Made by a program: the position numbers and the translations under genes
Part shown: one piece after another, positions 1 through 64,000 of the stretch
Layout of the letters: each line of letters begins with the position of its first letter
Numbering within the stretch: position 1 is the first letter of the stretch
Assembly (NCBI GenBank): GCA_013298595.1
Contig: JAAFIG010000011.1
Span: 61,090-125,089, forward strand
Source: Deinococcales bacterium
GTDB taxonomy: Bacteria; Deinococcota; Deinococci; Deinococcales; JAAFIG01
Direction: 5' to 3'
Length of the DNA: 64,000 nucleotides
The notes under the pieces: model-generated
Told to the model about the DNA's origin: nothing
Seen by the model: the letters and a program-made list of their open reading frames with translations, nothing else
Databases searched by the model: none

Positions 1-1
1 G

Positions 2-364
2 TATCATATCCGAGCGAAATTCAAAGAAGATTTCTGTATCAGTTTTTGCGATCACAACTGGCAAGCCCTTGATAATTATCATTTCTCGAGTGTTTACGAA
101 GCGCTGGTCATGGCAGAATTGGTCTTTGCTGTGCAGGCAAACGAATGGATAGACTGTCATCCGCCACGTAGCGAGAAACTCTACAAAAGCCAATCTCGAG
201 TCCGACGTAGCCAATTAGAAAAAATGCACCGCCGAATTGTTGGTGTTTTTACAGACTGGAAAACTTCACTGTATTTTGTCACTCGATTCAATGCAAACGA
301 GTTAGGCTACTGGTCTGGAATTCGTGCTCGAGTACAGTTTACAGCTGTGCCGCCCGAAGAATAA
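2..364 (+). CDS. Hypothetical protein, 5' end outside window
   Basis: The reading frame is open from the first bases of the window to a TAA at 362-364, giving at least 120 residues. The start codon lies upstream of the window, so the internal ATG at 110 should not be taken as the true start. The visible part is rich in basic and aromatic residues and has no signal peptide or membrane segment. I do not recognise a family. It is followed 19 bp later by a HAD hydrolase on the same strand, so the two may be co-transcribed. CTCGAG sites at 86, 195 and 327 match the density of neighbouring genes, so it looks native. Confidence 0.6.
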   Translation, partial: YHIRAKFKEDFCISFCDHNWQALDNYHFSSVYEALVMAELVFAVQANEWIDCHPPRSEKLYKSQSRVRRSQLEKMHRRIVGVFTDWKTSLYFVTRFNANELGYWSGIRARVQFTAVPPEE

Positions 365-383
365 GCGTGTTAGCATTGACCTC

Positions 384-983
384 ATGAAAGCCATGATCTT
401 TGATGCCGACGGAGTGATTATTCGCCCCGAAACATGGTTTTTTGTACCAGCCGAAAAAGTCTACGGCATTCCAAAACAACTATTTCTCGAGTTTATTTAT
501 GGCACTTTTCAGCGTTGCACCACAGGTGAACTCGAGCTATTAGAAATCTTACCGCCTTTACTCGAGCGGTGGGGTGTAAAAATCAGCGCAGCAGAATTTG
601 TCCAGGCGTGGGTTGAACACGAACATCATCTGGATACGGTGTTACTCGAGCAAATTCAGCAAGTCCGAGCTTCTGGGATTCCGTGTTATCTTGCCACAAA
701 TCAGGAGCGCAACCGAGCGGTATATCTTAAAAATCAAATGAAGCTCGAGAACATGTTTGATGGTTTATTTATCTCGAGTGAAATCGGTGCGCGTAAACCA
801 GATGCTGTTTTTTACCAGCATGTGCAAAAAACTTTGCAACTCGAGCCAAAAGACATTCTTTTCTGGGATGACTCGAGCACCAACGTTGAAGCTGCAATAG
901 CCTGTGGTTGGCACGGCGAAGTTTTTGTGCCAACCACAACTGCAAAGATTTTAGAAAAAATTATTTTGCCACTTCAAAAGTAA
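384..983 (+). CDS. HAD-superfamily hydrolase (phosphatase-like)
   Basis: A 199-residue haloacid-dehalogenase-fold protein. Motif I is FDADGVI near the N-terminus (nucleophile Asp and general acid Asp), motif II is ATNQ in the middle, motif III is the Lys of ARKPDAVF, and motif IV is FWDDSSTNVEAA (metal-binding acidic pair). Members of HAD subfamily IA usually hydrolyse small phosphate esters such as sugar phosphates or phosphoglycolate, but the substrate cannot be read from sequence. I chose the ATG at 384 because it puts motif I at the usual position. The longer frame from 324 overlaps the upstream gene. The stop overlaps the 3' end of the convergent gene at 961 by 23 bp. Confidence 0.85.
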   Translation: MKAMIFDADGVIIRPETWFFVPAEKVYGIPKQLFLEFIYGTFQRCTTGELELLEILPPLLERWGVKISAAEFVQAWVEHEHHLDTVLLEQIQQVRASGIPCYLATNQERNRAVYLKNQMKLENMFDGLFISSEIGARKPDAVFYQHVQKTLQLEPKDILFWDDSSTNVEAAIACGWHGEVFVPTTTAKILEKIILPLQK

Positions 984-1521
984 AAACAGTGCCATTGAAT
1001 TTATAGTAGCCAAGCGCAAATTCGCCCAGTGGCTCGAGCATTTCGATGGTGGTACCTTTTTGAGGGAACTTCAAGTACCAACTGAGTTCGTCTTGCTTCC
1101 ATTTTTCTTCACTGCGTTTTTGGTTGTACACACCAAGCATTGCCTCGAGTTGTTTAGTATTTGGTTTAGCCACAACCACAGTTTGTTTACTGTATGTTTT
1201 GCCGTTCCAAATTGCAAAAATCAGATCAGTGGTAATACACGCTGGTCCGCAACCCGTGGCGGTAATACCAATCAGGTCGGTGCCGTTTTTCTTACGCCAA
1301 ACAGCAAATTCACCTCTACCCTCCCAGAAACCATCTTTACCACCATTAAACTCGAGGTAATCGTTTTTGACATCTTGGGTTATAATTTTGCGCCCTGACG
1401 TGTCATAAATACTTTTTGGTAACATTTTCCAATGCTCGAGTAAACTGCGTTTGCTTTGAGCGGCAACCAAACTCGAGATGCTTAAACCAATCAAAACCAA
1501 TCCTAGAATTATTTTTTTCAT
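961..1521 (-). CDS. Small secreted protein, unknown function
   Basis: A protein of about 186 residues. The start MKKIILGLVLIGL followed by SSLVAAQ is a typical signal peptide with likely cleavage after AAQ or nearby. The ATG at 1521 overlaps the TGA of the preceding gene (ATGA), which marks translational coupling and argues against the longer frame from 1536. The mature part holds a GCGPAC cysteine pair and many aromatic residues. It is probably exported. It is the last gene of a four-gene leftward run of secreted proteins (3893 to 961). I recognise no family. Confidence 0.75.
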   Translation of the reverse strand: MKKIILGLVLIGLSISSLVAAQSKRSLLEHWKMLPKSIYDTSGRKIITQDVKNDYLEFNGGKDGFWEGRGEFAVWRKKNGTDLIGITATGCGPACITTDLIFAIWNGKTYSKQTVVVAKPNTKQLEAMLGVYNQKRSEEKWKQDELSWYLKFPQKGTTIEMLEPLGEFALGYYKFNGTVFTFEVAK

Positions 1522-2366
1522 ACGCCACATCCCCATTCGAGTATTTTGCTAAAGCCTTTGCCATTCCAATTATAAATGTTGACGCCATACCCTTCGTGGA
1601 CTAGGTCGTCGACAAAAATTTCCATTTTTCCATCGCCATCAATATCGGCTATGGCACTAATAAATTGTGTTAAAACTTGTGGTTGCCCGGATGTACCATC
1701 AAAAGGCTTTTCTATAACGCGTTCGCTAAGACTAAAGGTTTGGACTTTACCAGCTATCACTTTGCGTACCAGCACCAACGAGTACTCGCCTTTTTCGGAG
1801 CCATAAGTGCCATTTAAACGATTCTGAGCATCAAAACTCAGGCGCGGGTTTTGAGCAACGATTAAGACTTCGTTGCTTTTATCGTTGTCTAAATCCACTT
1901 GGAGCACTTGCGATACCATGGCAGGCTTGGCAATTTTACGTTGCTGTAATTCATCGGCAATAATTTTTTGATACGTGGCATTGGTATTTGCAATACTCGA
2001 GATTGCTCGAGGCACAGGATTCCAAGCAGCAGCAATGGCATAGGTTGGTAAGTACGGTAATTTAACTGGGGTGCTGATATCAGTAACTCGTACCCAATCG
2101 CAGGTACTGCCTATGGATACTTTACCACCAGCCATGGCTTTTCCAATCACACCAGTGTTGTTGAATAAAACGCTCTTTAAGCCACCAGCAATGGCTGCTT
2201 GGCTGGATGTGCTGAGGTCTTCAGCATCAACCCATTTGTTACCCTCGAGTGCGCCAACAATGACGGTTTCGTCTAAATCCAAACGAAGGAGCACAGCTTT
2301 GGGTGCGCTTTGGGCAAGGGCGATGAGGCTCGAGGTGAGTAACAGTCCAATAAATACTTGTTTCAT
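1518..2366 (-). CDS. Secreted protein with FG-GAP/VCBS-like calcium loops
   Basis: About 282 residues, with an N-terminal signal peptide (MKQVFIGLLLTSSLIALAQS). Two aspartate-rich loops, DLDNDKSNEVLI and DIDGDGKMEIFV, match the DxDxDG pattern of FG-GAP/VCBS or EF-hand-like calcium sites. This suggests an extracellular calcium-stabilised beta structure. The start at 2366 is chosen for the signal peptide and for its 1-bp spacing from the stop of the upstream gene (2368). The frame from 2438 would run through that gene. It sits in an operon of secreted proteins. The role is unknown, and adhesion or envelope monitoring would be a guess. Confidence 0.75.
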   Translation of the reverse strand: MKQVFIGLLLTSSLIALAQSAPKAVLLRLDLDETVIVGALEGNKWVDAEDLSTSSQAAIAGGLKSVLFNNTGVIGKAMAGGKVSIGSTCDWVRVTDISTPVKLPYLPTYAIAAAWNPVPRAISSIANTNATYQKIIADELQQRKIAKPAMVSQVLQVDLDNDKSNEVLIVAQNPRLSFDAQNRLNGTYGSEKGEYSLVLVRKVIAGKVQTFSLSERVIEKPFDGTSGQPQVLTQFISAIADIDGDGKMEIFVDDLVHEGYGVNIYNWNGKGFSKILEWGCGV

Positions 2367-2367
2367 A

Positions 2368-2961
2368 TTATTTACTCCGACGGTATGTACCGGTAAAACT
2401 GACGTTGACTCCACCGCAATTATTGTTATCTTGAACAAGTAAAAGATTGTTCAGGTACAAAAAACTTAGTACACAAGTGCTGGCTTGGTAAGTCCAAAGG
2501 TTGCCACTCGAGATGAGTTTTCCGTCCACATCGCCAGTGTTGACTGTTTGACCTGTGTTGAAAGTAGCAATGCCTTTGATGCTATAACTCGAGCTTTGTT
2601 TTGCAACATTCAGCGAGGCATTGTCTGTTTCCCATTTGCCAACAATGTTTTGTTTAATCGTTGTGTCCTTTAAGAATTTTACCTCGAGCCAACCAATGGT
2701 AACCACTCCTTTTTGATTGACATAGACCGCGCAAGCAAAATCGGTTTTGATATTACGAATAGCAACCACATCATTTTTTAGGAGAAAGGCTTTACTTTTT
2801 GTTTGCCGATCATCTTGGTAAAAAAATGTTTTTGCTACCAGAATACTCGAGTACTGAAAAGCATCTCGAGCACTCCAACTGGTACAACTGTTGCCTTCGG
2901 CTCGAACAGGTATTAAGCACAATACAAGCAACGCAGATAAAACGATGAGTGGTTTTTTCAT
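2368..2961 (-). CDS. Secreted SH3-like domain protein
   Basis: A protein of about 197 residues. The start at 2961 is supported by the ribosome site AAGGAGAATC just upstream and by a signal peptide (MKKPLIVLSALLVLCLIPVRA). The first half of the mature protein ends in GVVTIGWLEVKFLK, a pattern seen at the end of bacterial SH3-like domains. The second half has several cysteines and an alternating beta pattern closing with FTGTYRRSK. Bacterial SH3 domains often bind peptidoglycan, so a periplasmic or cell-wall role is plausible. I have not identified the C-terminal domain. It is part of the secreted-protein operon. Confidence 0.65.
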   Translation of the reverse strand: MKKPLIVLSALLVLCLIPVRAEGNSCTSWSARDAFQYSSILVAKTFFYQDDRQTKSKAFLLKNDVVAIRNIKTDFACAVYVNQKGVVTIGWLEVKFLKDTTIKQNIVGKWETDNASLNVAKQSSSYSIKGIATFNTGQTVNTGDVDGKLISSGNLWTYQASTCVLSFLYLNNLLLVQDNNNCGGVNVSFTGTYRRSK

Positions 2962-3110
2962 GATTCTCCTTGCCTCGAGTTCTCGAGAGTTGCAGTTTAC
3001 AAACATAGCGCAACAAAAACGCAACAACTCAAGCGAAAACCTCACTCGAGATAGCAGGTGGGTACAGTCGGTACTAAACCCGAAGCAGGAGCCTACCGAG
3101 CCTGATTTTT

Positions 3111-3893
3111 TTATAATTTCCAATCGTTGTCTTTGATAATTTTTGTGGTGGTAGTATCAGCTTTTAGGGTTTTACCATCCCATAAAAACACCAACTTGTA
3201 ATTCGTACCTTTGATTTTGCTCCAATCCACATCACAATTTGGATTAGGTGCAGTCTTATACTCGAAGTTCACCAGTAAATCCGCTTTTTTATCGTTGTTT
3301 AAGTCTTTACGCTCGAGTTTACCCAAGGTAAAAGTTTTCGCAGGGTCGCCACAACCACCAGCAGTATTATCGACTAAAAACAGTAAATTCAAAGATTTTG
3401 CACCCAACCCGATATCGTAAAAATCTAAAGTCATCTCGAGATTACCTTGTCCTATGCCTTCACTGGTACAAATGAGGCTATCTCGCCCATTGCCTAACGC
3501 AAAAACAGAGCAGTTACGTCCGCCATCTTGAGTGGTTTTAACCACTTTATTCTGCTCGAGTAGAACCGAAATTCCGCCCACAAAACGCTCTGGAATACCG
3601 TCGGCATCATTAAATACACCTGTGGCAATAATTTGTTTGCTATTGGCTTTGCTAAACGAACCCATGCTGCCTTGAAGATTCAAACTTAAACGGCTTTTAG
3701 GGCTGCGTTCGATTTGGGTATAAAACACTTTTTTAGGAAAGCACGTTGCGGCTTTCAGATTGATTTGGGCTTCGCAGACCCTCGAGAGTACAGCTTTAAT
3801 CTCGGTTGAACTAAGTGTTCGAGACTGTGTAGATAGGGTTTGTGCAAATGCCACACTCGAGCAAACCAGCACTATTAAAAATGGTTTTTTCAT
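3111..3893 (-). CDS. Secreted protein, first gene of secreted-protein operon
   Basis: 260 residues. A signal peptide MKKPFLIVLVCSSVAFAQ is followed by a Ser/Thr-rich stretch. Several cysteines (CEAQ, ATCFPKK, NCSVF, LICTSEG, GGCGDP, NPNCDVD) suggest disulphides outside the cytoplasm. Near the C-terminus, KDLNNDKKADLLVNF is an FG-GAP-like calcium loop like those in the gene at 1518, so these neighbours may be distant paralogues or functional partners. A TAGTAT box six bases before the ATG gives a leaderless promoter. The family is not recognised. Confidence 0.7.
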   Translation of the reverse strand: MKKPFLIVLVCSSVAFAQTLSTQSRTLSSTEIKAVLSRVCEAQINLKAATCFPKKVFYTQIERSPKSRLSLNLQGSMGSFSKANSKQIIATGVFNDADGIPERFVGGISVLLEQNKVVKTTQDGGRNCSVFALGNGRDSLICTSEGIGQGNLEMTLDFYDIGLGAKSLNLLFLVDNTAGGCGDPAKTFTLGKLERKDLNNDKKADLLVNFEYKTAPNPNCDVDWSKIKGTNYKLVFLWDGKTLKADTTTTKIIKDNDWKL

Positions 3894-3899
3894 AGCTCC

Positions 3900-3905
3900 A
3901 TACTA
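3900..3905 (-). promoter_or_regulatory. -10 box of leaderless promoter, secreted-protein operon
   Basis: TAGTAT on the minus strand, six bases from the ATG at 3893. Spacing and sequence match the TANNNT leaderless pattern seen at many starts in this window. Confidence 0.5.
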
Positions 3906-3945
3906 TGCCAAATCATCATGACATCAGCGTGACAGGACAAGATTT

Positions 3946-5541
3946 TTAAAACCAATTACGCACAATTGGTAAAAACATGACAACAGAAAATAAAGCAATC
4001 AAGTAAATCAATTGGGCTGCCATACTTGGCACTGTGCTTTGGGCACGATTAGCAATAAAAACCAGTACTGCACCATGAAGCAGTAACAATGGAATAGGTG
4101 CGCCAAAGGCTAGTGCAAAAATGGTGACAGCGATACTCGAGCCAATGATTGTGCCATAACGTTTGTTCAGTGGGTATAAAGCAAAGGCACGAAAGAAAAC
4201 CTCGGCAAGTGGCACAATTGCAATCAGTAGAATCATCGAGACACGCCAATTGAGGGTATCTGTAAAAAAGGAAGTCCAACCAATTAAGCGCGTGCCGTAC
4301 TGGTAACCAATCGTTAAAGCTGTTAACACCAAACCTGCCAGAATACCTTCGGCAATGCTGGTTTCGTTGGGTTTTCCAAACAGAATTTGTGGCACATTCC
4401 AACCATTGGTTTTAGCGCTTTGTAAACTCAGTAATAGTAAAACCAGTGTGGTGACTATAAAGAACACATCTTGGGCAACACCCATCTGGTATGGTGTAAA
4501 AATTGCTAGGAAATTTCCGTATAACACGTTGCCAACAAATAAAGCCCCAACCATTCCCGATAAGCAAGAGACCAGCAACCAAACGTACATGGTGCCAACT
4601 GTCCACGGGCGAGGACCATCTTGGATTTCAATAGTAGATAATGGTTCAATGCGTGCTTCACCTATCAGATGTAATACCAGTAACAAAACCAGTGCTAGTA
4701 ACCACGGCAAGCTCTTTGAGATAAAAACACCAAACCAACTGTCTTTGCTATCCATTTGGCTCATCACTTTTTGCCCTTCAGCAAATCTTCCTTGTCCAAA
4801 ATAAGAATAAGCCAGTGCACCCAAAGCTTTTTGTTGGGTATCGCGGTCTCGAGAAAAATCTTTGGGTCTGGCTGCCACTTTTTCTAAGGTGTTAATCGCT
4901 GAGGTTAAATCACCGTTAATCCATTGTAAACGTCCTAAATCGGCAAGTAACAAAGGTGGTTGTTGGGCAGATTCTGTTAACACAGCTAAGGCTTTGCGCG
5001 GTTCGCTTTTTTGGTAAAGGGCTGCTAATTCTCGGCGGACTGAAACATCTGTGGGTACTGTTTGTACAGCTCGTTTAAATGTTTCGAGGGCTTCGTCAAA
5101 ACGTGATAAGCGTTTTTGGGCTAAACCTTTGACTCGTAAAGCTCGTAAATTAATATCTGGTTGTGGGCTGACAACTCGGGTGGCAGCAGCTATGGTGCGT
5201 TCAAAATCGTTTTGACGGTAGGCTAGTTCGGCTTCGATAGCATCATCTTCGGGAGCTATGCCTCGAGTTCGGGCTTCGTTTAAACTGGTTTGGGCTTCTG
5301 GGTATTTACCAAGTTCAAGTAAAACTCGAGCGTATAAGCGGTGGTAAGCTGCGATTTCTGGGGCGTATTGCACTGCGTTTTTACACTGACTTTCAGCAGT
5401 GATTGGGTCGCCAAGTTTTAAGAAAAACTGTTGGCATTGCGCGAAGTTCTTTTGCGCTGTGCGTTGAGTGTCGATAAGTTGAGCTGTCGCCGTGTTGAGG
5501 AAACACACCAACAATATGAGAACACCAGTAATCCACTTCAC
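3946..5541 (-). CDS. TPR protein fused to CPBP-family membrane protease domain
   Basis: 531 residues from a GTG at 5541. The start is chosen because it begins a signal/anchor segment (KWITGVLILLVCFLNTATA) and has a TAAAAT box seven bases upstream; the frame from 5649 would run into the divergent gene. Residues about 30-290 are TPR-like helical repeats outside the membrane. The rest is about eight membrane helices. AEVFFRAFALYPL near residue 447 followed by PLLLLHG resembles the CPBP (Rce1/CAAX protease-like) motifs EExxxR and H. The first Glu of the pair is Ala here, so proteolytic activity is uncertain. CPBP proteins process prenylated proteins or act in peptide immunity and regulation. Confidence 0.75.
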   Translation of the reverse strand: MKWITGVLILLVCFLNTATAQLIDTQRTAQKNFAQCQQFFLKLGDPITAESQCKNAVQYAPEIAAYHRLYARVLLELGKYPEAQTSLNEARTRGIAPEDDAIEAELAYRQNDFERTIAAATRVVSPQPDINLRALRVKGLAQKRLSRFDEALETFKRAVQTVPTDVSVRRELAALYQKSEPRKALAVLTESAQQPPLLLADLGRLQWINGDLTSAINTLEKVAARPKDFSRDRDTQQKALGALAYSYFGQGRFAEGQKVMSQMDSKDSWFGVFISKSLPWLLALVLLLVLHLIGEARIEPLSTIEIQDGPRPWTVGTMYVWLLVSCLSGMVGALFVGNVLYGNFLAIFTPYQMGVAQDVFFIVTTLVLLLLSLQSAKTNGWNVPQILFGKPNETSIAEGILAGLVLTALTIGYQYGTRLIGWTSFFTDTLNWRVSMILLIAIVPLAEVFFRAFALYPLNKRYGTIIGSSIAVTIFALAFGAPIPLLLLHGAVLVFIANRAQSTVPSMAAQLIYLIALFSVVMFLPIVRNWF

Positions 5542-5548
5542 ATCTTGT

Positions 5549-5554
5549 ATTTTA
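5549..5554 (-). promoter_or_regulatory. -10 box, leaderless promoter of TPR-CPBP gene
   Basis: TAAAAT on the minus strand, seven bases before the GTG at 5541. It supports that GTG as the true start. Confidence 0.5.
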
Positions 5555-5582
5555 CACACTCGAGGGCACTTCGCAAGCATGT

Positions 5583-5588
5583 TAGTGT
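5583..5588 (+). promoter_or_regulatory. -10 box, leaderless promoter of patatin gene
   Basis: TAGTGT seven bases before the ATG at 5596. Only 54 bp separate the two divergent start codons, so both promoters share this short region. Confidence 0.5.
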
Positions 5589-5595
5589 AAAAACC

Positions 5596-6462
5596 ATGAA
5601 ATCTCTGGCTCTTGCCTTGTCCGGAGGCGGTATTCGTGGTTGTGCCCACTTAGGGGTTTTATGGGCACTTGAACAAGCAAATATCCCTATTGCTGGGATT
5701 GCTGGTACGTCCAGTGGTGCAATTGCAGCTATGCTTTTTGTGCGTGAAGCACCTGAATCCAGAAATATCACTTATCAGAAACTCGAGCAGATTGGGCGCT
5801 TAGGGTATGCCGAACTTGAGTTCTTATTTCATCCACCTAAAGTTGCCACTAAGGGGTTTGATGTTCTGGCAAAAACCTTATCTGGGTGGGAAAAAGTAAT
5901 TCGTGGTGGTGTATTTGGCGCTGGTTTAGTCAGTGCAGATGCGTTACGCTCGAGTTTAATTGCTTTAATTGGTGGGGCACGTTTTGAAGATGCCAGAATT
6001 CCACTTGCTTTTTTAGCTGTAGACTTATTAACCACCGAGCGTGTTGTCTTACGTCATGGTTCGATGCTCGAGGCTGCTTTGGCTTCAAGTGCCATTCCTG
6101 GTGTTTTTCCGCCTGTGCAAATAGATGGGCGTTCATTGGTGGATGGGCATGTACTCGAGAATGTACCGATCAGTGTTGCCAAAGAACTCGCCCCTGATGC
6201 CCTTGTTCTAGCTGTGGATGTTGGTGACGAAAACACCCCTGCGCTTGTTCCTAAAACAGCTTTGGATGTAATTTTACGTAGCGCCCACATTTCTCGAGAT
6301 GCCTTACGAAAACAAAGTTTGCAAAACGCTGATTTACGCTTAGCCCTTGGCGATTTACCTGGGGGTGCTTTTGAATATGGTCAATGCCAAGCCTTATTTG
6401 AAGCGGGTTTTGCTCGAGCCACCGCGATGTTACCAGAGATAAAGGCAGCCATTGACTTTTAG
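5596..6462 (+). CDS. Patatin-like phospholipase
   Basis: 289 residues. LSGGGIRGCAHLGVL at residues 7-21 carries the glycine-rich oxyanion loop, GTSSGA near residue 40 is the GxSxG nucleophile, and VDGH near residue 184 holds the Asp of the Ser-Asp dyad. This is a complete patatin core without a signal peptide, similar to the bacterial RssA/YchK type that deacylates phospholipids or lysophospholipids at the membrane. The ATG at 5596 is set by the TAGTGT box and by the glycine loop lying right at the N-terminus. It is divergent from the TPR-CPBP gene and convergent with the exonuclease 18 bp downstream. Confidence 0.9.
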   Translation: MKSLALALSGGGIRGCAHLGVLWALEQANIPIAGIAGTSSGAIAAMLFVREAPESRNITYQKLEQIGRLGYAELEFLFHPPKVATKGFDVLAKTLSGWEKVIRGGVFGAGLVSADALRSSLIALIGGARFEDARIPLAFLAVDLLTTERVVLRHGSMLEAALASSAIPGVFPPVQIDGRSLVDGHVLENVPISVAKELAPDALVLAVDVGDENTPALVPKTALDVILRSAHISRDALRKQSLQNADLRLALGDLPGGAFEYGQCQALFEAGFARATAMLPEIKAAIDF

Positions 6463-6480
6463 GTATTTTTTCATCCTACC

Positions 6481-6996
6481 TTACACTGCTTTAACCAAAA
6501 GCCTGCGCCTAAACTCGAGAAAGGCTTTAGCAGTTACTTCAACATCGGCAAGGGCGCGATGGCGATTGGTGGCAATTAAGCCAAGGCGTGTACAAATAGC
6601 ATCAAGGTTATGTCTGGATTCATTGGGGAAAGCCCGTCTAGATAGTTGCACAGTGCAAGTGGCTCGAATGGGGGCTTCTATGCCTAAGCGGGCTGCATGG
6701 CTACGCACAAAACCAATATCAAAACTGGCATTGTGAGCAACCAATTGCCTGCCTGCCACAAACTCGAGAAATTTTGGTAATGCTTCTTCGATGCGTGGTG
6801 CGTGTTGCACCATTTTATCGGTGATACCATTGATTTTTGAAATATAAAACGGAATGTTGCGCCCTGGTTGTACCAGAGTTTCAAAAGTTTCAGTGGTTAA
6901 TTCGTCATTACGCACCACCATTGCACCAATCTCGAGAATGGCATCTCGGTCGGGACTTAACCCTGTGGTTTCAAGGTCAAAAATTACGAATTCCAC
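6481..6996 (-). CDS. DnaQ-like 3'-5' exonuclease (DEDDh)
   Basis: 171 residues. Exo I is FDLETTG, exo II is HNASFDIGF and exo III is HRALADVE, giving the full DEDDh set of catalytic acids and histidine. Length and motifs match the epsilon subunit (proofreading exonuclease) of DNA polymerase III or a stand-alone RNase T/exonuclease-X-like enzyme. There is no separate polymerase-binding tail. The GTG start at 6996 has TAGGCT seven bases upstream. It could proofread for the replicase or act in repair, and sequence alone does not decide. Confidence 0.85.
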   Translation of the reverse strand: MEFVIFDLETTGLSPDRDAILEIGAMVVRNDELTTETFETLVQPGRNIPFYISKINGITDKMVQHAPRIEEALPKFLEFVAGRQLVAHNASFDIGFVRSHAARLGIEAPIRATCTVQLSRRAFPNESRHNLDAICTRLGLIATNRHRALADVEVTAKAFLEFRRRLLVKAV

Positions 6997-7003
6997 AAAA
7001 AAT

Positions 7004-7009
7004 AGCCTA
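7004..7009 (-). promoter_or_regulatory. -10 box, leaderless promoter of exonuclease gene
   Basis: TAGGCT on the minus strand, seven bases before the GTG at 6996. It lies just before the stop of the upstream subtilase gene. Confidence 0.45.
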
Positions 7010-7014
7010 ACACT

Positions 7015-9438
7015 TTACCCTGGGCATTTTGTTGGACCCGCTGCGACAGAACCTTCTCTTGAACAAATAACTTGGCTGGTATTCTCGAGATTAATTTCGC
7101 TGCTGACCACAGAATCATAAACGTATGTGCCCAGTCTTTGCCCAATTTCTGAAATTGTAATTGTGCCATCCGCATTAACAGTTTTTTCGCGGTACACCGT
7201 AATATCATATGTTCCTGTGGCTAAATCATCGAAGGCAAATGCACCATTGGCTTGAACTGGAGTATCTGGATAATTTAAACGCGTGCGTTTATTGCTATTT
7301 TCCACTTTGTAAATTCGTAAAAAATACCCTGCTGGATTAGTCAGAACATTATTGCCTTGTTCGTAGTAAACGCGTTGCTCGAGGTTGCGGGTGCCATATT
7401 GCAAACTGATTTTTCCTGCAAAAATACCATTGAGATTGCTACGGTTTAAGCTGACACTAATCACTTGTGTTTGGTTAACTGCCAGATTGATTGTATTTGG
7501 GGTGGCACTTAAACCCGTACCTGCTGCTGTGACACTGATATTTGCAGCAGCATCGCCAATGTTTTTAATGGTAAATGTGCTTTGTGTTTGGCTTGTGCCT
7601 AATGTTATTTCACTTGGGTCAGAACGAACAATCACTGCGCCAATATTTGGTAATGATGTGGCTTTTTGTAAAGCAGTATCGGCACTGACTAAACCAGCCC
7701 CGCAACCTTGTTCACAATTGACTAAACCCGTTAAGCTCGAGCTATCCATTAAATAAGACCGAATTCGCACCCAGTTATTTGGGTCTGTGCCACGCAATGC
7801 GGCATTTCGACTCATCATCAAAGCGACCAAACCTGCAATATGTGGCGATGCCATCGAAGTGCCATGGTACGAACCATACCCCCAACTAGTACAGGGGGGT
7901 ATGGTTCCACCAAGCGGACTATTAAACTGTCCAACATTGCCAGTACCACAACCTAAAGTACTGAGTACACCATCTTCAATTTTTCGTTGAATCGCAAAAT
8001 CACCACCGGGTGCTACTATAGCCACACTCGAGCCATAATCTGAATAACTGGCTCGAGCTTTAGTTGGTCCTAATGCCCCAACAGTAATCACACCTTGCAG
8101 ATTGGCTGGTGTGAATTTAGCTGCATCTATGTTGCTGTTACCTGCTGCGACAACAACAACAACCCCTTGGGCGTTCACTGCATCAACAGCTGCTTGTAAG
8201 GTTGGACTGGGCGATTGTTCGCCACCCAGACTCATATTGATAATATTGGCTGGGTTTGGATTGGGTGGGATTGCACCTAATGGTGATGTGCTAATACCAG
8301 CTGCCCAATACATTGCTTTGGCAATTTTTCCAATGTCGCCTTCGGTACTGCTCAAGGCGCGGATTGGTAGAATTTGGCTTTTCCAAGCAACACCTGCAAC
8401 ACCTGCAGCATTGTTGGTGCAAGCACCAACCGTTCCCGCAACATGTGTGCCATGAAAACCGACAATGGTATCAGTATCAAACGGGTTGTTATCACCTTGT
8501 AAGAAATCATAGCCAGGAAGAATTTTTGGTTTATTTGGTGCAACTTCACAATTAAAATCTGGGTGACGTTTGGCTGGGTCGGTGCTATCCCACAGAATGC
8601 CTGAGTCCAACACAGCAACGGTAACACCCGCACCAACATCGGCTTCGCTCGAGAATTGATTCCAAGCAGCAGGTAAAGCAAGGGCTGTGTAATGCCATTG
8701 TTGTGCGTACAGTGGGTCGTTGGGCGTTGGCACATTTTGTAATTTTAAGATGGTGTTTGGCTCAGCGTAGATCACATCGGTTCGCGTTCTGAGTTGTTGC
8801 ACAAATTGCAAGGTGGTTTCGGCTTCGATACCTTGTACTCGAGCAACTGCGCTACCTTGGATTCGAGCTTGGGCTTGGACACTTTTAATAATTGCGGTGT
8901 TGTTGGATATCCAATCAGTAATCTGGAGGTCTGGGGTGTTTTGTAATCTGGCAGTAACTTGGGCTGGGGTGCTGGTATTGCGAAATTGCACAATGGCTTC
9001 GCCTGGACGCATGATGGCGTGTTCATATTCGGGTAGTGTGGTGGCGAATTGTACTGCTGGACGGACAACACCTGCAATGCTGGCACAATTTTTTGCAGTA
9101 GCAGCGGCAACTAAATTCACTCGAATTGGGTTACTTTGAATCACATTGTTACCATCAGAAATGGTGGCTACAAATATCACACTGCTGTTATTGGTGACTG
9201 TTGGTGATAACAGCCACGAGGCACTATTACCACTCGAGCTAAGTTCACCAATTTTTGGTGACATGGCAAATGTGTATTTTAAGCGGGCTTTTTCTGGATC
9301 GCTGGCTTTGACACTTAAATTAACCGTTTGGCATGGATTCACATTGTTGCTAGAAGCTGTAAAATCCTCGAGTAATGGCGGTAAGTTTTGTCCACACCCG
9401 AGAAGTACCAAGGGCAAAAAGAATAAAAAGGGGCGCAT
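7015..9438 (-). CDS. Subtilisin-like serine protease, lipoprotein
   Basis: 807 residues. The signal sequence ends in LVLLGCGQ, a lipobox, so the protein is probably lipid-anchored. An N-terminal Ig-like or pro-region leads into an S8 catalytic domain with Asp in VAVLDSGILWDS (about residue 277), His in GFHGTHVAGTVG (about 331) and Ser in GTSMASPHIAGLVALM (about 528). The C-terminal part has an Asp-box-free beta domain (TFTIKNIGDAAANISV, a choice-of-anchor/ASPM-like fold) and a carboxypeptidase-regulatory-like segment (FAFDDLATGTYDITVYRE). It is likely a secreted scavenging or processing protease. Confidence 0.9.
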   Translation of the reverse strand: MRPFLFFLPLVLLGCGQNLPPLLEDFTASSNNVNPCQTVNLSVKASDPEKARLKYTFAMSPKIGELSSSGNSASWLLSPTVTNNSSVIFVATISDGNNVIQSNPIRVNLVAAATAKNCASIAGVVRPAVQFATTLPEYEHAIMRPGEAIVQFRNTSTPAQVTARLQNTPDLQITDWISNNTAIIKSVQAQARIQGSAVARVQGIEAETTLQFVQQLRTRTDVIYAEPNTILKLQNVPTPNDPLYAQQWHYTALALPAAWNQFSSEADVGAGVTVAVLDSGILWDSTDPAKRHPDFNCEVAPNKPKILPGYDFLQGDNNPFDTDTIVGFHGTHVAGTVGACTNNAAGVAGVAWKSQILPIRALSSTEGDIGKIAKAMYWAAGISTSPLGAIPPNPNPANIINMSLGGEQSPSPTLQAAVDAVNAQGVVVVVAAGNSNIDAAKFTPANLQGVITVGALGPTKARASYSDYGSSVAIVAPGGDFAIQRKIEDGVLSTLGCGTGNVGQFNSPLGGTIPPCTSWGYGSYHGTSMASPHIAGLVALMMSRNAALRGTDPNNWVRIRSYLMDSSSLTGLVNCEQGCGAGLVSADTALQKATSLPNIGAVIVRSDPSEITLGTSQTQSTFTIKNIGDAAANISVTAAGTGLSATPNTINLAVNQTQVISVSLNRSNLNGIFAGKISLQYGTRNLEQRVYYEQGNNVLTNPAGYFLRIYKVENSNKRTRLNYPDTPVQANGAFAFDDLATGTYDITVYREKTVNADGTITISEIGQRLGTYVYDSVVSSEINLENTSQVICSREGSVAAGPTKCPG

Positions 9439-9445
9439 ATACTCT

Positions 9446-9451
9446 AGTGTA
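9446..9451 (-). promoter_or_regulatory. -10 box, leaderless promoter of subtilase gene
   Basis: TACACT on the minus strand, seven bases before the ATG at 9438. Confidence 0.5.
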
Positions 9452-9495
9452 CGGCAGAAGTCGAATTTGAGATGAGGAGAGGCTTAAAGTTTTCT

Positions 9496-11862
9496 TCAGC
9501 GATGCCAAAATCGTCGTGTTGCCAATTCTGCAATCAACAGCAGCATCGCCAGTAAAGCAAACCAAGGTGCCAGCGATTGGCTCGAGGTTTGGGTGGCTGG
9601 GACATAGTTTTTCAGATTTTCAAGGTATCTTCCGCCGCTGGCTCGAGCAATTTCGCGTAACGTATTTTCGCCATTGCGATTTTCAAGTTCGCGGTTGCTG
9701 CTGTTTAAGCTGCGTCGTTCGAGTAATTTTCCGTTGGCAAGTAAGGCAATGTTGCCTTCGGCGTTGTTTGGTAATTGGCTTTGGTATTTACCTGGGGCGG
9801 TTTGCTCGAGTTGAATTCGTTGCGTGCCAATTTGAATTTCAAGTGGTAAGTTGTTGCGGTACTGATTTTTTTCGATGGCATCTACGCTGATGCTTGTACC
9901 ATCTGGACTGATGGCTAATGAGTACGGTGTTTCTGGTGTCTCGAGCCAACGAGCAACTGTGCCGAGTAAACCACTGAGGTCGCGCCATCTACTGAGGGTG
10001 TCTGGACGGTTTAAGTCCAGTGTTAGAGCGGCTGTGCGTCCTAAGCCTTTGCGGTTGACTGCCAGAATTGGTTCGCGGTCTGCTCCCACCAAAATAGCTT
10101 CAGCTTCGGATTTTAAGGTGGTGGCAATGTACGTGCCAACTCGAGGCGGTTGGCTGCTGACACTGCTCGAGAGTGGATGTCGTTGCAATGTGACAGCTTG
10201 ATTTTTACGAATTAAAGCACGTTTAGAAGTCAGGGCTTCGGTGGTGAAAATTCTGGGTAGTGTATCTGGGTCTAAAGCTTGGTAAAAACGTCCTTTGCCC
10301 GCTTCGGCAATGATTTTTAAGTTGCTGCTGTCGGCATCGCCACCCACACCAATACTCGAGGTGGTGATCCCTTTAGCTCGAGCAGCTTGGGCAATGGCAC
10401 GAAAATTGGGTGGGTTGCCACCTTCACCATCCGAGAATTGTCCATCTGTCAGAATAATAATATGTTTCACTGCTGCTTTGGATTGCTCGAGGGTAGCAAT
10501 GGCTTGGCTGTAAGCTGGGGCAACAATTGTGCCACCAAGGGCTTCAATGGTCTCGAGGGCACGTAACATTTGAATTTTATTATTCTCGTTGGCTCGGGTA
10601 GGTTTAAAAATCCATTGGGCGGTATCAGAAAAAACAATTAAACCAAGTTGGTCGCGTTCGTTAGCAAGTTCAATGACATTAGCTACACCTTCGAGGGCTA
10701 AACCAAGTTTTTGTGAATTACTGGCACCTCCGCTACCAACCATACTGAGGCTGCGATCCACAACCATCACCAAGGAAACCAGTGGCACATCAACACGGGT
10801 GCGTAAATCGCTCGAGACGGGCGAACTGGCTTCAAGTGGGCTGCGATTCCAACCACCTAAACCAAAGCTCGAGTCGCCACCTGTGAACATTAGTCCGCCA
10901 CCTTCTTCGACGTATCTTCGCAATAATTCTTGTTGCGAGCGGGTTAAAGCATTGCCTACTTGTTCGGTTTGAGCGGCACCTGCCCGAACAAAAATAGCAC
11001 TGTAGGGGAGTGGTTCGCGGATCAAATTGACTGCCCCTAGTTTGACGCGAAATCCTTGTTTGGTCAGTAGCTGTGCCAAGGCTGGATCATTAATGACTAA
11101 GACTTCTTTAGGGGCTTGGACATTAAATGACACCGTTTTTTTATCATCACTGATTGGTTGTACAAAGTTGGTGGTAGCACTGACTTCAAGGTTGATACCA
11201 CCTTTATCAGGAACTCGAAACTCGAGTGGGATGCTGGTACGTCCTTGCGGTACAGTTATGGTTTTGGTCAGGATTTGCACCCCATTAAGCCGAGCCACAA
11301 TTCTGCTTTGACTGGCTTGGCTACTCTCGAGCACAATATTGGTTTGCACAGTAGCATTGGGAATTAAGTTACTTGGTGTAAGAATATCGGCAATGCGAAA
11401 ATTATCTCGGCTGGTTATGTGTAAAACATCCACTGGTACATTTGGCAAACTCTCTAAAGCATTGCCTCTGGTTTGATTACCATCGGAGATCAGAAGCACT
11501 CTGGTTGGTTGGTATGCCGCTGCGGTTTGTAAAGCTGTAGCAATATCGGTTTGGTTTGGCTCAAGGGCTTCACGGCTGGCAGTGCCTGTTTGTCCAGCGA
11601 ATTGCAAGCTTTTTTTGCCTTTAATTTGGCTGATGTTAGTTTGTTGAGTTGTACTGTCAGAAACATCCTCGAGTATGACTAAACCTGCTTGGTTGCGCTC
11701 GAGTTGCGGATTGGCGATGGCAATGGCAAAAAAGAAAAGTGCAAAGGTGCGTAGCGCAGCAATGGCTTGGCGCATAATTTTGGTTTTTGAAATCCAAATG
11801 GCAGCACATAAAGCCAGAACTGCAATGATTGCAATGATTGGGTAAACAAAAGCAATATTCAT
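9496..11862 (-). CDS. vWA-domain membrane protein (second gene of vWA pair)
   Basis: 788 residues. Two N-terminal membrane helices (FVYPIIAIIAVLALCAAIWI and LRTFALFFFAIAIANP) precede extracytoplasmic domains. A von Willebrand A domain has an intact MIDAS motif, VVDRSLSM, near residue 366. The C-terminus is one more helix (APWFALLAMLLLIAEL) and a basic tail. A GATase-like segment (VLVINDPALAQLLTKQGFRV) lies ahead of the vWA, an arrangement known in vWA proteins related to YfbK/BatA-type systems. The ATG at 11862 overlaps the stop of the upstream gene (ATGA), so the two are translated together. The role is probably assembly or quality control at the membrane. Confidence 0.85.
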   Translation of the reverse strand: MNIAFVYPIIAIIAVLALCAAIWISKTKIMRQAIAALRTFALFFFAIAIANPQLERNQAGLVILEDVSDSTTQQTNISQIKGKKSLQFAGQTGTASREALEPNQTDIATALQTAAAYQPTRVLLISDGNQTRGNALESLPNVPVDVLHITSRDNFRIADILTPSNLIPNATVQTNIVLESSQASQSRIVARLNGVQILTKTITVPQGRTSIPLEFRVPDKGGINLEVSATTNFVQPISDDKKTVSFNVQAPKEVLVINDPALAQLLTKQGFRVKLGAVNLIREPLPYSAIFVRAGAAQTEQVGNALTRSQQELLRRYVEEGGGLMFTGGDSSFGLGGWNRSPLEASSPVSSDLRTRVDVPLVSLVMVVDRSLSMVGSGGASNSQKLGLALEGVANVIELANERDQLGLIVFSDTAQWIFKPTRANENNKIQMLRALETIEALGGTIVAPAYSQAIATLEQSKAAVKHIIILTDGQFSDGEGGNPPNFRAIAQAARAKGITTSSIGVGGDADSSNLKIIAEAGKGRFYQALDPDTLPRIFTTEALTSKRALIRKNQAVTLQRHPLSSSVSSQPPRVGTYIATTLKSEAEAILVGADREPILAVNRKGLGRTAALTLDLNRPDTLSRWRDLSGLLGTVARWLETPETPYSLAISPDGTSISVDAIEKNQYRNNLPLEIQIGTQRIQLEQTAPGKYQSQLPNNAEGNIALLANGKLLERRSLNSSNRELENRNGENTLREIARASGGRYLENLKNYVPATQTSSQSLAPWFALLAMLLLIAELATRRFWHR

Positions 11863-13550
11863 GTGGCACTCCGCACACTCGAGAAAACACGGCTGATACC
11901 GCCACCTCGAATAATGGCTTCGAGGCTTAATGCCAGCAATGCCAGTAGCAGTAATGGTAATCGCCATACGCTTTCGGGTTGCAACCCTATTTGATTTTGA
12001 TTGCTGTTCTCAGATTGCTGACCAAGTTCTAAACGCTGACTTGTACCCAGTGGTAAACGCGTACTTTGGCTCGAGCTAAGATTCGCAATCAGTTTTTGAC
12101 CATCGCTGGTGTAAACCCCTGGCAGTAAAGCTCGAGTGAAACCTGTGGCAATGTTGCCTTGGAAGGTGACATCTGTGCCAAGTCGTGTACCCAATGGCAC
12201 AGATACTGCTTGGTTAAATTCGCTGAGGATGTTGTACATCAGCACTGGAAAAGCAGGAAATTTACGAAGTTCACCTGCTAATGGATGGGCTGCAATATAC
12301 ACAGCCCGAACGGTGCTGTTGCTGCCGTACCAGATAAAACCTTTTGTACCAGCAAAAACCAGTGGAGTCCAAGTTCCATTAGGAATCTCAGGTGGTACAA
12401 GACTTGAGACTGTTGTGCGTAATCCCTCGAGATTAGCAAAACGTAATAAAGGGTGAGTATTATCACTGCGAGTTATTCGTTCGATTTTATCAGGTACAGT
12501 GGCTTTAGGTAATGGCGCAAAAATCAGGTAATTGCCATCTGGTAAGGCTTTGGGTATTGCTCCAACCAGAATCACAGTGTCATAACCCCGAGCATTACTG
12601 GGTGGTGTGTCTCGAGCGGCTGTGCGAACCCCTGGTAAACTGACCACAGCTTTAAGGACATCATCTTGGGGTGGTGAAACCAGTACTCGGCTGCTATTCA
12701 CCACGGCATAAGCTGTGTTATCCAATGCCAAAGTATCGGTGGTGGGTAACTCGAGTTGATATGTGCCTGTGCTCAGTTGAATTCGTGGTGTCCAAGTTAC
12801 TCTGGCATTGGCAGGAATTTTTAGGCTTGTCTCGAGTATGGTTTTGTTGTCTTTACTTAAACGGATTTTAGCTGTTATCGGACGAGCTTGGTTGGATTCT
12901 AAAGCCGCAAAAACTTGTGAACCACGAATTGCAAAAGCAGTAATGCCAATATTTTCGCCATTGCCAAGAATTTGATGCCAAATTCCTTGGAAATTTGTTT
13001 TTGCCACTTGACTCGAGAAAACCGTTATTTTAGCTCGAGGGGCGATAGATCGCGCTAGTGCCAAAGCATTTTCTAAATCGCTGCTGGCATCTCCAGCTGC
13101 AAAGCTACGTAATGCCTGTTGCCGAGTCTCAAGTGTTGATGTGCTACCAGACACCACTGTTGCACTTAGACCCGCTCGGATCAGGGTTATACGCGCCAGA
13201 AGCAAAGGAGCTATTTGTGTTTTGGCAAATTCAAGCCGAGTTTGTGTGTTGTTCTCTAAATCCTTGGCTAACATGCTCGCACTAGCATCGAGAATGACAA
13301 TGCTTTCTCGAGTATCATTTTGCAAACTTGGAGCGGCTGCGCCTAAACTAGCAAAGATAACAGTCAGGATTTGTAAGAGCAATAAAATATTCGGATTAAA
13401 TTTGGCTTTGCGTTGAGGCGCATCATCAATAGACCACAACCATAAAGCGCTAACAACACGTTGGCGTTTAGCTTGGCGAATAAAATGCAGCCAAATTACC
13501 ACAGGTATCAACAATAAACCCAGTAAAAACCACGGCGCTGCAAAGGACAT
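11859..13550 (-). CDS. BatA-like vWA membrane protein
   Basis: 563 residues. The start FAAPWFLLGLLLIPVVIWLHF is typical of the BatA N-terminal domain, with a second helix (ILLLLQILTVIFASLGAAAP) and a vWA domain beginning VILDASASM (MIDAS DxSxS, about residue 87). The C-terminus has another membrane helix (WRLPLLLLALLALSLEAII). BatA-type proteins often work with MoxR ATPases and a DUF58 protein, but neither is next to it here. It forms an overlapping pair with the gene at 9496. A TAACCT box six bases upstream of the ATG supports the start. Confidence 0.85.
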   Translation of the reverse strand: MSFAAPWFLLGLLLIPVVIWLHFIRQAKRQRVVSALWLWSIDDAPQRKAKFNPNILLLLQILTVIFASLGAAAPSLQNDTRESIVILDASASMLAKDLENNTQTRLEFAKTQIAPLLLARITLIRAGLSATVVSGSTSTLETRQQALRSFAAGDASSDLENALALARSIAPRAKITVFSSQVAKTNFQGIWHQILGNGENIGITAFAIRGSQVFAALESNQARPITAKIRLSKDNKTILETSLKIPANARVTWTPRIQLSTGTYQLELPTTDTLALDNTAYAVVNSSRVLVSPPQDDVLKAVVSLPGVRTAARDTPPSNARGYDTVILVGAIPKALPDGNYLIFAPLPKATVPDKIERITRSDNTHPLLRFANLEGLRTTVSSLVPPEIPNGTWTPLVFAGTKGFIWYGSNSTVRAVYIAAHPLAGELRKFPAFPVLMYNILSEFNQAVSVPLGTRLGTDVTFQGNIATGFTRALLPGVYTSDGQKLIANLSSSQSTRLPLGTSQRLELGQQSENSNQNQIGLQPESVWRLPLLLLALLALSLEAIIRGGGISRVFSSVRSAT

Positions 13551-13556
13551 AGCTAT

Positions 13557-13562
13557 AGGTTA
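13557..13562 (-). promoter_or_regulatory. -10 box, leaderless promoter of vWA pair
   Basis: TAACCT on the minus strand, six bases before the ATG at 13550. Confidence 0.45.
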
Positions 13563-13688
13563 GCGATTTTTTGCCTTAGAGTCATGGCGAAACAATGACA
13601 AAAACCATTTTGCACCCAAATAACCTTGAGAATACTGCTTAAAACAACTGGTTATCCTGTCATCCAAATACCTGCCAATAAACAGCAG

Positions 13689-13792
13689 TTGTCCACAGGC
13701 ACTTGTTGATATGTGGATAATTCAATCCGTCAAGCACACTGCAAAAATAGTTATCCACATTATCCACAGAGTTATCCCAACCCTGTGGATAA
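13689..13792. promoter_or_regulatory. DnaA-box cluster 1
   Basis: Five or six DnaA boxes lie within 104 bp. TTATCCACA at 13751-13759 and 13760-13768 directly abut. TGTGGATAA is at 13712-13720 and 13784-13792, and the one-mismatch form TTGTCCACA is at 13689-13697. TTATCCCAA at 13772 is a weaker match. The cluster fills the 375-bp gap between the vWA pair and the YdgA-like gene, about 3.3 kb from the boxes between dnaN and dnaA. It may be a second part of a split origin, a DnaA-titration site, or DnaA control of the downstream gene. Confidence 0.75.
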
Positions 13793-13925
13793 CTCTCGAG
13801 ATTCGGCTTACCTTCTCGAGGTTTTTACTTACTCAGACGTATTTATTAAGCATTTTTAAGTTTTTCCCTAAATTTCACTTACACTGATAACGTTGCTGGT
13901 AGTTGTAGCAACCAAGGAGGGCTAT

Positions 13926-15212
13926 ATGAAACCCATTGCAATTATGACCAGTGTACTTGGCATTGCTATTGTTGGCAGCGTTGTTGCATCGCCATTATTG
14001 GTCGGACAAGGTGTGCAAACCACACTCGAGAGTGCTAAAACCAGCCTTGTTGAACTCTTAAAAAATCAACCAATGTTTGCAGAAGTGATTCGTCTCAAAG
14101 ACAGTTCGTATCAGCGCGGGTTTACCAATGCCGATCAAGAACTGATCCTTGAAGTTGGTTGCCCTGGGCAAACTGTGGACATTAAATTACATAATTATGT
14201 CGAACATGGACCACTGCCTGGTTTCTCGAGTCTTGGTTTAGCAAGGGTTCGTAGTGAAATTATTTTACCAAAAGAAGCCCAAGCCGAATTAACCAAAGTC
14301 ACTGGGGGTAAATCGCTCGAGTTAATCAATAGCGTTGGTTTTGATGGTTCACTCAGTAGCCGTTTTATTATTCCTGCGGGCAAAATGGACGACACCAGTT
14401 GGAATGAAATGCAGCTCAACACGCGTTTAACACCAACTAATTTCAATGCACCCATCTTTTTTGATTTACCCAGTGCCGAAATTCGAGCTGATGGCAATGT
14501 GTTTATGCTCAAAGGTATTTCTGGTCAAGCAGTCAATCAACCCAATAAAACCTTTCCTTCACTCACTTTTGGTAATAGCGAGTTTAAATTGCAATCCTTA
14601 ACCATGACTGGTAAAACACCTTTTACCCTCGAGCAATTGTCAAATACCAATAAATCATTTTTGGTTGGCGATCAAATCAGTCTCGAGCAAACATGGAATA
14701 TCGGTAAGCTGGATTTTGAACAAAAAATCTCTGATGCAAAAATGGCGTATACCATTGAAAATCTGGATGCCAATACTTTAAACACAGTCTTAGCTGCAAC
14801 AAAAAGTAATACAGGTAGTTTATGTAGCCAAGACCCAACAGGGGCGCTTGGTAATTCACTCGAAGTTATCCAACAACTGGCTGAATTACTACAAAAACCA
14901 CCAAAAATGACTTTATCAGACCTCAGTTTTAAAACCCCTGATGGTCAACTCAGTGCCAAAGGTAAACTCGAGTTTGATGGCGCGTTAAACCTTATGGCAA
15001 TTGCTGATCAAAATCGTTTACTCGAGAAACTCAAATTAGATTTATCAGTTCGAGCTTCAGAAAAACTTTTAACGACCACTTTGGGAGTTAACCAAGGTCT
15101 ACTTCAGGTACAAATTTTAGCAGGTTATCTCAAACGCATAGATTCGGATCTGAGTACCGAAATTAAGGTGGAAGCTGGTAATATCACAGCCAATGGCAAA
15201 CCTTTAAAATAA
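13926..15212 (+). CDS. YdgA-like DUF945 family protein
   Basis: 428 residues. An N-terminal signal/anchor segment (PIAIMTSVLGIAIVGSVVASP) is followed by a long beta-rich region of the kind found in the DUF945/YdgA family, including the family-typical LVELLKNQ and a central repeat-rich part. These proteins sit at the inner membrane facing outward and have no established activity. The start is fixed by a strong ribosome site, AAGGAGG at 13914-13920, five bases from the ATG. It is one of the few genes here with a clear leader. A TACACT box at 13880-13885 could be its -10. Confidence 0.7.
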   Translation: MKPIAIMTSVLGIAIVGSVVASPLLVGQGVQTTLESAKTSLVELLKNQPMFAEVIRLKDSSYQRGFTNADQELILEVGCPGQTVDIKLHNYVEHGPLPGFSSLGLARVRSEIILPKEAQAELTKVTGGKSLELINSVGFDGSLSSRFIIPAGKMDDTSWNEMQLNTRLTPTNFNAPIFFDLPSAEIRADGNVFMLKGISGQAVNQPNKTFPSLTFGNSEFKLQSLTMTGKTPFTLEQLSNTNKSFLVGDQISLEQTWNIGKLDFEQKISDAKMAYTIENLDANTLNTVLAATKSNTGSLCSQDPTGALGNSLEVIQQLAELLQKPPKMTLSDLSFKTPDGQLSAKGKLEFDGALNLMAIADQNRLLEKLKLDLSVRASEKLLTTTLGVNQGLLQVQILAGYLKRIDSDLSTEIKVEAGNITANGKPLK

Positions 15213-15237
15213 TTATCAATTACTGCTTTTGAACTCA

Positions 15238-15261
15238 AGGAAACGCAATTACGTGTTTCCT
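15238..15261 (+). terminator. Probable terminator after YdgA-like gene
   Basis: AGGAAAC at 15238-15244 and GTTTCCT at 15255-15261 form a hairpin followed by a T-rich stretch. Confidence 0.5.
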
Positions 15262-15375
15262 CGTTTGCTTTCTTGAACAATCCACATACACTCTAAATCA
15301 TTTGACGGATGCCAAGGATCATAGACTTTGAATACACTTTTCTAACTCGAGGCAACTCGAGCCGAAAGAGGTTTT

Positions 15376-15593
15376 TATGGCAAAACAAATCAGACAACTC
15401 GAGGAACAAAGCTGCTTTTGAGGTTCTTAGCAAACGTCGCAAAGGTTATCCATCAGAAACCAAAGTCAGACGCGGGATAAGAATTGTGCATGGTAATAAG
15501 GAACTACTCGAGAAATTGGGTCGCAACGACCCTTGTCCGTGTGGTTCTGCGAGGCGTTTTTAAGCATTGCTGTATGAAATCAGGTCGTTTTTG
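15376..15593 (+). pseudogene. SEC-C motif protein gene, frameshifted twice
   Basis: A start ATG at 15376 begins [11 protein letters not shown] and then hits a stop after 14 codons. A shift near 15400 enters a frame reading [13 protein letters not shown] and later [16 protein letters not shown], the first half of a SEC-C zinc motif, which stops at 15563. If the run of five Ts just before is read as four, the frame continues KHCCMKSGRF and completes the metal site CxC...CC before a TGA. The SEC-C motif is known from SecA and from small zinc proteins of unknown role. Two breaks favour a decaying gene. Homopolymer sequencing error or programmed slippage at the T run remain possible. Confidence 0.55.
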
Positions 15594-15674
15594 ATGGCGT
15601 TCTTCGAGCTCATTACAGCAGATAACTGACTAGTGCTATACGCTTGGAACTCAAATTGAAGCTCGAGATGAAAA

Positions 15675-15699
15675 GAGGAAAGCTTTTCTAGCTTTCCTC
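15675..15699 (-). terminator. Terminator after dnaN
   Basis: Nine-base perfect arms, GAGGAAAGC at 15675-15683 and GCTTTCCTC at 15691-15699, with a seven-base loop. On the minus strand the stem is followed by TTTT, so it fits termination of dnaN. Confidence 0.7.
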
Positions 15700-15722
15700 A
15701 ATCTAAATTTTTCTTTTGTCTT

Positions 15723-16808
15723 TTAGACTCGTAATGGATTGACAATCGCTAAGTACCCAGGGTCGGATTCAGCTGTAAATTTGGCTGGGGCGTTAATGCC
15801 AAGCCCAATGTGAACTTCACCTTCAATAGGGGAGAGCGCTTCGGTCAGTTGCTTAGCACGGAAACCCACAGTGATAGCTGGTTCAGAGCCGTTTTGCACC
15901 ACCTCGAGTACATCTTGAGCACGTCCAAAATCGCTTTCGGAAACCAATTGTAATTTTCCACCTGCAACAATAAATTCAACTTTATTATTGGTACTTTTAT
16001 CAGCAACCACAGCCACTCGAGCCACAGCTTCGCGCAATGCACCTGCTGAAACTGCCACTGTCACACTCGAGGTGGTTGGTATGACCCGTTGATAATCTGG
16101 CAGTTCGCCGTCCATTAGTTTAGCATTGATACGGATTCGATCTGAAGCGACCGACAACGTGCCTTGCGAAATGGTTAAGCGCACTTCGCCATCTTTAAGC
16201 ACCCGAATCAGTTCGTCGGCATTACGAGCTGGTATCACCAATTTACGGGGTTCAGCGGTACTCGAGGCAGCAAAATTTCGGTAGGCTAAACGGAAACCAT
16301 CAGTAGCAACCACTCTCGAGCTAGTTGGAGTTAGTTCGAGTTGTACTCCTCGAAAAATGGCACGGAATTCTTCGGCAGCTGCGGCATAACGCACACTGGT
16401 TAAGCTTTTGCTCAATTCTCGAGCATCTAAAGTCAAATGTGTTTCGCTTGGAAATTGTAATTCTGGGTAAGCACTCAGGTCGCCTGTTTGTAATTTAAAA
16501 GTGCTGCCACCACTAGCAACGGTCAGTTCTGAACCATTGAGGTGTAATTCGACCAATTCGCCAGATAAAGCTTTGGTGATTTGGGCAAATAATTGAGCTG
16601 GTACAACAAAATCTTTGCCATCCACAATTTGCGCTTCGAGGTTATATTCGATATCAATCTCGAGGTTTGTGCCAGAAAGGGCTAAGCCTTTGGGGGTCAT
16701 GGCAACTTTGAGTTGAGTCAGTGCTGCGTTGCTGCTACGGGCTGGCACAATGCGTTCCAACATACCTAGGGCTTCGCTGAGTTGCTTTTTGGGGATTTGT
16801 ACTTGCAT
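15723..16808 (-). CDS. dnaN: DNA polymerase III beta subunit (sliding clamp)
   Basis: 361 residues, the normal length for the bacterial clamp with its three repeated domains. Recognisable segments include FVVPAQLFAQITKAL, ATDGFRLAYR, RKLVIPARNADELIRVL and the C-terminal GYLAIVNPLRV, close to the canonical end of the clamp. It forms a homodimeric ring that holds polymerase on DNA and recruits repair factors. The ATG is preceded by GGAGGA. dnaN lies downstream of dnaA on the same strand, separated by 429 bp that hold the origin, a common order in bacteria. Confidence 0.97.
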   Translation of the reverse strand: MQVQIPKKQLSEALGMLERIVPARSSNAALTQLKVAMTPKGLALSGTNLEIDIEYNLEAQIVDGKDFVVPAQLFAQITKALSGELVELHLNGSELTVASGGSTFKLQTGDLSAYPELQFPSETHLTLDARELSKSLTSVRYAAAAEEFRAIFRGVQLELTPTSSRVVATDGFRLAYRNFAASSTAEPRKLVIPARNADELIRVLKDGEVRLTISQGTLSVASDRIRINAKLMDGELPDYQRVIPTTSSVTVAVSAGALREAVARVAVVADKSTNNKVEFIVAGGKLQLVSESDFGRAQDVLEVVQNGSEPAITVGFRAKQLTEALSPIEGEVHIGLGINAPAKFTAESDPGYLAIVNPLRV

Positions 16809-16993
16809 GGATTCCTCCGCTGGTTCTTGCTGGCTTGTGGGGTTCAGGTGATGGATCTTGGATTAGGTTGGTCTGCTAATTTTCTAAATTTGAGGTAATG
16901 AAGATATTTCGGTTTATTTTTTGTTTTTTTGGTGTCTTGTATTGACCAAATCTCAAGACAATTTCCACATAGGTTTAATACTAACAGATTAAT

Positions 16994-17020
16994 TAATAGA
17001 AATAATAGTAGTAATAATAG
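16994..17020 (+). promoter_or_regulatory. DnaA-trio element (origin unwinding site)
   Basis: Nine consecutive triplets read TAA or TAG except one AAA. They end at 17020, followed by GGGC and then two abutting DnaA boxes at 17025 and 17034. This order (AT-rich DNA, TAG/TAA triplets, short GC stretch, DnaA box TGTGGATA) matches the basal unwinding system known from Bacillus subtilis, where DnaA binds the triplets as single strand. The region just upstream, 16870-16990, is very AT-rich and would be the unwinding element. Confidence 0.8.
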
Positions 17021-17024
17021 GGGC

Positions 17025-17232
17025 TGTGGATAGTGTGGATAAGTACCTTTAAGGCTGTTCTAAACGCATTTCTGGGTGTGGATAAAACTGTGCATAACTT
17101 CTAGGTGTCCTGTGGATAACTTGTGGATAAGTCGGGAGTTATGCACAGGGTGTTTGGGGTCTCGAGTTATAAACAGCTTTTCCACAGGTTGTCCACAACT
17201 TATCCACAGGGTTATGAACAGACTTATCCACA
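17025..17232. promoter_or_regulatory. oriC: oriC, DnaA-box array between dnaN and dnaA
   Basis: Perfect boxes TGTGGATAA lie at 17034, 17077, 17111 and 17122, and TTATCCACA at 17200 and 17224. Near matches are TGTGGATAG at 17025, TGTGCATAA at 17089, TTATGCACA at 17139, TTTTCCACA at 17178, TTGTCCACA at 17189 and TTATGAACA at 17212. About twelve boxes in 208 bp, left half on one strand and right half on the other, make a clear origin array. It lies directly beside the trio element and the AT-rich stretch. Confidence 0.92.
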
Positions 17233-17237
17233 AGCAT

Positions 17238-18572
17238 TTAGGTTAACTTGGCGCGGATCTCGCGGATATTTGCCATTAAATCCGTGTCTTGCTCGGATTG
17301 TTCTGCCACTTTTTGAATCGCATACAAAATAGTGCTGTGATCTCGAGCAAAGAAAGCCCCTATCTCGGGCAAACTATGATTAGTCAGTTCTCGAATGACA
17401 AACATCGCAACTTGGCGTGGCAGTACAACTTCTTTAGCCCGACCAGCTGATTTCAAAGCTTCGGTGGCAATCCCATAATGCAACGCTACAGTATCAAGAA
17501 TATCCTGCATCTCGAGACTGACTTCAGTTTCGGTAAAGACATTACTGAGGGCTTTTGCGGCAATGGACTTCGATACCTGATTACCTTCCAACCCATTTAA
17601 GCTGGCAAAAGCAATCACCCGCATTAGTGCACCTTCTAATTCGCGGATATTGCTGGTCACTTGTTTAGCAATAAACTCGAGAACTTCATCGGGAATAAAC
17701 ATCTGACGGTATTCACTATTCATACGTAAAATAGCCACTCGAGTTTCAAATTCTGGGCTTTGAATATCGGTAATTAAACCCCATTCAAAACGGCTGCGAA
17801 GCCGAGCCTCGAGGGTTAAAATATTCTTGGGTGGTCGGTCAGAAGAGAGGATAATTTGTTTTCCAGCTTCGTATAAAGCATTGAAAGTATGAAAAAATTC
17901 TTCTTGGGTGCGTTCTTTACCTGCAATAAATTGAATATCGTCTACCAGTAACAAATCTACGCTGCGGTAACGGTCTTTGAAATTGGTCATTTTATCTTCA
18001 CGGATTGAATTAATTAAATCATTGGTAAATGTTTCAGTACTGATATACTCGATGCGCTTATCAGGAAATCTTTCGGCAACACTATGCCCAACAGCGTGCA
18101 TAAGGTGCGTTTTACCAAGTCCGACTCCACCATAAATAAACAGTGGATTGTACGCTTTACCTGGTTGCTCTGCCACAGCTAAAGCAGCAGCATGGGCAAA
18201 ATTGTTATTTGGTCCAATGACAAATTTTTCAAACGTGTATTTAACATTGAGTTTATGCCGACCATCATCGTAGGTTTGGGCATTACTTTTAGCTTTTGGT
18301 TCAGGCTCGAGCATGGCTTCGGAAGTGCTTGGTAACACTTTAAAACCAATTTTAGGATTAGCTGATCCAATATGACGCAATGCTTCCTCGAGCAAATTTT
18401 GGTAATGCTGCTTTAACCAATCGGCAGCGAATGAATTTGGAACGCCGAGAATATAAGTGCCATTCTCGAGACCTTGTGGTTTTACTCGGGTAAACCAAGT
18501 GTGATACTCCACATCAGTAACGTTGCGTTTGACGTAATCCTTGACTTGTTCCCAGATGTCGAGCTGACTCAC
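17238..18572 (-). CDS. dnaA: Chromosomal replication initiator DnaA
   Basis: 444 residues. An N-terminal domain ([22 protein letters not shown]) is followed by a short linker and the AAA+ domain with Walker [16 protein letters not shown], Walker [10 protein letters not shown], and the C-terminal helix-turn-helix signature [11 protein letters not shown] that reads DnaA boxes. All domains are present. The start is a GTG at 18572, with a TACAAT box seven bases upstream and a perfect DnaA box four bases beyond that, which suggests self-repression. No ribosome site is visible, consistent with a leaderless mRNA. Confidence 0.97.
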
Positions 18573-18579
18573 AACGTCT

Positions 18580-18598
18580 ATTGTACTAGTTATCCACA
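18580..18598 (-). promoter_or_regulatory. dnaA promoter with embedded DnaA box
   Basis: The -10 box TACAAT occupies 18580-18585 on the minus strand, seven bases from the GTG start. TTATCCACA at 18590-18598 lies inside the -10/-35 spacer, so bound DnaA should block polymerase. Confidence 0.65.
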
Positions 18599-18741
18599 GG
18601 TTGCGATAGTCCTCTGAGTATAAGTTGGAGATTATACTCGAGTTCGGTTATTTTATTAAAGTATTGTGTTAAAAAGCTAACTATACTGCGTAGCACCACG
18701 TCCTAAATGATACTTTGACTGGGTATAGACATTCTCATGGG

Positions 18742-18812
18742 TGTGGATAACTAAGTTTTTTTGTGGATAACTTAGGTAAGGTGAGCAGTAAAATAACCTT
18801 AACTGTGGATAA
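18742..18812 (+). promoter_or_regulatory. DnaA-box cluster 3 upstream of dnaA
   Basis: Three perfect TGTGGATAA boxes at 18742-18750, 18762-18770 and 18804-18812, all in one orientation. Spacing between the first two is 20 bp, about two helix turns. They lie in the 381-bp region between the divergent dnaA and LAGLIDADG-rsmG-parAB transcription units. Confidence 0.75.
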
Positions 18813-18848
18813 CTGTTTTGGGTATCATATGACCTGAGAAAAACTAAG

Positions 18849-18930
18849 GGTTTCACATGAAACTGTTTCACGGGGAAACAATTATAAGATTGAAACCGAG
18901 AAATATTGCTAAAGAGTTTCACATGAAACT
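18849..18930. promoter_or_regulatory. parS: parS-like centromere sites
   Basis: Three sites resemble the bacterial parS consensus (TGTTTCAC/GTGAAACA). They are GGTTTCACATGAAACT at 18849-18864, an adjoining TGTTTCACGGGGAAACA at 18864-18880 (one extra central base), and AGTTTCACATGAAACT at 18915-18930. They lie less than 1 kb from parA/parB and just upstream of that operon. The CACATG core of two sites departs from the usual CACGTG. Confidence 0.75.
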
Positions 18931-18953
18931 GTTTTTCTGGTAAATATATAGAC

Positions 18954-19310
18954 ATGGCACTTTCAGAGTTCGATCTCGGGTATATTATGGGTCTGATGGT
19001 AGGCGAAGGTTCATTTACGGGTGATAAAGAACAACCAGCCTTACAATTGCGCTTAAAAGAAGATGACCCCGAACCGCTCAAGAAACTAAACCGCTTATTA
19101 GGTGGTAGTATTTATGGACCTTATAACCACTCAGAACGAAAATACTACGTTTGGATGTTGCGCGGTGCAGCTCTTTGGAAAGCAACAGAACTTTTTTACC
19201 AACACTTACCTAATAGCCGTAAACGCAGACAATTTCTTGAATGGTGGCAAAAATACGCCCATAAACTGCCACCCTTACCGCCAGAACTTCAACTCGAGGT
19301 ACAACCATGA
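18954..19310 (+). CDS. Single-motif LAGLIDADG-like protein
   Basis: 118 residues. The N-terminus LGYIMGLMVGEGSF matches the LAGLIDADG helix of homing endonucleases (GLxxGEGSF with the acidic catalytic residue). The following KLNRLLGGSIYGPY and YYVWMLRG fit the beta strands of the same fold. One motif would act as a homodimer. It is free-standing, not inside an intron or intein, and its TGA overlaps the ATG of rsmG (ATGA), so it is the first gene of the rsmG-parA-parB operon. Its body lacks CTCGAG until the last codons, unlike its neighbours, which hints at later arrival. It may be a homing enzyme or a domesticated DNA-binding regulator. Confidence 0.7.
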   Translation: MALSEFDLGYIMGLMVGEGSFTGDKEQPALQLRLKEDDPEPLKKLNRLLGGSIYGPYNHSERKYYVWMLRGAALWKATELFYQHLPNSRKRRQFLEWWQKYAHKLPPLPPELQLEVQP

Positions 19311-19861
19311 CAATCAACCCACAACTCGAGATATACAGCCAATTGGTACGAGATTACTCTAAAGTTCTCGATTTAAGTTCACCAAAAATGCTACAAGAAT
19401 TTACAATTGGCATCGAACGAAGCCAAACATTTATACCAGCTATTCCAGAAAAAGCTCGAGTTCTAGATATTGGCAGTGGAGTTGGGCTACCAGCAATTCC
19501 CATAGCCATTCTTCGTCCAGATATTCAAATAACCCTTTGTGAAATTCGCCAGAAACGAGCTGCTTTTCTTGAACGCAGTGTCAGTCAATTAAAACTAAAT
19601 CATGCCACTGTTTTCCAAGGTGATGTACGAAAACTCGAGCAAACATTTGATTGCATCACAGCTCTTTGGGTTGGTAATCTCGAACAATTGTACACATTAG
19701 CTAAGCATTGCCTCGCGCCAACTTGGAGCATCATCACACGTAAAGGCAACGATGCCAGTATTGAACTCGAGCTTTTTTTGGAAAAGCACCCAGATATCAA
19801 CGGCACAATCCAGCTCTTAGACGATGGCGCAAATCTAGTGATTCTGCGCGGAGGAAATTAA
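19307..19861 (+). CDS. rsmG: 16S rRNA (guanine527-N7)-methyltransferase RsmG
   Basis: 184 residues, slightly shorter than the usual 205-240. The SAM-binding loop [17 protein letters not shown] and the motif [16 protein letters not shown] are typical of RsmG (GidB), which makes m7G527 in 16S rRNA. The C-terminal part is compact, ending NLVILRGGN. The start overlaps the LAGLIDADG gene and the stop is followed immediately by parA. The gidB-parA-parB order near the origin is conserved in many bacteria. Loss of RsmG gives low-level streptomycin resistance in other species. Confidence 0.93.
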
Positions 19862-19862
19862 T

Positions 19863-20618
19863 ATGGCAACCAAGATCATCAGCTTTGTTAATCAAAAAGG
19901 AGGTGTTGGCAAAACCACAACGGCAGTCAATTTGGCAGCCTATTTAGCCAGCCATGGGCAAAGAATATTGCTTATAGATTTAGACCCACAAGGCAATGCC
20001 AGCAGCGGGTTGGGCATCCAAAATGCCGAAATTGGTATCTACGATGTCCTGATGGGTGATAGCAGTCTCAAGGAAGCTATCCAAGCAACAGACCAAGAAA
20101 AACTTTTTGTGCTGCCAGCAACTGCCGATTTAGCAGGTGCAATTGTTGAAATGAATGACCATCCAACCAAACTCAAAACTGTACTCGGAAAACTCGAGAA
20201 TTTTGATATTGTGCTGATAGATGCGCCACCATCATTGGGGGCATTAACCATCAATGCACTCACTGCTTCACATGGTTTAATCATTCCATTACAAGCCGAA
20301 TACTATGCACTCGAGGGAATTGCAGGGATGTTAGATACTGTTGAAAGAATTAAAGCAGGTTTAAACCCTAAATTGAATATTCTTGGCATTGTTGTCACCA
20401 TGTTTGATACCAGAACCAATCTTGCTCAACAAGTCGAACAAAATGTGCGTAAACACTTTGGCGATTTGGTTTTTTGGTCTGTGATTCCACGCAATGTGAA
20501 ATTATCCGAAGCCCCAAGTTATGGGCAAACCATTAATAAGTATGCTCCGATCTCGAGTGGTGCAGGAGCTTACAAGCGCTTAGCGCAGGAGGTGATGCAA
20601 CGTGTCCAAAAGCTCTAA
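19863..20618 (+). CDS. parA: Chromosome partitioning ATPase ParA/Soj
   Basis: 251 residues. The deviant Walker A motif [14 protein letters not shown] with its signature lysine, Walker A' [15 protein letters not shown] and Walker [15 protein letters not shown] are all present. Soj-type ParA moves origins with ParB and in several species also controls DnaA. A ribosome site GGAGGAA sits at the end of rsmG, directly before the ATG. The 3' end overlaps the parB start by 17 bp. Confidence 0.96.
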
Positions 20619-21456
20619 AACAGGTGGTTTAGGCAGAGGCTTAGATGCTCTGATTCCCAAAGGCAAAGAAGACCCTGTCAGCACCCAAGCACCCACCCAT
20701 TTGGCTATTAAACTACTCGAGCCAAACCCTAAGCAACCTCGTGGGATTTTTGACGAAGCTGCTCTCGAGGAGTTAACTGCTAGTATCCGCGAGAAAGGTG
20801 TGATTCAACCTTTATTGGTGCGCCCACGAGGTAAGCGTTACGAAATTGTTGCTGGAGAACGACGTTGGCGAGCAGCTCAACGAGCAGGTCTTGAGCAAGT
20901 ACCTGTGGTGATTCGTGAGTTAACAGATCGTGAAACCCTCGAGATTGCTTTAATCGAAAATTTGCAACGCGAAGACCTTGGCGCACTCGAAGAAGCTCGA
21001 GCCTATAACCAATTGCTCGAATTAGGTACAACCCAAGATGAAGTGGCAAAAGCTGTAGGTAAAGCCCGTAGTACGGTTACAAATAGTCTGCGTTTATTGC
21101 AACTAACTAAGGATGCCCAGCTTGCTTTAGAAGATGGAAGTATCACATCAGGACACGCTCGCGCTATACTTGGGCAACCCGCTGTAGACCGCGATTGGGC
21201 ACTCGAGCAAATTGTGGTACGTGATTTAACTGTGCGCCAAGCAGAACAACTAAAACGCGAACCACCAGCCGAAACGGTGGCTAAACAAGCAGCGCTCGAG
21301 AAACCCAGAGTTCACCGACAACTTGAACTTGAACTCTCGAGAATTGCTGGTACAAAAGTCAAAATAGTTGGACAAGATAAAGGCAAACTTGAATTGTATT
21401 ATCACAATTTGGAAGATTTAAATCGAATCCTCGAGATTCTTGGTTACGAACAATAA
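20602..21456 (+). CDS. parB: Chromosome partitioning protein ParB/Spo0J
   Basis: 284 residues from a GTG with an excellent ribosome site (AGGAGGTGATG) nine bases before. The N-terminal [10 protein letters not shown] segment is the ParA-stimulating peptide, [13 protein letters not shown] is the CTP-binding motif, and [22 protein letters not shown] is the helix-turn-helix that binds parS. A C-terminal dimerisation region follows. ParB loads as a CTP-dependent clamp at parS, which fits the sites at 18849-18930. Confidence 0.96.
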
Positions 21457-21465
21457 CATTCGGTT

Positions 21466-21505
21466 AAAAACTGTGAAACGCTGCACCATGTTTCACAGTT
21501 TTTTT
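21466..21505 (+). terminator. Terminator after parB
   Basis: Arms AAAACTGTGAAAC (ending 21479) and GTTTCACAGTTTT (from 21490) with a ten-base loop and a run of Ts. A strong intrinsic terminator of the parAB operon. Confidence 0.88.
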
Positions 21506-21567
21506 ATGGTGACAATTTATGACTAAATAACAAAAGTTGAATTTGAGCAGCCCTGGTTACATTAGTA

Positions 21568-21573
21568 TAAGCT
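21568..21573 (+). promoter_or_regulatory. -10 box, leaderless promoter of HIT gene
   Basis: TAAGCT six bases before the ATG at 21580. Confidence 0.4.
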
Positions 21574-21579
21574 AAACCC

Positions 21580-21933
21580 ATGACCATTTTTGAAAAAATT
21601 ATCGCTCGAGAAATCCCTAGTACCATTGTTTTTGAAAACAGTGATTACATTGCTTTCAAAGATATCAACCCAAAAGCTCCTGTGCATGTGCTTTGTGTTC
21701 CTAAAAAAGTCTCGGCTCGGTTAGACGAAATAACCGATGCCCTCGAGATTGGGCAATTATTTCAAACAGCCAGCCGAGTGGCTCGAGAAGCTTGTCGTTT
21801 AACCGATTACCGCTTAGCCATTAATGTGGGTGCTGGTGCTGGACAAATAGTTTTTCATACCCATGTTCATATTCTTGGTGGTTGGAAAAACCAAGATGCG
21901 GACACACACCATAATGAAATGGGTCAGCAGTAA
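21580..21933 (+). CDS. HIT-family nucleotide hydrolase (HinT-like)
   Basis: 117 residues. The histidine triad HTHVHILGG at the C-terminal half is intact, and the N-terminus TIFEKIIAREIPSTIVFE is typical of HinT/PKCI-type proteins. These hydrolyse AMP-lysine and other adenosine phosphoramidates and are homodimers in the cytoplasm. The normal family length is 110-120. The next gene begins three bases after the stop, so the two are likely co-transcribed. Confidence 0.93.
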   Translation: MTIFEKIIAREIPSTIVFENSDYIAFKDINPKAPVHVLCVPKKVSARLDEITDALEIGQLFQTASRVAREACRLTDYRLAINVGAGAGQIVFHTHVHILGGWKNQDADTHHNEMGQQ

Positions 21934-21936
21934 CTC

Positions 21937-22446
21937 ATGCGATACGCTGTTTTTCTGCGTGCCATTAACCTTGGTAAGCACAATAAAATGCTAATGCTCG
22001 AGTTGAAAACTTGGTTAACAGAAATGGGTTGCTGCAACATCGAAACATATTTGCAAACAGGCAACATAATGCTCGAGACCACGAAACCAGCCGAGGAGTT
22101 TGCGATTCAACTCGAAACAACACTGCTCGAGAAGCACTATAAAGATGTCAGTGTATTTGTTCGAGATCAACAGCAAATACAGTCGCTTCTCGAGACTCAG
22201 CCGTTCAAAACACCACTCGAGACACATCAGGAATACATTACCTTGTTGCGTCATCCCAGCGCCTTTGTATTGCCCCAAAGTGCCAATGGACTCGAGGTTG
22301 TGCAACGAGACCCTTTAACGGTTTTTACTCGCCTCGAGAAGCACCCAGATGCGACTGCGCCAAATGCGTGGATTGAACGGCACACAAAAACCAAAGCCAC
22401 CTCGAGATTCTGGCGAGTGATGGCAGTGTTTTTGCAAAAGTTTTAG
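21937..22446 (+). CDS. DUF1697 family protein
   Basis: 169 residues. The start RYAVFLRAINLGKHNKMLMLELK, the YLQTGNIML segment and the C-terminal SRFWRVMAVF match the DUF1697 family (usual start YVALLRGINVGG...; core TYIQSGNVVF; end RNWNTV). The family is cytoplasmic and has no proven function. The gene has eight CTCGAG sites in 510 bp, one of the densest stretches here. It follows the HIT gene with a three-base gap. Confidence 0.85.
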   Translation: MRYAVFLRAINLGKHNKMLMLELKTWLTEMGCCNIETYLQTGNIMLETTKPAEEFAIQLETTLLEKHYKDVSVFVRDQQQIQSLLETQPFKTPLETHQEYITLLRHPSAFVLPQSANGLEVVQRDPLTVFTRLEKHPDATAPNAWIERHTKTKATSRFWRVMAVFLQKF

Positions 22447-22465
22447 TGGCTGTAACAATAAAAAT

Positions 22466-22491
22466 AACCACGTTTTTGCAAAAACGTGGTT
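22466..22491. terminator. Bidirectional terminator
   Basis: Perfect 12-base arms, AACCACGTTTTT and AAAAACGTGGTT, with a two-base loop. It lies between the convergent DUF1697 gene and the small membrane protein gene. Confidence 0.8.
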
Positions 22492-22509
22492 ATAAGTTTT
22501 TAGAATTGT

Positions 22510-22779
22510 TTAGCGGTTAAAGCCATACGTGGCAAAATTATAGATCATACCAGCCACAGGAATCAGCATTAGGGTCAGTAATAACCAGCTTTGACGGTCA
22601 CCGAGTTTAGCAAAAACAGAAATCGGTTTAGCCGTTATAACACTAGGGGCAACGACAACTCGTTCGACTCGAGGGCGATCAACCTTGGTGATAGTACGTG
22701 GTTGGGTTGGAGCGACAAATTGGACTCGAGCGGTTTTGCGCGGAGTGATAGGGGTGCGTTCTGTAATGAGCATAGACAT
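22510..22779 (-). CDS. Small membrane protein, unknown
   Basis: 89 residues. The N-terminal two thirds are basic and rich in Thr, Pro and Val, and the C-terminus is one membrane helix (SWLLLTLMLIPVAGMIYNFATYGF). It is likely anchored at the inner membrane with a basic cytoplasmic tail. I chose the ATG at 22779 because a TGAGG ribosome site precedes it. An extended -10 (TGCTATAAT on the minus strand, core 22863-22868) lies upstream. No family recognised. Confidence 0.6.
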   Translation of the reverse strand: MSMLITERTPITPRKTARVQFVAPTQPRTITKVDRPRVERVVVAPSVITAKPISVFAKLGDRQSWLLLTLMLIPVAGMIYNFATYGFNR

Positions 22780-22862
22780 ATTTTGCCTCAAGCAGAATGA
22801 AATGTCAAGATTCGTTTCGCATTCCGCAGAATTCGGAGAATCATTTCCCCGTTGACTAGATT

Positions 22863-22868
22863 ATTATA
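22863..22868 (-). promoter_or_regulatory. Extended -10 promoter of small membrane protein gene
   Basis: TATAAT preceded by TGC on the minus strand, an extended -10. No good -35 is seen at 16-18 bp. Confidence 0.45.
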
Positions 22869-22882
22869 GCACAAAATGTCGC

Positions 22883-22912
22883 GGTGTGTGAAAAATACAC
22901 ACCATATATGGT
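22883..22912. repeat. Inverted repeat and 12-bp palindrome
   Basis: GGTGTGT (22883-22889) and ACACACC (22897-22903) form an inverted repeat, and ACCATATATGGT (22901-22912) is a perfect 12-bp palindrome beside it. Both lie just upstream of the promoter of the small membrane protein gene and could be an operator. The rest of the gap up to 23177 holds no gene that I can support. Confidence 0.4.
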
Positions 22913-23177
22913 ATCTGAGCTAACAAGATATGGTATATTTAACTCGAGTCTAAAAACAGTAATTACAGTTTAAGGTCATTGGGTGGCTCGGCAAAAAATG
23001 CGTCTCAGAAGATAAAAAACTGAACTAGATAATACGCGATATCGCCCATTACGTTAAAAACAGTCTAAAAACAACATACAAGATGTGCTTGTCAGAGTTT
23101 TGTAAGAATTTGCACGAGTTGCACCAAGTTCACTCGAGCCACAAAAATAACTTTAGCAATCAAAAACCAGTAAAAAA

Positions 23178-23198
23178 GGCAAACCAAAAAAGTTTGCC
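23178..23198 (-). terminator. Terminator after pgm
   Basis: GGCAAAC (23178-23184) and GTTTGCC (23192-23198) form the stem. On the minus strand it is followed by six Ts, 28 bp beyond the pgm stop. Confidence 0.8.
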
Positions 23199-23225
23199 CA
23201 AAAGCAACAACAAAACATTAAAAAA

Positions 23226-24866
23226 CTAAGCACCAGCCGCAGCAAATGCCACTGAAACCATCGCTTTGGCTTCCTTGAGTACTGCATCGCAGTGTGCATC
23301 CGAGATAAAACTCTCGGCATAAATTTTGTATAACTCCTCAGTACCACTGGGGCGAGCTGTAAACCAAGCATTCTCGGTACAAACTTTTAAACCACCAATA
23401 CTTTCGTTATTACTGGGTGCTCGAGTGAGTTTGGCTGTGATAACCTCACCAGCTAAGGTGCTAGCAGAAACCATATCAGGCGTTAGACTCGAGAGAATTT
23501 TTTTCTGAGCGCTACTGGCAGGAGCATCTATGCGTTTATAAAAACTTTTACCAAACTCAGTCTCGAGCCGTGCATAATGTACATCGGGCGTTGAGCCTGT
23601 CACAGCTGTAATTTCAGCTGCCAATAACCCAAGAATAATTCCGTCCTTATCGGTACTCCAAGCTGTGCCATCAAAACGCTGGAAACTGGCACCAGCTGAT
23701 TCCTCACCACCAAAACCAATGGTGGCATTCAGTAAACCATCCACAAAATACTTAAAACCAACAGGTACTTCCTCGAGTTTACGCCCAAGCCGTGCTACCA
23801 CCCGATCAATTAAACTGCTCGAGACAAGGGTTTTACCAACGCCCATATTGGCATTCCAAGCAGGGCGATGGGTGTATAAATACTCGATACAAACAGCTAA
23901 GAAATGATTGGGATTCATCAGACCACTTGGGGTGACAATGCCGTGCCTATCAGCATCGGGGTCGTTGCCAATTGCCACAGCAAAACGATCTTTTAATTCA
24001 ATCAAACCAGCCATTGCACTTGGACTGCTGCAATCCATACGGATTTTGCCATCTTTATCCACTCGCATAAAAGAAAAAGTCGGGTCTATACGCGAATTAA
24101 CAATGGTTAAATCCAGACCATACACCTCAAGAATCTTTTGCCAAACAGGTAAACTCGAGCCACCAAGCGGGTCTACACCAATTTTGACACCCGATTTTTT
24201 AATAGCTGCTAAATCAACCACATTGGCTAAATCGGCAACATAAGGTGAAATAAAATCAAAGGCTTCGGCTTTTGCTAAAGCAGCCACAAAAGACATGCGT
24301 TGAACACCAACCAAACCCGCCTCGAGTAAAACATTGGCTCGAGCTTCAATCCATTTGGTAACTGCTGTATCGGCAGGACCACCCGTTGGTGGGTTGTACT
24401 TAAAACCACCATCTTCGGGTGGATTATGCGATGGAGTAATGACAATGCCATCGGACTGGACTGCACTGTTTTTATTCGCAGCTAAAATGGCATGTGAAAC
24501 CAACGGCGTAGGTGTTAAACCACGATTCTGATCAAAACGTACCCGCACACCATTGGCAACTAAAACCTCGAGAGCTGTGATAAACGCAGGTTCAGAAAGC
24601 GCATGTGAATCAAAACCAATATACAGCGCTCCAGTAATTCCAACCGAAGCACGATACTCGGCAGTTGCCTGAGCAATCGCTGCAATATGAGCATCGTTAA
24701 ATGAACCACGTTCACTCGAGCCACGATGCCCAGAGGTGCCAAAAGCAACTCTTTGGGTAGGATTATGTACATCGGGCTGCACAGCATAATACGCAGCCAC
24801 CAAACGCGGAATATTCTCGAGAATGTCAAACGGAGCTACAAGCCCAGCCAGAGGATGTAATGCCAT
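23226..24866 (-). CDS. pgm: Phosphoglucomutase (alpha-D-glucose-1-phosphate specific)
   Basis: 546 residues, the length of E. coli Pgm, with close similarity throughout. [12 protein letters not shown] is the N-terminal signature, [12 protein letters not shown] near residue 143 holds the phospho-serine, DPDADRHG near 302 is the magnesium loop, [12 protein letters not shown] is the sugar-binding loop and [14 protein letters not shown] the phosphate-binding loop. It interconverts glucose-1-phosphate and glucose-6-phosphate, which links it to the glycogen phosphorylase at 34716. The ATG at 24866 is supported by TATTCT six bases upstream and by family alignment. The frame from 24953 is too long. 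Confidence 0.97.
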
Positions 24867-24872
24867 ACCAAC

Positions 24873-24878
24873 AGAATA
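24873..24878 (-). promoter_or_regulatory. -10 box, leaderless promoter of pgm
   Basis: TATTCT on the minus strand, six bases before the ATG at 24866. Confidence 0.5.
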
Positions 24879-24926
24879 CGCGAATTCGGTACGAGATGCT
24901 GCCTCATTAAATTCACTCGAGTTGAG

Positions 24927-24932
24927 TACAAT
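24927..24932 (+). promoter_or_regulatory. -10 box, leaderless promoter of propeller lipoprotein
   Basis: TACAAT six bases before the ATG at 24939. It is divergent from the pgm promoter, 49 bp away. Confidence 0.55.
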
Positions 24933-24938
24933 GGTTGT

Positions 24939-25994
24939 ATGAAAAAATTGCAAATTCTTGGTGTTTACGCACTGGCAGGTCTTTTGATGGCATGCAATAA
25001 CAACACTGCTTCACGACAAGTTTGGCATGCCAGTTGGCGTGAAAGTTTGATTCGTGCCTATAACGAAAATCTTTGGGGAACAGGTAACAGTGCCAATGCC
25101 ACCACCACACTTAACTTGGCTGCTTGTGGTAATGCCAAACCCAACGATGTACTACAAGATGGTGGCGGTAACATCATTTTTACGGATAGTGCCAATGGCA
25201 AAGTGATTCGTATCAATGCAGGGATTTTCTCGAGTGGCGGCACAATAAAATTAACCGCTGCCCAATGCACCACAATTGCTTCGGGTTTAACAGAAGTGAT
25301 TGGTTTAGCTTTAGATATTGATCAGCGCAGTATTTTTTATGGCAGCAATGCAGGTGTTGGTTATTTACAAGCCAGTGGGACAAGTTACACCCCGATGAGT
25401 ATTGGTAATTTAGCCGCTGCTGGCACTGTTTCTGGCATTAAAGCTATTGCAAATAGGTTATATGTTGTGGATTACAGTAATTTTAATAACGCAAGCGCAA
25501 ATGTTAAAGTCTATGATTTAAATGTAAACCGCACCACAGCCACGCTTAAACTGACATTCACACCCACGAGTAGCACCTTTGCATTACCAGAAGGTATTGC
25601 TTACACCAACGGGCGCATTTGGGTGAGTAATAACAACGCTGCTAATATCATGGGATTTCGTGAATCCGATATCAACAGTAAAATCAGTAGTAACCCAGGC
25701 TCCGCTCAAACCATCGCTTTTCAGAGTCTCGAGCATGAAACCCCAGGTACCGATGCGTACTTACAATGCCCAGGCGGTTTAGCCACAGATGCTGATGGGA
25801 ATTTATGGGTTAACGTTCAAGGTGCAAGTGCTGCTAATGCTGATTGTGGCAGTACCGCTACAGCTTTTGGCAGTGTTTTTATGTACGCGGCTTCGCAATT
25901 GAATTTCTCGGCAACAAGCACTACAAAACCCAAAGTTCAACTCAGTGGAATTGCCAGCGTACCAGGCTATGGTGGTATTGCGTTTTCAAAGTAA
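24939..25994 (+). CDS. Lipoprotein with NHL/SMP-30-like beta-propeller
   Basis: 351 residues. The signal sequence ends in AGLLMACNN, a lipobox, so Cys near residue 19 is the likely lipid anchor. Repeated motifs such as [41 protein letters not shown] and [11 protein letters not shown] are blades of an NHL or SMP-30-like propeller. The repeated loops suggest ligand or metal binding, but the ligand is unknown. There are only two CTCGAG sites in over 1 kb, fewer than its neighbours. Confidence 0.75.
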
Positions 25995-25997
25995 GCT
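25992..25997 (+). promoter_or_regulatory. -10 box, leaderless promoter of DUF1349 gene
   Basis: TAAGCT six bases before the ATG at 26004, overlapping the stop codon of the lipoprotein gene. It gives independent transcription of the next gene. Confidence 0.45.
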
Positions 25998-26003
25998 AAG
26001 CCC

Positions 26004-26555
26004 ATGCACTGGTTAAACGAACCCGCCCAATGGACATTAGACGGCACCGACCTCGAGACAAGTGAATTAAAAATTATCACCGATGCCAATACCGATTTTT
26101 GGCAAGTCACACATTATGGTTTTACCCCAGATACTGGGCATGCGTATTTACAAAACATAGCTGGGAACTTCGTTGCCACTGTGCAATTTAGTGGTGATTA
26201 CAGCGAACGCTACGACCAAGCAGGTTTAATGCTGCGATTAGATCAGCAAAACTGGATTAAAACAGGTATCGAACTCGAAAATAACCAATACTGCATGTCG
26301 GCAGTGGTCACACGGACTTTTAGCGATTGGAACATCGTTGCCTTAACAGAAAAACCTGCTCGAGTCTGGTTAAAGCTCGAGCGTTCGGGGGATGCCATTC
26401 GCATAGATTACGCATTGGATGGCACGCATTACCAAATGCTGCGTTTAGCTTATTTTCCAGCCGATATTCCTGTGCAAATCGGGGTGATGGCATGTTCACC
26501 AAAACGCGCAGGATTTACCGCGCAATTCTGGCAATTCAAACTCGAGTCACGTTAA
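26004..26555 (+). CDS. DUF1349 family protein
   Basis: 183 residues. TDFWQVTHYGFTPDTGH, NFVATVQFSGDYSERYDQAGLML, WIKTGIELENN and RLAYFPADIPVQIGVMACSPKRAGF are hallmark segments of DUF1349, a concanavalin-like beta-sandwich family seen in bacteria and fungi. There is no signal peptide, so it is cytoplasmic. The role is unknown, though a carbohydrate-related role is often assumed from the fold. Its 3' end overlaps the convergent truA by four bases. Confidence 0.85.
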   Translation: MHWLNEPAQWTLDGTDLETSELKIITDANTDFWQVTHYGFTPDTGHAYLQNIAGNFVATVQFSGDYSERYDQAGLMLRLDQQNWIKTGIELENNQYCMSAVVTRTFSDWNIVALTEKPARVWLKLERSGDAIRIDYALDGTHYQMLRLAYFPADIPVQIGVMACSPKRAGFTAQFWQFKLESR

Positions 26556-27379
26556 GCTTGCCAAGGCGAATACCCAGCTTGTACAAAATACAAACCATGT
26601 GGTGCAACATTTTTACCAGCCTGAGTTCGATCACGTGACTCGAGCACATGTAAAACATCGGATGAACTCATTTTACCAGCGCCCACTTCGATTAACGTAC
26701 CAACAATGCCACGCACCATGTGTCTTAAAAAACTTTCGCCTGTAATACGAATTTCAATAAACTCTTGTGCTCTCGAGAAAGGCGCACTCATGGCTCGGAC
26801 ATCACACGATAAAATTTCACGAACAGTGCTGCGTTCTTCTTGGGTAGCAAAAGCTGCAAAATCAAAACGCCCAACCAAATGAGCAGCAGCATGCCGCATT
26901 GGTGCCACCTCGAGCCGATAAGGAATCCATAATGCCCGATGCCGATCTAAGGCACTATCGGTGGGTCTATTCAAAATTCGGTAACTATACGAACGCCATT
27001 TGCACGAAAAACGCGCATGAAAATCCTCATCGGCTTCGCCACAAGACAGTACGCGAACATCTGGTGGTAAACGAGCATTAAGTGCTTTTAAAATAGCTAG
27101 AGGTGCAAAAGAAAACCCCACATCCACATGCACAGGCATGGCAATCGCATGTACTCCTGTATCCGTCCGACCTGCTGCCATCGGACGTAACGTCTCCCCT
27201 AGTGGCTTTAAAGCTGCTTCTAAAACGCCTTGCACGGTGCGTTCACCTTTTGCCTGAGCTTGCCAACCATGAAAATTTGTTCCATCCCACTCGAGCAACA
27301 ACCGCAAACGCCGCCAGCCAGATGGCAACGGCTCGCGTTCCGAAGTCGCAAGTGTCGAAGGTTCAGATGTCAGGGTCAT
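26552..27379 (-). CDS. truA: tRNA pseudouridine(38-40) synthase TruA
   Basis: 275 residues. RLLLEWDGTNFHGWQAQ near the N-terminus, AAGRTDTGVHA with the catalytic Asp, and FLRHMVRGIVGTLIEVGAG in the C-terminal half are TruA signatures. It modifies U38-U40 in the anticodon arm of many tRNAs. The first 20 residues are a variable extension. A TACAAT box (27389-27394, minus strand) lies nine bases before the ATG. Convergent with DUF1349. Confidence 0.95.
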   Translation of the reverse strand: MTLTSEPSTLATSEREPLPSGWRRLRLLLEWDGTNFHGWQAQAKGERTVQGVLEAALKPLGETLRPMAAGRTDTGVHAIAMPVHVDVGFSFAPLAILKALNARLPPDVRVLSCGEADEDFHARFSCKWRSYSYRILNRPTDSALDRHRALWIPYRLEVAPMRHAAAHLVGRFDFAAFATQEERSTVREILSCDVRAMSAPFSRAQEFIEIRITGESFLRHMVRGIVGTLIEVGAGKMSSSDVLHVLESRDRTQAGKNVAPHGLYFVQAGYSPWQA

Positions 27380-27388
27380 TGAATGCCG

Positions 27389-27394
27389 ATTGTA
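27389..27394 (-). promoter_or_regulatory. -10 box upstream of truA
   Basis: TACAAT on the minus strand, nine bases before the ATG, allowing a leader of only two or three bases. Confidence 0.45.
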
Positions 27395-27471
27395 CTGAAT
27401 CAGATGAGGGAAGTACGAGAAAGGAATGGTTGGGCAAGACGAGATTCCAACTTACCATAGGTCTCACTGAT

Positions 27472-28389
27472 TCAATCCTCAGAGACACCCAAAGCGTAAC
27501 GCCATTGCAAAGCTAAACTCGAGAAAGCTGTACTTGGCGTGGCATAGCGTTCGAGTGCATTGGTGATTTCAGTTAAAATGCCATCAGCTTTGACTCGAGC
27601 AGGGGCAGGTAAGGCTCGCAGGGCAAAACGAAGCGCGTCTGGGGTGAGGGTGCGATCAAAGCTTTTCTCGAGGGTGTCAGCGGCTGAGAAGGCATCGAGT
27701 AAATTATTTTGAATTGCATCAAGAAATTGCTGGGCAGTGCTTAGGATAGTTTTGGTTTTTTCGGCTTCAAGAATTAAACCTGGTCTACCCGCTGCAAAAG
27801 CTAGTAATTCAGGGTCTACAACTGTTAAGTGTTGCTCGAGAATAGCATCTGGAACTGGGGCAACTCGAAAACGCAAACTACGTGAAACAATGGTTGGAAT
27901 CATGCCACTGGCATCTTCGGTGATAAACACAAAACGAGCATTGTGTGGTGGTTCTTCAACACTTTTTAAAAGCGCATTAGCAGCTGATTCATTGAGAAAT
28001 TGTGCGCCATCAAAAACCACGACTTTGTGACGGTAATTTGGGGCAAGTTCAATAAAATCCAGTACATGCGTTTCAAAATCTTTGCTTGTGTCATGCGAAG
28101 CAGAAATCACTGAAATGGGAATTAAACTTACCCGAGCACGCTTACCCGAACTGGTTTCTTCTCGAGGTGAAATTTCGAGATAATCTGGGTGAGTGCCCGC
28201 TAAAAAATTTTGACACGAAGCGCAAGTACCACATGGCTCGAGTGAGCTAGTGGCTTTACAATTTAAACGCATTGCGTACCACTGTGCAATGCCACGCCGA
28301 CCAATGCGAGCTGTGCCTTCAAGAATAATACTGCGACTCTGTTGCTGCTCGAGTTGCTGCTTGACTGCCTCGTGCCCAATCAGTTTCAT
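27472..28389 (-). CDS. holB: DNA polymerase III delta' subunit
   Basis: 305 residues. A zinc module with CGTCASCQNF, followed by HPDYLEISP, and the clamp-loader segment FDGAQFLNESAANALLKSVEEPPHNARFVFIT are typical of HolB. The P-loop region (EGTARIGRRGIA) lacks the canonical GKT, as in delta' subunits that do not bind ATP. It is a rigid part of the clamp loader that opens DnaN rings. Its ATG overlaps the stop of the metallophosphoesterase gene (28386-28389), so the two are coupled. Confidence 0.9.
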   Translation of the reverse strand: MKLIGHEAVKQQLEQQQSRSIILEGTARIGRRGIAQWYAMRLNCKATSSLEPCGTCASCQNFLAGTHPDYLEISPREETSSGKRARVSLIPISVISASHDTSKDFETHVLDFIELAPNYRHKVVVFDGAQFLNESAANALLKSVEEPPHNARFVFITEDASGMIPTIVSRSLRFRVAPVPDAILEQHLTVVDPELLAFAAGRPGLILEAEKTKTILSTAQQFLDAIQNNLLDAFSAADTLEKSFDRTLTPDALRFALRALPAPARVKADGILTEITNALERYATPSTAFSSLALQWRYALGVSED

Positions 28390-29144
28390 CTGCCAATATC
28401 CAAACGCGAAGCTAAAGCTTCGGGTAAACCAGCAGCCCGAATTTTTTTCTGAGCCGCTGGAATATCGTAATTGACACGGTACACCTCGAGTGATTTAGTA
28501 CCAGAATCAAAAATGCCATAACTGGCTTTAGGAATACCATCCCGAGGTTGCCCGACACTACCAGGATTGGCAATCCAGCGTCCTCGAGGCGGTAAAGGTA
28601 AACGATTTTCGTTATTGGTACATGCTGAAAACATGGTCACATCGGTGTTTTGCTCGAGACAAGCGTAAACACCCGCTAAGTGCGTATGCCCAATCAAAGC
28701 CAGTTTGCCATTCCAGCCCTTAAAAACACTGCGTGCCACATTCACAGAATCCACGTATTCGGTGTTGTTGCGTGGCGAACCATGAACGATGGTGGTTGGC
28801 ACGGCATCTAAACGCAGTGTGGCTTCACTTGCCCAACTTTTAATCCATTCAATCTGACTAGTCGAAACTTGCACCATGTTAAATCGTAAACTTGTACCAA
28901 CAGGACCATCGGCTTTGAGTAATTTGCCTTTAGCCACATCTAACAACATCGAATCGTGATTACCAATCACACAACGCGGTTGTAATTCGGCTAACATGGT
29001 CAGGACTTTACCAGCATCTGCGCCGTACCCAACGGCATCACCAAGAAAAATTGTTTGTTCAAAACCACGTTTGTTAGCATCCTCGAGAACAGCTTCGAGT
29101 GCATCGGAATTGCTGTGAATATCGGCAAGTAATAAGTAACGCAT
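28386..29144 (-). CDS. Metallophosphoesterase (YfcE/calcineurin-like)
   Basis: 252 residues. The metal-binding series is complete: LLADIHSN, FLGDAVGYG, CVIGNHDSM, TIVHGSPR and IGHTHLAG. The nearest known types are the YfcE/MJ0936 cyclic phosphodiesterases and related small phosphatases. It is cytoplasmic with no signal peptide. An AGGGAG ribosome site lies upstream of the ATG. It is the first gene of an operon with holB. Confidence 0.88.
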   Translation of the reverse strand: MRYLLLADIHSNSDALEAVLEDANKRGFEQTIFLGDAVGYGADAGKVLTMLAELQPRCVIGNHDSMLLDVAKGKLLKADGPVGTSLRFNMVQVSTSQIEWIKSWASEATLRLDAVPTTIVHGSPRNNTEYVDSVNVARSVFKGWNGKLALIGHTHLAGVYACLEQNTDVTMFSACTNNENRLPLPPRGRWIANPGSVGQPRDGIPKASYGIFDSGTKSLEVYRVNYDIPAAQKKIRAAGLPEALASRLDIGR

Positions 29145-29308
29145 GACTAAGCTCCCTACTGTAAGTATGAGAGTATACAGTAGTTTCTAGGGCAATTATT
29201 GAAAATCCGAGTCTTTGAGGTGAGGGTTTAGTTGTTAAAAGTTGTTATATTGGTTGCAAATCAAGTGCTAGGCAAGTTTTTGTCATCACTTATGGGTGTG
29301 ATGATGTA

Positions 29309-30142
29309 CTACACACCATGACCATCCAATAACTCATCGTAATTATGGTAATCGCCAGCAGTTTCATCTTCTTCCTCGAGATCATCCCAGAGTGGTTTGG
29401 TAAAATCCTTAGCTCGTTCAAGAAAACCCATAACAATACGGTTGAATTCGGCTGGTTTCTCGAGTGGTGCATTGTGCCCCGCCCCCGTGATAGTGACCAG
29501 AACCCCTAAACCAGGCTTGACCCATTCGACAATTTCGTGGCTGTAACGCATCGGCGTAAGCACATCATCCGAACCCACCACCACCAGCACAGGTGATTCG
29601 AGGGCGCGTAAAAATTTGCGCTGATCGCCAAATGCCAGAACATACTCGAGTTGCCCGCGTAAATCTTCGGCGGGTTGTAAAGCAGCTTTGGCGTGCATAG
29701 CAGTTAAACGTTCTGCTTGCTGACCAAGAAAATCGGCACCAAATAACCACGGCACTGCTACGGTATAGGCTAAACTCGAGTGACCAGCCGCTAAAGCTGC
29801 TAAAACACTGTTAATTTTTGTGGTGAAAGCTGCGTCCACTCGAGCTAAACTATCCACCAATGTTAAGGACAAAATACGCTCAGGGTGCAAACCAGCAAAT
29901 GTGAACGCCAGCACCCCCCCACCACTATGACCAAGCAAATGAAATTGTTTAATACCAGCCTGCTCGAGCAAAGCCAATAATTCTGTTTGCTGTTCCTCGA
30001 GTGAAGCCAAAGCAGTTCGGGTGTAACGCAAAATTTTGAATCTCGAGCCAAAAGCAGCTACGGTTGCATCCCAAGTGCTGGCTGTGTTTAGTGTGCCATG
30101 CAGTAAAACAACAACTTCCGAACCTGTTCCTTCAAGTGTCAT
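29309..30142 (-). CDS. Alpha/beta hydrolase
   Basis: 277 residues. VVVLLHGTLNTASTW is the oxyanion strand, HLLGHSGGGVLAFTFA carries the nucleophile Ser, VVVGSDDVLTPMRYS the acid Asp and TITGAGHNAPLEKP the catalytic His. A full catalytic triad is present. It resembles esterases and haloperoxidase-like hydrolases, but the substrate cannot be predicted. There is an acidic C-terminal tail (DDLEEEDETAGDYHNYDELLDGHGV). The ATG at 30142 is supported by TACACT six bases upstream. Confidence 0.88.
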   Translation of the reverse strand: MTLEGTGSEVVVLLHGTLNTASTWDATVAAFGSRFKILRYTRTALASLEEQQTELLALLEQAGIKQFHLLGHSGGGVLAFTFAGLHPERILSLTLVDSLARVDAAFTTKINSVLAALAAGHSSLAYTVAVPWLFGADFLGQQAERLTAMHAKAALQPAEDLRGQLEYVLAFGDQRKFLRALESPVLVVVGSDDVLTPMRYSHEIVEWVKPGLGVLVTITGAGHNAPLEKPAEFNRIVMGFLERAKDFTKPLWDDLEEEDETAGDYHNYDELLDGHGV

Positions 30143-30148
30143 GCAGGC

Positions 30149-30154
30149 AGTGTA
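30149..30154 (-). promoter_or_regulatory. -10 box, leaderless promoter of alpha/beta hydrolase
   Basis: TACACT on the minus strand, six bases before the ATG at 30142. Confidence 0.5.
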
Positions 30155-30197
30155 CTTGAAAGCCACACGGAATAATGTCAGTGAACCTGTTTTGAAC

Positions 30198-30229
30198 ACC
30201 ACTTAGCGACACAGCAAACCACTTAGCGA
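30198..30229 (+). promoter_or_regulatory. Direct repeat, candidate LytTR-type binding site
   Basis: ACCACTTAGCGA occurs at 30198-30209 and again at 30218-30229, a 20-bp period. LytTR regulators usually bind two direct repeats about two helix turns apart, and this repeat lies upstream of the LytS/LytR pair, so self-regulation is plausible. Confidence 0.5.
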
Positions 30230-30285
30230 AACTAAGAAGCGTAATTATTGAGATTAGGTTTTACTAAGCAGTATTGGAGGTTGTG

Positions 30286-30333
30286 ATGAAAAGATCATTT
30301 AGCTACTACTCGAGAGTAACCCAAAATGTTTAA
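30286..30333 (+). CDS. Candidate 15-residue peptide gene
   Basis: ATG at 30286 with a strong ribosome site GGAGG at 30276-30280, five bases away. It encodes MKRSFSYYSRVTQNV and stops at 30333. It sits between the direct repeat and lytS, about 50 bp before the first possible lytS start. A good ribosome site is unusual in this window, where many genes are leaderless. It could be a leader peptide of the two-component operon or a signalling peptide. There is no signal sequence. It is too short for homology to test. Confidence 0.4.
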   Translation: MKRSFSYYSRVTQNV

Positions 30334-30402
30334 CAACAATAAAACAGCCAACGAACTTCTCCTGATGTCATACCTCATTTAATTGTGCTAAAAAGATTCC
30401 AT

Positions 30403-31908
30403 ATGCTACAAGCCAACAGTAAAAAACCATTGCGACCACTCTGGTTTTTGGCTGCATTATTTGCAGTGCTTGTCCTTTGGACAATCGCTGTTTTTCAATA
30501 CGGTTCGCATAACTGGGCAGTGTTCCGAGTAGGTGTTTGGGTACCACCACTGAATTTTAAGTACCAACTCGAGCAAGCCATTCATGCTTGGCGAGAACAC
30601 ATTGTGATTATTGTTGGCATCATTGTATTCTCGTTTACACCAATATGTCGTAATGTGTTACGTCCAAAAAACCCCATAACACAATCAAATCAAATCTGGC
30701 TAATGGTGTTTTTAGTTGCCATGTACGCATTATTTGCTTGGGATCAATACCAACTCGAGTCCGCTTGGTTTCTCGAAACACAAGCCAAAGTATTAAGTTC
30801 CGAGCGCAGTAATTATGGTTTGTTATTTGTTGCTTTGGCAGGTTTACTGGGTGGGTGGCGTATAGGATTAGCAATCGGAATACTCAATATGGTTGTGCTT
30901 AGTGGGATTGGTCATTCAGTGTTTTTTGCAGCAAATGGCGAACCGCTGATAACCACAATCCTCATGCAACTCTGGGCAGTCACAGGTGTGGTCGTTGGTA
31001 TTGGTTGCGGGTACTGGCGTGAAATAACAAAACTCGAGTTTAAACCTTGGGTATTACTGTTATTAGGTACGCTTTTTGAAATAACTGCAACCACAACAAC
31101 ATTGGTGACAACATGGTCTGCGCCATATCACTTTGATCGGTTTACCCATAATTTGCTTGCCACAGGACCACTGCTGGCATTACTTGGTTGGTGGTTGCAA
31201 CGCCAAGCCAATAACGACCCCCAAGCTTTGCAATTAACCCAATCCGAACTGACTTTAGTGCAAGCCGAATTACGTGCCTTACGCGCTCAGATGAACCCAC
31301 ATTTTCTGATCAATTCGCTCAGTGTGATTCATCATCTGGTACGCTCCGACCCCGAACGTGCTCGAGCTTTATTACTTGATTTGTCGGATGTACTGCAACA
31401 CACGTTAAGAGCAGGAAATTTTGTTACGCTCGAGCAAGAAATTGAACAAACCAAAGCTTACTTAGCCCTCGAGCAAGCTCGGTATACAAACAGATTAGAA
31501 GTTGAATGGGATGTTTCGATTCATACCAATTTGCATCGCGCAGTGCCGACATTAACTTTGCAGCCACTGGTAGAAAATGCTGTCCAACATGGTATCGCCC
31601 CTCGAGCTGAAGGTGGTACGGTACGGGTTTTGATTCAAGAAACCAGCGAAGGATTAACCATTCAAGTGATTGATAACGGCGTGGGTTTTGAAGCAAAGCA
31701 ACTGCCCGTGACAAAAGTAAACAGCACAGATAATCATAATCATATTGCCCTGATGAACATTGCCCAACGATTACAGCTGATATATGGCAAACAATACGGA
31801 TTACAAATCCAATCAAAACTCGAGCAAGGCACAACCGTTACAGTGCGTTTACCACCATACCAAGGCAAACACGACACCCGCACATTAATTCTAAACACCC
31901 ATAGGTAA
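30403..31908 (+). CDS. LytS-type sensor histidine kinase
   Basis: About 501 residues. At least six membrane helices in the first half include LLFVALAGLLGGWRIGLAIGILNMVVL, typical of 5TM-LYT sensors. The His-kinase domain holds ALRAQMNPHFLINSLSVIHHLV (phospho-His near residue 298), followed by an HATPase domain with LTLQPLVENAVQHGI and IDNGVGFE. It phosphorylates the response regulator encoded three bases downstream. A GTG at 30385 is an alternative start; neither has a ribosome site. LytS-type kinases sense envelope state or small molecules such as pyruvate. Confidence 0.9.
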   Translation: MLQANSKKPLRPLWFLAALFAVLVLWTIAVFQYGSHNWAVFRVGVWVPPLNFKYQLEQAIHAWREHIVIIVGIIVFSFTPICRNVLRPKNPITQSNQIWLMVFLVAMYALFAWDQYQLESAWFLETQAKVLSSERSNYGLLFVALAGLLGGWRIGLAIGILNMVVLSGIGHSVFFAANGEPLITTILMQLWAVTGVVVGIGCGYWREITKLEFKPWVLLLLGTLFEITATTTTLVTTWSAPYHFDRFTHNLLATGPLLALLGWWLQRQANNDPQALQLTQSELTLVQAELRALRAQMNPHFLINSLSVIHHLVRSDPERARALLLDLSDVLQHTLRAGNFVTLEQEIEQTKAYLALEQARYTNRLEVEWDVSIHTNLHRAVPTLTLQPLVENAVQHGIAPRAEGGTVRVLIQETSEGLTIQVIDNGVGFEAKQLPVTKVNSTDNHNHIALMNIAQRLQLIYGKQYGLQIQSKLEQGTTVTVRLPPYQGKHDTRTLILNTHR

Positions 31909-31910
31909 CT

Positions 31911-32645
31911 ATGAAAATACTGATTGTCGAAGATGAACAACACAGCCGCGATGAACTCGAGTACTTACTAAGGCAACTCGAGCCAAATGCACAAATCCAA
32001 AGTGCTGAACAAGCTTTAAAAGCTTGGGAATACCTCGAGCAAGCCGATAGCAATACACCATTTGACGTGGTTTTTTTGGACATCCAAATGCCTGCCATGA
32101 ACGGACTCGAGCTTGCTGCCCGAATTGCCAGACTAAACAAACCGCCACGGATTGTTTTTGCTACGGCTAACCCACAATATGCCATTAATGCTTTTGATTT
32201 GGATGGTGTGGATTATGTACTGAAACCATATCGCACGGCTCGGTTGATGCAAACCTTGGAACGCATTCGCAAATACGTAGCCGAAACAAGCACCACCCCA
32301 GCAATGATGCTCGAGAAAATTTGGGCAACTCGAGGCGAAGTGGGTACATTACTTGACCCAAGCGAAATACTCTATTGCCAAGCCAACGGCGATACCATTA
32401 CAGCCCATACCACACAACGCGAAGTGTTACCGCTTCGCACCAGTCTGCAAGACCTTGAAACCCGATTCCCACAAGGTCCATTTGCTCGAGTCCACAAGAG
32501 CTTCTTGGTTAATTTAGATTATGTGCGCCACATCGAACCGTATTTTTCGGGAAGCTATCGTTTGCTCTTAAAAGATGACACCAGCCGAGTGCCACTCTCG
32601 AGGCAATATGCAAAATTGCTGCGGAAGCGATTGACATGGTTGTAA
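31911..32645 (+). CDS. LytTR-family response regulator
   Basis: 244 residues. The receiver domain has the acidic pair VEDE, the phospho-acceptor Asp in VVFLDIQMPAMNGLEL (about residue 56), and the conserved KP in VDYVLKPYRTAR. The C-terminal LytTR DNA-binding domain has ILYCQANGDTITAHT, FARVHKSFLVNLDYVRHIEPYF and PLSRQYAKLLRKRL. Transcribed with the sensor kinase. It may bind the direct repeat at 30198. Confidence 0.93.
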   Translation: MKILIVEDEQHSRDELEYLLRQLEPNAQIQSAEQALKAWEYLEQADSNTPFDVVFLDIQMPAMNGLELAARIARLNKPPRIVFATANPQYAINAFDLDGVDYVLKPYRTARLMQTLERIRKYVAETSTTPAMMLEKIWATRGEVGTLLDPSEILYCQANGDTITAHTTQREVLPLRTSLQDLETRFPQGPFARVHKSFLVNLDYVRHIEPYFSGSYRLLLKDDTSRVPLSRQYAKLLRKRLTWL

Positions 32646-32827
32646 TCGCTGCAAAAGCAAAATAAATATCAGCCTTGTTGTGTATGCTCAAAACAGTTCG
32701 GATAGTACATGTACAAAATTTTCTCGAGTATAGATTGCTTCACTGATTGAGAGATACCTGTTCCGCCATAAAATCAATGAGGCTTTGCACAGCCTAAATC
32801 GGTCTTGTATAGGGTTTGACACAGCGA

Positions 32828-32857
32828 TTGACAGCGCTGTGAAAAGCACCTTAAACT
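32828..32857 (+). promoter_or_regulatory. mgtE promoter
   Basis: TTGACA at 32828-32833 and TAAACT at 32852-32857, 18 bp apart. Predicted start is near 32864, which gives a leader of about 168 nt before mgtE, unlike the leaderless promoters elsewhere. The DNA from 32646 to 32827 shows nothing else that I can support. Confidence 0.55.
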
Positions 32858-32907
32858 GCATTCAGATTTTTCGAGTGTTTTTGCTCGAGTATCAGAAAGC
32901 AGGTGAT

Positions 32908-32991
32908 ATGAAACCCGAAATCAGCAATACAGCCGATCCAGAGCCGTTAAGTCGTTGCGGGGTTCTTGCCTGGGCTGCGTTTTTGGCTTGA
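32908..32991 (+). CDS. Candidate leader peptide upstream of mgtE
   Basis: A 27-residue frame with AGG 4 nt before the ATG. It reads MKPEISNTADPEPLSRC... and ends GVLAWAAFLA. Codons 10-13 encode Asp-Pro-Glu-Pro. The stop codon lies inside the right arm of a hairpin at 32959-32996. MgtL, the leader peptide of the enterobacterial magnesium transporter gene mgtA, carries a similar acidic/proline stretch that destabilises ribosomes at low magnesium. Here the frame sits before a magnesium transporter gene too. The function is inferred from position and composition only. Confidence 0.45.
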   Translation: MKPEISNTADPEPLSRCGVLAWAAFLA

Positions 32992-32996
32992 ACCCC
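32959..32996 (+). promoter_or_regulatory. Leader hairpin upstream of mgtE
   Basis: GGGGTTC (32959-32965) pairs with GAACCCC (32990-32996). An inner GCC/GGC pairing extends the stem across a symmetric TT/TT loop. The left arm is inside the leader peptide frame and the right arm covers its stop. No U-run follows, so it is not a simple terminator. Confidence 0.5.
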
Positions 32997-33000
32997 TACC

Positions 33001-33017
33001 TGACCACACTGTGGTCA
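33001..33017 (+). promoter_or_regulatory. Second leader hairpin before mgtE ribosome site
   Basis: TGACCAC (33001-33007) and GTGGTCA (33011-33017) with a three-base loop, four bases before the GGAGG ribosome site of mgtE at 33021-33025. Confidence 0.5.
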
Positions 33018-33031
33018 AGAGGAGGTGAGTC

Positions 33032-34399
33032 ATGAATACTACGCTGGAACAAGTTTTTACACCTGCCGAGGTACTGGCAGTGTTACGAGAAGGCGAACGT
33101 CTCGAGTTTAAGGCATTGTTGCGTTCACAATCCGAGCAAGTGGTAGATGCAGCATTTCAGGATGCCAATTTTGCTGAACGCCTCGAGTTTTTGCGTTTAT
33201 TGCCTGTGGAACGAGCCGCCAGTACATTTACGGATTTATCCTTGTCCGAACAAGCTGAGTATGTGACAGATATCTCGGCTGATCGTTTACGGATTATGGG
33301 TGCGTTTATCGGACCAGACGAAATTGCCGATTTACTCCAAGAATTAGGGGTGGGCGAACCGCGAACATATTTACTCAATGCCTTGCCATCCACGCTCACC
33401 TCGAGTGCGTTGTCTTTATTGCAATACGAGGATGACGACGCTGGTGGCATGATGACCTCGGAATTTGTGGCAGTCAAAGAAGGTTGGACAGTGCAACATG
33501 CTTTGCAGTTTTTGCGTTTAGCCGCCGACCATGCCGAAACCGTAGCAAATTTGTATTTGGTCAATGCAGAAGGTCAATTAACAGGCGTGATTACGTTGCA
33601 AGCCTTGGTGACAGCGCCACCTCGAGCGAAGGTGGATGATATTGCACGCCGTGAAGTAATTTTTGCGCGTACCGATACAGATCAAGAAGAAGTAGCCCGT
33701 TTAATGCGTGATTACGATTTAAATATTATGCCAGTCATAGACGAAAACAGTGTGCTTAAAGGTATTATTACCATTGACGATGTTTTAGATGTGATCGAAG
33801 AAGAAGCCACCGAAGATATCTATAAAGGCGCTGCAATGGAAGGCTCGGAGATTGATTATCTGCGTACCAGCCCATTTGAATTGTGGCGTAAACGCGTGTT
33901 GTGGCTAGCGGCATTGTCTGTGTCGGAACTATTGACGGTTGCTGTCAATTCTAATTACGAGGATTTACTGAAAACCCAAATTATTTTGCAAAGTTATATC
34001 GCTGCATTGATTGGTACTGGTGGTAATACGGGTTCGCAAAGTGCGGTGCTGATTGTGCGTGCCATTTCGCAAGGACAAATTCGCGGACGAGATGCTTTAA
34101 AGGTTTTTGCTAAAGAATTCAGCACTGGCTTATTGCTTGGTGTGACCTTAGCAGTTTTTGCTTTTGTACGCGTTTTATTGATTAATCAAAAAGCAGGTCC
34201 AAGCGTTGCCCTTGCCATTGCCTTATCAGTTTTTGCCATTGTTTTGGTTTCTAATATTGTTGGGGCACTTTTACCAATTGGTTTTTATAAATTAAAAATA
34301 GACCCTGCTTTAACCTCGAGTCCGTTCTTAGCAACAGTTATGGATGCTACAGGCTTATTGATTTATTTTAATATTGCCAAAGTTGTGCTGGGTATCTAA
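33032..34399 (+). CDS. mgtE: Magnesium transporter MgtE
   Basis: 455 residues. The N-terminal helical domain (about 1-130) contains LRLLPVERAASTFTDLS. Two CBS domains (about 135-260) include DDDAGGMMTSEFVAV and LNIMPVIDENSVLKGIITIDDVLDVIEEEATEDIYK. Five C-terminal membrane helices carry AALIGTGGNTGSQSAVL, the conserved pore segment. MgtE is a gated magnesium channel closed by cytosolic magnesium bound to the N and CBS domains. It has a good ribosome site and an unusual long leader (see the leader peptide entry). A 690-bp stretch without CTCGAG covers the CBS end and membrane part. Confidence 0.95.
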   Translation: MNTTLEQVFTPAEVLAVLREGERLEFKALLRSQSEQVVDAAFQDANFAERLEFLRLLPVERAASTFTDLSLSEQAEYVTDISADRLRIMGAFIGPDEIADLLQELGVGEPRTYLLNALPSTLTSSALSLLQYEDDDAGGMMTSEFVAVKEGWTVQHALQFLRLAADHAETVANLYLVNAEGQLTGVITLQALVTAPPRAKVDDIARREVIFARTDTDQEEVARLMRDYDLNIMPVIDENSVLKGIITIDDVLDVIEEEATEDIYKGAAMEGSEIDYLRTSPFELWRKRVLWLAALSVSELLTVAVNSNYEDLLKTQIILQSYIAALIGTGGNTGSQSAVLIVRAISQGQIRGRDALKVFAKEFSTGLLLGVTLAVFAFVRVLLINQKAGPSVALAIALSVFAIVLVSNIVGALLPIGFYKLKIDPALTSSPFLATVMDATGLLIYFNIAKVVLGI

Positions 34400-34715
34400 A
34401 ACATATTGACGCTGTGTTTTGTGCATGGCTCGACAATTGTTGAATTTTTTCTTAGTCATTTGTATAATTTTCCACAAGCTTTATTTGTGTTTTCTTACTC
34501 GAGTTTTTTTATAAAGCAAAATAATTTTTTTAAACACTTTTCTCCAATTTACTGCCCAGAGTTCTACGCTTGCTCGAGGTAGCACAAAGGCATCAGACTT
34601 TATAGCGTCTAAAACGTGCTGAAAGCGCTTTTTGCATGGTAGTGTTTTCCATCAGCAAAAATCATTGAGAGAGCAATACAACGCCCCGTTTTTGGCTGAA
34701 TCTTGGAGAAAACTT
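34400..34715 (+). other. Gene-free AT-rich gap before glgP
   Basis: Long A/T runs fill 34440-34555. A 10-bp palindrome AAAGCGCTTT is at 34621-34630. I see no convincing terminator for mgtE and no clear promoter boxes. The apparent frame from 34632 is an upstream extension of glgP and is not needed. Confidence 0.5.
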
Positions 34716-37190
34716 ATGCAATCCATTGCTACTATTCGTATCGACCCAATTGTTCCAAATAACCTCAAAGCGCTCGAGAGTATCGCCAATAATTTATGGT
34801 GGACTTGGAACCCTGAAGCTCAGGCGTTATTCGAGCAAATTAACCCAACTGTTTGGGAAACCACCAATCATAATGCTGTGCGGGTTTTACAAGAAGCCAC
34901 CCAATCAGACCTTGACCGAGTGGCAAAAGACGATACCTTTGTTGCCGATCTCGAGCGTACTCATCAGCGTTTTCAGCGGTACCTAACCTTAGATAGCACT
35001 TGGTTTAAACAACATAACCCAGATTTTACGGGCATGGTTGGGTATTTCTGTATGGAATATGGTTTACATGAATCCTTACAAATTTACAGTGGTGGCTTAG
35101 GTGTACTGGCAGGCGATCATTGTAAAAGCGCCTCGGACTTAGGTGTGCCATTTGTGGCTGTTGGCTTACTTTTCCGCGATGGCTACTTTCATCAACAACT
35201 TGATGCCACTGGCTGGCAAGGCGAACGTTACGAAATTATCAACCCAACCAAACAGCCATTAACCCTGGCTCGAGATGAAGCTGGCGAAATTATTAAACTT
35301 AAAATCGAAATCTCGAGCCGAATGGTTACAGTGCAAGCGTGGCGTTTAGAGATTGGTCGGATTAGTTTGTACTTACTCGACACCGATGTGCCAGAAAACT
35401 CGGATGCCGATAAAGCCATTACCAAACGCTTATATGGCAAAGGCGAAGAACTCCGCGTTGCCCAAGAATTGGTACTCGGGGTTGGTGGTTTACGCTTATT
35501 GCGTGCCTTAAAATTACCAATTACGGTTTATCATATGAACGAAGGTCACGCTGCTTTCCTTGGACTCGAGCGTTTACGCGAATACCGCGATGCTGGTCTC
35601 GAGTGGAATGCCGCGATTGAATTGGTGGCAGCTGGTGGGATTTTTACCACACATACCCCTGTACCTGCAGGTAATGACTCGTTTAGTTTGCCTTTAATTG
35701 ATAAAAAACTTGCCTACTGGACAAAAGCATTAAATGTCTCGAAAGAAGAATTGTATAGCCTTGCTACCCAACAGCAAGCTTGGGGTCCCACTTTTTCAAT
35801 GACTGTACTAGCATTGCGTTTAAGCCGTTACGCCAATGGTGTATCCGAACTGCACGGACAAGTCTCGAGAGGTATGTGGAGTTTCTTATGGGATGGTGCA
35901 GATGCTCCAGAAGTACCAATTAAGCATGTCACCAACGGTATTCATACCCGAACATTTTTAGCCCCAGAATTAGCTGAACTCTACGACGCAGCTTTTCCAA
36001 AATACTGGGATAGTCAGCTCGAGAATCCAAAAGTCTGGCAACTCGAGAAAATCGAAGATACTAAACTCTGGGATGCACGCCTCAGCTTAAAGAAAAAACT
36101 GGTCGAATTTACTCGCAGCCGTTTACGTCGCCAGAACGAGCGCAATAACACTGCCAGCAGCACCCACGTTTTATCCGAAACCGCTTTAACCATTGGTTTT
36201 GCCCGCCGATTTGCTACCTATAAACGCGCCACCTTGCTTTTCCGCGACATCAACCGCTTAAAACGCATTGTTAATAATCCAGAACGTCCAGTACAATTTA
36301 TTTTTGCAGGTAAAGCCCACCCCGCCGATAACCCAGGTAAAGAATTTATTCAACAACTCTGGCAATACTCCCAAGACCCAGACCTCAAAGGAAAAATTGT
36401 TTTCCTCGAAGATTACGATATGAACGTGGCACGTCATCTTGTGCAAGGCTCGGATATTTGGCTTAACAACCCACGCCGTCCACTCGAGGCATCGGGTACC
36501 AGTGGTGAAAAAGCCAGCTTAAACGGTTGCTTGAACTTTAGTATTCTCGATGGTTGGTGGCGCGAAGCTTACGATGGCACCAACGGTTGGGCTATCGGAG
36601 ATGAACGCGAATTTGCCTCTGATGACGAAAGCTTACGCATCCAAGACGACCGCGACTGCCAAAGCTTGTACGACATTCTCGAGTACGAAATTGCTACACT
36701 CTACTATGGTAATCGCCACGATTGGCTCGAGCGGGTGCGTAATTGTATCCGCACCATTGCACCAAAATTTTCAATGCAACGCCAAGTCATAGATTACGTC
36801 CAAGATCTCTACACACCAGCCGCTACTCGAGCCACAAGCCTGACAGAAGCCCAAGCCAAAGACATTGCCAGTTGGAAGACCACACAACGCGCAGGTTGGA
36901 GCGAAGTACGTTTAAGTGCCACACTCGAAACCAACAACCAGATCCGCGCTCGAGTTTGGTTAGGTAAACTAGCCAGCCAGGACATTCAAATTCAAGCAGT
37001 GGTTTCTAAAAACGGAATTTTCAACCGCGCCGCCCTCAGACTCGAGAAAACCCACGAAGACGGTTGGCTTGAATACACAGGCAGCATCGCCATACCAGAA
37101 GCAGGCGAATGGCAACTCGGCGTGCGAGCCGTGCCATACCGAGAAGACCTCAGCAACCCACTCGAGGTTGGTTTGCTGCGTTGGGCATAA
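34716..37190 (+). CDS. glgP: Alpha-glucan (glycogen) phosphorylase
   Basis: 824 residues. An N-terminal DUF3417 region (LKALESIANNLWWTWNPEAQALF) is followed by the phosphorylase core with GYFCMEYGLHESLQIYSGGLGVLAGDH, YHMNEGHAAFLGLER and EASGTSGEKASLNGCLNFSILDGWW, whose Lys near residue 597 binds PLP. This is the short GlgP type found in many bacteria and archaea. It releases glucose-1-phosphate from glycogen or maltodextrin, which Pgm (24866-23226) then converts. The start ATG at 34716 has GGAG eight bases upstream. A terminator follows at 37207. Confidence 0.95.
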   Translation: MQSIATIRIDPIVPNNLKALESIANNLWWTWNPEAQALFEQINPTVWETTNHNAVRVLQEATQSDLDRVAKDDTFVADLERTHQRFQRYLTLDSTWFKQHNPDFTGMVGYFCMEYGLHESLQIYSGGLGVLAGDHCKSASDLGVPFVAVGLLFRDGYFHQQLDATGWQGERYEIINPTKQPLTLARDEAGEIIKLKIEISSRMVTVQAWRLEIGRISLYLLDTDVPENSDADKAITKRLYGKGEELRVAQELVLGVGGLRLLRALKLPITVYHMNEGHAAFLGLERLREYRDAGLEWNAAIELVAAGGIFTTHTPVPAGNDSFSLPLIDKKLAYWTKALNVSKEELYSLATQQQAWGPTFSMTVLALRLSRYANGVSELHGQVSRGMWSFLWDGADAPEVPIKHVTNGIHTRTFLAPELAELYDAAFPKYWDSQLENPKVWQLEKIEDTKLWDARLSLKKKLVEFTRSRLRRQNERNNTASSTHVLSETALTIGFARRFATYKRATLLFRDINRLKRIVNNPERPVQFIFAGKAHPADNPGKEFIQQLWQYSQDPDLKGKIVFLEDYDMNVARHLVQGSDIWLNNPRRPLEASGTSGEKASLNGCLNFSILDGWWREAYDGTNGWAIGDEREFASDDESLRIQDDRDCQSLYDILEYEIATLYYGNRHDWLERVRNCIRTIAPKFSMQRQVIDYVQDLYTPAATRATSLTEAQAKDIASWKTTQRAGWSEVRLSATLETNNQIRARVWLGKLASQDIQIQAVVSKNGIFNRAALRLEKTHEDGWLEYTGSIAIPEAGEWQLGVRAVPYREDLSNPLEVGLLRWA

Positions 37191-37206
37191 AGAAGCACAA
37201 CATGTC

Positions 37207-37232
37207 AAAGGACGGGTTCAAACCCGTCCTTT
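37207..37232 (+). terminator. Terminator after glgP
   Basis: Perfect 12-base arms, AAAGGACGGGTT and AACCCGTCCTTT, with a two-base loop and a short T-run. Confidence 0.88.
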
Positions 37233-37268
37233 TCAACCTTAAAGCATTCCAAATCCAAATTTTTTCAG

Positions 37269-37274
37269 TACAAT
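37269..37274 (+). promoter_or_regulatory. -10 box, leaderless promoter of Uma2 gene
   Basis: TACAAT six bases before the ATG at 37281. Confidence 0.55.
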
Positions 37275-37280
37275 GCAGCA

Positions 37281-37832
37281 ATGAACGCAATTGCCGAACA
37301 AACCATGACCATAGAACAATACCTCGAGTTTGAAAAAAACGCCGAGAAACGCCATGAATTTGTGGAAAACGCAATTTTAGCTATGGCAGGAAGTAGCTTA
37401 AACCATAACGAAATCATTTTTCAGATTCGTAGTGCCTTGACAAAAGCAGTGAAACAAAAAAATTGTCAAATTGCTACAGAATCGCTCAAAGTGCAAACCA
37501 AAATTGGACGGTATCGTTATCCAGATGTGGTTGTCAGTTGCGAAATTAGTTCAGACGAATACTTCATTGAATCACCATGTTTTATTGCTGAAGTGCAATC
37601 AGATAGTACAGCCGAAACAGATAACGGCAGCAAACTCGAGGAATACACCAAAATTCCTAGTCTGCAACGTTACGCTATTATTTCCCAAAAAACTCGACAA
37701 GTTGTGGTTTACAAACGCAATGCCAAAACATGGTCGTTTGAAGTGTTACTCGAGCAAGGTGAAATAGATATTCCATGCTTAGAAACAACGCTTACTTTGG
37801 ATCAAATTTATGCTGGACTTGAACTAGCCTGA
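37281..37832 (+). CDS. Uma2 family (DUF820) predicted endonuclease
   Basis: 183 residues. MTIEQYLEFEKNAEKRHEFVENAILAMAGSS, RYRYPDVVVSC and FIAEVQSDSTAETDNGSKLEEYTKIPSLQRYAII match the Uma2 family, a PD-(D/E)xK nuclease-like fold with Asp in the PDVVV strand and Glu in the AEV strand. Uma2 proteins are greatly expanded in cyanobacteria and Deinococcota and their role is unproven. It overlaps the 3' end of the opposite BTAD regulator gene by 25 bp. Confidence 0.9.
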   Translation: MNAIAEQTMTIEQYLEFEKNAEKRHEFVENAILAMAGSSLNHNEIIFQIRSALTKAVKQKNCQIATESLKVQTKIGRYRYPDVVVSCEISSDEYFIESPCFIAEVQSDSTAETDNGSKLEEYTKIPSLQRYAIISQKTRQVVVYKRNAKTWSFEVLLEQGEIDIPCLETTLTLDQIYAGLELA

Positions 37833-40800
37833 GTCGTCTCGAGGAACGCCATCCACGTTTGTGGTAAACGCTCACCAATTTCGGCAAAAGTATCTATGGC
37901 TTTTTGGTACGTCCGATTGAGGGTCGCATGATTTCTGGTGGCACGTAAAGCCGTGCACAATAAGCGCAATGCCTCGAGATTATAAGGGTTGCTTTCGCGT
38001 AAAATACTTAGTACCCGAGCAGCTTCTTTAGGGTTGGTACTGAGTATTTCTGAGGCTCGAGTTTGCAACGCAAAATGCAGATTTTCTTGCACACTGTCAA
38101 AACCATCTAATTGCACACTTTCCAGATAAGCACCACGCCATAATTGTGTGTCACCATTACTTAAAAACAACTCGGCATCGGTTTGTAAATTCCCAAGCGA
38201 GTACCCTCGAGCCGTGGTGATAATCACTTGTTTACCGTAACTCGCACGGGTTTTAGAAATGGTTTGGCGTAAGGCACTAAAGGCATCTGCTAAGGCTTGA
38301 TCTGGGTAAAGCGCTAAGCGTAAATCCTCGAGTAGCACTTCGGTTTCGCCTTGTATTCGAGATTGCAACAATAAAGCCAGTAACTTTTGGCGTTTTTGTC
38401 CACGCACAATTTCGGCTTTATCTGCCACACAGACACGCATGCTGCCTAACACCTCGAGTTTTGGGGCAAAAATAATTTTTTCAGGCACAGATTCAAATAA
38501 CGTTGGGAAGTAACGCTGCGTTAATTGCACATAGGCTTGTAAACCATGATTAGTAAACCACGCTAAACACTGAGCTGCCCGTTTAACATCTCGGGTTAGA
38601 TTGGCTAACTCGAGGGTAATCAGCTGCATCTGGCGTTGTTGTGAAGTATTTTGTAATGCTATTTCTAAAGCTTTAATTGCTTCACTTGGACGTTGTAAAG
38701 CTGCCAAAGCCAAACCTTTTATGGTGTATCCTCGTGCAAGTTGTGCTATTTGAATCAGGTTTTCCGCGATATCCAAAGCACTTTGCGGGTCACTGAGTTC
38801 TAAAGCGAGATTGGCTTGTACTTGTTGCACTTGTATTTCGTGAATTGGTAATTTCGAGATTTCCCAGTATTCAATTGCTTTTTTACTGTAAGACTGAATC
38901 AGTTTTTTGCGATGCTCACGGTTAGAAAACATATATAACTCAACGAAACCCTGACAGGTAAACATATTATTCGCTGGTCTTACATTGTCAAAATAAGCCT
39001 TAGCTGCAAACAAAATGGTTTCGACTTTGTCAGTATCTGCCATTAAAATTTTTAAACGAGCGAGTTCTAATTGACTGGTGTAAAACGCACTGAGATGCCC
39101 TATTTCCTCGGCAATTTTAACCGATTGCTGGTAATCTGCTAGCGCAGCTTTTTCTTGACTTAATTCCATACGTGCATTAGCACGGTGATAAAGCGCTTGG
39201 CATTCAATGAGCCAAAAATGCTGCTCATGGGCAATTTCAATTACCTGAGATTGCAAAGCTTCTTTTTTTGTGTAGTTCGTTTGTAGATCACAAATCCAAC
39301 TTTGCACATCTAATACTTTAATTTGCTCGAGTGGCGTTAATAGTTGTGTTGCTAGTACCTCAGCTCGATAGGCTAAACGCACCGCCCAATCACTATTTTT
39401 AATAGATAACATCACTCGGATGAGCATAGATAATAAACTGATATTCTCAGTTTGCTCGAGTTCTGGTAACGCACTTATAAAAGTTGTTAAGTTAGTTCTG
39501 TCACCAGTGCGAGCAAAAGATACTAAACTTTCTACCCAACCACTGGTTCGTTTCGTAGCTTCAGGTAGACGTTGCAACACAGGTAGTAAGTCGGTACCAC
39601 GCCCTTGATTAAACATTAGCTCAACCACTAATACCAATGCTTCACCATTGTTTTGCAAGACCTGCACAGCTAATTCGGCTAGCTCAAGAGCTTTGGTTGA
39701 ATTAGACCATTGCAAAGCTTTAGCTGCAGCAAAAGCCAAATGACCTTTTTGCTGCCCTTGAGCGAACCCCACAGCTTTTGCAAAGAACAAACCTGCTGTG
39801 GATGTCTGTTGTCTGCTTTGTGCAGCGACTGCTTGTTTCTCGAGTAATTGTAAAGCAGCATCTGATCCAAGGCATGCATCCTCTAAAAACACAAGAATCA
39901 ATCGTGGATCATGTGCTGTGAAAACCTGCACTGCTTGCCAAGCAAGACGTTGCCGCAATGTCGTATCCATATTCTGCGCGGTGACTTCACGGTATAACGG
40001 ATGGGCAAACACACCATGTTCAACAACCTTGTGCAATTCGAGTTGCTGCATAGCAGCTTGCCAATCTTCGAGTGATAATTGACAAATACTTGCCCAAGTT
40101 TGAGGTTCTAAATTTTGTCCCTGAACTCGAGTTTCAAAGTACGCTTTGCTTTCCAGAACCACACGAGTTTCTGGGCTGAAAGCCAAATCGGTTAACCACT
40201 GCTCAATCACTGCTTCGACCGTATTCGGCAATGTCTTATCTTTTGGTTCGCGCCATTTCCAAGTTTTACCATCACTCCAAAGCGCATTGTGTCGGATTAA
40301 AAAATCGGCAAACTCGAGGCTAAAAAGCGGATTACCTTGGCATTTCGAGTAAATCCATGTCAAAGCCTCGGTGGGTAACTTGGCTTGCAGATGCTGCTCG
40401 AGTAGTTGCTCAGATTGCAATGGTGTTAATGCTTCGAGCGCAAGACTTTCTATTGTGCTGTTAAAAGCAACTCGGCTGGTTTGCAACATTGCCACTCCCG
40501 AAAGTTGCGGTAATACTTTGGTTAAACCCTGCCAAAACTCGAGTTGTTCAGGACTGGCTTCGTGCATGTCCTCGACCAAAAGTACAAACGGTGCTTGACT
40601 AACCAGTATTGCCACAAAAACATCCAATTGTGTGGCGAATTCGACTTGCTCGCCGAGCAAAACCCGTTGCAAATTGCGTTCGATGACTCCAATCAGTTTT
40701 CTTGAGCCTCGCAACGCCAAGAACAATTGTTTGATCGAAGTTGCGGCTTGTGTGATACCAAAACGACAAGGTAAGTTTTGCAGTAAACGCTGTGCGGTAT

Positions 40801-40936
40801 AACTTTTACCGATCCCCGCTACGCCTTGTAAGCCCAGTACAAACCCCGAACGCCGCGCCGCTAAACCAGCTAAACGCTGGGTGGTTTTTTCGAGCAACCA
40901 CGCTGAGGAAAAAGTTGCTGTGTGTATTTCAGTCAC
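37808..40936 (-). CDS. Large STAND ATPase/TPR regulator with C-terminal BTAD domain
   Basis: 1042 residues. The N-terminal ATPase has Walker A GLQGVAGIGKSYTAQRLL (about residues 34-51) and Walker B-like PFVLLVEDMHEA. A long TPR-like helical region follows. The C-terminal part begins KLEVLGSMRVCVADKAEIVRGQKRQKLLALLL, a SARP-type winged helix, then a bacterial transcriptional activation (BTAD) domain ending near residue 1040. In typical SARP regulators the DNA-binding and BTAD domains come first, so the order here is reversed. The GTG start at 40936 has TATATT six bases upstream. It probably activates transcription in response to a signal sensed by the ATPase/TPR part. Confidence 0.85.
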   Translation of the reverse strand: MTEIHTATFSSAWLLEKTTQRLAGLAARRSGFVLGLQGVAGIGKSYTAQRLLQNLPCRFGITQAATSIKQLFLALRGSRKLIGVIERNLQRVLLGEQVEFATQLDVFVAILVSQAPFVLLVEDMHEASPEQLEFWQGLTKVLPQLSGVAMLQTSRVAFNSTIESLALEALTPLQSEQLLEQHLQAKLPTEALTWIYSKCQGNPLFSLEFADFLIRHNALWSDGKTWKWREPKDKTLPNTVEAVIEQWLTDLAFSPETRVVLESKAYFETRVQGQNLEPQTWASICQLSLEDWQAAMQQLELHKVVEHGVFAHPLYREVTAQNMDTTLRQRLAWQAVQVFTAHDPRLILVFLEDACLGSDAALQLLEKQAVAAQSRQQTSTAGLFFAKAVGFAQGQQKGHLAFAAAKALQWSNSTKALELAELAVQVLQNNGEALVLVVELMFNQGRGTDLLPVLQRLPEATKRTSGWVESLVSFARTGDRTNLTTFISALPELEQTENISLLSMLIRVMLSIKNSDWAVRLAYRAEVLATQLLTPLEQIKVLDVQSWICDLQTNYTKKEALQSQVIEIAHEQHFWLIECQALYHRANARMELSQEKAALADYQQSVKIAEEIGHLSAFYTSQLELARLKILMADTDKVETILFAAKAYFDNVRPANNMFTCQGFVELYMFSNREHRKKLIQSYSKKAIEYWEISKLPIHEIQVQQVQANLALELSDPQSALDIAENLIQIAQLARGYTIKGLALAALQRPSEAIKALEIALQNTSQQRQMQLITLELANLTRDVKRAAQCLAWFTNHGLQAYVQLTQRYFPTLFESVPEKIIFAPKLEVLGSMRVCVADKAEIVRGQKRQKLLALLLQSRIQGETEVLLEDLRLALYPDQALADAFSALRQTISKTRASYGKQVIITTARGYSLGNLQTDAELFLSNGDTQLWRGAYLESVQLDGFDSVQENLHFALQTRASEILSTNPKEAARVLSILRESNPYNLEALRLLCTALRATRNHATLNRTYQKAIDTFAEIGERLPQTWMAFLETTQASSSPA

Positions 40937-41042
40937 AATGAAAATATACAGGAATTACATCACTGCCACTTGCAATCTAAACAAAAACTAAATCATTCAT
41001 TAGTCAGACTTGGCGCGACCATTCTTTTGTTGCAATCTTAAA

Positions 41043-41071
41043 AACAGGGCAATGAAACACATCACCCTGTT
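41043..41071 (-). terminator. Terminator after lipoprotein gene
   Basis: AACAGGG (41043-41049) and CCCTGTT (41065-41071). On the minus strand the stem runs into TTTTT. Confidence 0.6.
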
Positions 41072-41117
41072 ATCGAGAAAGTAGGCATAGCAGCTAACAA
41101 CCCTCGAGGATTTTAGG

Positions 41118-42359
41118 TTATTTGCAAGTCGGTGTACCTTTTGAAATCGAGTATTGCTCGAGGGTTTTTTGGCTGTCAGCAAAGTTGATGGTTACACCTT
41201 CACCCGCGACACAATTCTTGTTTGCATCATCAAGTTTACCTGCGAATGTAACCAATTTGCCGTCATGACTGATAGAACTTGGCGCGATCATTACGCTCTC
41301 GAGTCCACCGCTGACATTGCGGATAACGGTATTGATTTTGCCGGATACAGCTGTGAGTTTTGTGCCATCAAGAACACTAGCATTGACACTTGTATCGCCA
41401 TTGAACACAAAATCTTTCCAGTAACCAGCGGTATCTTTGCTGATCGTACCGCCAAATTTCGCATTGAAGCCAATTTTACGAACCACATCGTTGTTTAAGA
41501 CGGCATCCATTTTGAGGCTCGGACCACCAACAGCATTGACATTTTCGTCTAAGTTTAAGGTTGCAAAAGCTGTGCCATCGGCTTTTTTCACAGTTACTGC
41601 CACTTTCGCAGTTTCAGAAAACAGTGGTAATGGGAAAATCGAGCAATAACCCATGGAACAAATTGGATTGGCAATAAAAATACCTGCTTCGCCAGTCTTC
41701 GCTGCATAGGTAATATCTATTTTCGCTTCAACCACAACTTTGTTATCAAAGGTGACTTTGGCTCGAGCTTTGGTTGGTAATTGAGTAAAAAAGCGTTGCA
41801 GTGTGCCTTGCGAGTTGCTGTACTCTCCTGTAAAAGCTTTGATCGGGTCGGATGCCACACCATCCGTGTTGCCATTCCAATCTATGATGGCTTCGCCAAG
41901 TTTTGTTCCATCTTTCCAGCGATAAATCACATCGTCTGAAGCTGCGTTGGTACACGGTGAGACTGTGCAATCTAAAATACCAGTTGGTAACAAGGTAAAC
42001 GACTCCGTAGAGGCTTGCAAGGTAACCGTTTTTGGCATAAAGAAACCCAACGCTTGTAAGAATTCGATACTGCTGCCTGTTCTTACCATTGGTGGTTGTG
42101 GACTGAGCGGGTCTTTGGGTACAGATGGTATTTTGAACTCATTGATGGCTGCGTTGCTGCTGGCGCGTACCGCCTCGAAAGCGGCATTGGCATTGCGTTG
42201 CACTTGTTCGATAGCAGTGTTTAATTGGGCTTCGCTGGCTGTGGTTCCAGATGGTGGTATCACCAGATCGTCTTTGGTGCTTGAGTTAACTGGTGTGGAA
42301 GGACAAGCAACCAAAGCGGTGGCAAGTAATAAACCAATTGGTAACAAATTTTTTTTCAT
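41118..42359 (-). CDS. Predicted lipoprotein, unknown function
   Basis: 413 residues. The signal sequence MKKNLLPIGLLLATALVACPS ends in a lipobox, so it is likely lipid-anchored after cleavage before Cys. The mature protein is beta-rich with many Thr and Asp residues and a few cysteines (GILDCTVSPCTNAA, NPICSMGYCSIFP). A ribosome site (GAGGAG) lies before the ATG. I recognise no family. It stands alone between the BTAD regulator and the gene at 42551. Confidence 0.7.
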   Translation of the reverse strand: MKKNLLPIGLLLATALVACPSTPVNSSTKDDLVIPPSGTTASEAQLNTAIEQVQRNANAAFEAVRASSNAAINEFKIPSVPKDPLSPQPPMVRTGSSIEFLQALGFFMPKTVTLQASTESFTLLPTGILDCTVSPCTNAASDDVIYRWKDGTKLGEAIIDWNGNTDGVASDPIKAFTGEYSNSQGTLQRFFTQLPTKARAKVTFDNKVVVEAKIDITYAAKTGEAGIFIANPICSMGYCSIFPLPLFSETAKVAVTVKKADGTAFATLNLDENVNAVGGPSLKMDAVLNNDVVRKIGFNAKFGGTISKDTAGYWKDFVFNGDTSVNASVLDGTKLTAVSGKINTVIRNVSGGLESVMIAPSSISHDGKLVTFAGKLDDANKNCVAGEGVTINFADSQKTLEQYSISKGTPTCK

Positions 42360-42550
42360 AATTCCGACTCCTCAATACTGATTGTGCGTTTAATCATTGA
42401 ACGCCTTGGCGTTGGCAGATTTGAACGCACTGTATAAAAACACCGATGACTACCTGATGACTTCTCGAGGTGTTTTTGCAGCAACTTTTGAGGTAGATGA
42501 CTCGAGCCATGCGTTTTGGTTGTTTTTGCAGCAGGGCGTTAAACTAAATT

Positions 42551-43228
42551 GTGCTGCTTTCTGTGGATTGGGATTTCTTCTCAGGGTGTGTTGAACATAT
42601 TTTCGATGCGCCAATTTGGGGTTCTCGAGATACACCATTTGATCGGCTCGAGGCATGGCAGGTACGAGCAGATAAGCGCGGTGGTGTGCTTGGTGCCGAT
42701 TTTCCGTTGCTCGAGAATTGGCGGTGGCTTTGGCAGTGGCAGGGTGTGCCTGCTTATGCCACGCTCAGCCATGCGGACGCGTTTGGTTTACTCGAGCGTA
42801 TTGGTTGCTCGAGTGTGGTCAATCTCGATTCGCATCATGATTTGTTTAGTAGTAGCGGCGATACTGCTCGGGTGCGTCCGGGCAATTGGGCTGGGTTGGC
42901 ACTTGAGCGTGGTTTAATAGATTCGTACTGCTGTGTGTACCCAAGTTGGCACGAGCATGTGATGGTCGCCGAGGGTTTTGATCTCGAGCGAACTTGGTCT
43001 GAACTTGGGGGTCGGTTTGCAGCTAAAAACGTGCAACTCGAGCGAACGCCTTTAGCGCAACTCGAGTTGACAGAGGTTACAGCTATTTTGTTGGTGCAAT
43101 CGCCAGCGTGGACAAATCCCGAACACGATGCGGTTTTTCTCGAGGTGTGCCAGTTTTTACAAACCGAATTTCTCGAGTTGCCATTGAATCGTTCACATTT
43201 CCATACGGGTTTTCAGGAAGTTGGTTAG
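42551..43228 (+). CDS. Uncharacterised protein, possible ureohydrolase-like fold
   Basis: 225 residues from a GTG at 42551, with TAAACT five bases before. The N-terminal LLSVDWDFF and the central VVNLDSHHDLF look like metal-binding Asp/His motifs similar in style to arginase-fold or UPF0489-like proteins, but other arginase motifs are not evident. WAGLALERGLIDSYCCVYPSWHEHV is also conserved-looking. There is no signal peptide. The 3' end overlaps accC on the other strand by 36 bp. I do not assign a function. Confidence 0.6.
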   Translation: MLLSVDWDFFSGCVEHIFDAPIWGSRDTPFDRLEAWQVRADKRGGVLGADFPLLENWRWLWQWQGVPAYATLSHADAFGLLERIGCSSVVNLDSHHDLFSSSGDTARVRPGNWAGLALERGLIDSYCCVYPSWHEHVMVAEGFDLERTWSELGGRFAAKNVQLERTPLAQLELTEVTAILLVQSPAWTNPEHDAVFLEVCQFLQTEFLELPLNRSHFHTGFQEVG

Positions 43229-44530
43229 CACTACACCACGTTGATAAAACGCGTTTTGCATGATTTTGATATACAACGGAATGGTGGTTTTAACACCTTG
43301 TATCACGGTTTCATCCAAAGCGCGTTTAGTGCGGGCAATGGCTTCGTCTCGAGTTGGTGCCCAACAAATCAATTTGCCAATCAGGCTATCATAATGTGGT
43401 GGGATGCTGTACCCACTGTATGCGTGGCTATCCACCCGTACCCCACAACCACCTGCAAATTGCACACTCTCGAGTTTACCTGCGGCTGGACGAAAATCCT
43501 TGTCGGGGTCTTCGGCATTGATACGGCATTCGATAGCATGACCTTCAAGGCGAATATCTGATTGTTGCAAATGCAAACCTTCGCCGGCTGCGATTTGCAA
43601 TTGTAAACGCACAAAATCGAGTCTCGAGATGGCTTCGGAAACACAGTGCTCCACTTGAATACGGGTGTTCATTTCCATGAAGTAAAAATTATTATCGGGG
43701 TCTACAATAAACTCAAGCGTCCCTGCTCCTGCGTAATTGACATGTTTGGCAAGACGGACTCCAGCAGCCAGGATTTCGTCACGCAGATCGTGTGGCAAGG
43801 TGCTCGGGGCTTCTTCGATCAATTTTTGGTTGCGTCGTTGAATACTGCAATCGCGTTCGCCAATGTGAATAACGTGTCCGTTACCATCACCTATGACTTG
43901 TACTTCGACGTGTCTGAATTCGGTGACAAATTTTTCCATAATCAACGCAGGGTCGCTAAAATAACTTTGCGCTTCTTGGGCAGCTTGATTAAAAGCCACT
44001 TGCATTTCTTCGCTCGAGCGTACTTGTTTTTGTCCGCGCCCACCGCCGCCAGCACTGGCTTTTAACAGCACAGGGTACCCAATCTTTTCTGCTTGGGCAA
44101 TGGCATCTTCGGTGGACTCGAGTACCCCAGTACCTGGCACGGTGGGTACATTGCTGAGTCTGGCTATTTCGCGCCCACCTGCTTTGCTACCAAGAGCGTG
44201 CATGGATTCTGGGGTTGGTCCAATAAACACAATCCCATGATCGCGGCATTTTTCAGCAAAATCTGGGTTTTCGGATAAAAAGCCGTACCCTGGATGGATA
44301 GCTTCAGCACCTGTCATGACAGCTGCTGATAAAACATTAGGAATATTTAAGTACGAACTGCTCGAGGCGGGTGGTCCAACACAAACGGTTTCGTCGGCAA
44401 GCAGCACTGGCAAGCTGTTAATATCTGCTTCGGAGTAGACCAGCACGGTTTTGATACCCATCTCTTTGGCTGTTCGGATGACGCGTAGTGCAATTTCGCC
44501 TCGATTGGCAATTAAAATTTTTTTAAACAT
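43193..44530 (-). CDS. accC: Acetyl-CoA carboxylase, biotin carboxylase subunit
   Basis: 445 residues, the normal length. KKILIANRGEIALRVIRTAKEMGIKTV at the N-terminus, IHPGYGFLSEN, KASAGGGGRGQKQVRS (ATP-grasp glycine loop), GERDCSIQRRNQKLIEEAPS and NTRIQVEHCVSE are all conserved AccC motifs. It carboxylates biotin on AccB, the first step of fatty-acid synthesis. It is transcribed after accB with a 55-bp gap. Its ribosome site AGGAG lies in the small hairpin at 44533-44547. Confidence 0.97.
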   Translation of the reverse strand: MFKKILIANRGEIALRVIRTAKEMGIKTVLVYSEADINSLPVLLADETVCVGPPASSSSYLNIPNVLSAAVMTGAEAIHPGYGFLSENPDFAEKCRDHGIVFIGPTPESMHALGSKAGGREIARLSNVPTVPGTGVLESTEDAIAQAEKIGYPVLLKASAGGGGRGQKQVRSSEEMQVAFNQAAQEAQSYFSDPALIMEKFVTEFRHVEVQVIGDGNGHVIHIGERDCSIQRRNQKLIEEAPSTLPHDLRDEILAAGVRLAKHVNYAGAGTLEFIVDPDNNFYFMEMNTRIQVEHCVSEAISRLDFVRLQLQIAAGEGLHLQQSDIRLEGHAIECRINAEDPDKDFRPAAGKLESVQFAGGCGVRVDSHAYSGYSIPPHYDSLIGKLICWAPTRDEAIARTKRALDETVIQGVKTTIPLYIKIMQNAFYQRGVVLTNFLKTRMEM

Positions 44531-44532
44531 AG

Positions 44533-44547
44533 GAAGCTCCTAGCTTC
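44533..44547 (-). promoter_or_regulatory. Hairpin at accC ribosome site
   Basis: GAAGCT-AGG-AGCTTC on the minus strand: a six-base stem whose loop and right arm contain the accC Shine-Dalgarno sequence. It could lower translation of accC relative to accB. Confidence 0.35.
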
Positions 44548-44585
44548 TAGCTTTTAACTTGTGAACTCGAGCTAGTGGCTTTTTG

Positions 44586-45071
44586 CTATTCAATGACAAA
44601 TAATGCTTGTCCGTATTCGACTGGTTGGGCGTTTTGTACCAGAATTTCGCGGACAATACCTGCGGTGTCGGATTCGATTTCGTTCATTAATTTCATGGCT
44701 TCAATAATGCACAACACTTGTCCAGATTCGACTTTATCGCCAACTTGTACAAAAGCAGCCGCTTCGGGACTCGAGGAGCGGTAGAAAGTACCAACAATCG
44801 GGGCTTTGACTTGTTTACCTGCGGCTACTGGTTTTTCGGTTGGCGCAGGTGTGGTTTCGGCAGTTGGGGTTGCTATGGGGGGTGTAGGCGGGTTGTGCAC
44901 CGTTGCCATAGGTGTTGGGGCAGTCATGACAATGGGTGCTGGAGCTGCCATATGCACAATTTCTGCGCCGCGTTTGATGTTGACTTTGTAATCAGCGGTC
45001 TCGAGGTTGAATTCGTTCACATCTGCGTCTTTTAGTGCATCTAAAATTCGTTTCAGGTCTTTAGGATCCAT
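44586..45071 (-). CDS. accB: Biotin carboxyl carrier protein of acetyl-CoA carboxylase
   Basis: 161 residues. The N-terminal region (DPKDLKRILDALKDADVNEFNLE) is followed by a long Pro/Thr/Ala linker and a C-terminal biotinyl domain with EAMKLMNEIESD, whose Lys carries biotin. The start at 45071 has a strong AGGAGGG ribosome site. The longer frame from 45089 lacks one. It is the first gene of the accB-accC operon, and the leader contains a perfect inverted repeat at 45093-45116. Confidence 0.96.
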   Translation of the reverse strand: MDPKDLKRILDALKDADVNEFNLETADYKVNIKRGAEIVHMAAPAPIVMTAPTPMATVHNPPTPPIATPTAETTPAPTEKPVAAGKQVKAPIVGTFYRSSSPEAAAFVQVGDKVESGQVLCIIEAMKLMNEIESDTAGIVREILVQNAQPVEYGQALFVIE

Positions 45072-45092
45072 AAGCCCTCCTGTAGGCATACG

Positions 45093-45116
45093 GTATCGCA
45101 GTGGGGTGTGCGATAC
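45093..45116. promoter_or_regulatory. Inverted repeat upstream of accBC, candidate operator
   Basis: GTATCGCA at 45093-45100 and TGCGATAC at 45109-45116, perfect eight-base arms with eight bases between. It lies 22 bp upstream of the accB start. Centre-to-centre spacing of 16 bp suits a dimeric repressor. Confidence 0.5.
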
Positions 45117-45251
45117 TTTGAGAATGCTCGAGATTCTACTCGGTTTCTGGGTTTTGATGCTGGTATTGGATGCACAATTTCTGGACTGAGTACAAAATGC
45201 TTTTGTTTTAGGGGTTAGACAACCATCTTCGCACCTGTGCTTGAAAGCGCG

Positions 45252-45257
45252 TAGACT
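45252..45257 (+). promoter_or_regulatory. -10 box, leaderless promoter of gntR-type gene
   Basis: TAGACT six bases before the ATG at 45264. The same hexamer precedes the next gene. Confidence 0.5.
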
Positions 45258-45263
45258 GTTTGT

Positions 45264-45962
45264 ATGTCGAAGTACCCCATTATTAAATCCGAATTAAAAG
45301 CTAAGTTGTTAGCAGGTGGTTACCGCGAAGGCGAAGCCTTACCCAGCGAAGTAACCCTTGCAAAACATTATGGTGTCTCGAGAATGACGGCTCGCCGAGC
45401 TGTGGATGAACTCGAGCGTGAAGGGTATATTTTCCGAGTTCAAGGCGCAGGAAGTTTCCCAACAGGTAAGCGTTTTCGCCAAGGTGTTTTCCGCGTTCGT
45501 AGTCTCGAGGAAATGGCTATGGCAGTGCATCAAGCTCCTTTTACACGGGTTCTCAAAGCCCAAATTGGTGTGGCAAGCAGCGAAGTTGGTGCTGCGCTTG
45601 GTTTACCTGCGGGCTCGGCGGTGCTCGAAGTGCAGCGTTTACGTGGCATCGAAGATGCGCCTTTGTTACTCGAGGAGCGTCATTTTCGTATCGAAAATAC
45701 CGAGCGTTTACTGCGTTTACCGTTGCACCAAGAAAGTATTCATGCGCTACTGGTCGGGCTTGGTATTACAGTTGCACGGGTCGAGCAAAACCTTGAAGCT
45801 GTTAGTTTAGATGCTGCCAGAGCGCGTTTACTCGAGGTGCCAAATGGCTCGGCGTGTTTCTTGATGACCCGAACCAGTTACTTACCAGATGGCATTCTGG
45901 GCTTCTCGAGATACTGGGTGCGTGGTAACGGCGGTGCCTTTGCCAGTGCGTTTGAACCCTAA
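45264..45962 (+). CDS. GntR-family regulator, HutC/UTRA type
   Basis: 232 residues. The winged helix-turn-helix is at the N-terminus (PIIKSELKAKLLAGGYREGEALPSEVTLAKHYGVSRMTARRAVDELEREGYIFRVQGAGSF). A UTRA ligand domain follows, with VLEVQRLRGIEDAPLLLEERHF and CFLMTRTSYLPDGILGFSRYWVRG. UTRA domains bind small metabolites such as sugars or amino acids and release DNA. The likely target is itself and the M20 peptidase gene 21 bp downstream. Confidence 0.92.
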   Translation: MSKYPIIKSELKAKLLAGGYREGEALPSEVTLAKHYGVSRMTARRAVDELEREGYIFRVQGAGSFPTGKRFRQGVFRVRSLEEMAMAVHQAPFTRVLKAQIGVASSEVGAALGLPAGSAVLEVQRLRGIEDAPLLLEERHFRIENTERLLRLPLHQESIHALLVGLGITVARVEQNLEAVSLDAARARLLEVPNGSACFLMTRTSYLPDGILGFSRYWVRGNGGAFASAFEP

Positions 45963-45970
45963 GCACAAGG

Positions 45971-45976
45971 TAGACT
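45971..45976 (+). promoter_or_regulatory. -10 box, leaderless promoter of M20 peptidase gene
   Basis: TAGACT seven bases before the ATG at 45984. Confidence 0.5.
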
Positions 45977-45983
45977 GCTTGTT

Positions 45984-47054
45984 ATGACTGTTGCACTGAC
46001 CGAATTGCTGCTCGAGATTGCTCAAACACCCGCTCCAACTTTTGCCGAAGGACAACGTGCCAGTTTGATTGCTTCGCGCTGGGCAAGTTTTGGTCTCGAG
46101 CCGCACATAGACGCAGCGGGTAATGTGATTGCAGTGGTTGGCAAAGGTGGTTACCGAGTGGCATTGGCAGCGCATTTGGATACGGTTTTTGATGCCAATA
46201 CCAACCTTGCCGCGCACCGTGAAGGTAAACGCATTGTTGGCGCTGGTATTGGTGATAATGCTGCAAGCTTAACGGTTCTCACCGCTTATGCTGAACAATT
46301 GGCACAACAAGGTGCGCCTTGCGAAATCTGGCTGCTTGCCAGCACAGGCGAAGAAGGTCTGGGTGATTTACGTGGTGCAAAACATTTTCTAGCACAACAT
46401 CACAACAATATCGATGCCTTTATTGCCGTAGACGGCTACTTGGGTTTATTGGTCAACCAAGCTGTAGGTGTACGCCGATACAAAGTCAGTTTCTCGAGCG
46501 AAGGTGGACATTCATGGGGCAATGCAGGTAACCCCAGCAGTATTCATGGGCTTGCCGAAGCCATTCATGAACTTTATAAAATTGTTGTTCCACTCGAGCC
46601 ACGCACCACCCTGAGTGTTGGAACAGTTAATGGTGGTGTCAGTATCAACAGTATCGCAGCCAGTGCCGAATGCTTACTCGATTTACGCAGCTTAGACACA
46701 CGCAGCCTCGAGCAACTCGACAAAGAAGCTCGAGCCGCCGTGCAACGCGGTGCCAAAAGAGCCAAAGTTGAACATCAACTTGAATTGGTCGGAGACCGCC
46801 CCGCTGGTATTACCCGCAATGCCACCCTTATGCAAGCAGCCACTCATGCCCTCGAGTCTGTTGGATTACAAGCCCGAGCGGTTGCCAGCAGCACCGATGC
46901 CAACGCTGCTGTACCGCATAACGTACCAGCCATTGGGTTTGGTGTTTATGTGGGCGGTAATGCTCATCGTTTAGACGAATGGGTCGAACCAAGCAGCCTC
47001 GAGATAGGACTTCGCAGCCTCGAGCAATTGGTTTTGAACTTAGCTAAACGTTGA
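45984..47054 (+). CDS. M20-family metallopeptidase
   Basis: 356 residues. VALAAHLDTVF (first metal-binding His and Asp), IVGAGIGDNAASLTVL (bridging Asp), LLASTGEEGLGDLRG (catalytic Glu pair) and VDGYLG fit the M20 dinuclear zinc core. SFSSEGGHSWGNAGNPSSIHGLAEAI is the lid/dimerisation domain. Relatives include tripeptidase PepT-like enzymes and LysK-type deacylases. It is cytoplasmic and probably releases an amino acid from a small peptide or acyl-amino acid. The preceding GntR gene likely controls it. Confidence 0.88.
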   Translation: MTVALTELLLEIAQTPAPTFAEGQRASLIASRWASFGLEPHIDAAGNVIAVVGKGGYRVALAAHLDTVFDANTNLAAHREGKRIVGAGIGDNAASLTVLTAYAEQLAQQGAPCEIWLLASTGEEGLGDLRGAKHFLAQHHNNIDAFIAVDGYLGLLVNQAVGVRRYKVSFSSEGGHSWGNAGNPSSIHGLAEAIHELYKIVVPLEPRTTLSVGTVNGGVSINSIAASAECLLDLRSLDTRSLEQLDKEARAAVQRGAKRAKVEHQLELVGDRPAGITRNATLMQAATHALESVGLQARAVASSTDANAAVPHNVPAIGFGVYVGGNAHRLDEWVEPSSLEIGLRSLEQLVLNLAKR

Positions 47055-47064
47055 ACCAAACTTT

Positions 47065-47616
47065 TTAGCCTTTTGATTTTGCATCAAACACAGGTAATTC
47101 CTGCATCACTTTAATCTCGAGTTTGGGCTTACCTGGACTAAAAGCTGCCACGCGACCAAAGGGTTTACCACCTGCGCGAACAACGATTTTCTCGAGTGAT
47201 AACACTGTGCCACCACTGGCAACCACATCAAGCACAATGGTGACGTTTTTGCCGCGCAGATTCTCGCCGTGACGTTTATCGAGCCAAAGCGTTTCGCCAA
47301 CACCAAGGGTCATACTTTGTACATCTTGAATAATTGGGTCTTGCATATATGGGCGGCGGCGTTTACGAGCCACTTCATAGGGTAAATTCATGATTTCTGC
47401 CAGTGAATGCACTAATGGAATACTCGAGGTTTCGCACGTAAAAAGCATATCTGTGCCAGCAGGTATCAGCCCTTGGATTTCCTTAGCAGCGGCTTGCGCC
47501 AGTTGTGTATCACCCAGAAATTCAACCAATGGCAACCGCGTTGTCGGTGTTGGACGAACCAAAGGTAATTCTCGAGTGAGTTTACCAACAGTTAAAGTAT
47601 AGGTTTCGGTTGTCAT
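47065..47616 (-). CDS. Phosphoribosyltransferase-like protein with altered PRPP loop
   Basis: 183 residues. The type I PRT fold is clear (DMLFTCETSSIPLVHSLAEIMNLPYEVARKRRRPYMQ and VTIVLDVVASGGTVLSLEKIVVRAGG). In the PRPP-binding motif the first of two acidic residues is Leu (LDVVASGGT instead of DDVVSTGGT as in the neighbour). This may lower catalysis or give a regulatory role. The ATG at 47616 is chosen for its GGAGG ribosome site. It follows its paralogue at 47651 by 34 bp. Confidence 0.82.
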   Translation of the reverse strand: MTTETYTLTVGKLTRELPLVRPTPTTRLPLVEFLGDTQLAQAAAKEIQGLIPAGTDMLFTCETSSIPLVHSLAEIMNLPYEVARKRRRPYMQDPIIQDVQSMTLGVGETLWLDKRHGENLRGKNVTIVLDVVASGGTVLSLEKIVVRAGGKPFGRVAAFSPGKPKLEIKVMQELPVFDAKSKG

Positions 47617-47650
47617 AAAATACCTCCAAAAGGCAAAGTGAAAAATGGTA

Positions 47651-48184
47651 TTACTCGAGGTACAACGGTAAATGACCCAGTGCAATCACATCTTCTCGAG
47701 GGTCGCCTTCAGTAAAAACCGCAAGGGTAGCAGTCACATGACCACCAATATCGGTGATTAAACTCGATAAACTCCGCAATGTGCCACCAGTGGAGACAAC
47801 ATCATCTATCACAGCCACTTTTTTATCCTTAATCTTTGGAATATCAAAACCATCAATCACCAATAATTGTGGTTTACCTGTGGTGATGCTCAGCACTTCT
47901 CGAGTGACTGGTTGGTGCATATAGGGTTTAACAGTTTTACGTGCCACAATATATGGAATCCCCAGAATTCTCGAGATCACATGTGCCAAAGTGACTGCTT
48001 TGACTTCAGGAGTCACCAGCACCTCAATGCCTTTTGGCATTTTTGCAGCCAGTACCTGAGCAGCTTCTTCGGTTAATTCAGTGTCACCAAGAAGGTTCAG
48101 TAATGCCACTGCTACGCCAGGAGCAACAGTAATCACAGGGAGTTCACGTTTCAGAGCGCCAATTTCAACAGAATGCGTTTTCAC
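47651..48184 (-). CDS. Adenine/purine phosphoribosyltransferase-like protein
   Basis: 177 residues. The canonical PRPP loop [17 protein letters not shown] and the segment [35 protein letters not shown] match type I phosphoribosyltransferases close to Apt. It would join a purine base to PRPP. The GTG start has a TACAAT box nine bases upstream (48194-48199). It is the first of a tandem pair with the gene at 47065. Confidence 0.85.
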
Positions 48185-48259
48185 GATTCCAGTATTGTAC
48201 CGCGTTCAACCCCACCTACGTTAAGATGCTGCGCGTCATTTAGCCCCCCTGAAAAGTGC

Positions 48260-48265
48260 TACGCT
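48260..48265 (+). promoter_or_regulatory. -10 box, leaderless promoter of gene at 48273
   Basis: TACGCT seven bases before the ATG at 48273. Confidence 0.35.
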
Positions 48266-48272
48266 GACCAAC

Positions 48273-48647
48273 ATGACTGCCATTCCAACCTTGGCACACC
48301 TCGAGTTATTCGCTATGCGCGAAAAACTAAGTGGTCGGTTGCGAGAATTTGGCATTCGGGCACAACTGCCTAAACTCGAGTTACCAAAACTCACAGCGCT
48401 GGCTGAACTGGTCGAAGCGCATGTAGCTAGTAAAAACGTGTTAGGTCGTCGCTGGCTTAAAAATGTGCTGCTCACACTGGTATTACTGCTCGAGGAATGG
48501 TTTGAAACGCCAGCCACACAACATGCCAGCCTTGCCAGCGAACCTCGAGAACAAAGTACAAAATTTTTCACTCGAGTTGCTCCTGTTGGTAATTTGGCAT
48601 TACTTGGGCAACACGCTCGAGTGTTGTGGTGCTGCTTTCGGAATTGA
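48273..48647 (+). CDS. Hypothetical protein
   Basis: 124 residues, predicted all-helical and Leu-rich with many charged residues in the first half (LELFAMREKLSGRLREFGIRAQLPKLELPKLTALAELVEAHV). It has no signal peptide. The hydrophobic VLLTLVLLLEEW segment is short for a membrane helix. I recognise no family. Six CTCGAG sites in 375 bp indicate a long-resident gene. It precedes the acyl-ACP desaturase by 56 bp on the same strand, so it could be co-transcribed. Confidence 0.55.
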   Translation: MTAIPTLAHLELFAMREKLSGRLREFGIRAQLPKLELPKLTALAELVEAHVASKNVLGRRWLKNVLLTLVLLLEEWFETPATQHASLASEPREQSTKFFTRVAPVGNLALLGQHARVLWCCFRN

Positions 48648-48703
48648 ATGGGAATGCGTTAATCTGTGGTTATTCCCTCGCAATCTTTGAAAGGTCGTTA
48701 TGT

Positions 48704-49777
48704 ATGCAAACCCTGATTTATCCACCTCGAGAAATTATTGAAACTGAACGCCCACCACGTCCTGCTAGTCTGCTTTCTAAATCGTACCGAGATCGTTTAA
48801 TTGAACGCGGTATGCTTGCCTTGTACCGTTGGTATACCAGCCGAAGCCAAGAAACCCGCAATTGGAATGTGGATTTTGGTTTTGATTGGCGCAACATGAA
48901 TCAAAATTTTTCACCAACCACCCAACAAGTCCTCAAAGGCTTTTTTGCTGTCGAACAATACGTACCAGATTATGTTTCAAAAGCCTTAGATTTGGTACGC
49001 CGTAGCCACGGACGCAGCCATTTCCAAATCCGTTGGGGTAGCGAAGAAGAAAAACACGCCGATACTTGGGAAAACGCTGTGCTTTTTAGCCGCAGCCAAA
49101 CGCCAGCCCAACTCGAGGAATACAAATTCCAGCTCCGTAAAAAAGAATGGGAACTACCGTGGGAAGACCCGTTGCATTTGTTGCTGTACACCGTTTTTCA
49201 AGAAAGAGCCACACAACTTAATTACATCAATATCGGTAAAATCGCCACAGGACAAAAAGCAGGGTTTGAATCCGATAAATGCGATGTTCTGGCTAAAGTT
49301 GCCCTGACCATCGCTACCGATGAAGCTGCTCATTACAATTTCTTCCTCGAGGCAGCGCGTTTACATATGTACTACTACCCTCTCGAGACCCTTGAAGCTA
49401 TCCGCGATGTGGTGGAGCACTTTGCCATGCCCGCCCAACAACTGATGCCCGATTGGAAAGAGTTTTTTGAAGCAGCTTATAAAGCAGGAGTTTACGGACC
49501 ACGTGAATACGCCCGAGATGTTGTTTCGGTTGGTTTTAAACAATTTGGTATCGAAAGCCGTAAAGCTCTCGAGGCGGGTATTCTAAAAACCCGTTTAATC
49601 CCCGATGAAGAAGGACAAATGCGAGGTAGTGCAATCTGGGAAACCTTTGATCCAGATGGCATTGTTGAAGATGTCAAACGCTTATACGCCAAAGTACAAG
49701 GCTTTGAAGACAAGTATGGCATGTCCGAATTAGACCCAACCCACTTTGTCGAAAACCCAATGTGGAAAGCCAGTTAA
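48704..49777 (+). CDS. Acyl-ACP desaturase
   Basis: 357 residues. The di-iron ligand motifs WGSEEEKHADTW (near residue 115) and ATDEAAHYNF (near 206) match the EExxH and DExxH pairs of soluble acyl-ACP desaturases (FA_desaturase_2). WNVDFGFDWRNM and QERATQLNYINIGKIA fit the same family. It inserts a double bond into acyl-ACP. Enzymes of this type are known in plants and actinobacteria. The start at 48704 has AAAGG upstream. It acts in the same pathway as accBC. A strong terminator follows. Confidence 0.93.
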   Translation: MQTLIYPPREIIETERPPRPASLLSKSYRDRLIERGMLALYRWYTSRSQETRNWNVDFGFDWRNMNQNFSPTTQQVLKGFFAVEQYVPDYVSKALDLVRRSHGRSHFQIRWGSEEEKHADTWENAVLFSRSQTPAQLEEYKFQLRKKEWELPWEDPLHLLLYTVFQERATQLNYINIGKIATGQKAGFESDKCDVLAKVALTIATDEAAHYNFFLEAARLHMYYYPLETLEAIRDVVEHFAMPAQQLMPDWKEFFEAAYKAGVYGPREYARDVVSVGFKQFGIESRKALEAGILKTRLIPDEEGQMRGSAIWETFDPDGIVEDVKRLYAKVQGFEDKYGMSELDPTHFVENPMWKAS

Positions 49778-49790
49778 ATTCTAAAAAAAT

Positions 49791-49824
49791 AAAACGCCAC
49801 TCGAGTCAATCCGAGTGGCGTTTT
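49791..49824. terminator. Terminator after acyl-ACP desaturase
   Basis: Perfect 13-base arms, AAAACGCCACTCG (49791-49803) and CGAGTGGCGTTTT (49812-49824), with an eight-base loop. Confidence 0.9.
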
Positions 49825-49888
49825 GATTGGTACAAATATCTACTCGAGCAAGAAATAGATCGTCAAACACGAACTCGAGTGCATAGAC

Positions 49889-49917
49889 TTGACGCATACC
49901 GCATACTGGGTTATATT
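49889..49917 (+). promoter_or_regulatory. Orphan sigma-A-like promoter
   Basis: TTGACG (49889-49894) and TATATT (49912-49917), 17 bp apart. No gene of normal size follows. A hairpin with a T-run begins 11 bp downstream. Confidence 0.4.
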
Positions 49918-49927
49918 GAATCTATCA

Positions 49928-49950
49928 GCGCCCAAAAGTGGCGCATTTTT
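49928..49950 (+). terminator. Hairpin with T-run just after orphan promoter
   Basis: GCGCC (49928-49932) and GGCGC (49940-49944) followed by ATTTTTT. It would end a transcript of only about 25 nt from the promoter at 49889. Confidence 0.5.
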
Positions 49951-50080
49951 TATTGCCACTTGAACCAATAAAAACTTGCTCACTATTTAACCTTCTTGAT
50001 TGCGTTTCTCCTTGTTGAAGATTCTGAGATTGAGCAACCTAGTATGGGTTTATTTCGTGCTGGATTCAACTCGAGCTTCT

Positions 50081-50230
50081 TAGGGTCTCGAGTTGGAATG
50101 CGAATTAGTTGTTTCTCCTGACCTATATAAGGAAAACAGCCAATGCTGGCGAAAAGTGGGCTTTGAATTAATTTCTTGTCATAAATATTTGACATGCCTT
50201 ATGTTGTTCCGAGAGTTGGGCTGGTGGAAA
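50081..50230 (+). pseudogene. Possible remnant of a GNAT acetyltransferase
   Basis: The plus-strand frame here reads SPDLYKENSQCWRKVGFELI, which resembles the GNAT C-terminal pattern (N..S...EK.GF). Stops surround it and no N-terminal half can be read in any frame, so it would be a decayed fragment. The region 49950-50240 has no other gene. Confidence 0.25.
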
Positions 50231-50241
50231 AACCTATCAAA

Positions 50242-50268
50242 AAAACGTCTCCGTTGCGGAGACGTTTT
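50242..50268. terminator. Terminator next to DUF2089 gene
   Basis: Perfect arms AAAACGTCTCCG and CGGAGACGTTTT with a three-base loop, 14 bp beyond the DUF2089 stop. It works on both strands. Confidence 0.85.
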
Positions 50269-50282
50269 CAACATCGAAACGC

Positions 50283-50651
50283 TTAGCCAAGCTTTTTAAG
50301 TTTCTCAGCCGCTTCAGCAGGCTCGAGTTCACCACGTTCTAAAGCGCGTAAAATACTTTCTCGAGCATCGTTTTCCTCGAGTTCAGGTTCGTAACCAAGA
50401 GCACGAAGAAGTCCATCGAATCGAGCGCGAATGGTTGGGTAACTCAGTCCAAGAATCCGTTCAACTTCTTTGAGGTTGCCGCGTACTTTAATGTATAAGC
50501 GCAGAAACTCGAGCTGTTCTGGTGCGAGAACTGCAAATTCGTTCAGTCGGAATGTGCCTTCGATTTGTACCCCTGTTTCTGGGAAAACTAGTTTAGTAAC
50601 AAGGGGTGTTTCGCTTGAGCCTGGAAATTGAGTGGGTAAGTCAAGAATCAT
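50283..50651 (-). CDS. DUF2089-family regulator with C-terminal SHOCT-like module
   Basis: 122 residues. FAVLAPEQLEFLRLYIKVRGNLKEVERILGLSYPTIRARFDGLLRALGY is the DUF2089 helix-turn-helix domain. The last 25 residues (SILRALERGELEPAEAAEKLKKL) match the short SHOCT-like module at the N-terminus of the genes at 52024 and 52715. The zinc ribbon found in many DUF2089 proteins is absent. It probably regulates transcription of that neighbouring group. A terminator follows directly. Confidence 0.82.
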   Translation of the reverse strand: MILDLPTQFPGSSETPLVTKLVFPETGVQIEGTFRLNEFAVLAPEQLEFLRLYIKVRGNLKEVERILGLSYPTIRARFDGLLRALGYEPELEENDARESILRALERGELEPAEAAEKLKKLG

Positions 50652-50736
50652 GATTGTCCTTTATACCCGCTGGCTGTCAGAATTGCGAGTGGGTGCTGAG
50701 CAGATTTTATCGAGTTTTGTTGCTCTCGAGAAGTTT

Positions 50737-51486
50737 TTAGGCTCGAGTGAGGTATGTGTTGGCTTCGATTAATTCAAACGCTGGGGTAAGTTGCACGAAA
50801 TGTCGCAACCAGTAATTGTGACCTGAGCCAAATAACACCAGAATTTTATCATTTGGTTTTGCAAGTTGTTTTAATTTTGCAAATATTTTGGCGTTACGGC
50901 TGTACCACATGGTGTTTAATTCTGCTCCAGGATGTGTGTTTTCGTTACCAATTTCAAGCAGTGGTATGTACAAGTTCTGCATTTGCTCAACACCATACTC
51001 GAGGGTGTTTTCGGCAATCAGTAATTCGCGGATGGTCGCAGTTTTTTGTTGTTGCTCGGTGATGGTTTTCAGGTTCTCGAGGTATGCAAAACTTTTTTCA
51101 AGGATGTGTTGCTGGTTGTTGTTTGCAGCAAAGTTTTGCACGGTTTCAAATGGGAAGTAATCAATGGTCTCGCTTTGTTCGTCAATGCCGTATACTTCGC
51201 TATGCTCGAGATGATGAGCTAAACGTAGCCCAATTTGTTCGCGTTCATTGGCTTCGGTTAGTAGTTTTTCTGGACTGAAATTTTGGTAAATACTGGTGAT
51301 AAAGTTAGGGCGATCTGCAACAATCTCGAGAGCAATTTTGTTGGGTTGGAACGCTGCGAGTAAACGATTCACTTCAGCAAGTTCGGCTTGTTTTTCAGGT
51401 GTGCAAACATCAGCAACCTCGAGATTAACCACGTCCAAACCAGGGTTTGCCATGTGGTAACAACCTAGAATCATAATTTGGGTCAT
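50737..51486 (-). CDS. DUF5694 domain protein
   Basis: 249 residues. IMILGCYHMANPGLDVVNLEVADV at the N-terminus, KIALEIVADRPNFI in the middle and KILVLFGSGHNYWLRHFV at the C-terminus follow the GxxH...E...GxGH pattern of the DUF5694 group, related to TraB/EreA/ChaN-type folds. The retained His and Glu residues suggest a metal or hydrolytic site, but the activity is unknown. Its start overlaps the stop of the membrane protein gene at 51483 by four bases, so the two are coupled. Confidence 0.8.
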   Translation of the reverse strand: MTQIMILGCYHMANPGLDVVNLEVADVCTPEKQAELAEVNRLLAAFQPNKIALEIVADRPNFITSIYQNFSPEKLLTEANEREQIGLRLAHHLEHSEVYGIDEQSETIDYFPFETVQNFAANNNQQHILEKSFAYLENLKTITEQQQKTATIRELLIAENTLEYGVEQMQNLYIPLLEIGNENTHPGAELNTMWYSRNAKIFAKLKQLAKPNDKILVLFGSGHNYWLRHFVQLTPAFELIEANTYLTRA

Positions 51487-51923
51487 AGGTTTTGCAGCCT
51501 ATCTTTGCGGCTCGAGTTTTGGTGTATTTCTGAACCAGTCTGACTGCTTGATTTGCCCAGTTCTTTCCAGACGTACCACAGGATTGCTCCCATGCTTGCT
51601 ATTTCCATTGTGGCAAAAAAGTAATACGAGAGAGTTGCACTGCCGCCACCAATCACAAAGAGTGTGGTGAGTATGACCGCGACTGTGTTGAACCAACGGC
51701 TGGTCTGAACAGGCAAAATAAGATTGAGGAAAATCATGATGATTGGTATTTCAGTGAAGACCGAAAAAAGCAGCAAGATTTCTGAGGTGACTGGAACGCC
51801 AAAGTTGCCATTCATAATATTTTGTAAGGTGCCAGGGTGAATAAAACCAATGATGTCAGCAATGAGGATATTCAGCATGACCATTGTCCATAAAGTAGCT
51901 AATTTAATGCGTGTGATTTCCAT
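51483..51923 (-). CDS. DUF6326-like small membrane protein
   Basis: 146 residues with four membrane helices (LWTMVMLNILIADIIGFI, EILLLFSVFTEIPIIMIFLNLIL, TVAVILTTLFVIGGGSATLSYYFF, MEIASMGAILWYVW), resembling DUF6326/YvaD-type proteins. The function is unknown. The start at 51923 has GAGGT upstream. It is the first gene of a pair with DUF5694. Confidence 0.7.
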   Translation of the reverse strand: MEITRIKLATLWTMVMLNILIADIIGFIHPGTLQNIMNGNFGVPVTSEILLLFSVFTEIPIIMIFLNLILPVQTSRWFNTVAVILTTLFVIGGGSATLSYYFFATMEIASMGAILWYVWKELGKSSSQTGSEIHQNSSRKDRLQNL

Positions 51924-51964
51924 CTCTGACCTCAAAAATAAAGGATGCTAACAATAGTTCACTA

Positions 51965-52004
51965 TGTGTAGCTCGAGTTAAGACTTGCCAACTCGAGCTA
52001 CACA
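51965..52004. repeat. Long perfect inverted repeat with CTCGAG in both arms
   Basis: TGTGTAGCTCGAGTT (51965-51979) and AACTCGAGCTACACA (51990-52004), 15-base perfect arms with a ten-base loop. No T-run follows in either direction, so it is not a typical intrinsic terminator. Confidence 0.7.
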
Positions 52005-52023
52005 AAAAATGCAAGATTGAAAG

Positions 52024-52632
52024 TTATTGCACGCTGATACGGATTGTGTCACCATCGCCAGTCGAAATATCTACTAAATTGCCTTCTGGTAGGTCGCCTT
52101 TTAGCATTTCGGTTAGGGTTTCCATATCTAAGCCTTGTTCACCCATAGTACGTTGTGCATCTTTGGGGATCAGTTTCATTGCAAAATTGGCTAATCCAAT
52201 AGGGATATTAACGCGAATATTATCGCCATCACCCGAGGAAATTTCGATTTTAATCAGACGTGGTGTGGCTTTAGGGGTGTCGCGGGTACTCCAATCGCCA
52301 CCTGACCAAGCTCCCCATTTGCTGGCTTTTGAACCTGTGACACCAGCTCTGGATAAGGCTTCTTCGACGATTCGACCCACATCTTTGCCATTAATTTTAA
52401 CCCCTGTGCGGAACGATCCACGCTTAGGTTCTTCTTCTTCTTCGCCTGCCTCGAGCACTTGTGCAAGAGCATCGGCACTCATACCTTCGTCCATCATGGC
52501 GAATAAGCGTTCCCATGTGTTTTCAGGGAGTTTTTTTAGGTTGCTCGATAAGGCTTGTAATAATTTGACAGCATCTTCTCGAGAGATTTTGCCATCTTTG
52601 GCAAGTTGTAATACACGTTCAATTTCGCTCAT
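52024..52632 (-). CDS. SHOCT-like module protein, partner of DUF4097 gene
   Basis: 202 residues. The N-terminus (IERVLQLAKDGKISREDAVKLLQAL) is a SHOCT-like/YvlB N-terminal helical module. The middle is acidic then basic. The C-terminal part contains two similar stretches, LIKIEISSGDGDNIRVNIPIG and LVDISTGDGDTIRISV, that look like short beta repeats. There is no membrane segment. The TAGGAG ribosome site lies in the downstream half of the hairpin at 52649. It is co-transcribed with the DUF4097 gene. The function is probably envelope-stress related, by analogy with YvlB/LiaX proteins. Confidence 0.72.
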   Translation of the reverse strand: MSEIERVLQLAKDGKISREDAVKLLQALSSNLKKLPENTWERLFAMMDEGMSADALAQVLEAGEEEEEPKRGSFRTGVKINGKDVGRIVEEALSRAGVTGSKASKWGAWSGGDWSTRDTPKATPRLIKIEISSGDGDNIRVNIPIGLANFAMKLIPKDAQRTMGEQGLDMETLTEMLKGDLPEGNLVDISTGDGDTIRISVQ

Positions 52633-52648
52633 AAAATAGCTCCTAACT

Positions 52649-52668
52649 GCTAGGTGTTAGTGCCTAGC
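52649..52668 (-). promoter_or_regulatory. Intercistronic hairpin before SHOCT-like gene
   Basis: GCTAGG (52649-52654) and CCTAGC (52663-52668) with an eight-base loop, just upstream of the TAGGAG ribosome site. Confidence 0.35.
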
Positions 52669-52714
52669 TCTGTGTGGGTAAACAACAATTGTTGTTTTGC
52701 TGTATTTTCCTTGC

Positions 52715-53704
52715 TTACTGACTTGTTCCACCAATAGCAATAATGTCGAGGTCGCCTGCAGTTAAACGACATTCAAGGGTGGCTCTGGCTGCTCCAAGTC
52801 TGCCTTCGAGGTTGCCTCCAACCATGCGTTTTTCGGTTTGCGTTAAAATAAAGCCTTTGGCACTGACATCACCTGCGGTGGTACTGGCTTTTAGGGCAAC
52901 ACTTGAACCTGGTAGGAGTTCAACATTGACATCGCCAGCTAAGGCATGAACGTGTGAAGCGCCGTTCTCGAGTTTGGTTTTAATTTTAATATCACCTGCT
53001 TTGGCATTGACCATAAAACTCGTGGCTCCTTCAATGGTGACATCGCCGGCACTGATGTCAAGTTGGACAGCACCTTGGACATTAATAATGTCTATATCGC
53101 CGGCAACAGCTTTGACTTCAAGGTTAGCAAGGTGTTCTGGTACGCGTACCTCGAGTTGCACGGGTAAGGCTCTGCCGATGGTTTTAATGACAGTGTTCAG
53201 CCAACCAATTTCGGTGGGGTCGTCTATGTTGCCATGAGCGACAAGACGAGCGCTGTTGCTGTTACCGCGTGTGTCTAATTCGAGTCTGCCATTTTTAACA
53301 GTGGCTTCGATGCGGTTTAAACCGGGTACGCCTGTGATGTGAATATCGCCGCTGTTGGCATTGATTTCTAAATGGTTGATGTTCTCGAGGTTGATGCTGG
53401 TGGTATTGGCATCGGTTTTTGTGTGGGTGCTGATATCCACTTCAATTTTTGGCACTTTTGGAGTTGGTGGAGTTGGTGGTGTTGGCGGCGTGACGGGAGT
53501 AACAGGTGTGACAACAACAGGTGGCGGTGGCGGTGGGGCAGGTTGGGCTTTTGGTGGTGGCGGTGGTACAGGGGCGCTTCCTGTGAGGGCTTCTGAGGTG
53601 GTCTCGCCGGCTGGCTCGAGGGCACGGATGAGTTTGTTAGCTTCTTCTGGGCTGATTTTGCCTTGTCGTAGAAGATTTTCGATGCGTTGGCGGAACGGAT
53701 CCAT
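52715..53704 (-). CDS. DUF4097 beta-helix protein with SHOCT-like N-terminus
   Basis: 329 residues. The N-terminal module (FRQRIENLLRQGKISPEEANKLIRAL) is followed by a Pro-rich linker of about 40 residues, and then a DUF4097 repeated beta domain with recurring phrases (INANSGDIHITGVPG, VKAVAGDIDIINVQG, LDISAGDVTIEGATS, VNAKAGDIKIKTK, VHALAGDVNVELLPG). LiaX and YvlB have the same two-part plan. LiaX detects cell-envelope antibiotics at the cell surface in Enterococcus. No signal peptide is present here. The start has AAAGGAG upstream. Confidence 0.85.
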   Translation of the reverse strand: MDPFRQRIENLLRQGKISPEEANKLIRALEPAGETTSEALTGSAPVPPPPPKAQPAPPPPPPVVVTPVTPVTPPTPPTPPTPKVPKIEVDISTHTKTDANTTSINLENINHLEINANSGDIHITGVPGLNRIEATVKNGRLELDTRGNSNSARLVAHGNIDDPTEIGWLNTVIKTIGRALPVQLEVRVPEHLANLEVKAVAGDIDIINVQGAVQLDISAGDVTIEGATSFMVNAKAGDIKIKTKLENGASHVHALAGDVNVELLPGSSVALKASTTAGDVSAKGFILTQTEKRMVGGNLEGRLGAARATLECRLTAGDLDIIAIGGTSQ

Positions 53705-53741
53705 TGTTTCTCCTTTTGGGTTTTGGAACCCTTGTAAAAAT

Positions 53742-53770
53742 AATGTAAAATAAATATTACAATTTGTCAA
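53742..53770 (-). promoter_or_regulatory. Promoter of DUF4097/SHOCT-like operon
   Basis: TTGACA (53765-53770) and TACATT (53742-53747) on the minus strand, 17 bp apart. TGTAAAA occurs at 53733 and 53744 on the plus strand, 11 bp apart, over the -10 and start region. TTGTAA (53732-53737) and TTACAA (53757-53762) form an inverted repeat, so a regulator could bind here. Confidence 0.6.
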
Positions 53771-53878
53771 GTTTCATTTTCTAATTAGAATTTACCAATC
53801 CTTTATCTGTTTGGGTTCTAAAAAATTCAAAACAGAATACTAGCCTCTTTGACAGGTGGTTTTTTTGCTTTCTCAGGG

Positions 53879-53884
53879 TAAACT
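53879..53884 (+). promoter_or_regulatory. -10 box, leaderless promoter of HExxH gene
   Basis: TAAACT six bases before the GTG at 53891. It decides the start, since no ribosome site is present. Confidence 0.5.
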
Positions 53885-53890
53885 AATCAA

Positions 53891-55093
53891 GTGTTCGATC
53901 CAGAAACTTTCCAAAGCACCTTCCTTGAACTAACCCGCAAGCCACTCTGGGCAGGATTTGCACCACTCGAGATTCCACTGCTGATTTGGGATGGTAACCG
54001 CACCTATGCTTTTAATCATCCAAACCCACCACCTCCTTTTGAAGCCGAATGGGATTGGTACGTGATGGAAGGACGAGCCGAAACAATCATTGGCAACAGC
54101 AGCGGCACCCTCGAGTTTTTACCTGTTGCCACAGTCATGGCAGCTAACCTCGAGACCGCAGATGCCGCAGCCATTGCGATTCATGAAGCATTTCATGTTT
54201 TTCAAGGAATGCAGTACCCCTTATGGACAACCAATGAACTGGACGCACTGACCTACCCACTATTTGACATAGATGTGTTGGCATTGCGCCGCATTGAAAG
54301 CCGTGCCTTATCAAAAGCCCTTGCCCTCCAAGACCTTGGTTGGGTCAGAGCTGCTTTAAAAGCTCGAGCTTCGAGATATGCCAAACTTGCCGAAAAACAC
54401 CGTATTTACGAACGAGAACTCGAACGACTCGAAGGCAGTGCGTATTTTGTCGAAGGACGAGCCAGAGGCGAAGCCACAACCATTGCCGAAGAAGATTTCC
54501 CAGCTTCGCAAATACGTGCTCGAACCTATGCTTCTGGCAGAGCTTGGATTGAACTTTTAACACGGTTTGCTCCGCAATCGCTACGCGACTTAAACAAAGA
54601 ATATGCCGATGTGTTGCTCAGACCCGTCGCCAAAAGTGCTCCAGAACGCCCATTAACTTTTGCCATTCTCGAGTACGAACGCGAACGGGCTGCACAAGAT
54701 ATTGCGGCTTTACAAGCCCAACAAGCGGCGAACCGAGCTGAATTTTTTGATGGTTTTGATTTTTTGCTCGAGATTAACAGCCGCATCCCATTACAAGCCC
54801 AAGGTTTTGACCCAATGAACATGCAAATCCTCGAGAACAACGAAATGATTCATAGCCGATATGTGCGTTTAGCCGATGCCAATGGCTCGCTCGAGGTGTT
54901 AAGTGCTCCCAGTTTAACCATCGGTACAGAAAATCCAATGCACATCACCCAAATTTTTGTCAAATTACCCAATCCGCCCAGTGTCAATCGTGGTCAGGTG
55001 TTACGGGTTCAACACGAAAAATTTAAATTAGAATGGAAAAACGCTCAACTTGAATTACTTGACCGTGCTATGCGAATCACCATCGAAGATTAA
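53891..55093 (+). CDS. Uncharacterised protein with HExxH metal motif
   Basis: 400 residues, GTG start. AAIAIHEAFHVFQGMQ near residue 98 carries HExxH, and LEGSAYFVEGRARGEA near residue 180 could supply the third Glu ligand, as in gluzincin metallopeptidases. There is no signal peptide, so a cytoplasmic enzyme is likely. I do not recognise the family; DUF-type peptidases of the MA clan have this layout. The last codons overlap the convergent rsmF-like gene by four bases. Confidence 0.6.
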   Translation: MFDPETFQSTFLELTRKPLWAGFAPLEIPLLIWDGNRTYAFNHPNPPPPFEAEWDWYVMEGRAETIIGNSSGTLEFLPVATVMAANLETADAAAIAIHEAFHVFQGMQYPLWTTNELDALTYPLFDIDVLALRRIESRALSKALALQDLGWVRAALKARASRYAKLAEKHRIYERELERLEGSAYFVEGRARGEATTIAEEDFPASQIRARTYASGRAWIELLTRFAPQSLRDLNKEYADVLLRPVAKSAPERPLTFAILEYERERAAQDIAALQAQQAANRAEFFDGFDFLLEINSRIPLQAQGFDPMNMQILENNEMIHSRYVRLADANGSLEVLSAPSLTIGTENPMHITQIFVKLPNPPSVNRGQVLRVQHEKFKLEWKNAQLELLDRAMRITIED

Positions 55094-56412
55094 TCTTCAT
55101 CTGTCTCGAGCTGGAAAATTTTGCCACGCAAATGCTTAGGGTAATGATTTTTAATCGTGCTACCGACGTGTTTACCCCAACCAAGCGCAAAACCTTGGGT
55201 CTGCAAAACCAGCCAACCAGTACTCCCCACTCGAGTGATTGTTTCACCGCGTAAAAAAGCAGCGATTTCATCAGCTTCGATTTCGAGTACTGCTTTTTGC
55301 TGAACTCGAGAAAGCCCATGATGAGGTTCAAGCCTATTTTTCTCGAGATGTGCCACAGGAATACCTGCACGCAATGCCCGAATACCATTTAAATCAGGCA
55401 TTTCAGGATGCGCCATATGGATTTCACCACGCCACTCGAGCGGCACACCAGCAGGAACAACAAATTCGTCTAGGAATTCACGCCAGATTTTGCTACTCAC
55501 AGCGCGTAACTCGGTGACTGCATGCACAGGATCGCCAGTGTTTTTGCGTAACCGAGCCAGAAAATGCCCTTCACCACGAATTTCATGTGGAAACAATCTC
55601 GAGCCAATACCACCAATGCCAGCTCGAAAACCGGGTATTTCCTCGAGCGAAAATTCTGGGTGCACCTTCAGAAACTGATTGATCACAGCTTCGTTTTCGG
55701 CAATCGAAAAAGTACAGGTGCTATAAACCAATACCCCATTTTCGGCGAGTAATGCGGCTGCATGCTCGAGAATTGCCAGTTGCCGCACAGCACAAGTTTG
55801 CACATGAGCTTCAGACCAACTTTGAATTGCTGCTTCGTGCTTCCGAAACATTCCTTCACCGCTGCAAGGTGCATCCACTAAAACCCGATCAAAACTCGCC
55901 CCCCATTTTTGTGCCAATTTTGCAGGTTCTTCGTTCGTTACAACCCCAATACACCCTAAACGCTCGAGGTTTTCGGCTAAAGCCTTAGCTCGAGTCGCAC
56001 TGATTTCATTGCAAACCAACACCCCAGTATTTTGCATCAGTGCAGCCAAATGCGTACTTTTACCACCTGGAGCAGCACATAAATCCAGCACCCGCAAATT
56101 AGGTTTAACCTCGAGTGCTAAAGCCACTGCCTGAGCACTGGCTTCTTGCACATAAAACGCACCTGCATGATGCAAAGCATTGGCACCCAATCGTGCACCT
56201 CGAGGGGCATACAAACCCAGTTCAGACCACGGCACAGCCTCGAGATGCGTGGGTTGCAAAAGCTTTTGTAAATCTGGAGCAGAAACTTTTAGACCATTAG
56301 CCCGAATTGCATACTCGCGTTCACCAGTCTCGAGAGCAACTTTAAAAGCAGCAAACTCTGCACCCAGTAAAGCCTGCATTTGCTCGAGAAATAATTGAGG
56401 TAATTGCCGCAT
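55090..56412 (-). CDS. RNA m5C methyltransferase (RsmF/RsmB/NOL1 family)
   Basis: 440 residues. LDLCAAPGGKSTHLAALMQ is the SAM loop, VLVDAPCSGEGMFRKHE holds one catalytic Cys and YSTCTFSIAENEAVI the other. The C-terminal part (FLRGETITRVGSTGWLVLQTQGFALGWGKHVGSTIKNHYPKHLRG) is the RNA-binding tail seen in YebU/RsmF-type enzymes. It methylates C5 of a cytosine in 16S rRNA or tRNA. The exact target is not predictable. The start has TAGAAT eight bases upstream. Confidence 0.92.
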   Translation of the reverse strand: MRQLPQLFLEQMQALLGAEFAAFKVALETGEREYAIRANGLKVSAPDLQKLLQPTHLEAVPWSELGLYAPRGARLGANALHHAGAFYVQEASAQAVALALEVKPNLRVLDLCAAPGGKSTHLAALMQNTGVLVCNEISATRAKALAENLERLGCIGVVTNEEPAKLAQKWGASFDRVLVDAPCSGEGMFRKHEAAIQSWSEAHVQTCAVRQLAILEHAAALLAENGVLVYSTCTFSIAENEAVINQFLKVHPEFSLEEIPGFRAGIGGIGSRLFPHEIRGEGHFLARLRKNTGDPVHAVTELRAVSSKIWREFLDEFVVPAGVPLEWRGEIHMAHPEMPDLNGIRALRAGIPVAHLEKNRLEPHHGLSRVQQKAVLEIEADEIAAFLRGETITRVGSTGWLVLQTQGFALGWGKHVGSTIKNHYPKHLRGKIFQLETDED

Positions 56413-56476
56413 TTGGGTCTATTCTAGCTTTTTTGAAAATAAAACAAGTCACTCGAGAAATTCTTATTTTCAGCAG

Positions 56477-56482
56477 TACAAT
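56477..56482 (+). promoter_or_regulatory. -10 box, leaderless promoter of secreted protein gene
   Basis: TACAAT six bases before the ATG at 56489. Confidence 0.55.
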
Positions 56483-56488
56483 GTTGCC

Positions 56489-58048
56489 ATGAACACTTTG
56501 AGATGGATGTTACTGCTGCTTTTTGCGGTTTCTATACAAGCTTTTTCGGATGCACGTCCAGACCCCAACCCAGCAGGGAGTGTGCTTGCTCCAGAAGGTG
56601 CAACCAAAGTGCAAATGGTACGAGAACGTGTGCTTTTTGAAATTCAACCAGCCACTACCAAACCCAAATCCCCAGATGTGGCTCGAGTGACTGCCGATTT
56701 TTATTTTCGTAATCGAGGAACTGTTGCTGAACAAATGCAGGTGTTATTTCCAATTGCCAGCGATAGTTTTGATCGGTTTTATACGGGAAAAAATTTAAAA
56801 GTTTGGATTGACGGCACAGAAACACCAACAACTGTTTTGAAAAAACGAGATACCAATGCCGAATATACATGGAAAGCTTTTAACGCAAGTTTTCCACTCG
56901 AGCGTGAAGTGTTTATTCGAGTGCAATACGATACGTACTCACTCGGATTAAATACCTATAACGATGCACAATTTCTCAATAGTTTTGGTTACACCTTTGC
57001 CACAGGAGCACCTTGGTATGGCAAAATTGAAAACATCGAACTGGTCTTACAAATGCCGTACAAAATTTCTCGAGAAAATACGTGGGCAGAAGACCTATTT
57101 GGACAAAAGAACAAACCAACATACCTTGGTAATCAAGCCATTTGGAATTGGCAGAATATCGAACCACTCGAGAATAGTTACCTCGAATTTCAAACTGTAC
57201 CTATTTGGTTATGGAACTCGTATTTAACTGCCCAAGCAGAAGTTAGACAGAAGCCAAAAAATATACAAGCACATCGAACGTTAATCCAATTGATCTTACA
57301 AATGAATTACTGGGGTTACTCTATTTCACAAATTGAAGGCTATCATGATATTCGTCTCGAGCAAGCTTGCCTGAAGGTATTTAAGGAATTTCCTACGGAT
57401 ATGAATATTCGTTTGTTCTGTATTGAAAAAGCCCAAGAGCAAATTTCCCGTGATGGTGTAAGTGAATCAAATCCTGAAATGCAATTTGCATTACGTACCT
57501 TTGCCGAGATTCAAAAAATTGCCCCTTACAATGCAGTAGCCGAAAAAGCATACACAACTATGCAAAATGTATACGAACAAAGTTGGATGACATTACCATT
57601 ACAACCTCCACGACCCAATTCTCGAGGAGCAAGCAAAACGATTACAGCCGCAGAAACAGTGAAAACTATAGCCCAATACGCTGCTTTGAAACCCCAAGCA
57701 ACAAAGATTTGTAACGACTTATTGATACAGAAACGCGAGGATTTTAGTCGATTAGATATATACATTGGTGATGGTGTCTCTTATCAATATAAACTCGAGA
57801 AAAATTTTGCTTTTACTAACAGCAAAAAGCAAAACCTTAATGCTTGGAAAGCCATTCTCGAGCAAGCATTAACCCAATTTGGACGTTATTGGAACACACC
57901 AATGTGGGGAGCCGATAATCAATGGCAATTGCGTTGGTTTGCTAACCTAGATGGCTCGAGACGTTATGCTGTTGGTCTGAAAATACTGCCCAATAAAACA
58001 GTTGCTGTTTGTATGCAAACGTATTTGCGTTCCAAAAAGAAATTCTAA
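56489..58048 (+). CDS. Secreted protein, unknown function
   Basis: 519 residues with a signal peptide (MNTLRWMLLLLFAVSIQAFSDA). The first domain (VRERVLFEIQPA, VTADFYFRNRGTVAEQMQVLFPIA, VFIRVQYDTY) resembles DUF4424/VIT-like beta folds. The rest is helical with many aromatic residues, and the C-terminus holds a basic KSKKKF tail. It is likely periplasmic or exported. It is followed 39 bp later by the YbjN-domain gene with its own -10 box. Confidence 0.65.
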   Translation: MNTLRWMLLLLFAVSIQAFSDARPDPNPAGSVLAPEGATKVQMVRERVLFEIQPATTKPKSPDVARVTADFYFRNRGTVAEQMQVLFPIASDSFDRFYTGKNLKVWIDGTETPTTVLKKRDTNAEYTWKAFNASFPLEREVFIRVQYDTYSLGLNTYNDAQFLNSFGYTFATGAPWYGKIENIELVLQMPYKISRENTWAEDLFGQKNKPTYLGNQAIWNWQNIEPLENSYLEFQTVPIWLWNSYLTAQAEVRQKPKNIQAHRTLIQLILQMNYWGYSISQIEGYHDIRLEQACLKVFKEFPTDMNIRLFCIEKAQEQISRDGVSESNPEMQFALRTFAEIQKIAPYNAVAEKAYTTMQNVYEQSWMTLPLQPPRPNSRGASKTITAAETVKTIAQYAALKPQATKICNDLLIQKREDFSRLDIYIGDGVSYQYKLEKNFAFTNSKKQNLNAWKAILEQALTQFGRYWNTPMWGADNQWQLRWFANLDGSRRYAVGLKILPNKTVAVCMQTYLRSKKKF

Positions 58049-58087
58049 AATGTAAGCCCAAAATAAGCGCTTGTGCTACCATATCGT

Positions 58088-58582
58088 ATGACTTCTCGAG
58101 TTATTTTATTGGGAGTTGCACTAAGCATCAGTGCAGCTATGGCATGGGCACAAACCAGTAAGCAACAACAAGGCACTTACAATGTTCGTGAAAAAGTCAG
58201 TGGCAAAGAAATTTTTGATTTAATTACCAAAGAAGGTTACAAACCAGTACTTGGTAAGGATTCCGACGGTGACCCAAAAGTAGAATTTAAAATTCAAGGT
58301 AAAAGCGTTGCCATTTTCTTTTATGATTGTAAAAAAACCCCACTCTGCACAAACTTAGCTATTTCAGCAGGTTGGGACATCAATAAGCCACTGGATAACA
58401 AAAAATTACTTGCCTTTAATTTCGATCAACGTTTTGCTCGAGCCAGCATAGACGAAGAAAACGATCCGTACCTCGAATCAGATTTCGATTTCACAAGTGG
58501 CGCAACCCTAGAAGGTTTTGTTGAATGGATTAAAACCTATGCAGGGCAACTTGATGAATTTGAAAGCACTTTTAAATTATAA
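58088..58582 (+). CDS. Secreted YbjN-domain protein
   Basis: 164 residues from the ATG at 58088, which follows a TACCAT box (58077-58082) by five bases. The frame from 58073 would begin before that box. A signal peptide (RVILLGVALSISAAMAWAQ) is followed by a YbjN-like domain with IFDLITKEGYKPVL, FYDCKKTPLCTNLAISAGW and LLAFNFDQRFARASIDEENDPYLESDFDF. YbjN proteins are small modulators of unknown mechanism in many bacteria. A strong terminator follows. Confidence 0.82.
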   Translation: MTSRVILLGVALSISAAMAWAQTSKQQQGTYNVREKVSGKEIFDLITKEGYKPVLGKDSDGDPKVEFKIQGKSVAIFFYDCKKTPLCTNLAISAGWDINKPLDNKKLLAFNFDQRFARASIDEENDPYLESDFDFTSGATLEGFVEWIKTYAGQLDEFESTFKL

Positions 58583-58625
58583 AAAATAAGGTCAAAGTGT
58601 CCCATCTGTACTTTGACCTTATTTT
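58583..58625. terminator. Bidirectional terminator
   Basis: 16-base arms, AAAATAAGGTCAAAGT (58583-58598) and ACTTTGACCTTATTTT (58610-58625), between convergent ybjN-like and xth genes. Confidence 0.9.
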
Positions 58626-59384
58626 CTAAGCTTCAAACTCGAGAATCACAGGGGCATGGTCGCTAAAGAATTTTTCACGATAAATCCGCGCACTTTTAGC
58701 TCGAGCTGCTAAATTCTTCGTGCACAACTGATAATCGATACGCCAACCAACATTGTTCTCTCTGGCACGACCACGATTAGACCACCACGAGAAATGCTCG
58801 GTTTCGCCCACCAATTGACGAAAAACATCATGAAAACCCTGCTCGAGTAACGTTGTCATCCAAGCGCGTTCCTCGGGTAAAAAACCACTACTCTCGAGGT
58901 TGCTACGCCAGTTTTTTAAATCAATTTTCTGATGAGCAATATTTAAATCACCAGCCAATAAAACATCTGTGCTTGCAGCTAAATTGTGCAACCACGGTGT
59001 GAACACATTCAAAAAACGGTACTTTGCCTCTTGGCGCTCTAAGCTACTCGAGCCACTGGGAAAGTACGCACTAATTGCAGACCACGTATCAAATTCGATC
59101 CGCAACACTCGCCCTTCGGCATCAAATTCTTCGGAACCAAAACCCATATGAATAGCCTTAGGCTCGAGCTTAGAAAGAATACCCACACCGCTATACCCAG
59201 GTTTACTGGCAGCAAACCAATGCGCTTTGTAATCGGGCAACAAAGTCAGAGCAGGTAATTGATGCTCGAGTGCCCGAACTTCTTGTAATAAAATCAGGTC
59301 GGCGTTTTCTGTAGCTAACCACTCGAGCAGACCTTTTTGAGTGGCACTACGAATACCGTTGACGTTTAAAGTAATCACTTTCAT
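58626..59384 (-). CDS. xth: Exodeoxyribonuclease III
   Basis: 252 residues. ITLNVNGIRSATQKGLLEWL, DLILLQEVRA, LLAGDLNIAHQKIDL, WRIDYQLCTKNL and KFFSDHAPVILEFEA contain the metal and catalytic residues (N, E, D/N, D, H) of the EEP endonuclease superfamily. The length and end match ExoIII/Xth, an AP endonuclease and 3'-phosphatase of base excision repair. There is no signal peptide. Confidence 0.93.
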   Translation of the reverse strand: MKVITLNVNGIRSATQKGLLEWLATENADLILLQEVRALEHQLPALTLLPDYKAHWFAASKPGYSGVGILSKLEPKAIHMGFGSEEFDAEGRVLRIEFDTWSAISAYFPSGSSSLERQEAKYRFLNVFTPWLHNLAASTDVLLAGDLNIAHQKIDLKNWRSNLESSGFLPEERAWMTTLLEQGFHDVFRQLVGETEHFSWWSNRGRARENNVGWRIDYQLCTKNLAARAKSARIYREKFFSDHAPVILEFEA

Positions 59385-59463
59385 GCTGTGTATTATGCCG
59401 TATTTGATTGTGAAAAAGAGCCATTACTTAGAAAGTTTACTTGGGAATCTCGAGATAAAGAAA

Positions 59464-59485
59464 AGGATGGGCATTTGCCCATCCT
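59464..59485 (-). terminator. Terminator after PA14 lipoprotein gene
   Basis: AGGATGGGC (59464-59472) and GCCCATCCT (59477-59485) with a four-base loop. On the minus strand it is followed by TTTCTTT. Confidence 0.82.
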
Positions 59486-59503
59486 CAACAATTAAGTGTT
59501 TTC

Positions 59504-61876
59504 CTAGATTCTAGGGATTCTATCCGCAATAATATAGGTCGGAAATGGGTCGATACGACCATTGACCAACATATAACCAGAGCTTATGTTTCTATCATTC
59601 CAAAGTTTAAGCACTTTGGAAATTTTAGCAGCCAACCAATTGCCTCGGTTGACAAGATTCAAAGGGTTACGATCCCAAATGCAACCGTCTGGATAAATAT
59701 CCTCATAAATATCTTCAGTAACATTCTCAATATACTCCCAATTTGCCGAGGAGACAGGCTCTGCAAGTCCTTCAAGTCTATCTGTAAATCCAAGAATACT
59801 ATTACCCGTGAATATATGCCCTTTTGTGCGCGTATTATCTACAAAATTACATTTAACACTGCCAACCCACACGGCAACTGGAATTGTTAATACGTTACCA
59901 CCAACACACTGGAGCGTTACGCCTACGCTTAAAGTGGGAGCATTAGTTGCATTACTCGAGATAGTAATAGTACCCTTCAGAATTCCAACTGTACTACCAC
60001 AATTACCTGTAATTGGAATGTTATAACCACTCGAGTTAGGTGCAATAGCAGCAGGAATTCTATTGTCTACTGTAACTGAAGCACCTGACAAATTAAATGC
60101 TGGGTCTGGCACAAAACTACCAATGCTCGAGATGAGCAAATCAATCGTTCCGTCAGGATTAGTAACCGTTATTGATCCTGAGGTAGATTTAGTGATTGGA
60201 GCAGTCATTGGAGTGGTAGTAGCCGCTATTTTTGCTTCATCAGCGCATTCAATTCGTATTAGTATCTCGAAGGGACTTGCCAAATTTCTTGCATTGTGAG
60301 TTAAAGTAATAGTCTTATGCAATATAGCAGGTATAGAAGGACATGACCAGAAAAGTATAAAAGGAATGGTTTGACCTGGAGCAAGATTAGAGTTACCGTT
60401 AGAGATTCCAGAAATGCGATCATCTCCAAACGATGTCCATTGAAGTGAAAGTGTACCTTTAGAAGAACTAGAATTTTCAAAAACCACTCTTGGGTCGATG
60501 ACTCCGCTACTATTTAATTTCTTTCGCAGAGAAATACTTTGAGGTGTTACAATTAAATCAGGTTGACAACCTTTATCAGCATTATCTTTAAGACACTGCA
60601 AGTAATCTTGCCATGCTTGGATTCGTTTATTCCATAAGACTGCAACATCGAATGGTGCGGCTCCACCGAAAACCCAAGTGAATGCGATTCTTGAACCGTC
60701 AAAAAATTTCTGAATTTTACCAGCAGGGATTGGTGCAAGCGCTAAAATCCACTCAGTAACTGCTGCACTTAATTGACAGGTTAAATCTCTAAAATCGTTT
60801 GCTTTTGCATCGCAATTGCCAGCACATGGTGGTGGTGGCGGTAACCAATCACACCCGAAAAAATCGACTAAGTATTGTGGACGAACTGTATTTGTTGAAC
60901 TGCTAACACTGATAGTTGAACCGCCAAAATTAGCATTAAAATTGGCAATTTTTTTCATTAAGCTAAAAGAATCCGCATTAGTGGCGGTGCCGTTGATAAA
61001 AGTAGTCATGTCTCCAAGGTCTGCGGATAATCCAGAAATAAGTTCAGAGATTTTCCCAGTTGCGTTTGATTGTGCATACTGGAGAATAAAACTCACTTTT
61101 TGATCTTTAATCTCCGATACAAGGAAATCATTTCCATCTACGTCAGTGGCGGAAATTTTGAAGCGGTCGGGTGTTCTAATGACACTTGTCGTTAAGAAAT
61201 CGAAACGCAAATTCTTACTTTGTAGACTTGGAAGTGCATTAAGAATTTGAATAGCTGTTAAAACATCACTGCCTGTTGGGTATAATTTTGCTTGTGGCAC
61301 AACTTGTCTCGTTCGGCTCGTACTTTGCCACTCGAGTTTCACTGCTCCTGCATTGGTTGCATTACGGTAATACTCGAGTCGAATGTCGTACTTGGTATTG
61401 GCTATTAAATCCACTGTTCCACTACGAACTCGGTTCACTCCATCTTTCCAATCATTGACCAAAGCTTGACCATTCACCATTAATCTAGCTCCGTCACTCG
61501 AGGTTACGTAAAACGTGTACTTTTGAGTGTATTGAGGTTGGATTTGACCTGTCCATCTGACGCTATACGTGGTTTTGGCGATGCCTGTTACTGGGCTGTT
61601 GTTGTTCCATGTTTTGTTGATGGTGGCATCTATTTGTGTTTTTTTGGTTCCAGTGAAATCCATGTTATCAAAATAATCACCTGTTAAACCTTGGGTTGTG
61701 GCTGCGGCTAAACTGAGTGTGCCATCTTCGTTTTCGACTTGCATTCCAGTTATGTTGTTTGGGTCTGGGTTGTTTGGTGTTGGTGTTTGGTTACAAGCGG
61801 CGAATAGGAAGAGTAAACTAAAAGCTGCGATGTATCGCTGGGTGCTATGGCTTATATTTCTGAAGTACTGTTTCAT
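59504..61876 (-). CDS. PA14-domain lipoprotein
   Basis: 790 residues. The signal sequence ends in LFLFAACNQTPTP, a lipobox. Residues about 60-200 form a PA14 domain (GLTGDYFDNMDFTGTKKTQ, YSVRWTGQIQPQYTQKYTFYVTSSDGARLMVNGQ), a beta-barrel that often binds carbohydrate. A middle domain of about 250 residues is followed by choice-of-anchor-type beta domains with repeated VTPQSISL and GTLSLQWTSFG-like phrases. The function is unknown, though attachment or surface display is plausible. 60131-61330 has no CTCGAG at all, so that part may be foreign or fast-evolving. A GAGGAGG ribosome site precedes the ATG. Confidence 0.85.
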   Translation of the reverse strand: MKQYFRNISHSTQRYIAAFSLLFLFAACNQTPTPNNPDPNNITGMQVENEDGTLSLAAATTQGLTGDYFDNMDFTGTKKTQIDATINKTWNNNSPVTGIAKTTYSVRWTGQIQPQYTQKYTFYVTSSDGARLMVNGQALVNDWKDGVNRVRSGTVDLIANTKYDIRLEYYRNATNAGAVKLEWQSTSRTRQVVPQAKLYPTGSDVLTAIQILNALPSLQSKNLRFDFLTTSVIRTPDRFKISATDVDGNDFLVSEIKDQKVSFILQYAQSNATGKISELISGLSADLGDMTTFINGTATNADSFSLMKKIANFNANFGGSTISVSSSTNTVRPQYLVDFFGCDWLPPPPPCAGNCDAKANDFRDLTCQLSAAVTEWILALAPIPAGKIQKFFDGSRIAFTWVFGGAAPFDVAVLWNKRIQAWQDYLQCLKDNADKGCQPDLIVTPQSISLRKKLNSSGVIDPRVVFENSSSSKGTLSLQWTSFGDDRISGISNGNSNLAPGQTIPFILFWSCPSIPAILHKTITLTHNARNLASPFEILIRIECADEAKIAATTTPMTAPITKSTSGSITVTNPDGTIDLLISSIGSFVPDPAFNLSGASVTVDNRIPAAIAPNSSGYNIPITGNCGSTVGILKGTITISSNATNAPTLSVGVTLQCVGGNVLTIPVAVWVGSVKCNFVDNTRTKGHIFTGNSILGFTDRLEGLAEPVSSANWEYIENVTEDIYEDIYPDGCIWDRNPLNLVNRGNWLAAKISKVLKLWNDRNISSGYMLVNGRIDPFPTYIIADRIPRI

Positions 61877-62118
61877 GATGTATTCCCTCCTCAGGAATCT
61901 CGAGGTTTGGTGTCTCGAGTGGTTGTGTCATACCTCCCGACATGACTGCAACATTGTGCAATACCACTGGGGAATGTTGGGGAATCAAAAAGGTAAACCT
62001 TGTATTTGACAGCTTTGTTTTTACTAAGCGTTAAATTTGTATAAGTTTTTTGCTGGGTCTAAGCAGGTAATTTAAGCTCATTTTGTACTTTTGTGTCTCG
62101 AGTTTGCTTTCTTCTTGC
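61877..62118. other. Intergenic region between divergent genes
   Basis: A gap of about 240 bp between the PA14 lipoprotein gene (leftward) and the MalT-like gene (rightward). I find no further gene. Two CTCGAG sites and several T-runs are present. Confidence 0.4.
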
Positions 62119-62124
62119 TAAACT
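62119..62124 (+). promoter_or_regulatory. -10 box, leaderless promoter of MalT-like gene
   Basis: TAAACT six bases before the ATG at 62131. Confidence 0.55.
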
Positions 62125-62130
62125 GTGTGT

Positions 62131-64000
62131 ATGCCTATTTCGCGTCGTCGTTTGCCTGTGCATGTGTTGGATCGTCCGCGTTTGTTGCGTCGGCTCGAGG
62201 CTTCAGAAGCTCAGGTGATTGCAGTCATTGCACCAGCAGGGTATGGCAAAACCACGCTTTTAACGCAGTTCGCAGCTTTATCTAAACGTCCTGTAGCGTG
62301 GCTGACTCTGGATGATTCCTCAGCGGATGCAGCAGCTTTAGCGGGCGCATTAGCGGCAGCTTTGATGGTGGCGTTTCCTCGTGCTAAATTTGCTTCTTGG
62401 AAAGCAGCATTGGCACTTGGTGCTTTGCCACATGGCTTGGCAGCGGCACTTGCCGAGGATGTTAATCAGTTGCAACGCAATGCAGTAATGGTATTGGATC
62501 GGCTCGAGCGATTGAGTGTTGAATCCTCTAAATGGCTCGAGGGTTTGTTCGAGATTTTAGAAGTGCGGCATCAGGTTGTACTTGCTGGGTATGAAGGTTC
62601 ATTTTTTCCAGTTACTCGGTTTGTTGCCGATGATCGCGCCATCGTACTTGGAACTTCAGATTTAGCGTTTACACAAAAAGAAGCACAGGTGTATTTGCAA
62701 CGCCGTGGTTTTATTGGCGATGCAGCTCAAGCAGCTCAGGCACTCGAGGGTTGGGCTGTGGGTTTGGCATTATTAGCTTCGGGTTCGGGTTTAGCCTCTC
62801 GAGCTGACCAACTTATTTTTGAGGTTTTGCAGCGTTTACCGTTGCCGTTACGTAATCAAATTGCCGAAGCAGCCGTGCTCGAGGTTTGGGATGAGCAAAG
62901 TGCTGTGCAGTTGGGTTGTGTTTTACCACAAGGTTGGTTGCAAGCTGTTGTCAATGCGGGTTTGCCTTTGCAGCCTTTGGGCACACGACAATATTTACCC
63001 CATTCGATTTTATTGGCAGCACTCGAGGTATGGTTAAGGCGTGTTCCTGAACGTCATGCCGAGTTACATTGCAATGCGGCTGTGTTCGCGGAGCGTTCAG
63101 GGTTGTTACTCGAGGCTTTACGGCATTTTCGTGTTGCTGGTGCGTTGCTCGAGGTTCATCGGATAGCAGAGGCTATTATTGTACCTGCGGTTAATCGTGA
63201 AGAATTTTATTGGGTTAAACAGTTGTTAGAATCTTTTTTACCTGCCGAGTTATCTGTGCGTTTACAATTGAGGTTAGCGCAGGCGTGGCGGCAAACTGGT
63301 GATGTTGTTCGTGCCAACGAGGTTTTGCAGCAAGTTCAGAATTCCGGTGTACAAGATGCTTTGTTGTTTGGTTTATTGGCAATTGGCGAGTATAACCAAG
63401 GTCATTATGAACGTCAGATTGAGTTTGTTCAGCAGGGTTTAGCTTTGGATTCAGATGTTCGTATGCAGGCAAAACTCTTGATGTCTTTGGCGGCTGGTTT
63501 TGCCGAACTTGGACGGGTTGAAAAAGATGTGGCTGCTGCCGAAGAAGCGGTTCATTGTGCAGAGTTAAGTGGTGACCAAATGCTTATTGCGGCTACAGTT
63601 TCTGTTTTAGCGGCTTCGTATGGGTCGGCTGGGCGGCGTACAGATTGCGAACGTATGTTTCGACGAGCTTTGGATATATGCGAAAAATTGGATTTAACAG
63701 CCAAGGCATTGGTAAGTTACAATAATTTTGCTAATTATTTATCGGATTGGGGACGTGTCACAGAAGCACTCAATTTGGTTCAGAAAGGAATTCCTTTAGC
63801 TCGAGCAAGTCAAAGTTTTTGGTTGGCATTATTGCTTGGCACCCAAGGCATAATGCAATTGAGACTTGGTGATTTTATGGCGGCGTTGCATAGTTTCTCT
63901 GAAGGTATAGAGCGTTGCCAGTTTTTTGGTTTGGGTGGTGTGGATTATAATTATCAGCTTTTTTCGATCCAAGCGGCAATTCTGGCTAAAGATTTAACAC
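62131..64000 (+). CDS. MalT-like STAND regulator, 3' end outside window
   Basis: At least 623 residues, frame open to the window edge. The start PISRRRLPVHVLDRPRLLRRLEA followed by Walker A VIAVIAPAGYGKTTLLTQFAAL is typical of MalT/LuxR-type STAND NTPases, and VMVLDRLERLS is a Walker B-like strand. TPR-like repeats follow (LGRVEKDVAAAEEAVHCAELSGD, YNNFANYLSDWGRVTEALNLVQKGI). A DNA-binding domain (LuxR or BTAD) is expected beyond the edge. It is a second large ATPase/TPR regulator besides the one at 37808, so the lineage uses this type often. Confidence 0.85.
   Translation, partial: MPISRRRLPVHVLDRPRLLRRLEASEAQVIAVIAPAGYGKTTLLTQFAALSKRPVAWLTLDDSSADAAALAGALAAALMVAFPRAKFASWKAALALGALPHGLAAALAEDVNQLQRNAVMVLDRLERLSVESSKWLEGLFEILEVRHQVVLAGYEGSFFPVTRFVADDRAIVLGTSDLAFTQKEAQVYLQRRGFIGDAAQAAQALEGWAVGLALLASGSGLASRADQLIFEVLQRLPLPLRNQIAEAAVLEVWDEQSAVQLGCVLPQGWLQAVVNAGLPLQPLGTRQYLPHSILLAALEVWLRRVPERHAELHCNAAVFAERSGLLLEALRHFRVAGALLEVHRIAEAIIVPAVNREEFYWVKQLLESFLPAELSVRLQLRLAQAWRQTGDVVRANEVLQQVQNSGVQDALLFGLLAIGEYNQGHYERQIEFVQQGLALDSDVRMQAKLLMSLAAGFAELGRVEKDVAAAEEAVHCAELSGDQMLIAATVSVLAASYGSAGRRTDCERMFRRALDICEKLDLTAKALVSYNNFANYLSDWGRVTEALNLVQKGIPLARASQSFWLALLLGTQGIMQLRLGDFMAALHSFSEGIERCQFFGLGGVDYNYQLFSIQAAILAKDLT

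What the first reader, a model, noticed from the sequence alone, without database searches (positions are those of the whole stretch)
1..64000. Hyper-abundant palindrome CTCGAG across the window
I counted 11 CTCGAG in 1-1000, 5 in 19861-20860 and 8 in 21937-22446. Equal base frequencies would give about 0.24 per kb. It occurs in genes of both strands and all types, as Leu-Glu or in other frames, so it is not a codon preference alone. Cyanobacterial HIP1 (GCGATCGC) is the nearest known analogue. The site is usually avoided where a restriction enzyme cuts it, so abundance points to protection or to a methyl or mismatch-repair-linked process. No methylase for it lies in this window.
Basis: partly seen in the sequence, partly recalled or inferred. 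Interest (0 to 1): 0.75.

Follow-up and report, generated by a model that had tools for sequence, protein, structure and literature searches.

The report
A DNA word repeated 27,000 times
The six-letter DNA palindrome CTCGAG occurs about every 170 bases throughout this uncultured bacterium's genome, 66-90 times more often than chance, inside and between genes alike, often enough to have doubled one amino-acid pair in its proteins, which points to an unknown protein that reads the word across a whole bacterial lineage.

Summary
CTCGAG occurs 392 times in the window (expected 4-5) and 27,159 times in the 4.58 Mb genome; the reversed word GAGCTC occurs 15 times. Density is equal in genes and between genes, in all three frames. 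Two thirds of Leu-Glu pairs are CTCGAG (1-2% expected), and Leu-Glu pairs are themselves 2.3-fold in excess. The organism is a Deinococcota MAG. Four of four genomes of its family and three of four of a second family are enriched (six of these seven at about 6-8 per kb); milder enrichment runs through much of the phylum.

This behaves like cyanobacterial HIP1 but is two to three times denser than most reported HIPs, and no DNA methyltransferase of five Pfam families is shared by the enriched genomes. Three further properties constrain the mechanism: copies exclude each other below about 15-30 bp, while other hexamers do not; other 6-bp palindromes are strongly avoided in the same six dense genomes; acquired islands lack CTCGAG.

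Best explanation: a lineage-conserved two-fold-symmetric protein reads CTCGAG without needing methylation, each occupied site carrying a small advantage. That protein was not found. The methylation reading is possible but not supported. Novelty: new variant of a known kind.

The parts
1..64000. 392 copies of CTCGAG over the whole window (full position list); mean spacing 163 bp
19861..20860 (.). 5 sites across parA and the start of parB
21937..22446 (+). DUF1697 gene with 8 sites
16809..17240 (.). dnaA-dnaN intergenic region (probable origin side): one CTCGAG, no cluster
   Evidence: site list; dnaN, dnaA
18573..19306 (.). dnaA-rsmG intergenic region: two CTCGAG (18637, 19293), no cluster; holds a parS-like repeat pair 18846-18944

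Best explanation
CTCGAG is a genome-wide highly iterated palindrome. Shown: the word is favoured wherever the sequence can accommodate it, on both strands, in genes and between them, with a stationary bias of about 66-90 fold (equivalent to a scaled coefficient of about 4.2-4.5 per site if read as selection), strong enough to change amino acids; copies interfere with one another below about 15-30 bp; newly acquired DNA lacks it. Inferred: a protein with two-fold symmetry, conserved in these two families, reads CTCGAG directly without needing a methyl mark, and each occupied site brings a small additive benefit, for example as anchor of an architectural (nucleoid) protein. Two sites closer than the footprint cannot both be occupied, so the second earns nothing. 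The protein itself was not found.
For: Equal density in coding and intergenic DNA and around gene starts; intergenic classes 5.6-5.9/kb with convergent ones somewhat higher, 8.4/kb. All frames; Leu-Glu 1514/2301 = 66% CTCGAG against 1.6% from codon usage; Leu-Glu 2305 against 1001 expected while Glu-Leu is 1010. Exclusion: in 491 kb, 31 pairs at 6-14 bp against 150 expected; Leu-Glu pairs with another site within 15 bp use CTCGAG about 20% of the time against 77% at 60-150 bp, p = 2e-31. Exclusion is absent in haloarchaea rich in CTCGAG and is not seen for other direct hexamer repeats, or for inverted ones beyond the shortest loops, so neither repeat deletion nor hairpin cost explains it easily. 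Sites are kept 91/138 between G000 and G001 against 20% of other hexamers. Low-GC islands (C34 about 70.6-83.2 kb, C66 77.6-81.1 kb) nearly lack it. A methylation-directed repair or uptake signal would saturate near one site per kb (the first argued in PMC4390886), six times below the observed density.
Against: No candidate reader protein was identified. Promoter-side regions are not depleted, which a stably bound protein might cause. Flanking-base preferences are weak and differ between genomes, so there is no extended operator. In G000 the suppression is graded out to about 60 bp, longer than a simple footprint. Stationary counts alone cannot separate selection from biased repair.
Confidence: 0.38

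Rival explanations
1. Methylation-linked HIP: a CTCGAG methyltransferase marks the sites and a methyl-directed process, such as mismatch-repair strand choice, creates and keeps them, as Elhai proposed for HIP1.
For: Alternate HIPs in cyanobacteria coincide with methyltransferases for the same word (PMC4390886). A CTCGAG orphan methyltransferase exists in Nocardia (PMC4752239), and Rhodococcus sequences show Leu-Glu as CTCGAG 70% against 27% expected (loci selected for density).
Against: No methyltransferase of five Pfam families is shared by the dense genomes. Relatives with an XhoI homologue beside a methyltransferase are not enriched. Halorubrum BOL3-1 methylates CTCGAG yet the table lists only 560 such sites (PMC8112702). 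Density is about six-fold above the saturation argued for that model.
Confidence: 0.22
2. Methylation-independent molecular drive: a conserved repair or recombination enzyme converts near-miss sequences into CTCGAG, or shields the word from mutation, without benefit to the cell.
For: Sites accumulate in all contexts and change amino acids. States at conserved Leu-Glu positions are only weakly correlated between more distant genomes (25 both, 7 and 10 one, 5 neither for G000-G003), as for a global rather than site-specific pressure.
Against: Transition near-misses are enriched (TTCGAG 381 against 195, CCCGAG 167 against 68, CTTGAG 294 against 173), so no single T:G or C:A correction empties them. 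A drive does not by itself predict exclusion at 15-30 bp.
Confidence: 0.22
3. DNA-uptake or self-recognition signal: competent cells prefer DNA carrying the word, and recombination of taken-up DNA spreads it.
For: Thermus and Deinococcus relatives are naturally competent (own knowledge). Acquired islands lack the word.
Against: Uptake sequences described in PMC1939737 are non-palindromic. Six sites per kb far exceeds what one site per fragment needs. T. thermophilus pTT27 has O/E 1.8 and D. radiodurans MP1 0.4.
Confidence: 0.08
4. Codon or codon-pair preference for CTC-GAG.
For: Frame 0 (Leu-Glu) is the most used frame.
Against: Intergenic density is the same; the other two frames are also heavily used (62% of [SPTA]R[VADEG] triplets carry the word); CTC and GAG are uncommon outside the word.
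Confidence: 0.01

Closest known systems
HIP1 (GCGATCGC) and alternate HIPs of cyanobacteria
   Same: Short palindrome, genome-wide, both strands, lineage-specific, alternate words possible in single genomes (PMC4390886).
   Different: Other phylum and word; 5,900-7,700 per Mb against about 500-2,500 per Mb (one degenerate word higher); no shared matching methyltransferase found; short-range exclusion and strong avoidance of other palindromes shown here, which I did not find described for HIP1 in the sections read.
CTCGAG orphan methyltransferase of Nocardia (Blow et al. 2016)
   Same: Same word.
   Different: There the word clusters between dnaA and the DNA polymerase III gene; here that region lies in the window and holds one site in 432 bp.
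XhoI/PaeR7I restriction-modification
   Same: Same recognition word.
   Different: PF04555 is absent from the dense genomes.
CTCGAG abundance in Natrialbaceae haloarchaea
   Same: 3.1-4.4 sites/kb genome-wide, GAGCTC mostly 0.1-0.2/kb (0.6 in one); other frames and intergenic DNA included.
   Different: O/E only 4-8; no short-range exclusion; no strong avoidance of other palindromes.
DNA uptake sequences (Haemophilus, Neisseria)
   Same: Iterated self-specific short word.
   Different: Non-palindromic; about one per kb (own knowledge).

Membership tests
Highly iterated palindromes in the broad (descriptive) sense | One palindrome far over-represented genome-wide in coding and non-coding DNA | tested here: met
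HIP1 / alternate HIPs (Elhai) | Methyltransferase specific for the word present with the word | tested here: inconclusive
   No enzyme in five Pfam families shared by the dense genomes; specificities of the individual enzymes unknown
HIP1 / alternate HIPs (Elhai) | One-base deviations biased to first and last positions | tested here: not met
   Transition neighbours at positions 1, 2 and 3 are all raised (TTCGAG 1.95x, CCCGAG 2.5x, CTTGAG 1.7x)
HIP1 | Word GCGATCGC in cyanobacteria | tested here: not met
   Word is CTCGAG; phylum Deinococcota (G002's genome is the record named Deinococcales bacterium GL140_1_metabinner_31)
XhoI restriction-modification | XhoI-family endonuclease gene | tested here: not met
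   PF04555 absent from the dense genomes
Nocardia-type origin-associated CTCGAG methylation | Cluster of the word beside dnaA | tested here: not met
   1 site in 16809-17240 and 2 in 18573-19306
CTCGAG methylation of any kind | Modified base at the site | not testable with these tools
   needs native long reads
DNA uptake sequence | Preferential uptake of DNA carrying the word | not testable with these tools
   needs transformation assays

The most novel reading that the evidence does not exclude
The iterated CTCGAG and the avoidance of most other 6-bp palindromes are two sides of one system: a methylation-free way of telling self from non-self in which dense CTCGAG marks the chromosome and other palindromes are attacked. 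The six dense genomes share both traits and the same avoidance profile across two families.
Probability: 0.07. Interest if true: 0.95.

Novelty: new variant of a known kind. Interest (0 to 1): 0.78.

Why it matters
The function of HIP1 is, to my knowledge, still unexplained. This is a stronger case in an unrelated phylum: denser, apparently without a matching conserved methyltransferase, with a measurable exclusion distance and a visible effect on the proteome. It separates iteration from methylation and gives quantitative constraints (bias of about 66-90 fold, interference at 15-30 bp, no origin or promoter bias) that any model must meet. Moderately enriched cultured relatives (Allomeiothermus, Oceanithermus) make the reader protein findable.

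Tried and rejected
Maximal-order Markov test: misleading, since the word inflates its own sub-words. Codon preference: rejected. Hairpin cost of neighbouring copies: hexamer inverted repeats are depleted only at loops of 0-2 nt. Deletion between direct repeats: other direct hexamer repeats are not depleted. Helical phasing of spacing: none. Regular kilobase-scale spacing: suggested by the window alone (variance/mean 0.65) but gone in 491 kb (0.98). Vsr-like repair: CTTGAG not depleted. Origin cluster: none. Extended recognition motif: flanks weak and genome-specific. G001's enzyme L063: lies beside a BsuBI/PstI-type endonuclease gene, so probably a CTGCAG system. XhoI carriers among relatives: no effect on the CTCGAG/GAGCTC ratio in genus g10. 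Literature searches found no report of CTCGAG iteration in Deinococcota in the held library; many subscription papers are not held.

Full report
WHAT WAS CHECKED. The window holds 392 CTCGAG; with the word masked, an order-1 model expects 3.7 and an order-2 model 5.3. The genome (68 contigs, 4.58 Mb, 94.4% complete) holds 27,159, against 15 of the reversed word GAGCTC. On 491 kb of this genome the ratio to expectation is 90 (order 1) or 66 (order 2), at 45% G+C.

WHERE IT LIES. Intergenic density 5.97/kb equals the overall 5.83/kb; all three frames are used (1514, 592, 459). Density does not change around gene starts or stops; divergent (5.6/kb) and codirectional (5.9/kb) intergenic regions are alike, convergent ones somewhat higher (8.4/kb on 40 sites). 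The window contains dnaA, dnaN, rsmG, parA and parB, so the origin region can be read directly: 1 site in the 432 bp between dnaN and dnaA and 2 in the 734 bp between dnaA and rsmG, no cluster.

HOW STRONG IT IS. Of 2301 Leu-Glu pairs 66% are CTCGAG, against 1.6% from codon use elsewhere; 62% of [SPTA]-Arg-[VADEG] triplets carry it in another frame. Leu-Glu itself is 2.3-fold in excess (2305 against 1001) while Glu-Leu is as expected (1010); the same holds at 2.1-2.5 fold in G001, G002, G003, G012 and G016, and not in G004 or the Deinococcus plasmids. The DNA word has therefore reshaped the proteome. If read as selection the bias corresponds to a scaled coefficient near 4.2-4.5 per site (inference).

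EXCLUSION. Beyond about 20 bp the pooled pair correlation in the family is flat, but close pairs are missing: 17 against 61 expected at 6-9 bp, 23 against 74 at 10-14, 48 against 72 at 15-19. With amino acids held fixed, Leu-Glu pairs in G000 use CTCGAG about 20% of the time when another site lies within 15 bp, 40-54% at 15-30, 62% at 30-60 and 77% at 60-150 bp (p = 2e-31 for the extremes). Haloarchaea rich in CTCGAG show nothing of the kind. Short-spaced direct repeats of other hexamers are not depleted, and inverted ones only at loops of 0-2 nt.

EVOLUTION. In 22 aligned genes, 91 of 138 sites are shared between G000 and G001 against 20% of other hexamers; where not shared, the partner usually differs at two or more positions. 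At conserved Leu-Glu positions the state is correlated between G000 and G001 (58 both, 11 neither, 11 and 12 one) but hardly between G000 and G003 (25, 5, 7, 10), which suggests a global pressure rather than a function at particular sites. Near-misses reached by a transition are enriched 1.7-2.5 fold, transversion ones are not, as expected of decay products. Low-GC segments, a sugar and polysaccharide gene island (C34 about 70.6-83.2 kb) and the segment with methyltransferase L029 (C66 77.6-81.1 kb), are nearly free of CTCGAG.

DISTRIBUTION. Own family (f1): four of four genomes near 6/kb. Second family (f2): G012 6.2, G016 7.7, G008 3.6, G004 0.3 per kb. Named plasmids: Allomeiothermus silvanus 3.8, Oceanithermus profundus 4.3, T. 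thermophilus 1.8, D. deserti 0.7, D. radiodurans 0.4. G002 is the genome of a record named Deinococcales bacterium GL140_1_metabinner_31 (same contig coordinates and counts). Natrialbaceae haloarchaea reach 3.1-4.4/kb genome-wide, with O/E of 4-8 in two of them.

METHYLTRANSFERASES. The genome's candidates are L060 (514 aa, TaqI-like), L061 (1264 aa), L023, L029, L035 (m5C) and L412 (D12 family). Only L035 has a counterpart above 55% identity in other dense genomes (G001, G012); the PF00145 proteins found in G002 and G003 are about 30% identical or less. XhoI-family endonucleases occur in G018, G042, G048 and, broken, in G009, never in the dense genomes; their carriers have unremarkable CTCGAG/GAGCTC ratios. 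Methylation is thus not excluded, but no conserved enzyme explains the trait.

PALINDROME AVOIDANCE. In the six densest genomes all other 6-bp palindromes together stand at O/E 0.29-0.49, against 0.66-0.97 in most other samples (exceptions: D. radiodurans plasmid 0.49, Meiothermus-like genomes 0.52). Palindromes with one or more spacer bases are near 0.75-1.0, so the effect is specific to perfect palindromes; the avoidance profile is shared (Spearman 0.50-0.78 within the six, mostly 0.2-0.45 outside), with 14 palindromes avoided in all six. This looks like long restriction pressure, but its co-occurrence with iteration is unexplained.

MECHANISM. Shown: uniform placement, saturation, proteome effect, exclusion, absence from acquired DNA. 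Inferred: a two-fold-symmetric reader protein whose occupied sites each bring a small benefit. A methyl-directed repair signal or an uptake signal should saturate near one site per kb (the first argued in PMC4390886), which the density contradicts; exclusion at 15-30 bp fits occupancy. A methylation-independent drive is the main alternative and cannot be separated from selection with the data at hand.

LIMITS. ORFs were called mechanically. Related genomes are not independent observations.

Noticed in passing
whole genome sample (491 kb of G000): Strong avoidance of other palindromes: GGCC 16 against about 1392 expected, CCGG 104 against 810; 26 of 63 other hexamer palindromes below 0.25 of expectation, against 93 of 4032 non-palindromes. 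Avoidance profile shared by six genomes of two families.
   Followed up: partly
window 15726-21453: Chromosome origin region: dnaN, dnaA, rsmG, parA, parB, with a repeat pair at 18846-18944 (GTTTCACATGAAAC) that looks like parS sites.
   Followed up: partly
L101, L112, L162, L204, L207, L214 and genomes G113-G116, G118-G120: Natrialbaceae haloarchaea carry CTCGAG at 3.1-4.4/kb in several frames and between genes: a second, weaker, apparently independent iteration of the same word.
   Followed up: partly
L010, L058: G009 has an XhoI-family endonuclease gene broken by two stop codons next to a 597-aa adenine methyltransferase.
   Followed up: partly
L476 and L477 (G000 C34 about 70.6-83.2 kb): Low-GC (0.27-0.40) sugar and polysaccharide gene island with few or no CTCGAG: recently acquired DNA.
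   Followed up: partly
L063 (G001:C254): BsuBI/PstI-type restriction-modification pair; its methyltransferase is 41% identical to a Rhodococcus enzyme (L451) with the same kind of partner.
   Followed up: yes
window 37281-37829: Uma2-family protein (putative endonuclease domain of unknown role).
   Followed up: no
L060 7309-8232: 308-aa gene without Pfam match overlapping the TaqI-like methyltransferase gene: possibly an unrecognised restriction endonuclease.
   Followed up: no
G002 intergenic regions (L370, L399-L401, L064-L067): In G002 the intergenic density (10.3/kb) is twice the coding density, unlike the other genomes.
   Followed up: no

Follow-up and report, generated by a model that had tools for sequence, protein, structure and literature searches.

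A conserved upstream reading frame and possible ribosome-operated attenuation in the mgtE leader of a Deinococcales bacterium

The mgtE leader in a Deinococcales metagenome-assembled genome (4.58 Mb) contains a short upstream open reading frame (uORF), whose end can fold into one hairpin and which is followed by a second hairpin and the mgtE Shine-Dalgarno (SD) sequence. The leader is best read as a ribosome-operated attenuator of mgtE, with low intracellular Mg2+ as the likeliest signal, and we give this reading an even chance of being right. Given the gene that is controlled, Mg2+ is a reasonable candidate for this signal.

Location and parts of the leader

The window, which is the whole stretch of 64,000 nucleotides that was analysed, contains the following parts of the leader and its gene.

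32828-32857, forward strand: promoter-like site TTGACA-18 nt-TAAACT for the mgtE transcript, read from the sequence
32864-33031, forward strand: mgtE leader, with the transcript start placed near 32864 from the position of the promoter-like site
32901-32906, forward strand: uORF SD AGGTGA with short spacing to the ATG; AAAGCAGGTGATATGAAACC is unchanged in the sister species
32908-32991, forward strand: uORF of 27 codons encoding MKPEISNTADPEPLSRCGVLAWAAFLA and a stop (ATG at 32908, TGA at 32989-32991); position kept in 4 of 4 family genomes
32935-32946, forward strand: Asp-Pro-Glu-Pro (DPEP), uORF codons 10-13; identical in the sister except GAT/GAC
32959-32965, forward strand: segment B, GGGGTTC, which forms the left arm of hairpin 1 and lies in uORF codons 18-20; same in the sister leader L003
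32990-32996, forward strand: segment C, GAACCCC, which forms the right arm of hairpin 1 and overlaps with the uORF stop; same in L003
32992-33000, forward strand: anti-SD segment ACCCCTACC, predicted partner of the mgtE SD region 33018-33026 (P 0.87 by folding)
33001-33017, forward strand: hairpin 2 with exact 7-bp arms, TGACCAC (33001-33007) and GTGGTCA (33011-33017), just 5' of the mgtE SD
33020-33025, forward strand: segment D, the mgtE SD AGGAGG, read from the sequence
33032-34399, forward strand: mgtE, 455 aa, with MgtE_N, two CBS and the MgtE transmembrane domain (domain search)

The first-pass annotation had described a leader of about 168 nt with a 27-codon frame carrying DPEP at codons 10-13, a 7-bp hairpin whose left arm is formed by later uORF codons and whose right arm holds the stop, and a second hairpin before the mgtE ribosome site. 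All of these parts lie where it had placed them, the first hairpin being read directly as GGGGTTC/GAACCCC and the second being found as TGACCAC/GTGGTCA. The 7-bp B/C pairing of hairpin 1 is extended by GCC/GGC, and in the minimum free energy fold of the window leader GAGCC (32941-32945) is able to pair with part of the left arm. The anti-SD segment overlaps segment C, so that hairpin 1 and the pairing that hides the mgtE SD are mutually exclusive. The gene itself is present as a single copy in the source genome, with the complete MgtE domain set, and is preceded by a histidine kinase/LytTR regulator pair.

Inside the uORF, a run of five T (32980-32984) follows a possible CAGCC/GGCTG stem and was considered as a possible weak terminator. 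Its counterpart in L003 is CCGTTTTGG, and the candidate was dropped because the run is absent from the leaders of two other genera (L004 and L005).

In dinucleotide-shuffled leaders, an SD-preceded ATG uORF of 20-45 codons occurred in 1.1% and at least two exact 7-bp hairpins in 3.9%, and the overall folding energy of the window leader is ordinary (z -1.25). The uORF and the hairpins are thus each modest evidence when compared with shuffles, and it is conservation that decides. The complementarity between anti-SD and SD in the window leader does not exceed that of shuffled sequence (p 0.6), and among the family leaders only L005 stands above the shuffles.

Conservation in the Deinococcales family

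The family comparison covered four genomes (that of the window, G001, G002 and G003), each with one mgtE of this kind. It turned out that all four leaders have the same order, namely TTGACA-17/18-TA(A/G)A(A/C)T, then the uORF and then the mgtE SD, the promoters of the three relatives being assigned by eye. In the sister species of the same genus (G001, leader L003), the uORF encodes MKPQLQPNSNADPEPLSRRGVHVAVLV and a stop, with AAAGCAGGTGATATGAAACC, the ADPEPLSR block, GGGGTTC and TGAACCCC kept and with both arms of hairpin 1 and the stop retained. Relative to the window there are two in-frame 6-nt indels, one on each side of the ADPEPLSR block, and the DNA 5' of the promoter is not similar. 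The uORF position held in 4 of 4 genomes, though this upstream DNA is dissimilar in the sister, supports the attenuator reading.

The uORFs of the two other genera (G002 and G003) encode MEPIPSSGLLKSNAGFQAAPSAD and MEPIPSSGSVPLSCTCRCSCHSPNKICLSS, each with a stop and both starting with MEPIPSSG. Between these two leaders the 25 nt from the uORF ATG are identical, whereas in their mgtE genes none of the 427 stretches of eight codons is. DPEP is confined to the genus of the window, in which the uORFs start with MKP and carry DPEP at codons 10-13 or 12-15, while L004 and L005 have their acid/proline residues at the start (MEPIP). Each of the two conserved uORF blocks is confined to two genomes, with a single copy in each, which lies before mgtE. 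The window leader used as a DNA query gave no further copies elsewhere in the genomes, and the corA leaders of the family genomes gave no similar uORF leader. Conservation in relatives had been named in the first pass as the check on its proposal: the frame is at the same place in the four genomes, with in-frame indels in the sister, and both DPEP and the hairpin are kept in the sister, but DPEP does not extend to the genera of L004 and L005.

Constraint on the peptide and on the RNA

At fourfold-degenerate sites of the conserved uORF blocks, 6 of 6 are identical between the window and L003 (p 0.003) and 4 of 4 between L004 and L005 (p 0.015), against 38% and 35%, respectively, in mgtE. This complete identity indicates that RNA pairing or the exact codons are under constraint and not the peptide alone, and it is the main reason why a peptide-only reading was not accepted. 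The reading frame is kept through indels despite the identity of wobble sites, and with start and stop aligned the uORF lengths differ by multiples of three, with the exception of one broken case. For the Thermus and Meiothermus uORFs, pN/pS calculated by frame gave a frame 2 as constrained as frame 0, by which selection on peptide and on RNA is not separated.

The identical wobble sites also favour a sensor at the RNA level, which would be riboswitch-like and perhaps bind Mg2+ or another ligand, with the uORF incidental or part of the expression platform. Besides, the covarying multi-helix fold of the Meiothermus-type leaders (see below) includes the uORF ribosome site, and there are precedents in the M-box and, as far as its description goes, in the Thioalkalivibrio mgtE motif. 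We nevertheless consider such a sensor unlikely, because the uORF length differences are almost all multiples of three, the family leaders have little common structure beyond their short hairpins, and the Rfam covariance search of the window leader and those of its relatives, run at the gathering threshold and at a permissive E-value, gave no match, M-box included.

Predicted folding and polarity of the switch

The leaders were folded by nearest-neighbour equilibrium calculation, in which the ribosome was modelled as a 30-nt mask. In the full-length window leader, C:D is formed at 87% and B:C at 0.3%, i.e. hairpin 1 is a predicted minor form, and a ribosome placed on the DPEP codons raises B:C at equilibrium to no more than about 2-4%. 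As the transcript grows, 97-99% B:C is predicted up to the point at which the SD is transcribed, after which C:D takes its place. When a ribosome is placed near the uORF stop, the predicted accessibility of the mgtE SD rises from 0.17 to 0.65 in the window, from 0.26 to 0.51 in L003, from 0.05 to 0.53 in L004 and from 0.00 to 0.41 in L005, and in the window and L005 smaller rises are found for a ribosome at codons 4-6. L003 folds differently, in that B is paired to the uORF ribosome site; once an initiating ribosome covers this site, B:C appears. These family results are predictions of limited weight; the different fold of L003 and the window anti-SD pairing at shuffled level count against the attenuator reading.

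In the attenuator that we propose, the position of the ribosome on the uORF would select the pairing around the mgtE ribosome site. In mature RNA that carries no ribosome, the mgtE SD would be hidden in C:D. If a ribosome were slowed on the codons rich in Asp, Glu and Pro, it would cover GAGCC and end 2-3 nt short of B (with a 30-nt footprint), and the co-transcriptional B:C could then survive and keep the SD free; the SD would likewise be exposed by a ribosome near the uORF stop. Low intracellular Mg2+ would weaken or slow elongation on these codons, and mgtE expression would rise as Mg2+ falls. Since B:C is rare at equilibrium, the proposed switch needs kinetic trapping.

A sensor of the MgtL type would use the ribosome in another way, with low Mg2+ dissociating it at DPEP, so that drop-off means ON and full translation of the uORF means OFF. 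The acid/proline motif is like the EPDP of MgtL (PMC11282234) and the DPEP codons are kept in the sister. In the models, however, all four family leaders open the SD with a ribosome near the stop and are mostly closed when free of ribosomes, and DPEP is missing in the other two genera, where MEPIP is found. Early drop-off is predicted to leave the family mgtE SD closed, the reverse of MgtL, unless the co-transcriptional B:C persists, and we regard this type of sensor as improbable here. What stands of the MgtL-like sensor proposed in the first-pass annotation is a conserved uORF with hairpins that is tied to mgtE and has Asp, Glu and Pro in the early part of its peptide, for which MgtL is a fitting analogy (PMC11552253, PMC11282234); the folding polarity and the range of DPEP do not agree with the proposal. 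The magnesium/drop-off mechanism is plausible, and the fourfold-site identity together with the predicted SD-hidden state after drop-off weighs against its simple form. Its independent evolution, which had also been suggested, may hold; the likeness to MgtL is a short low-complexity motif, compatible with a separate origin as well as with homology to the enteric leader.

The same rises of SD accessibility (the window, L004 and L005) would also be expected from plain translational coupling, in which ribosomes ending the uORF open the mgtE SD without any sensing role. We hold this to be very improbable, as coupling leaves the conserved N-terminal and middle codons, the wobble positions and the occurrence before mgtE only unexplained.

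Comparison with known systems

In attenuation of the erm/trp type, four leader segments form exclusive pairs, and the position of the ribosome on the leader peptide chooses between them. The mgtE leaders may have a like arrangement of segments, which is clearest in Thermus, but they are without a known drug signal or a run of codons for one amino acid. In the window the segments for such exclusive pairing are present and kept in the sister, with the anti-SD pairing not above shuffles.

MgtL relies on its EPDP stretch, on a loss of ribosomes that depends on Mg2+, and on Rho (PMC11282234, PMC11552253). The mgtL leader of mgtA in E. coli and Salmonella resembles the leaders described here in its short uORF, downstream Mg2+ transporter gene and mutually exclusive leader structures and, less clearly, in its early acid/proline codons, which are expected at or near codons 2-5 in leaders of this type (PMC11552253, PMC11282234). 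The uORF of the window leader, also short and with a ribosome site of its own, likewise stands before such a gene. The mgtL leader differs in that its target is a P-type ATPase and not MgtE and its output is Rho-dependent termination, whereas the visible target in the window is the mgtE ribosome site and folding of the family predicts the other polarity.

The M-box expression platform of M. tuberculosis pe20 works by exchange between SD1, anti-SD and SD2 (PMC12810186). Similarly, the anti-SD of L004, L005 and the Meiothermus-type leaders could, by eye, pair with the uORF SD or the downstream SD; the pe20 platform sits after an M-box aptamer, however, and in the mgtE leaders here the covariance search found neither an M-box nor another Rfam family. 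M-boxes precede mgtE in some species, not all (PMC9276622), and the Thioalkalivibrio mgtE motif is a riboswitch candidate (PMC11109978). Like our leaders, both are structured RNAs that precede mgtE and hold the SD within a stem (PMC9276622; for the motif, PMC11109978 as far as its description goes). Both come from other organisms, and the Thioalkalivibrio motif is set apart by its description, which in the part concerned is given without a uORF. In a full-text search of the open-licence literature we found no account of an mgtE leader peptide, which is weak evidence of novelty.

Leaders of mgtE in Thermus, Meiothermus-type and other genomes

The wider genome searches covered 111 genomes, and most Thermus and Meiothermus relatives apparently carry differing forms of a translation-controlled mgtE switch. 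In Thermus (g7), mgtE has a near-leaderless uORF of 11-13 codons, M..(L/F/S)P(S/P)S..., in a short and almost invariant leader. At 25 of 26 loci a perfect hairpin, TGA(A/G)GGCCGC / GCGGCCTTC(A/G), carries the uORF TGA in its left arm, and its right arm (GGCGGCC) has an alternative partner, GGAGGCCGCC, at the mgtE SD. In the models, a ribosome on the last uORF codons closes the mgtE SD (0.00-0.06), and with an early or absent ribosome the SD is more open in L006, L010 and L017 and nearly closed throughout in L016. The Thermus leaders are thus predicted to have an MgtL-like polarity, opposite to that of the Deinococcales family, and it is here that modelling favours drop-off as the ON state.

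The Meiothermus-type genera (g13, which we take to be Meiothermus, g23 and g24) and the f4 genome G006 (presumably Marinithermus) have another uORF, GTG-started, of the form ME(D/G)..S..R(R/Q). It lies inside the covarying multi-helix fold mentioned above, with a covariation score of 0.200 against 0.134 in shuffled and less than 0.1 in slid alignments, and the covariance model of this fold matched in 22 genomes, each time at mgtE. Anti-SD segments were seen by eye to change together with the facing mgtE SD (CTTCCTTC/GAAGGAGG and CTTTCTCCC/GGGGGAAA). These parallel uORF/hairpin leaders in Thermus, the Meiothermus-type genera and one f4 genome support the attenuator reading. By eye, no such uORF was found before mgtE in f3, in f4 g10/g16, in f5 g25 and in the g13 genome G059, and the cyanobacterial, Gemmatimonadetes and other mgtE leaders gave no common strong uORF.

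A broader reading, which we regard as doubtful, is that the MgtE channels of Deinococcota are under widespread and fast-diverging leader-peptide attenuators, which sense Mg2+ via ribosome stability on acid/proline codons and evolved separately from mgtL, with the Thermus lineage, the source of MgtE structures, included. If it is true, translation itself would gauge Mg2+ for a second class of transporter, in a phylum without an M-box among the mgtE leaders tested here; the same principle would have evolved repeatedly, and it could be tested in Thermus, which is genetically tractable.

Broken uORFs, additional mgtE copies and iterated sites

Several single loci depart from these patterns. The uORF is broken in L015 (G040; ATG to ATT, with stop and hairpin lost) and in L124 (G019; frame lost), and in each of these two genomes there is another mgtE at a distance, preceded by an acid/proline-containing uORF of its own. 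For the second mgtE copies L180, L181, L182 and L183, the upstream uORFs start with MEGPSRS, MREESPRSHP, MEEPGSS and MREEGPQSHP, respectively, the choice of start being ambiguous in L181 and L183. In an f3 genome, L216 (G023:C1:977528-977606) is a weak match to the Meiothermus-type leader model (E 4.7e-4).

Besides, CTCGAG occurs 392 times in the window (1-64000), roughly once per 163 bases, where about 6 copies are expected from shuffles. It is also common in the leaders of other family members, and in its iteration it is similar to the highly iterated palindromes found in cyanobacteria.
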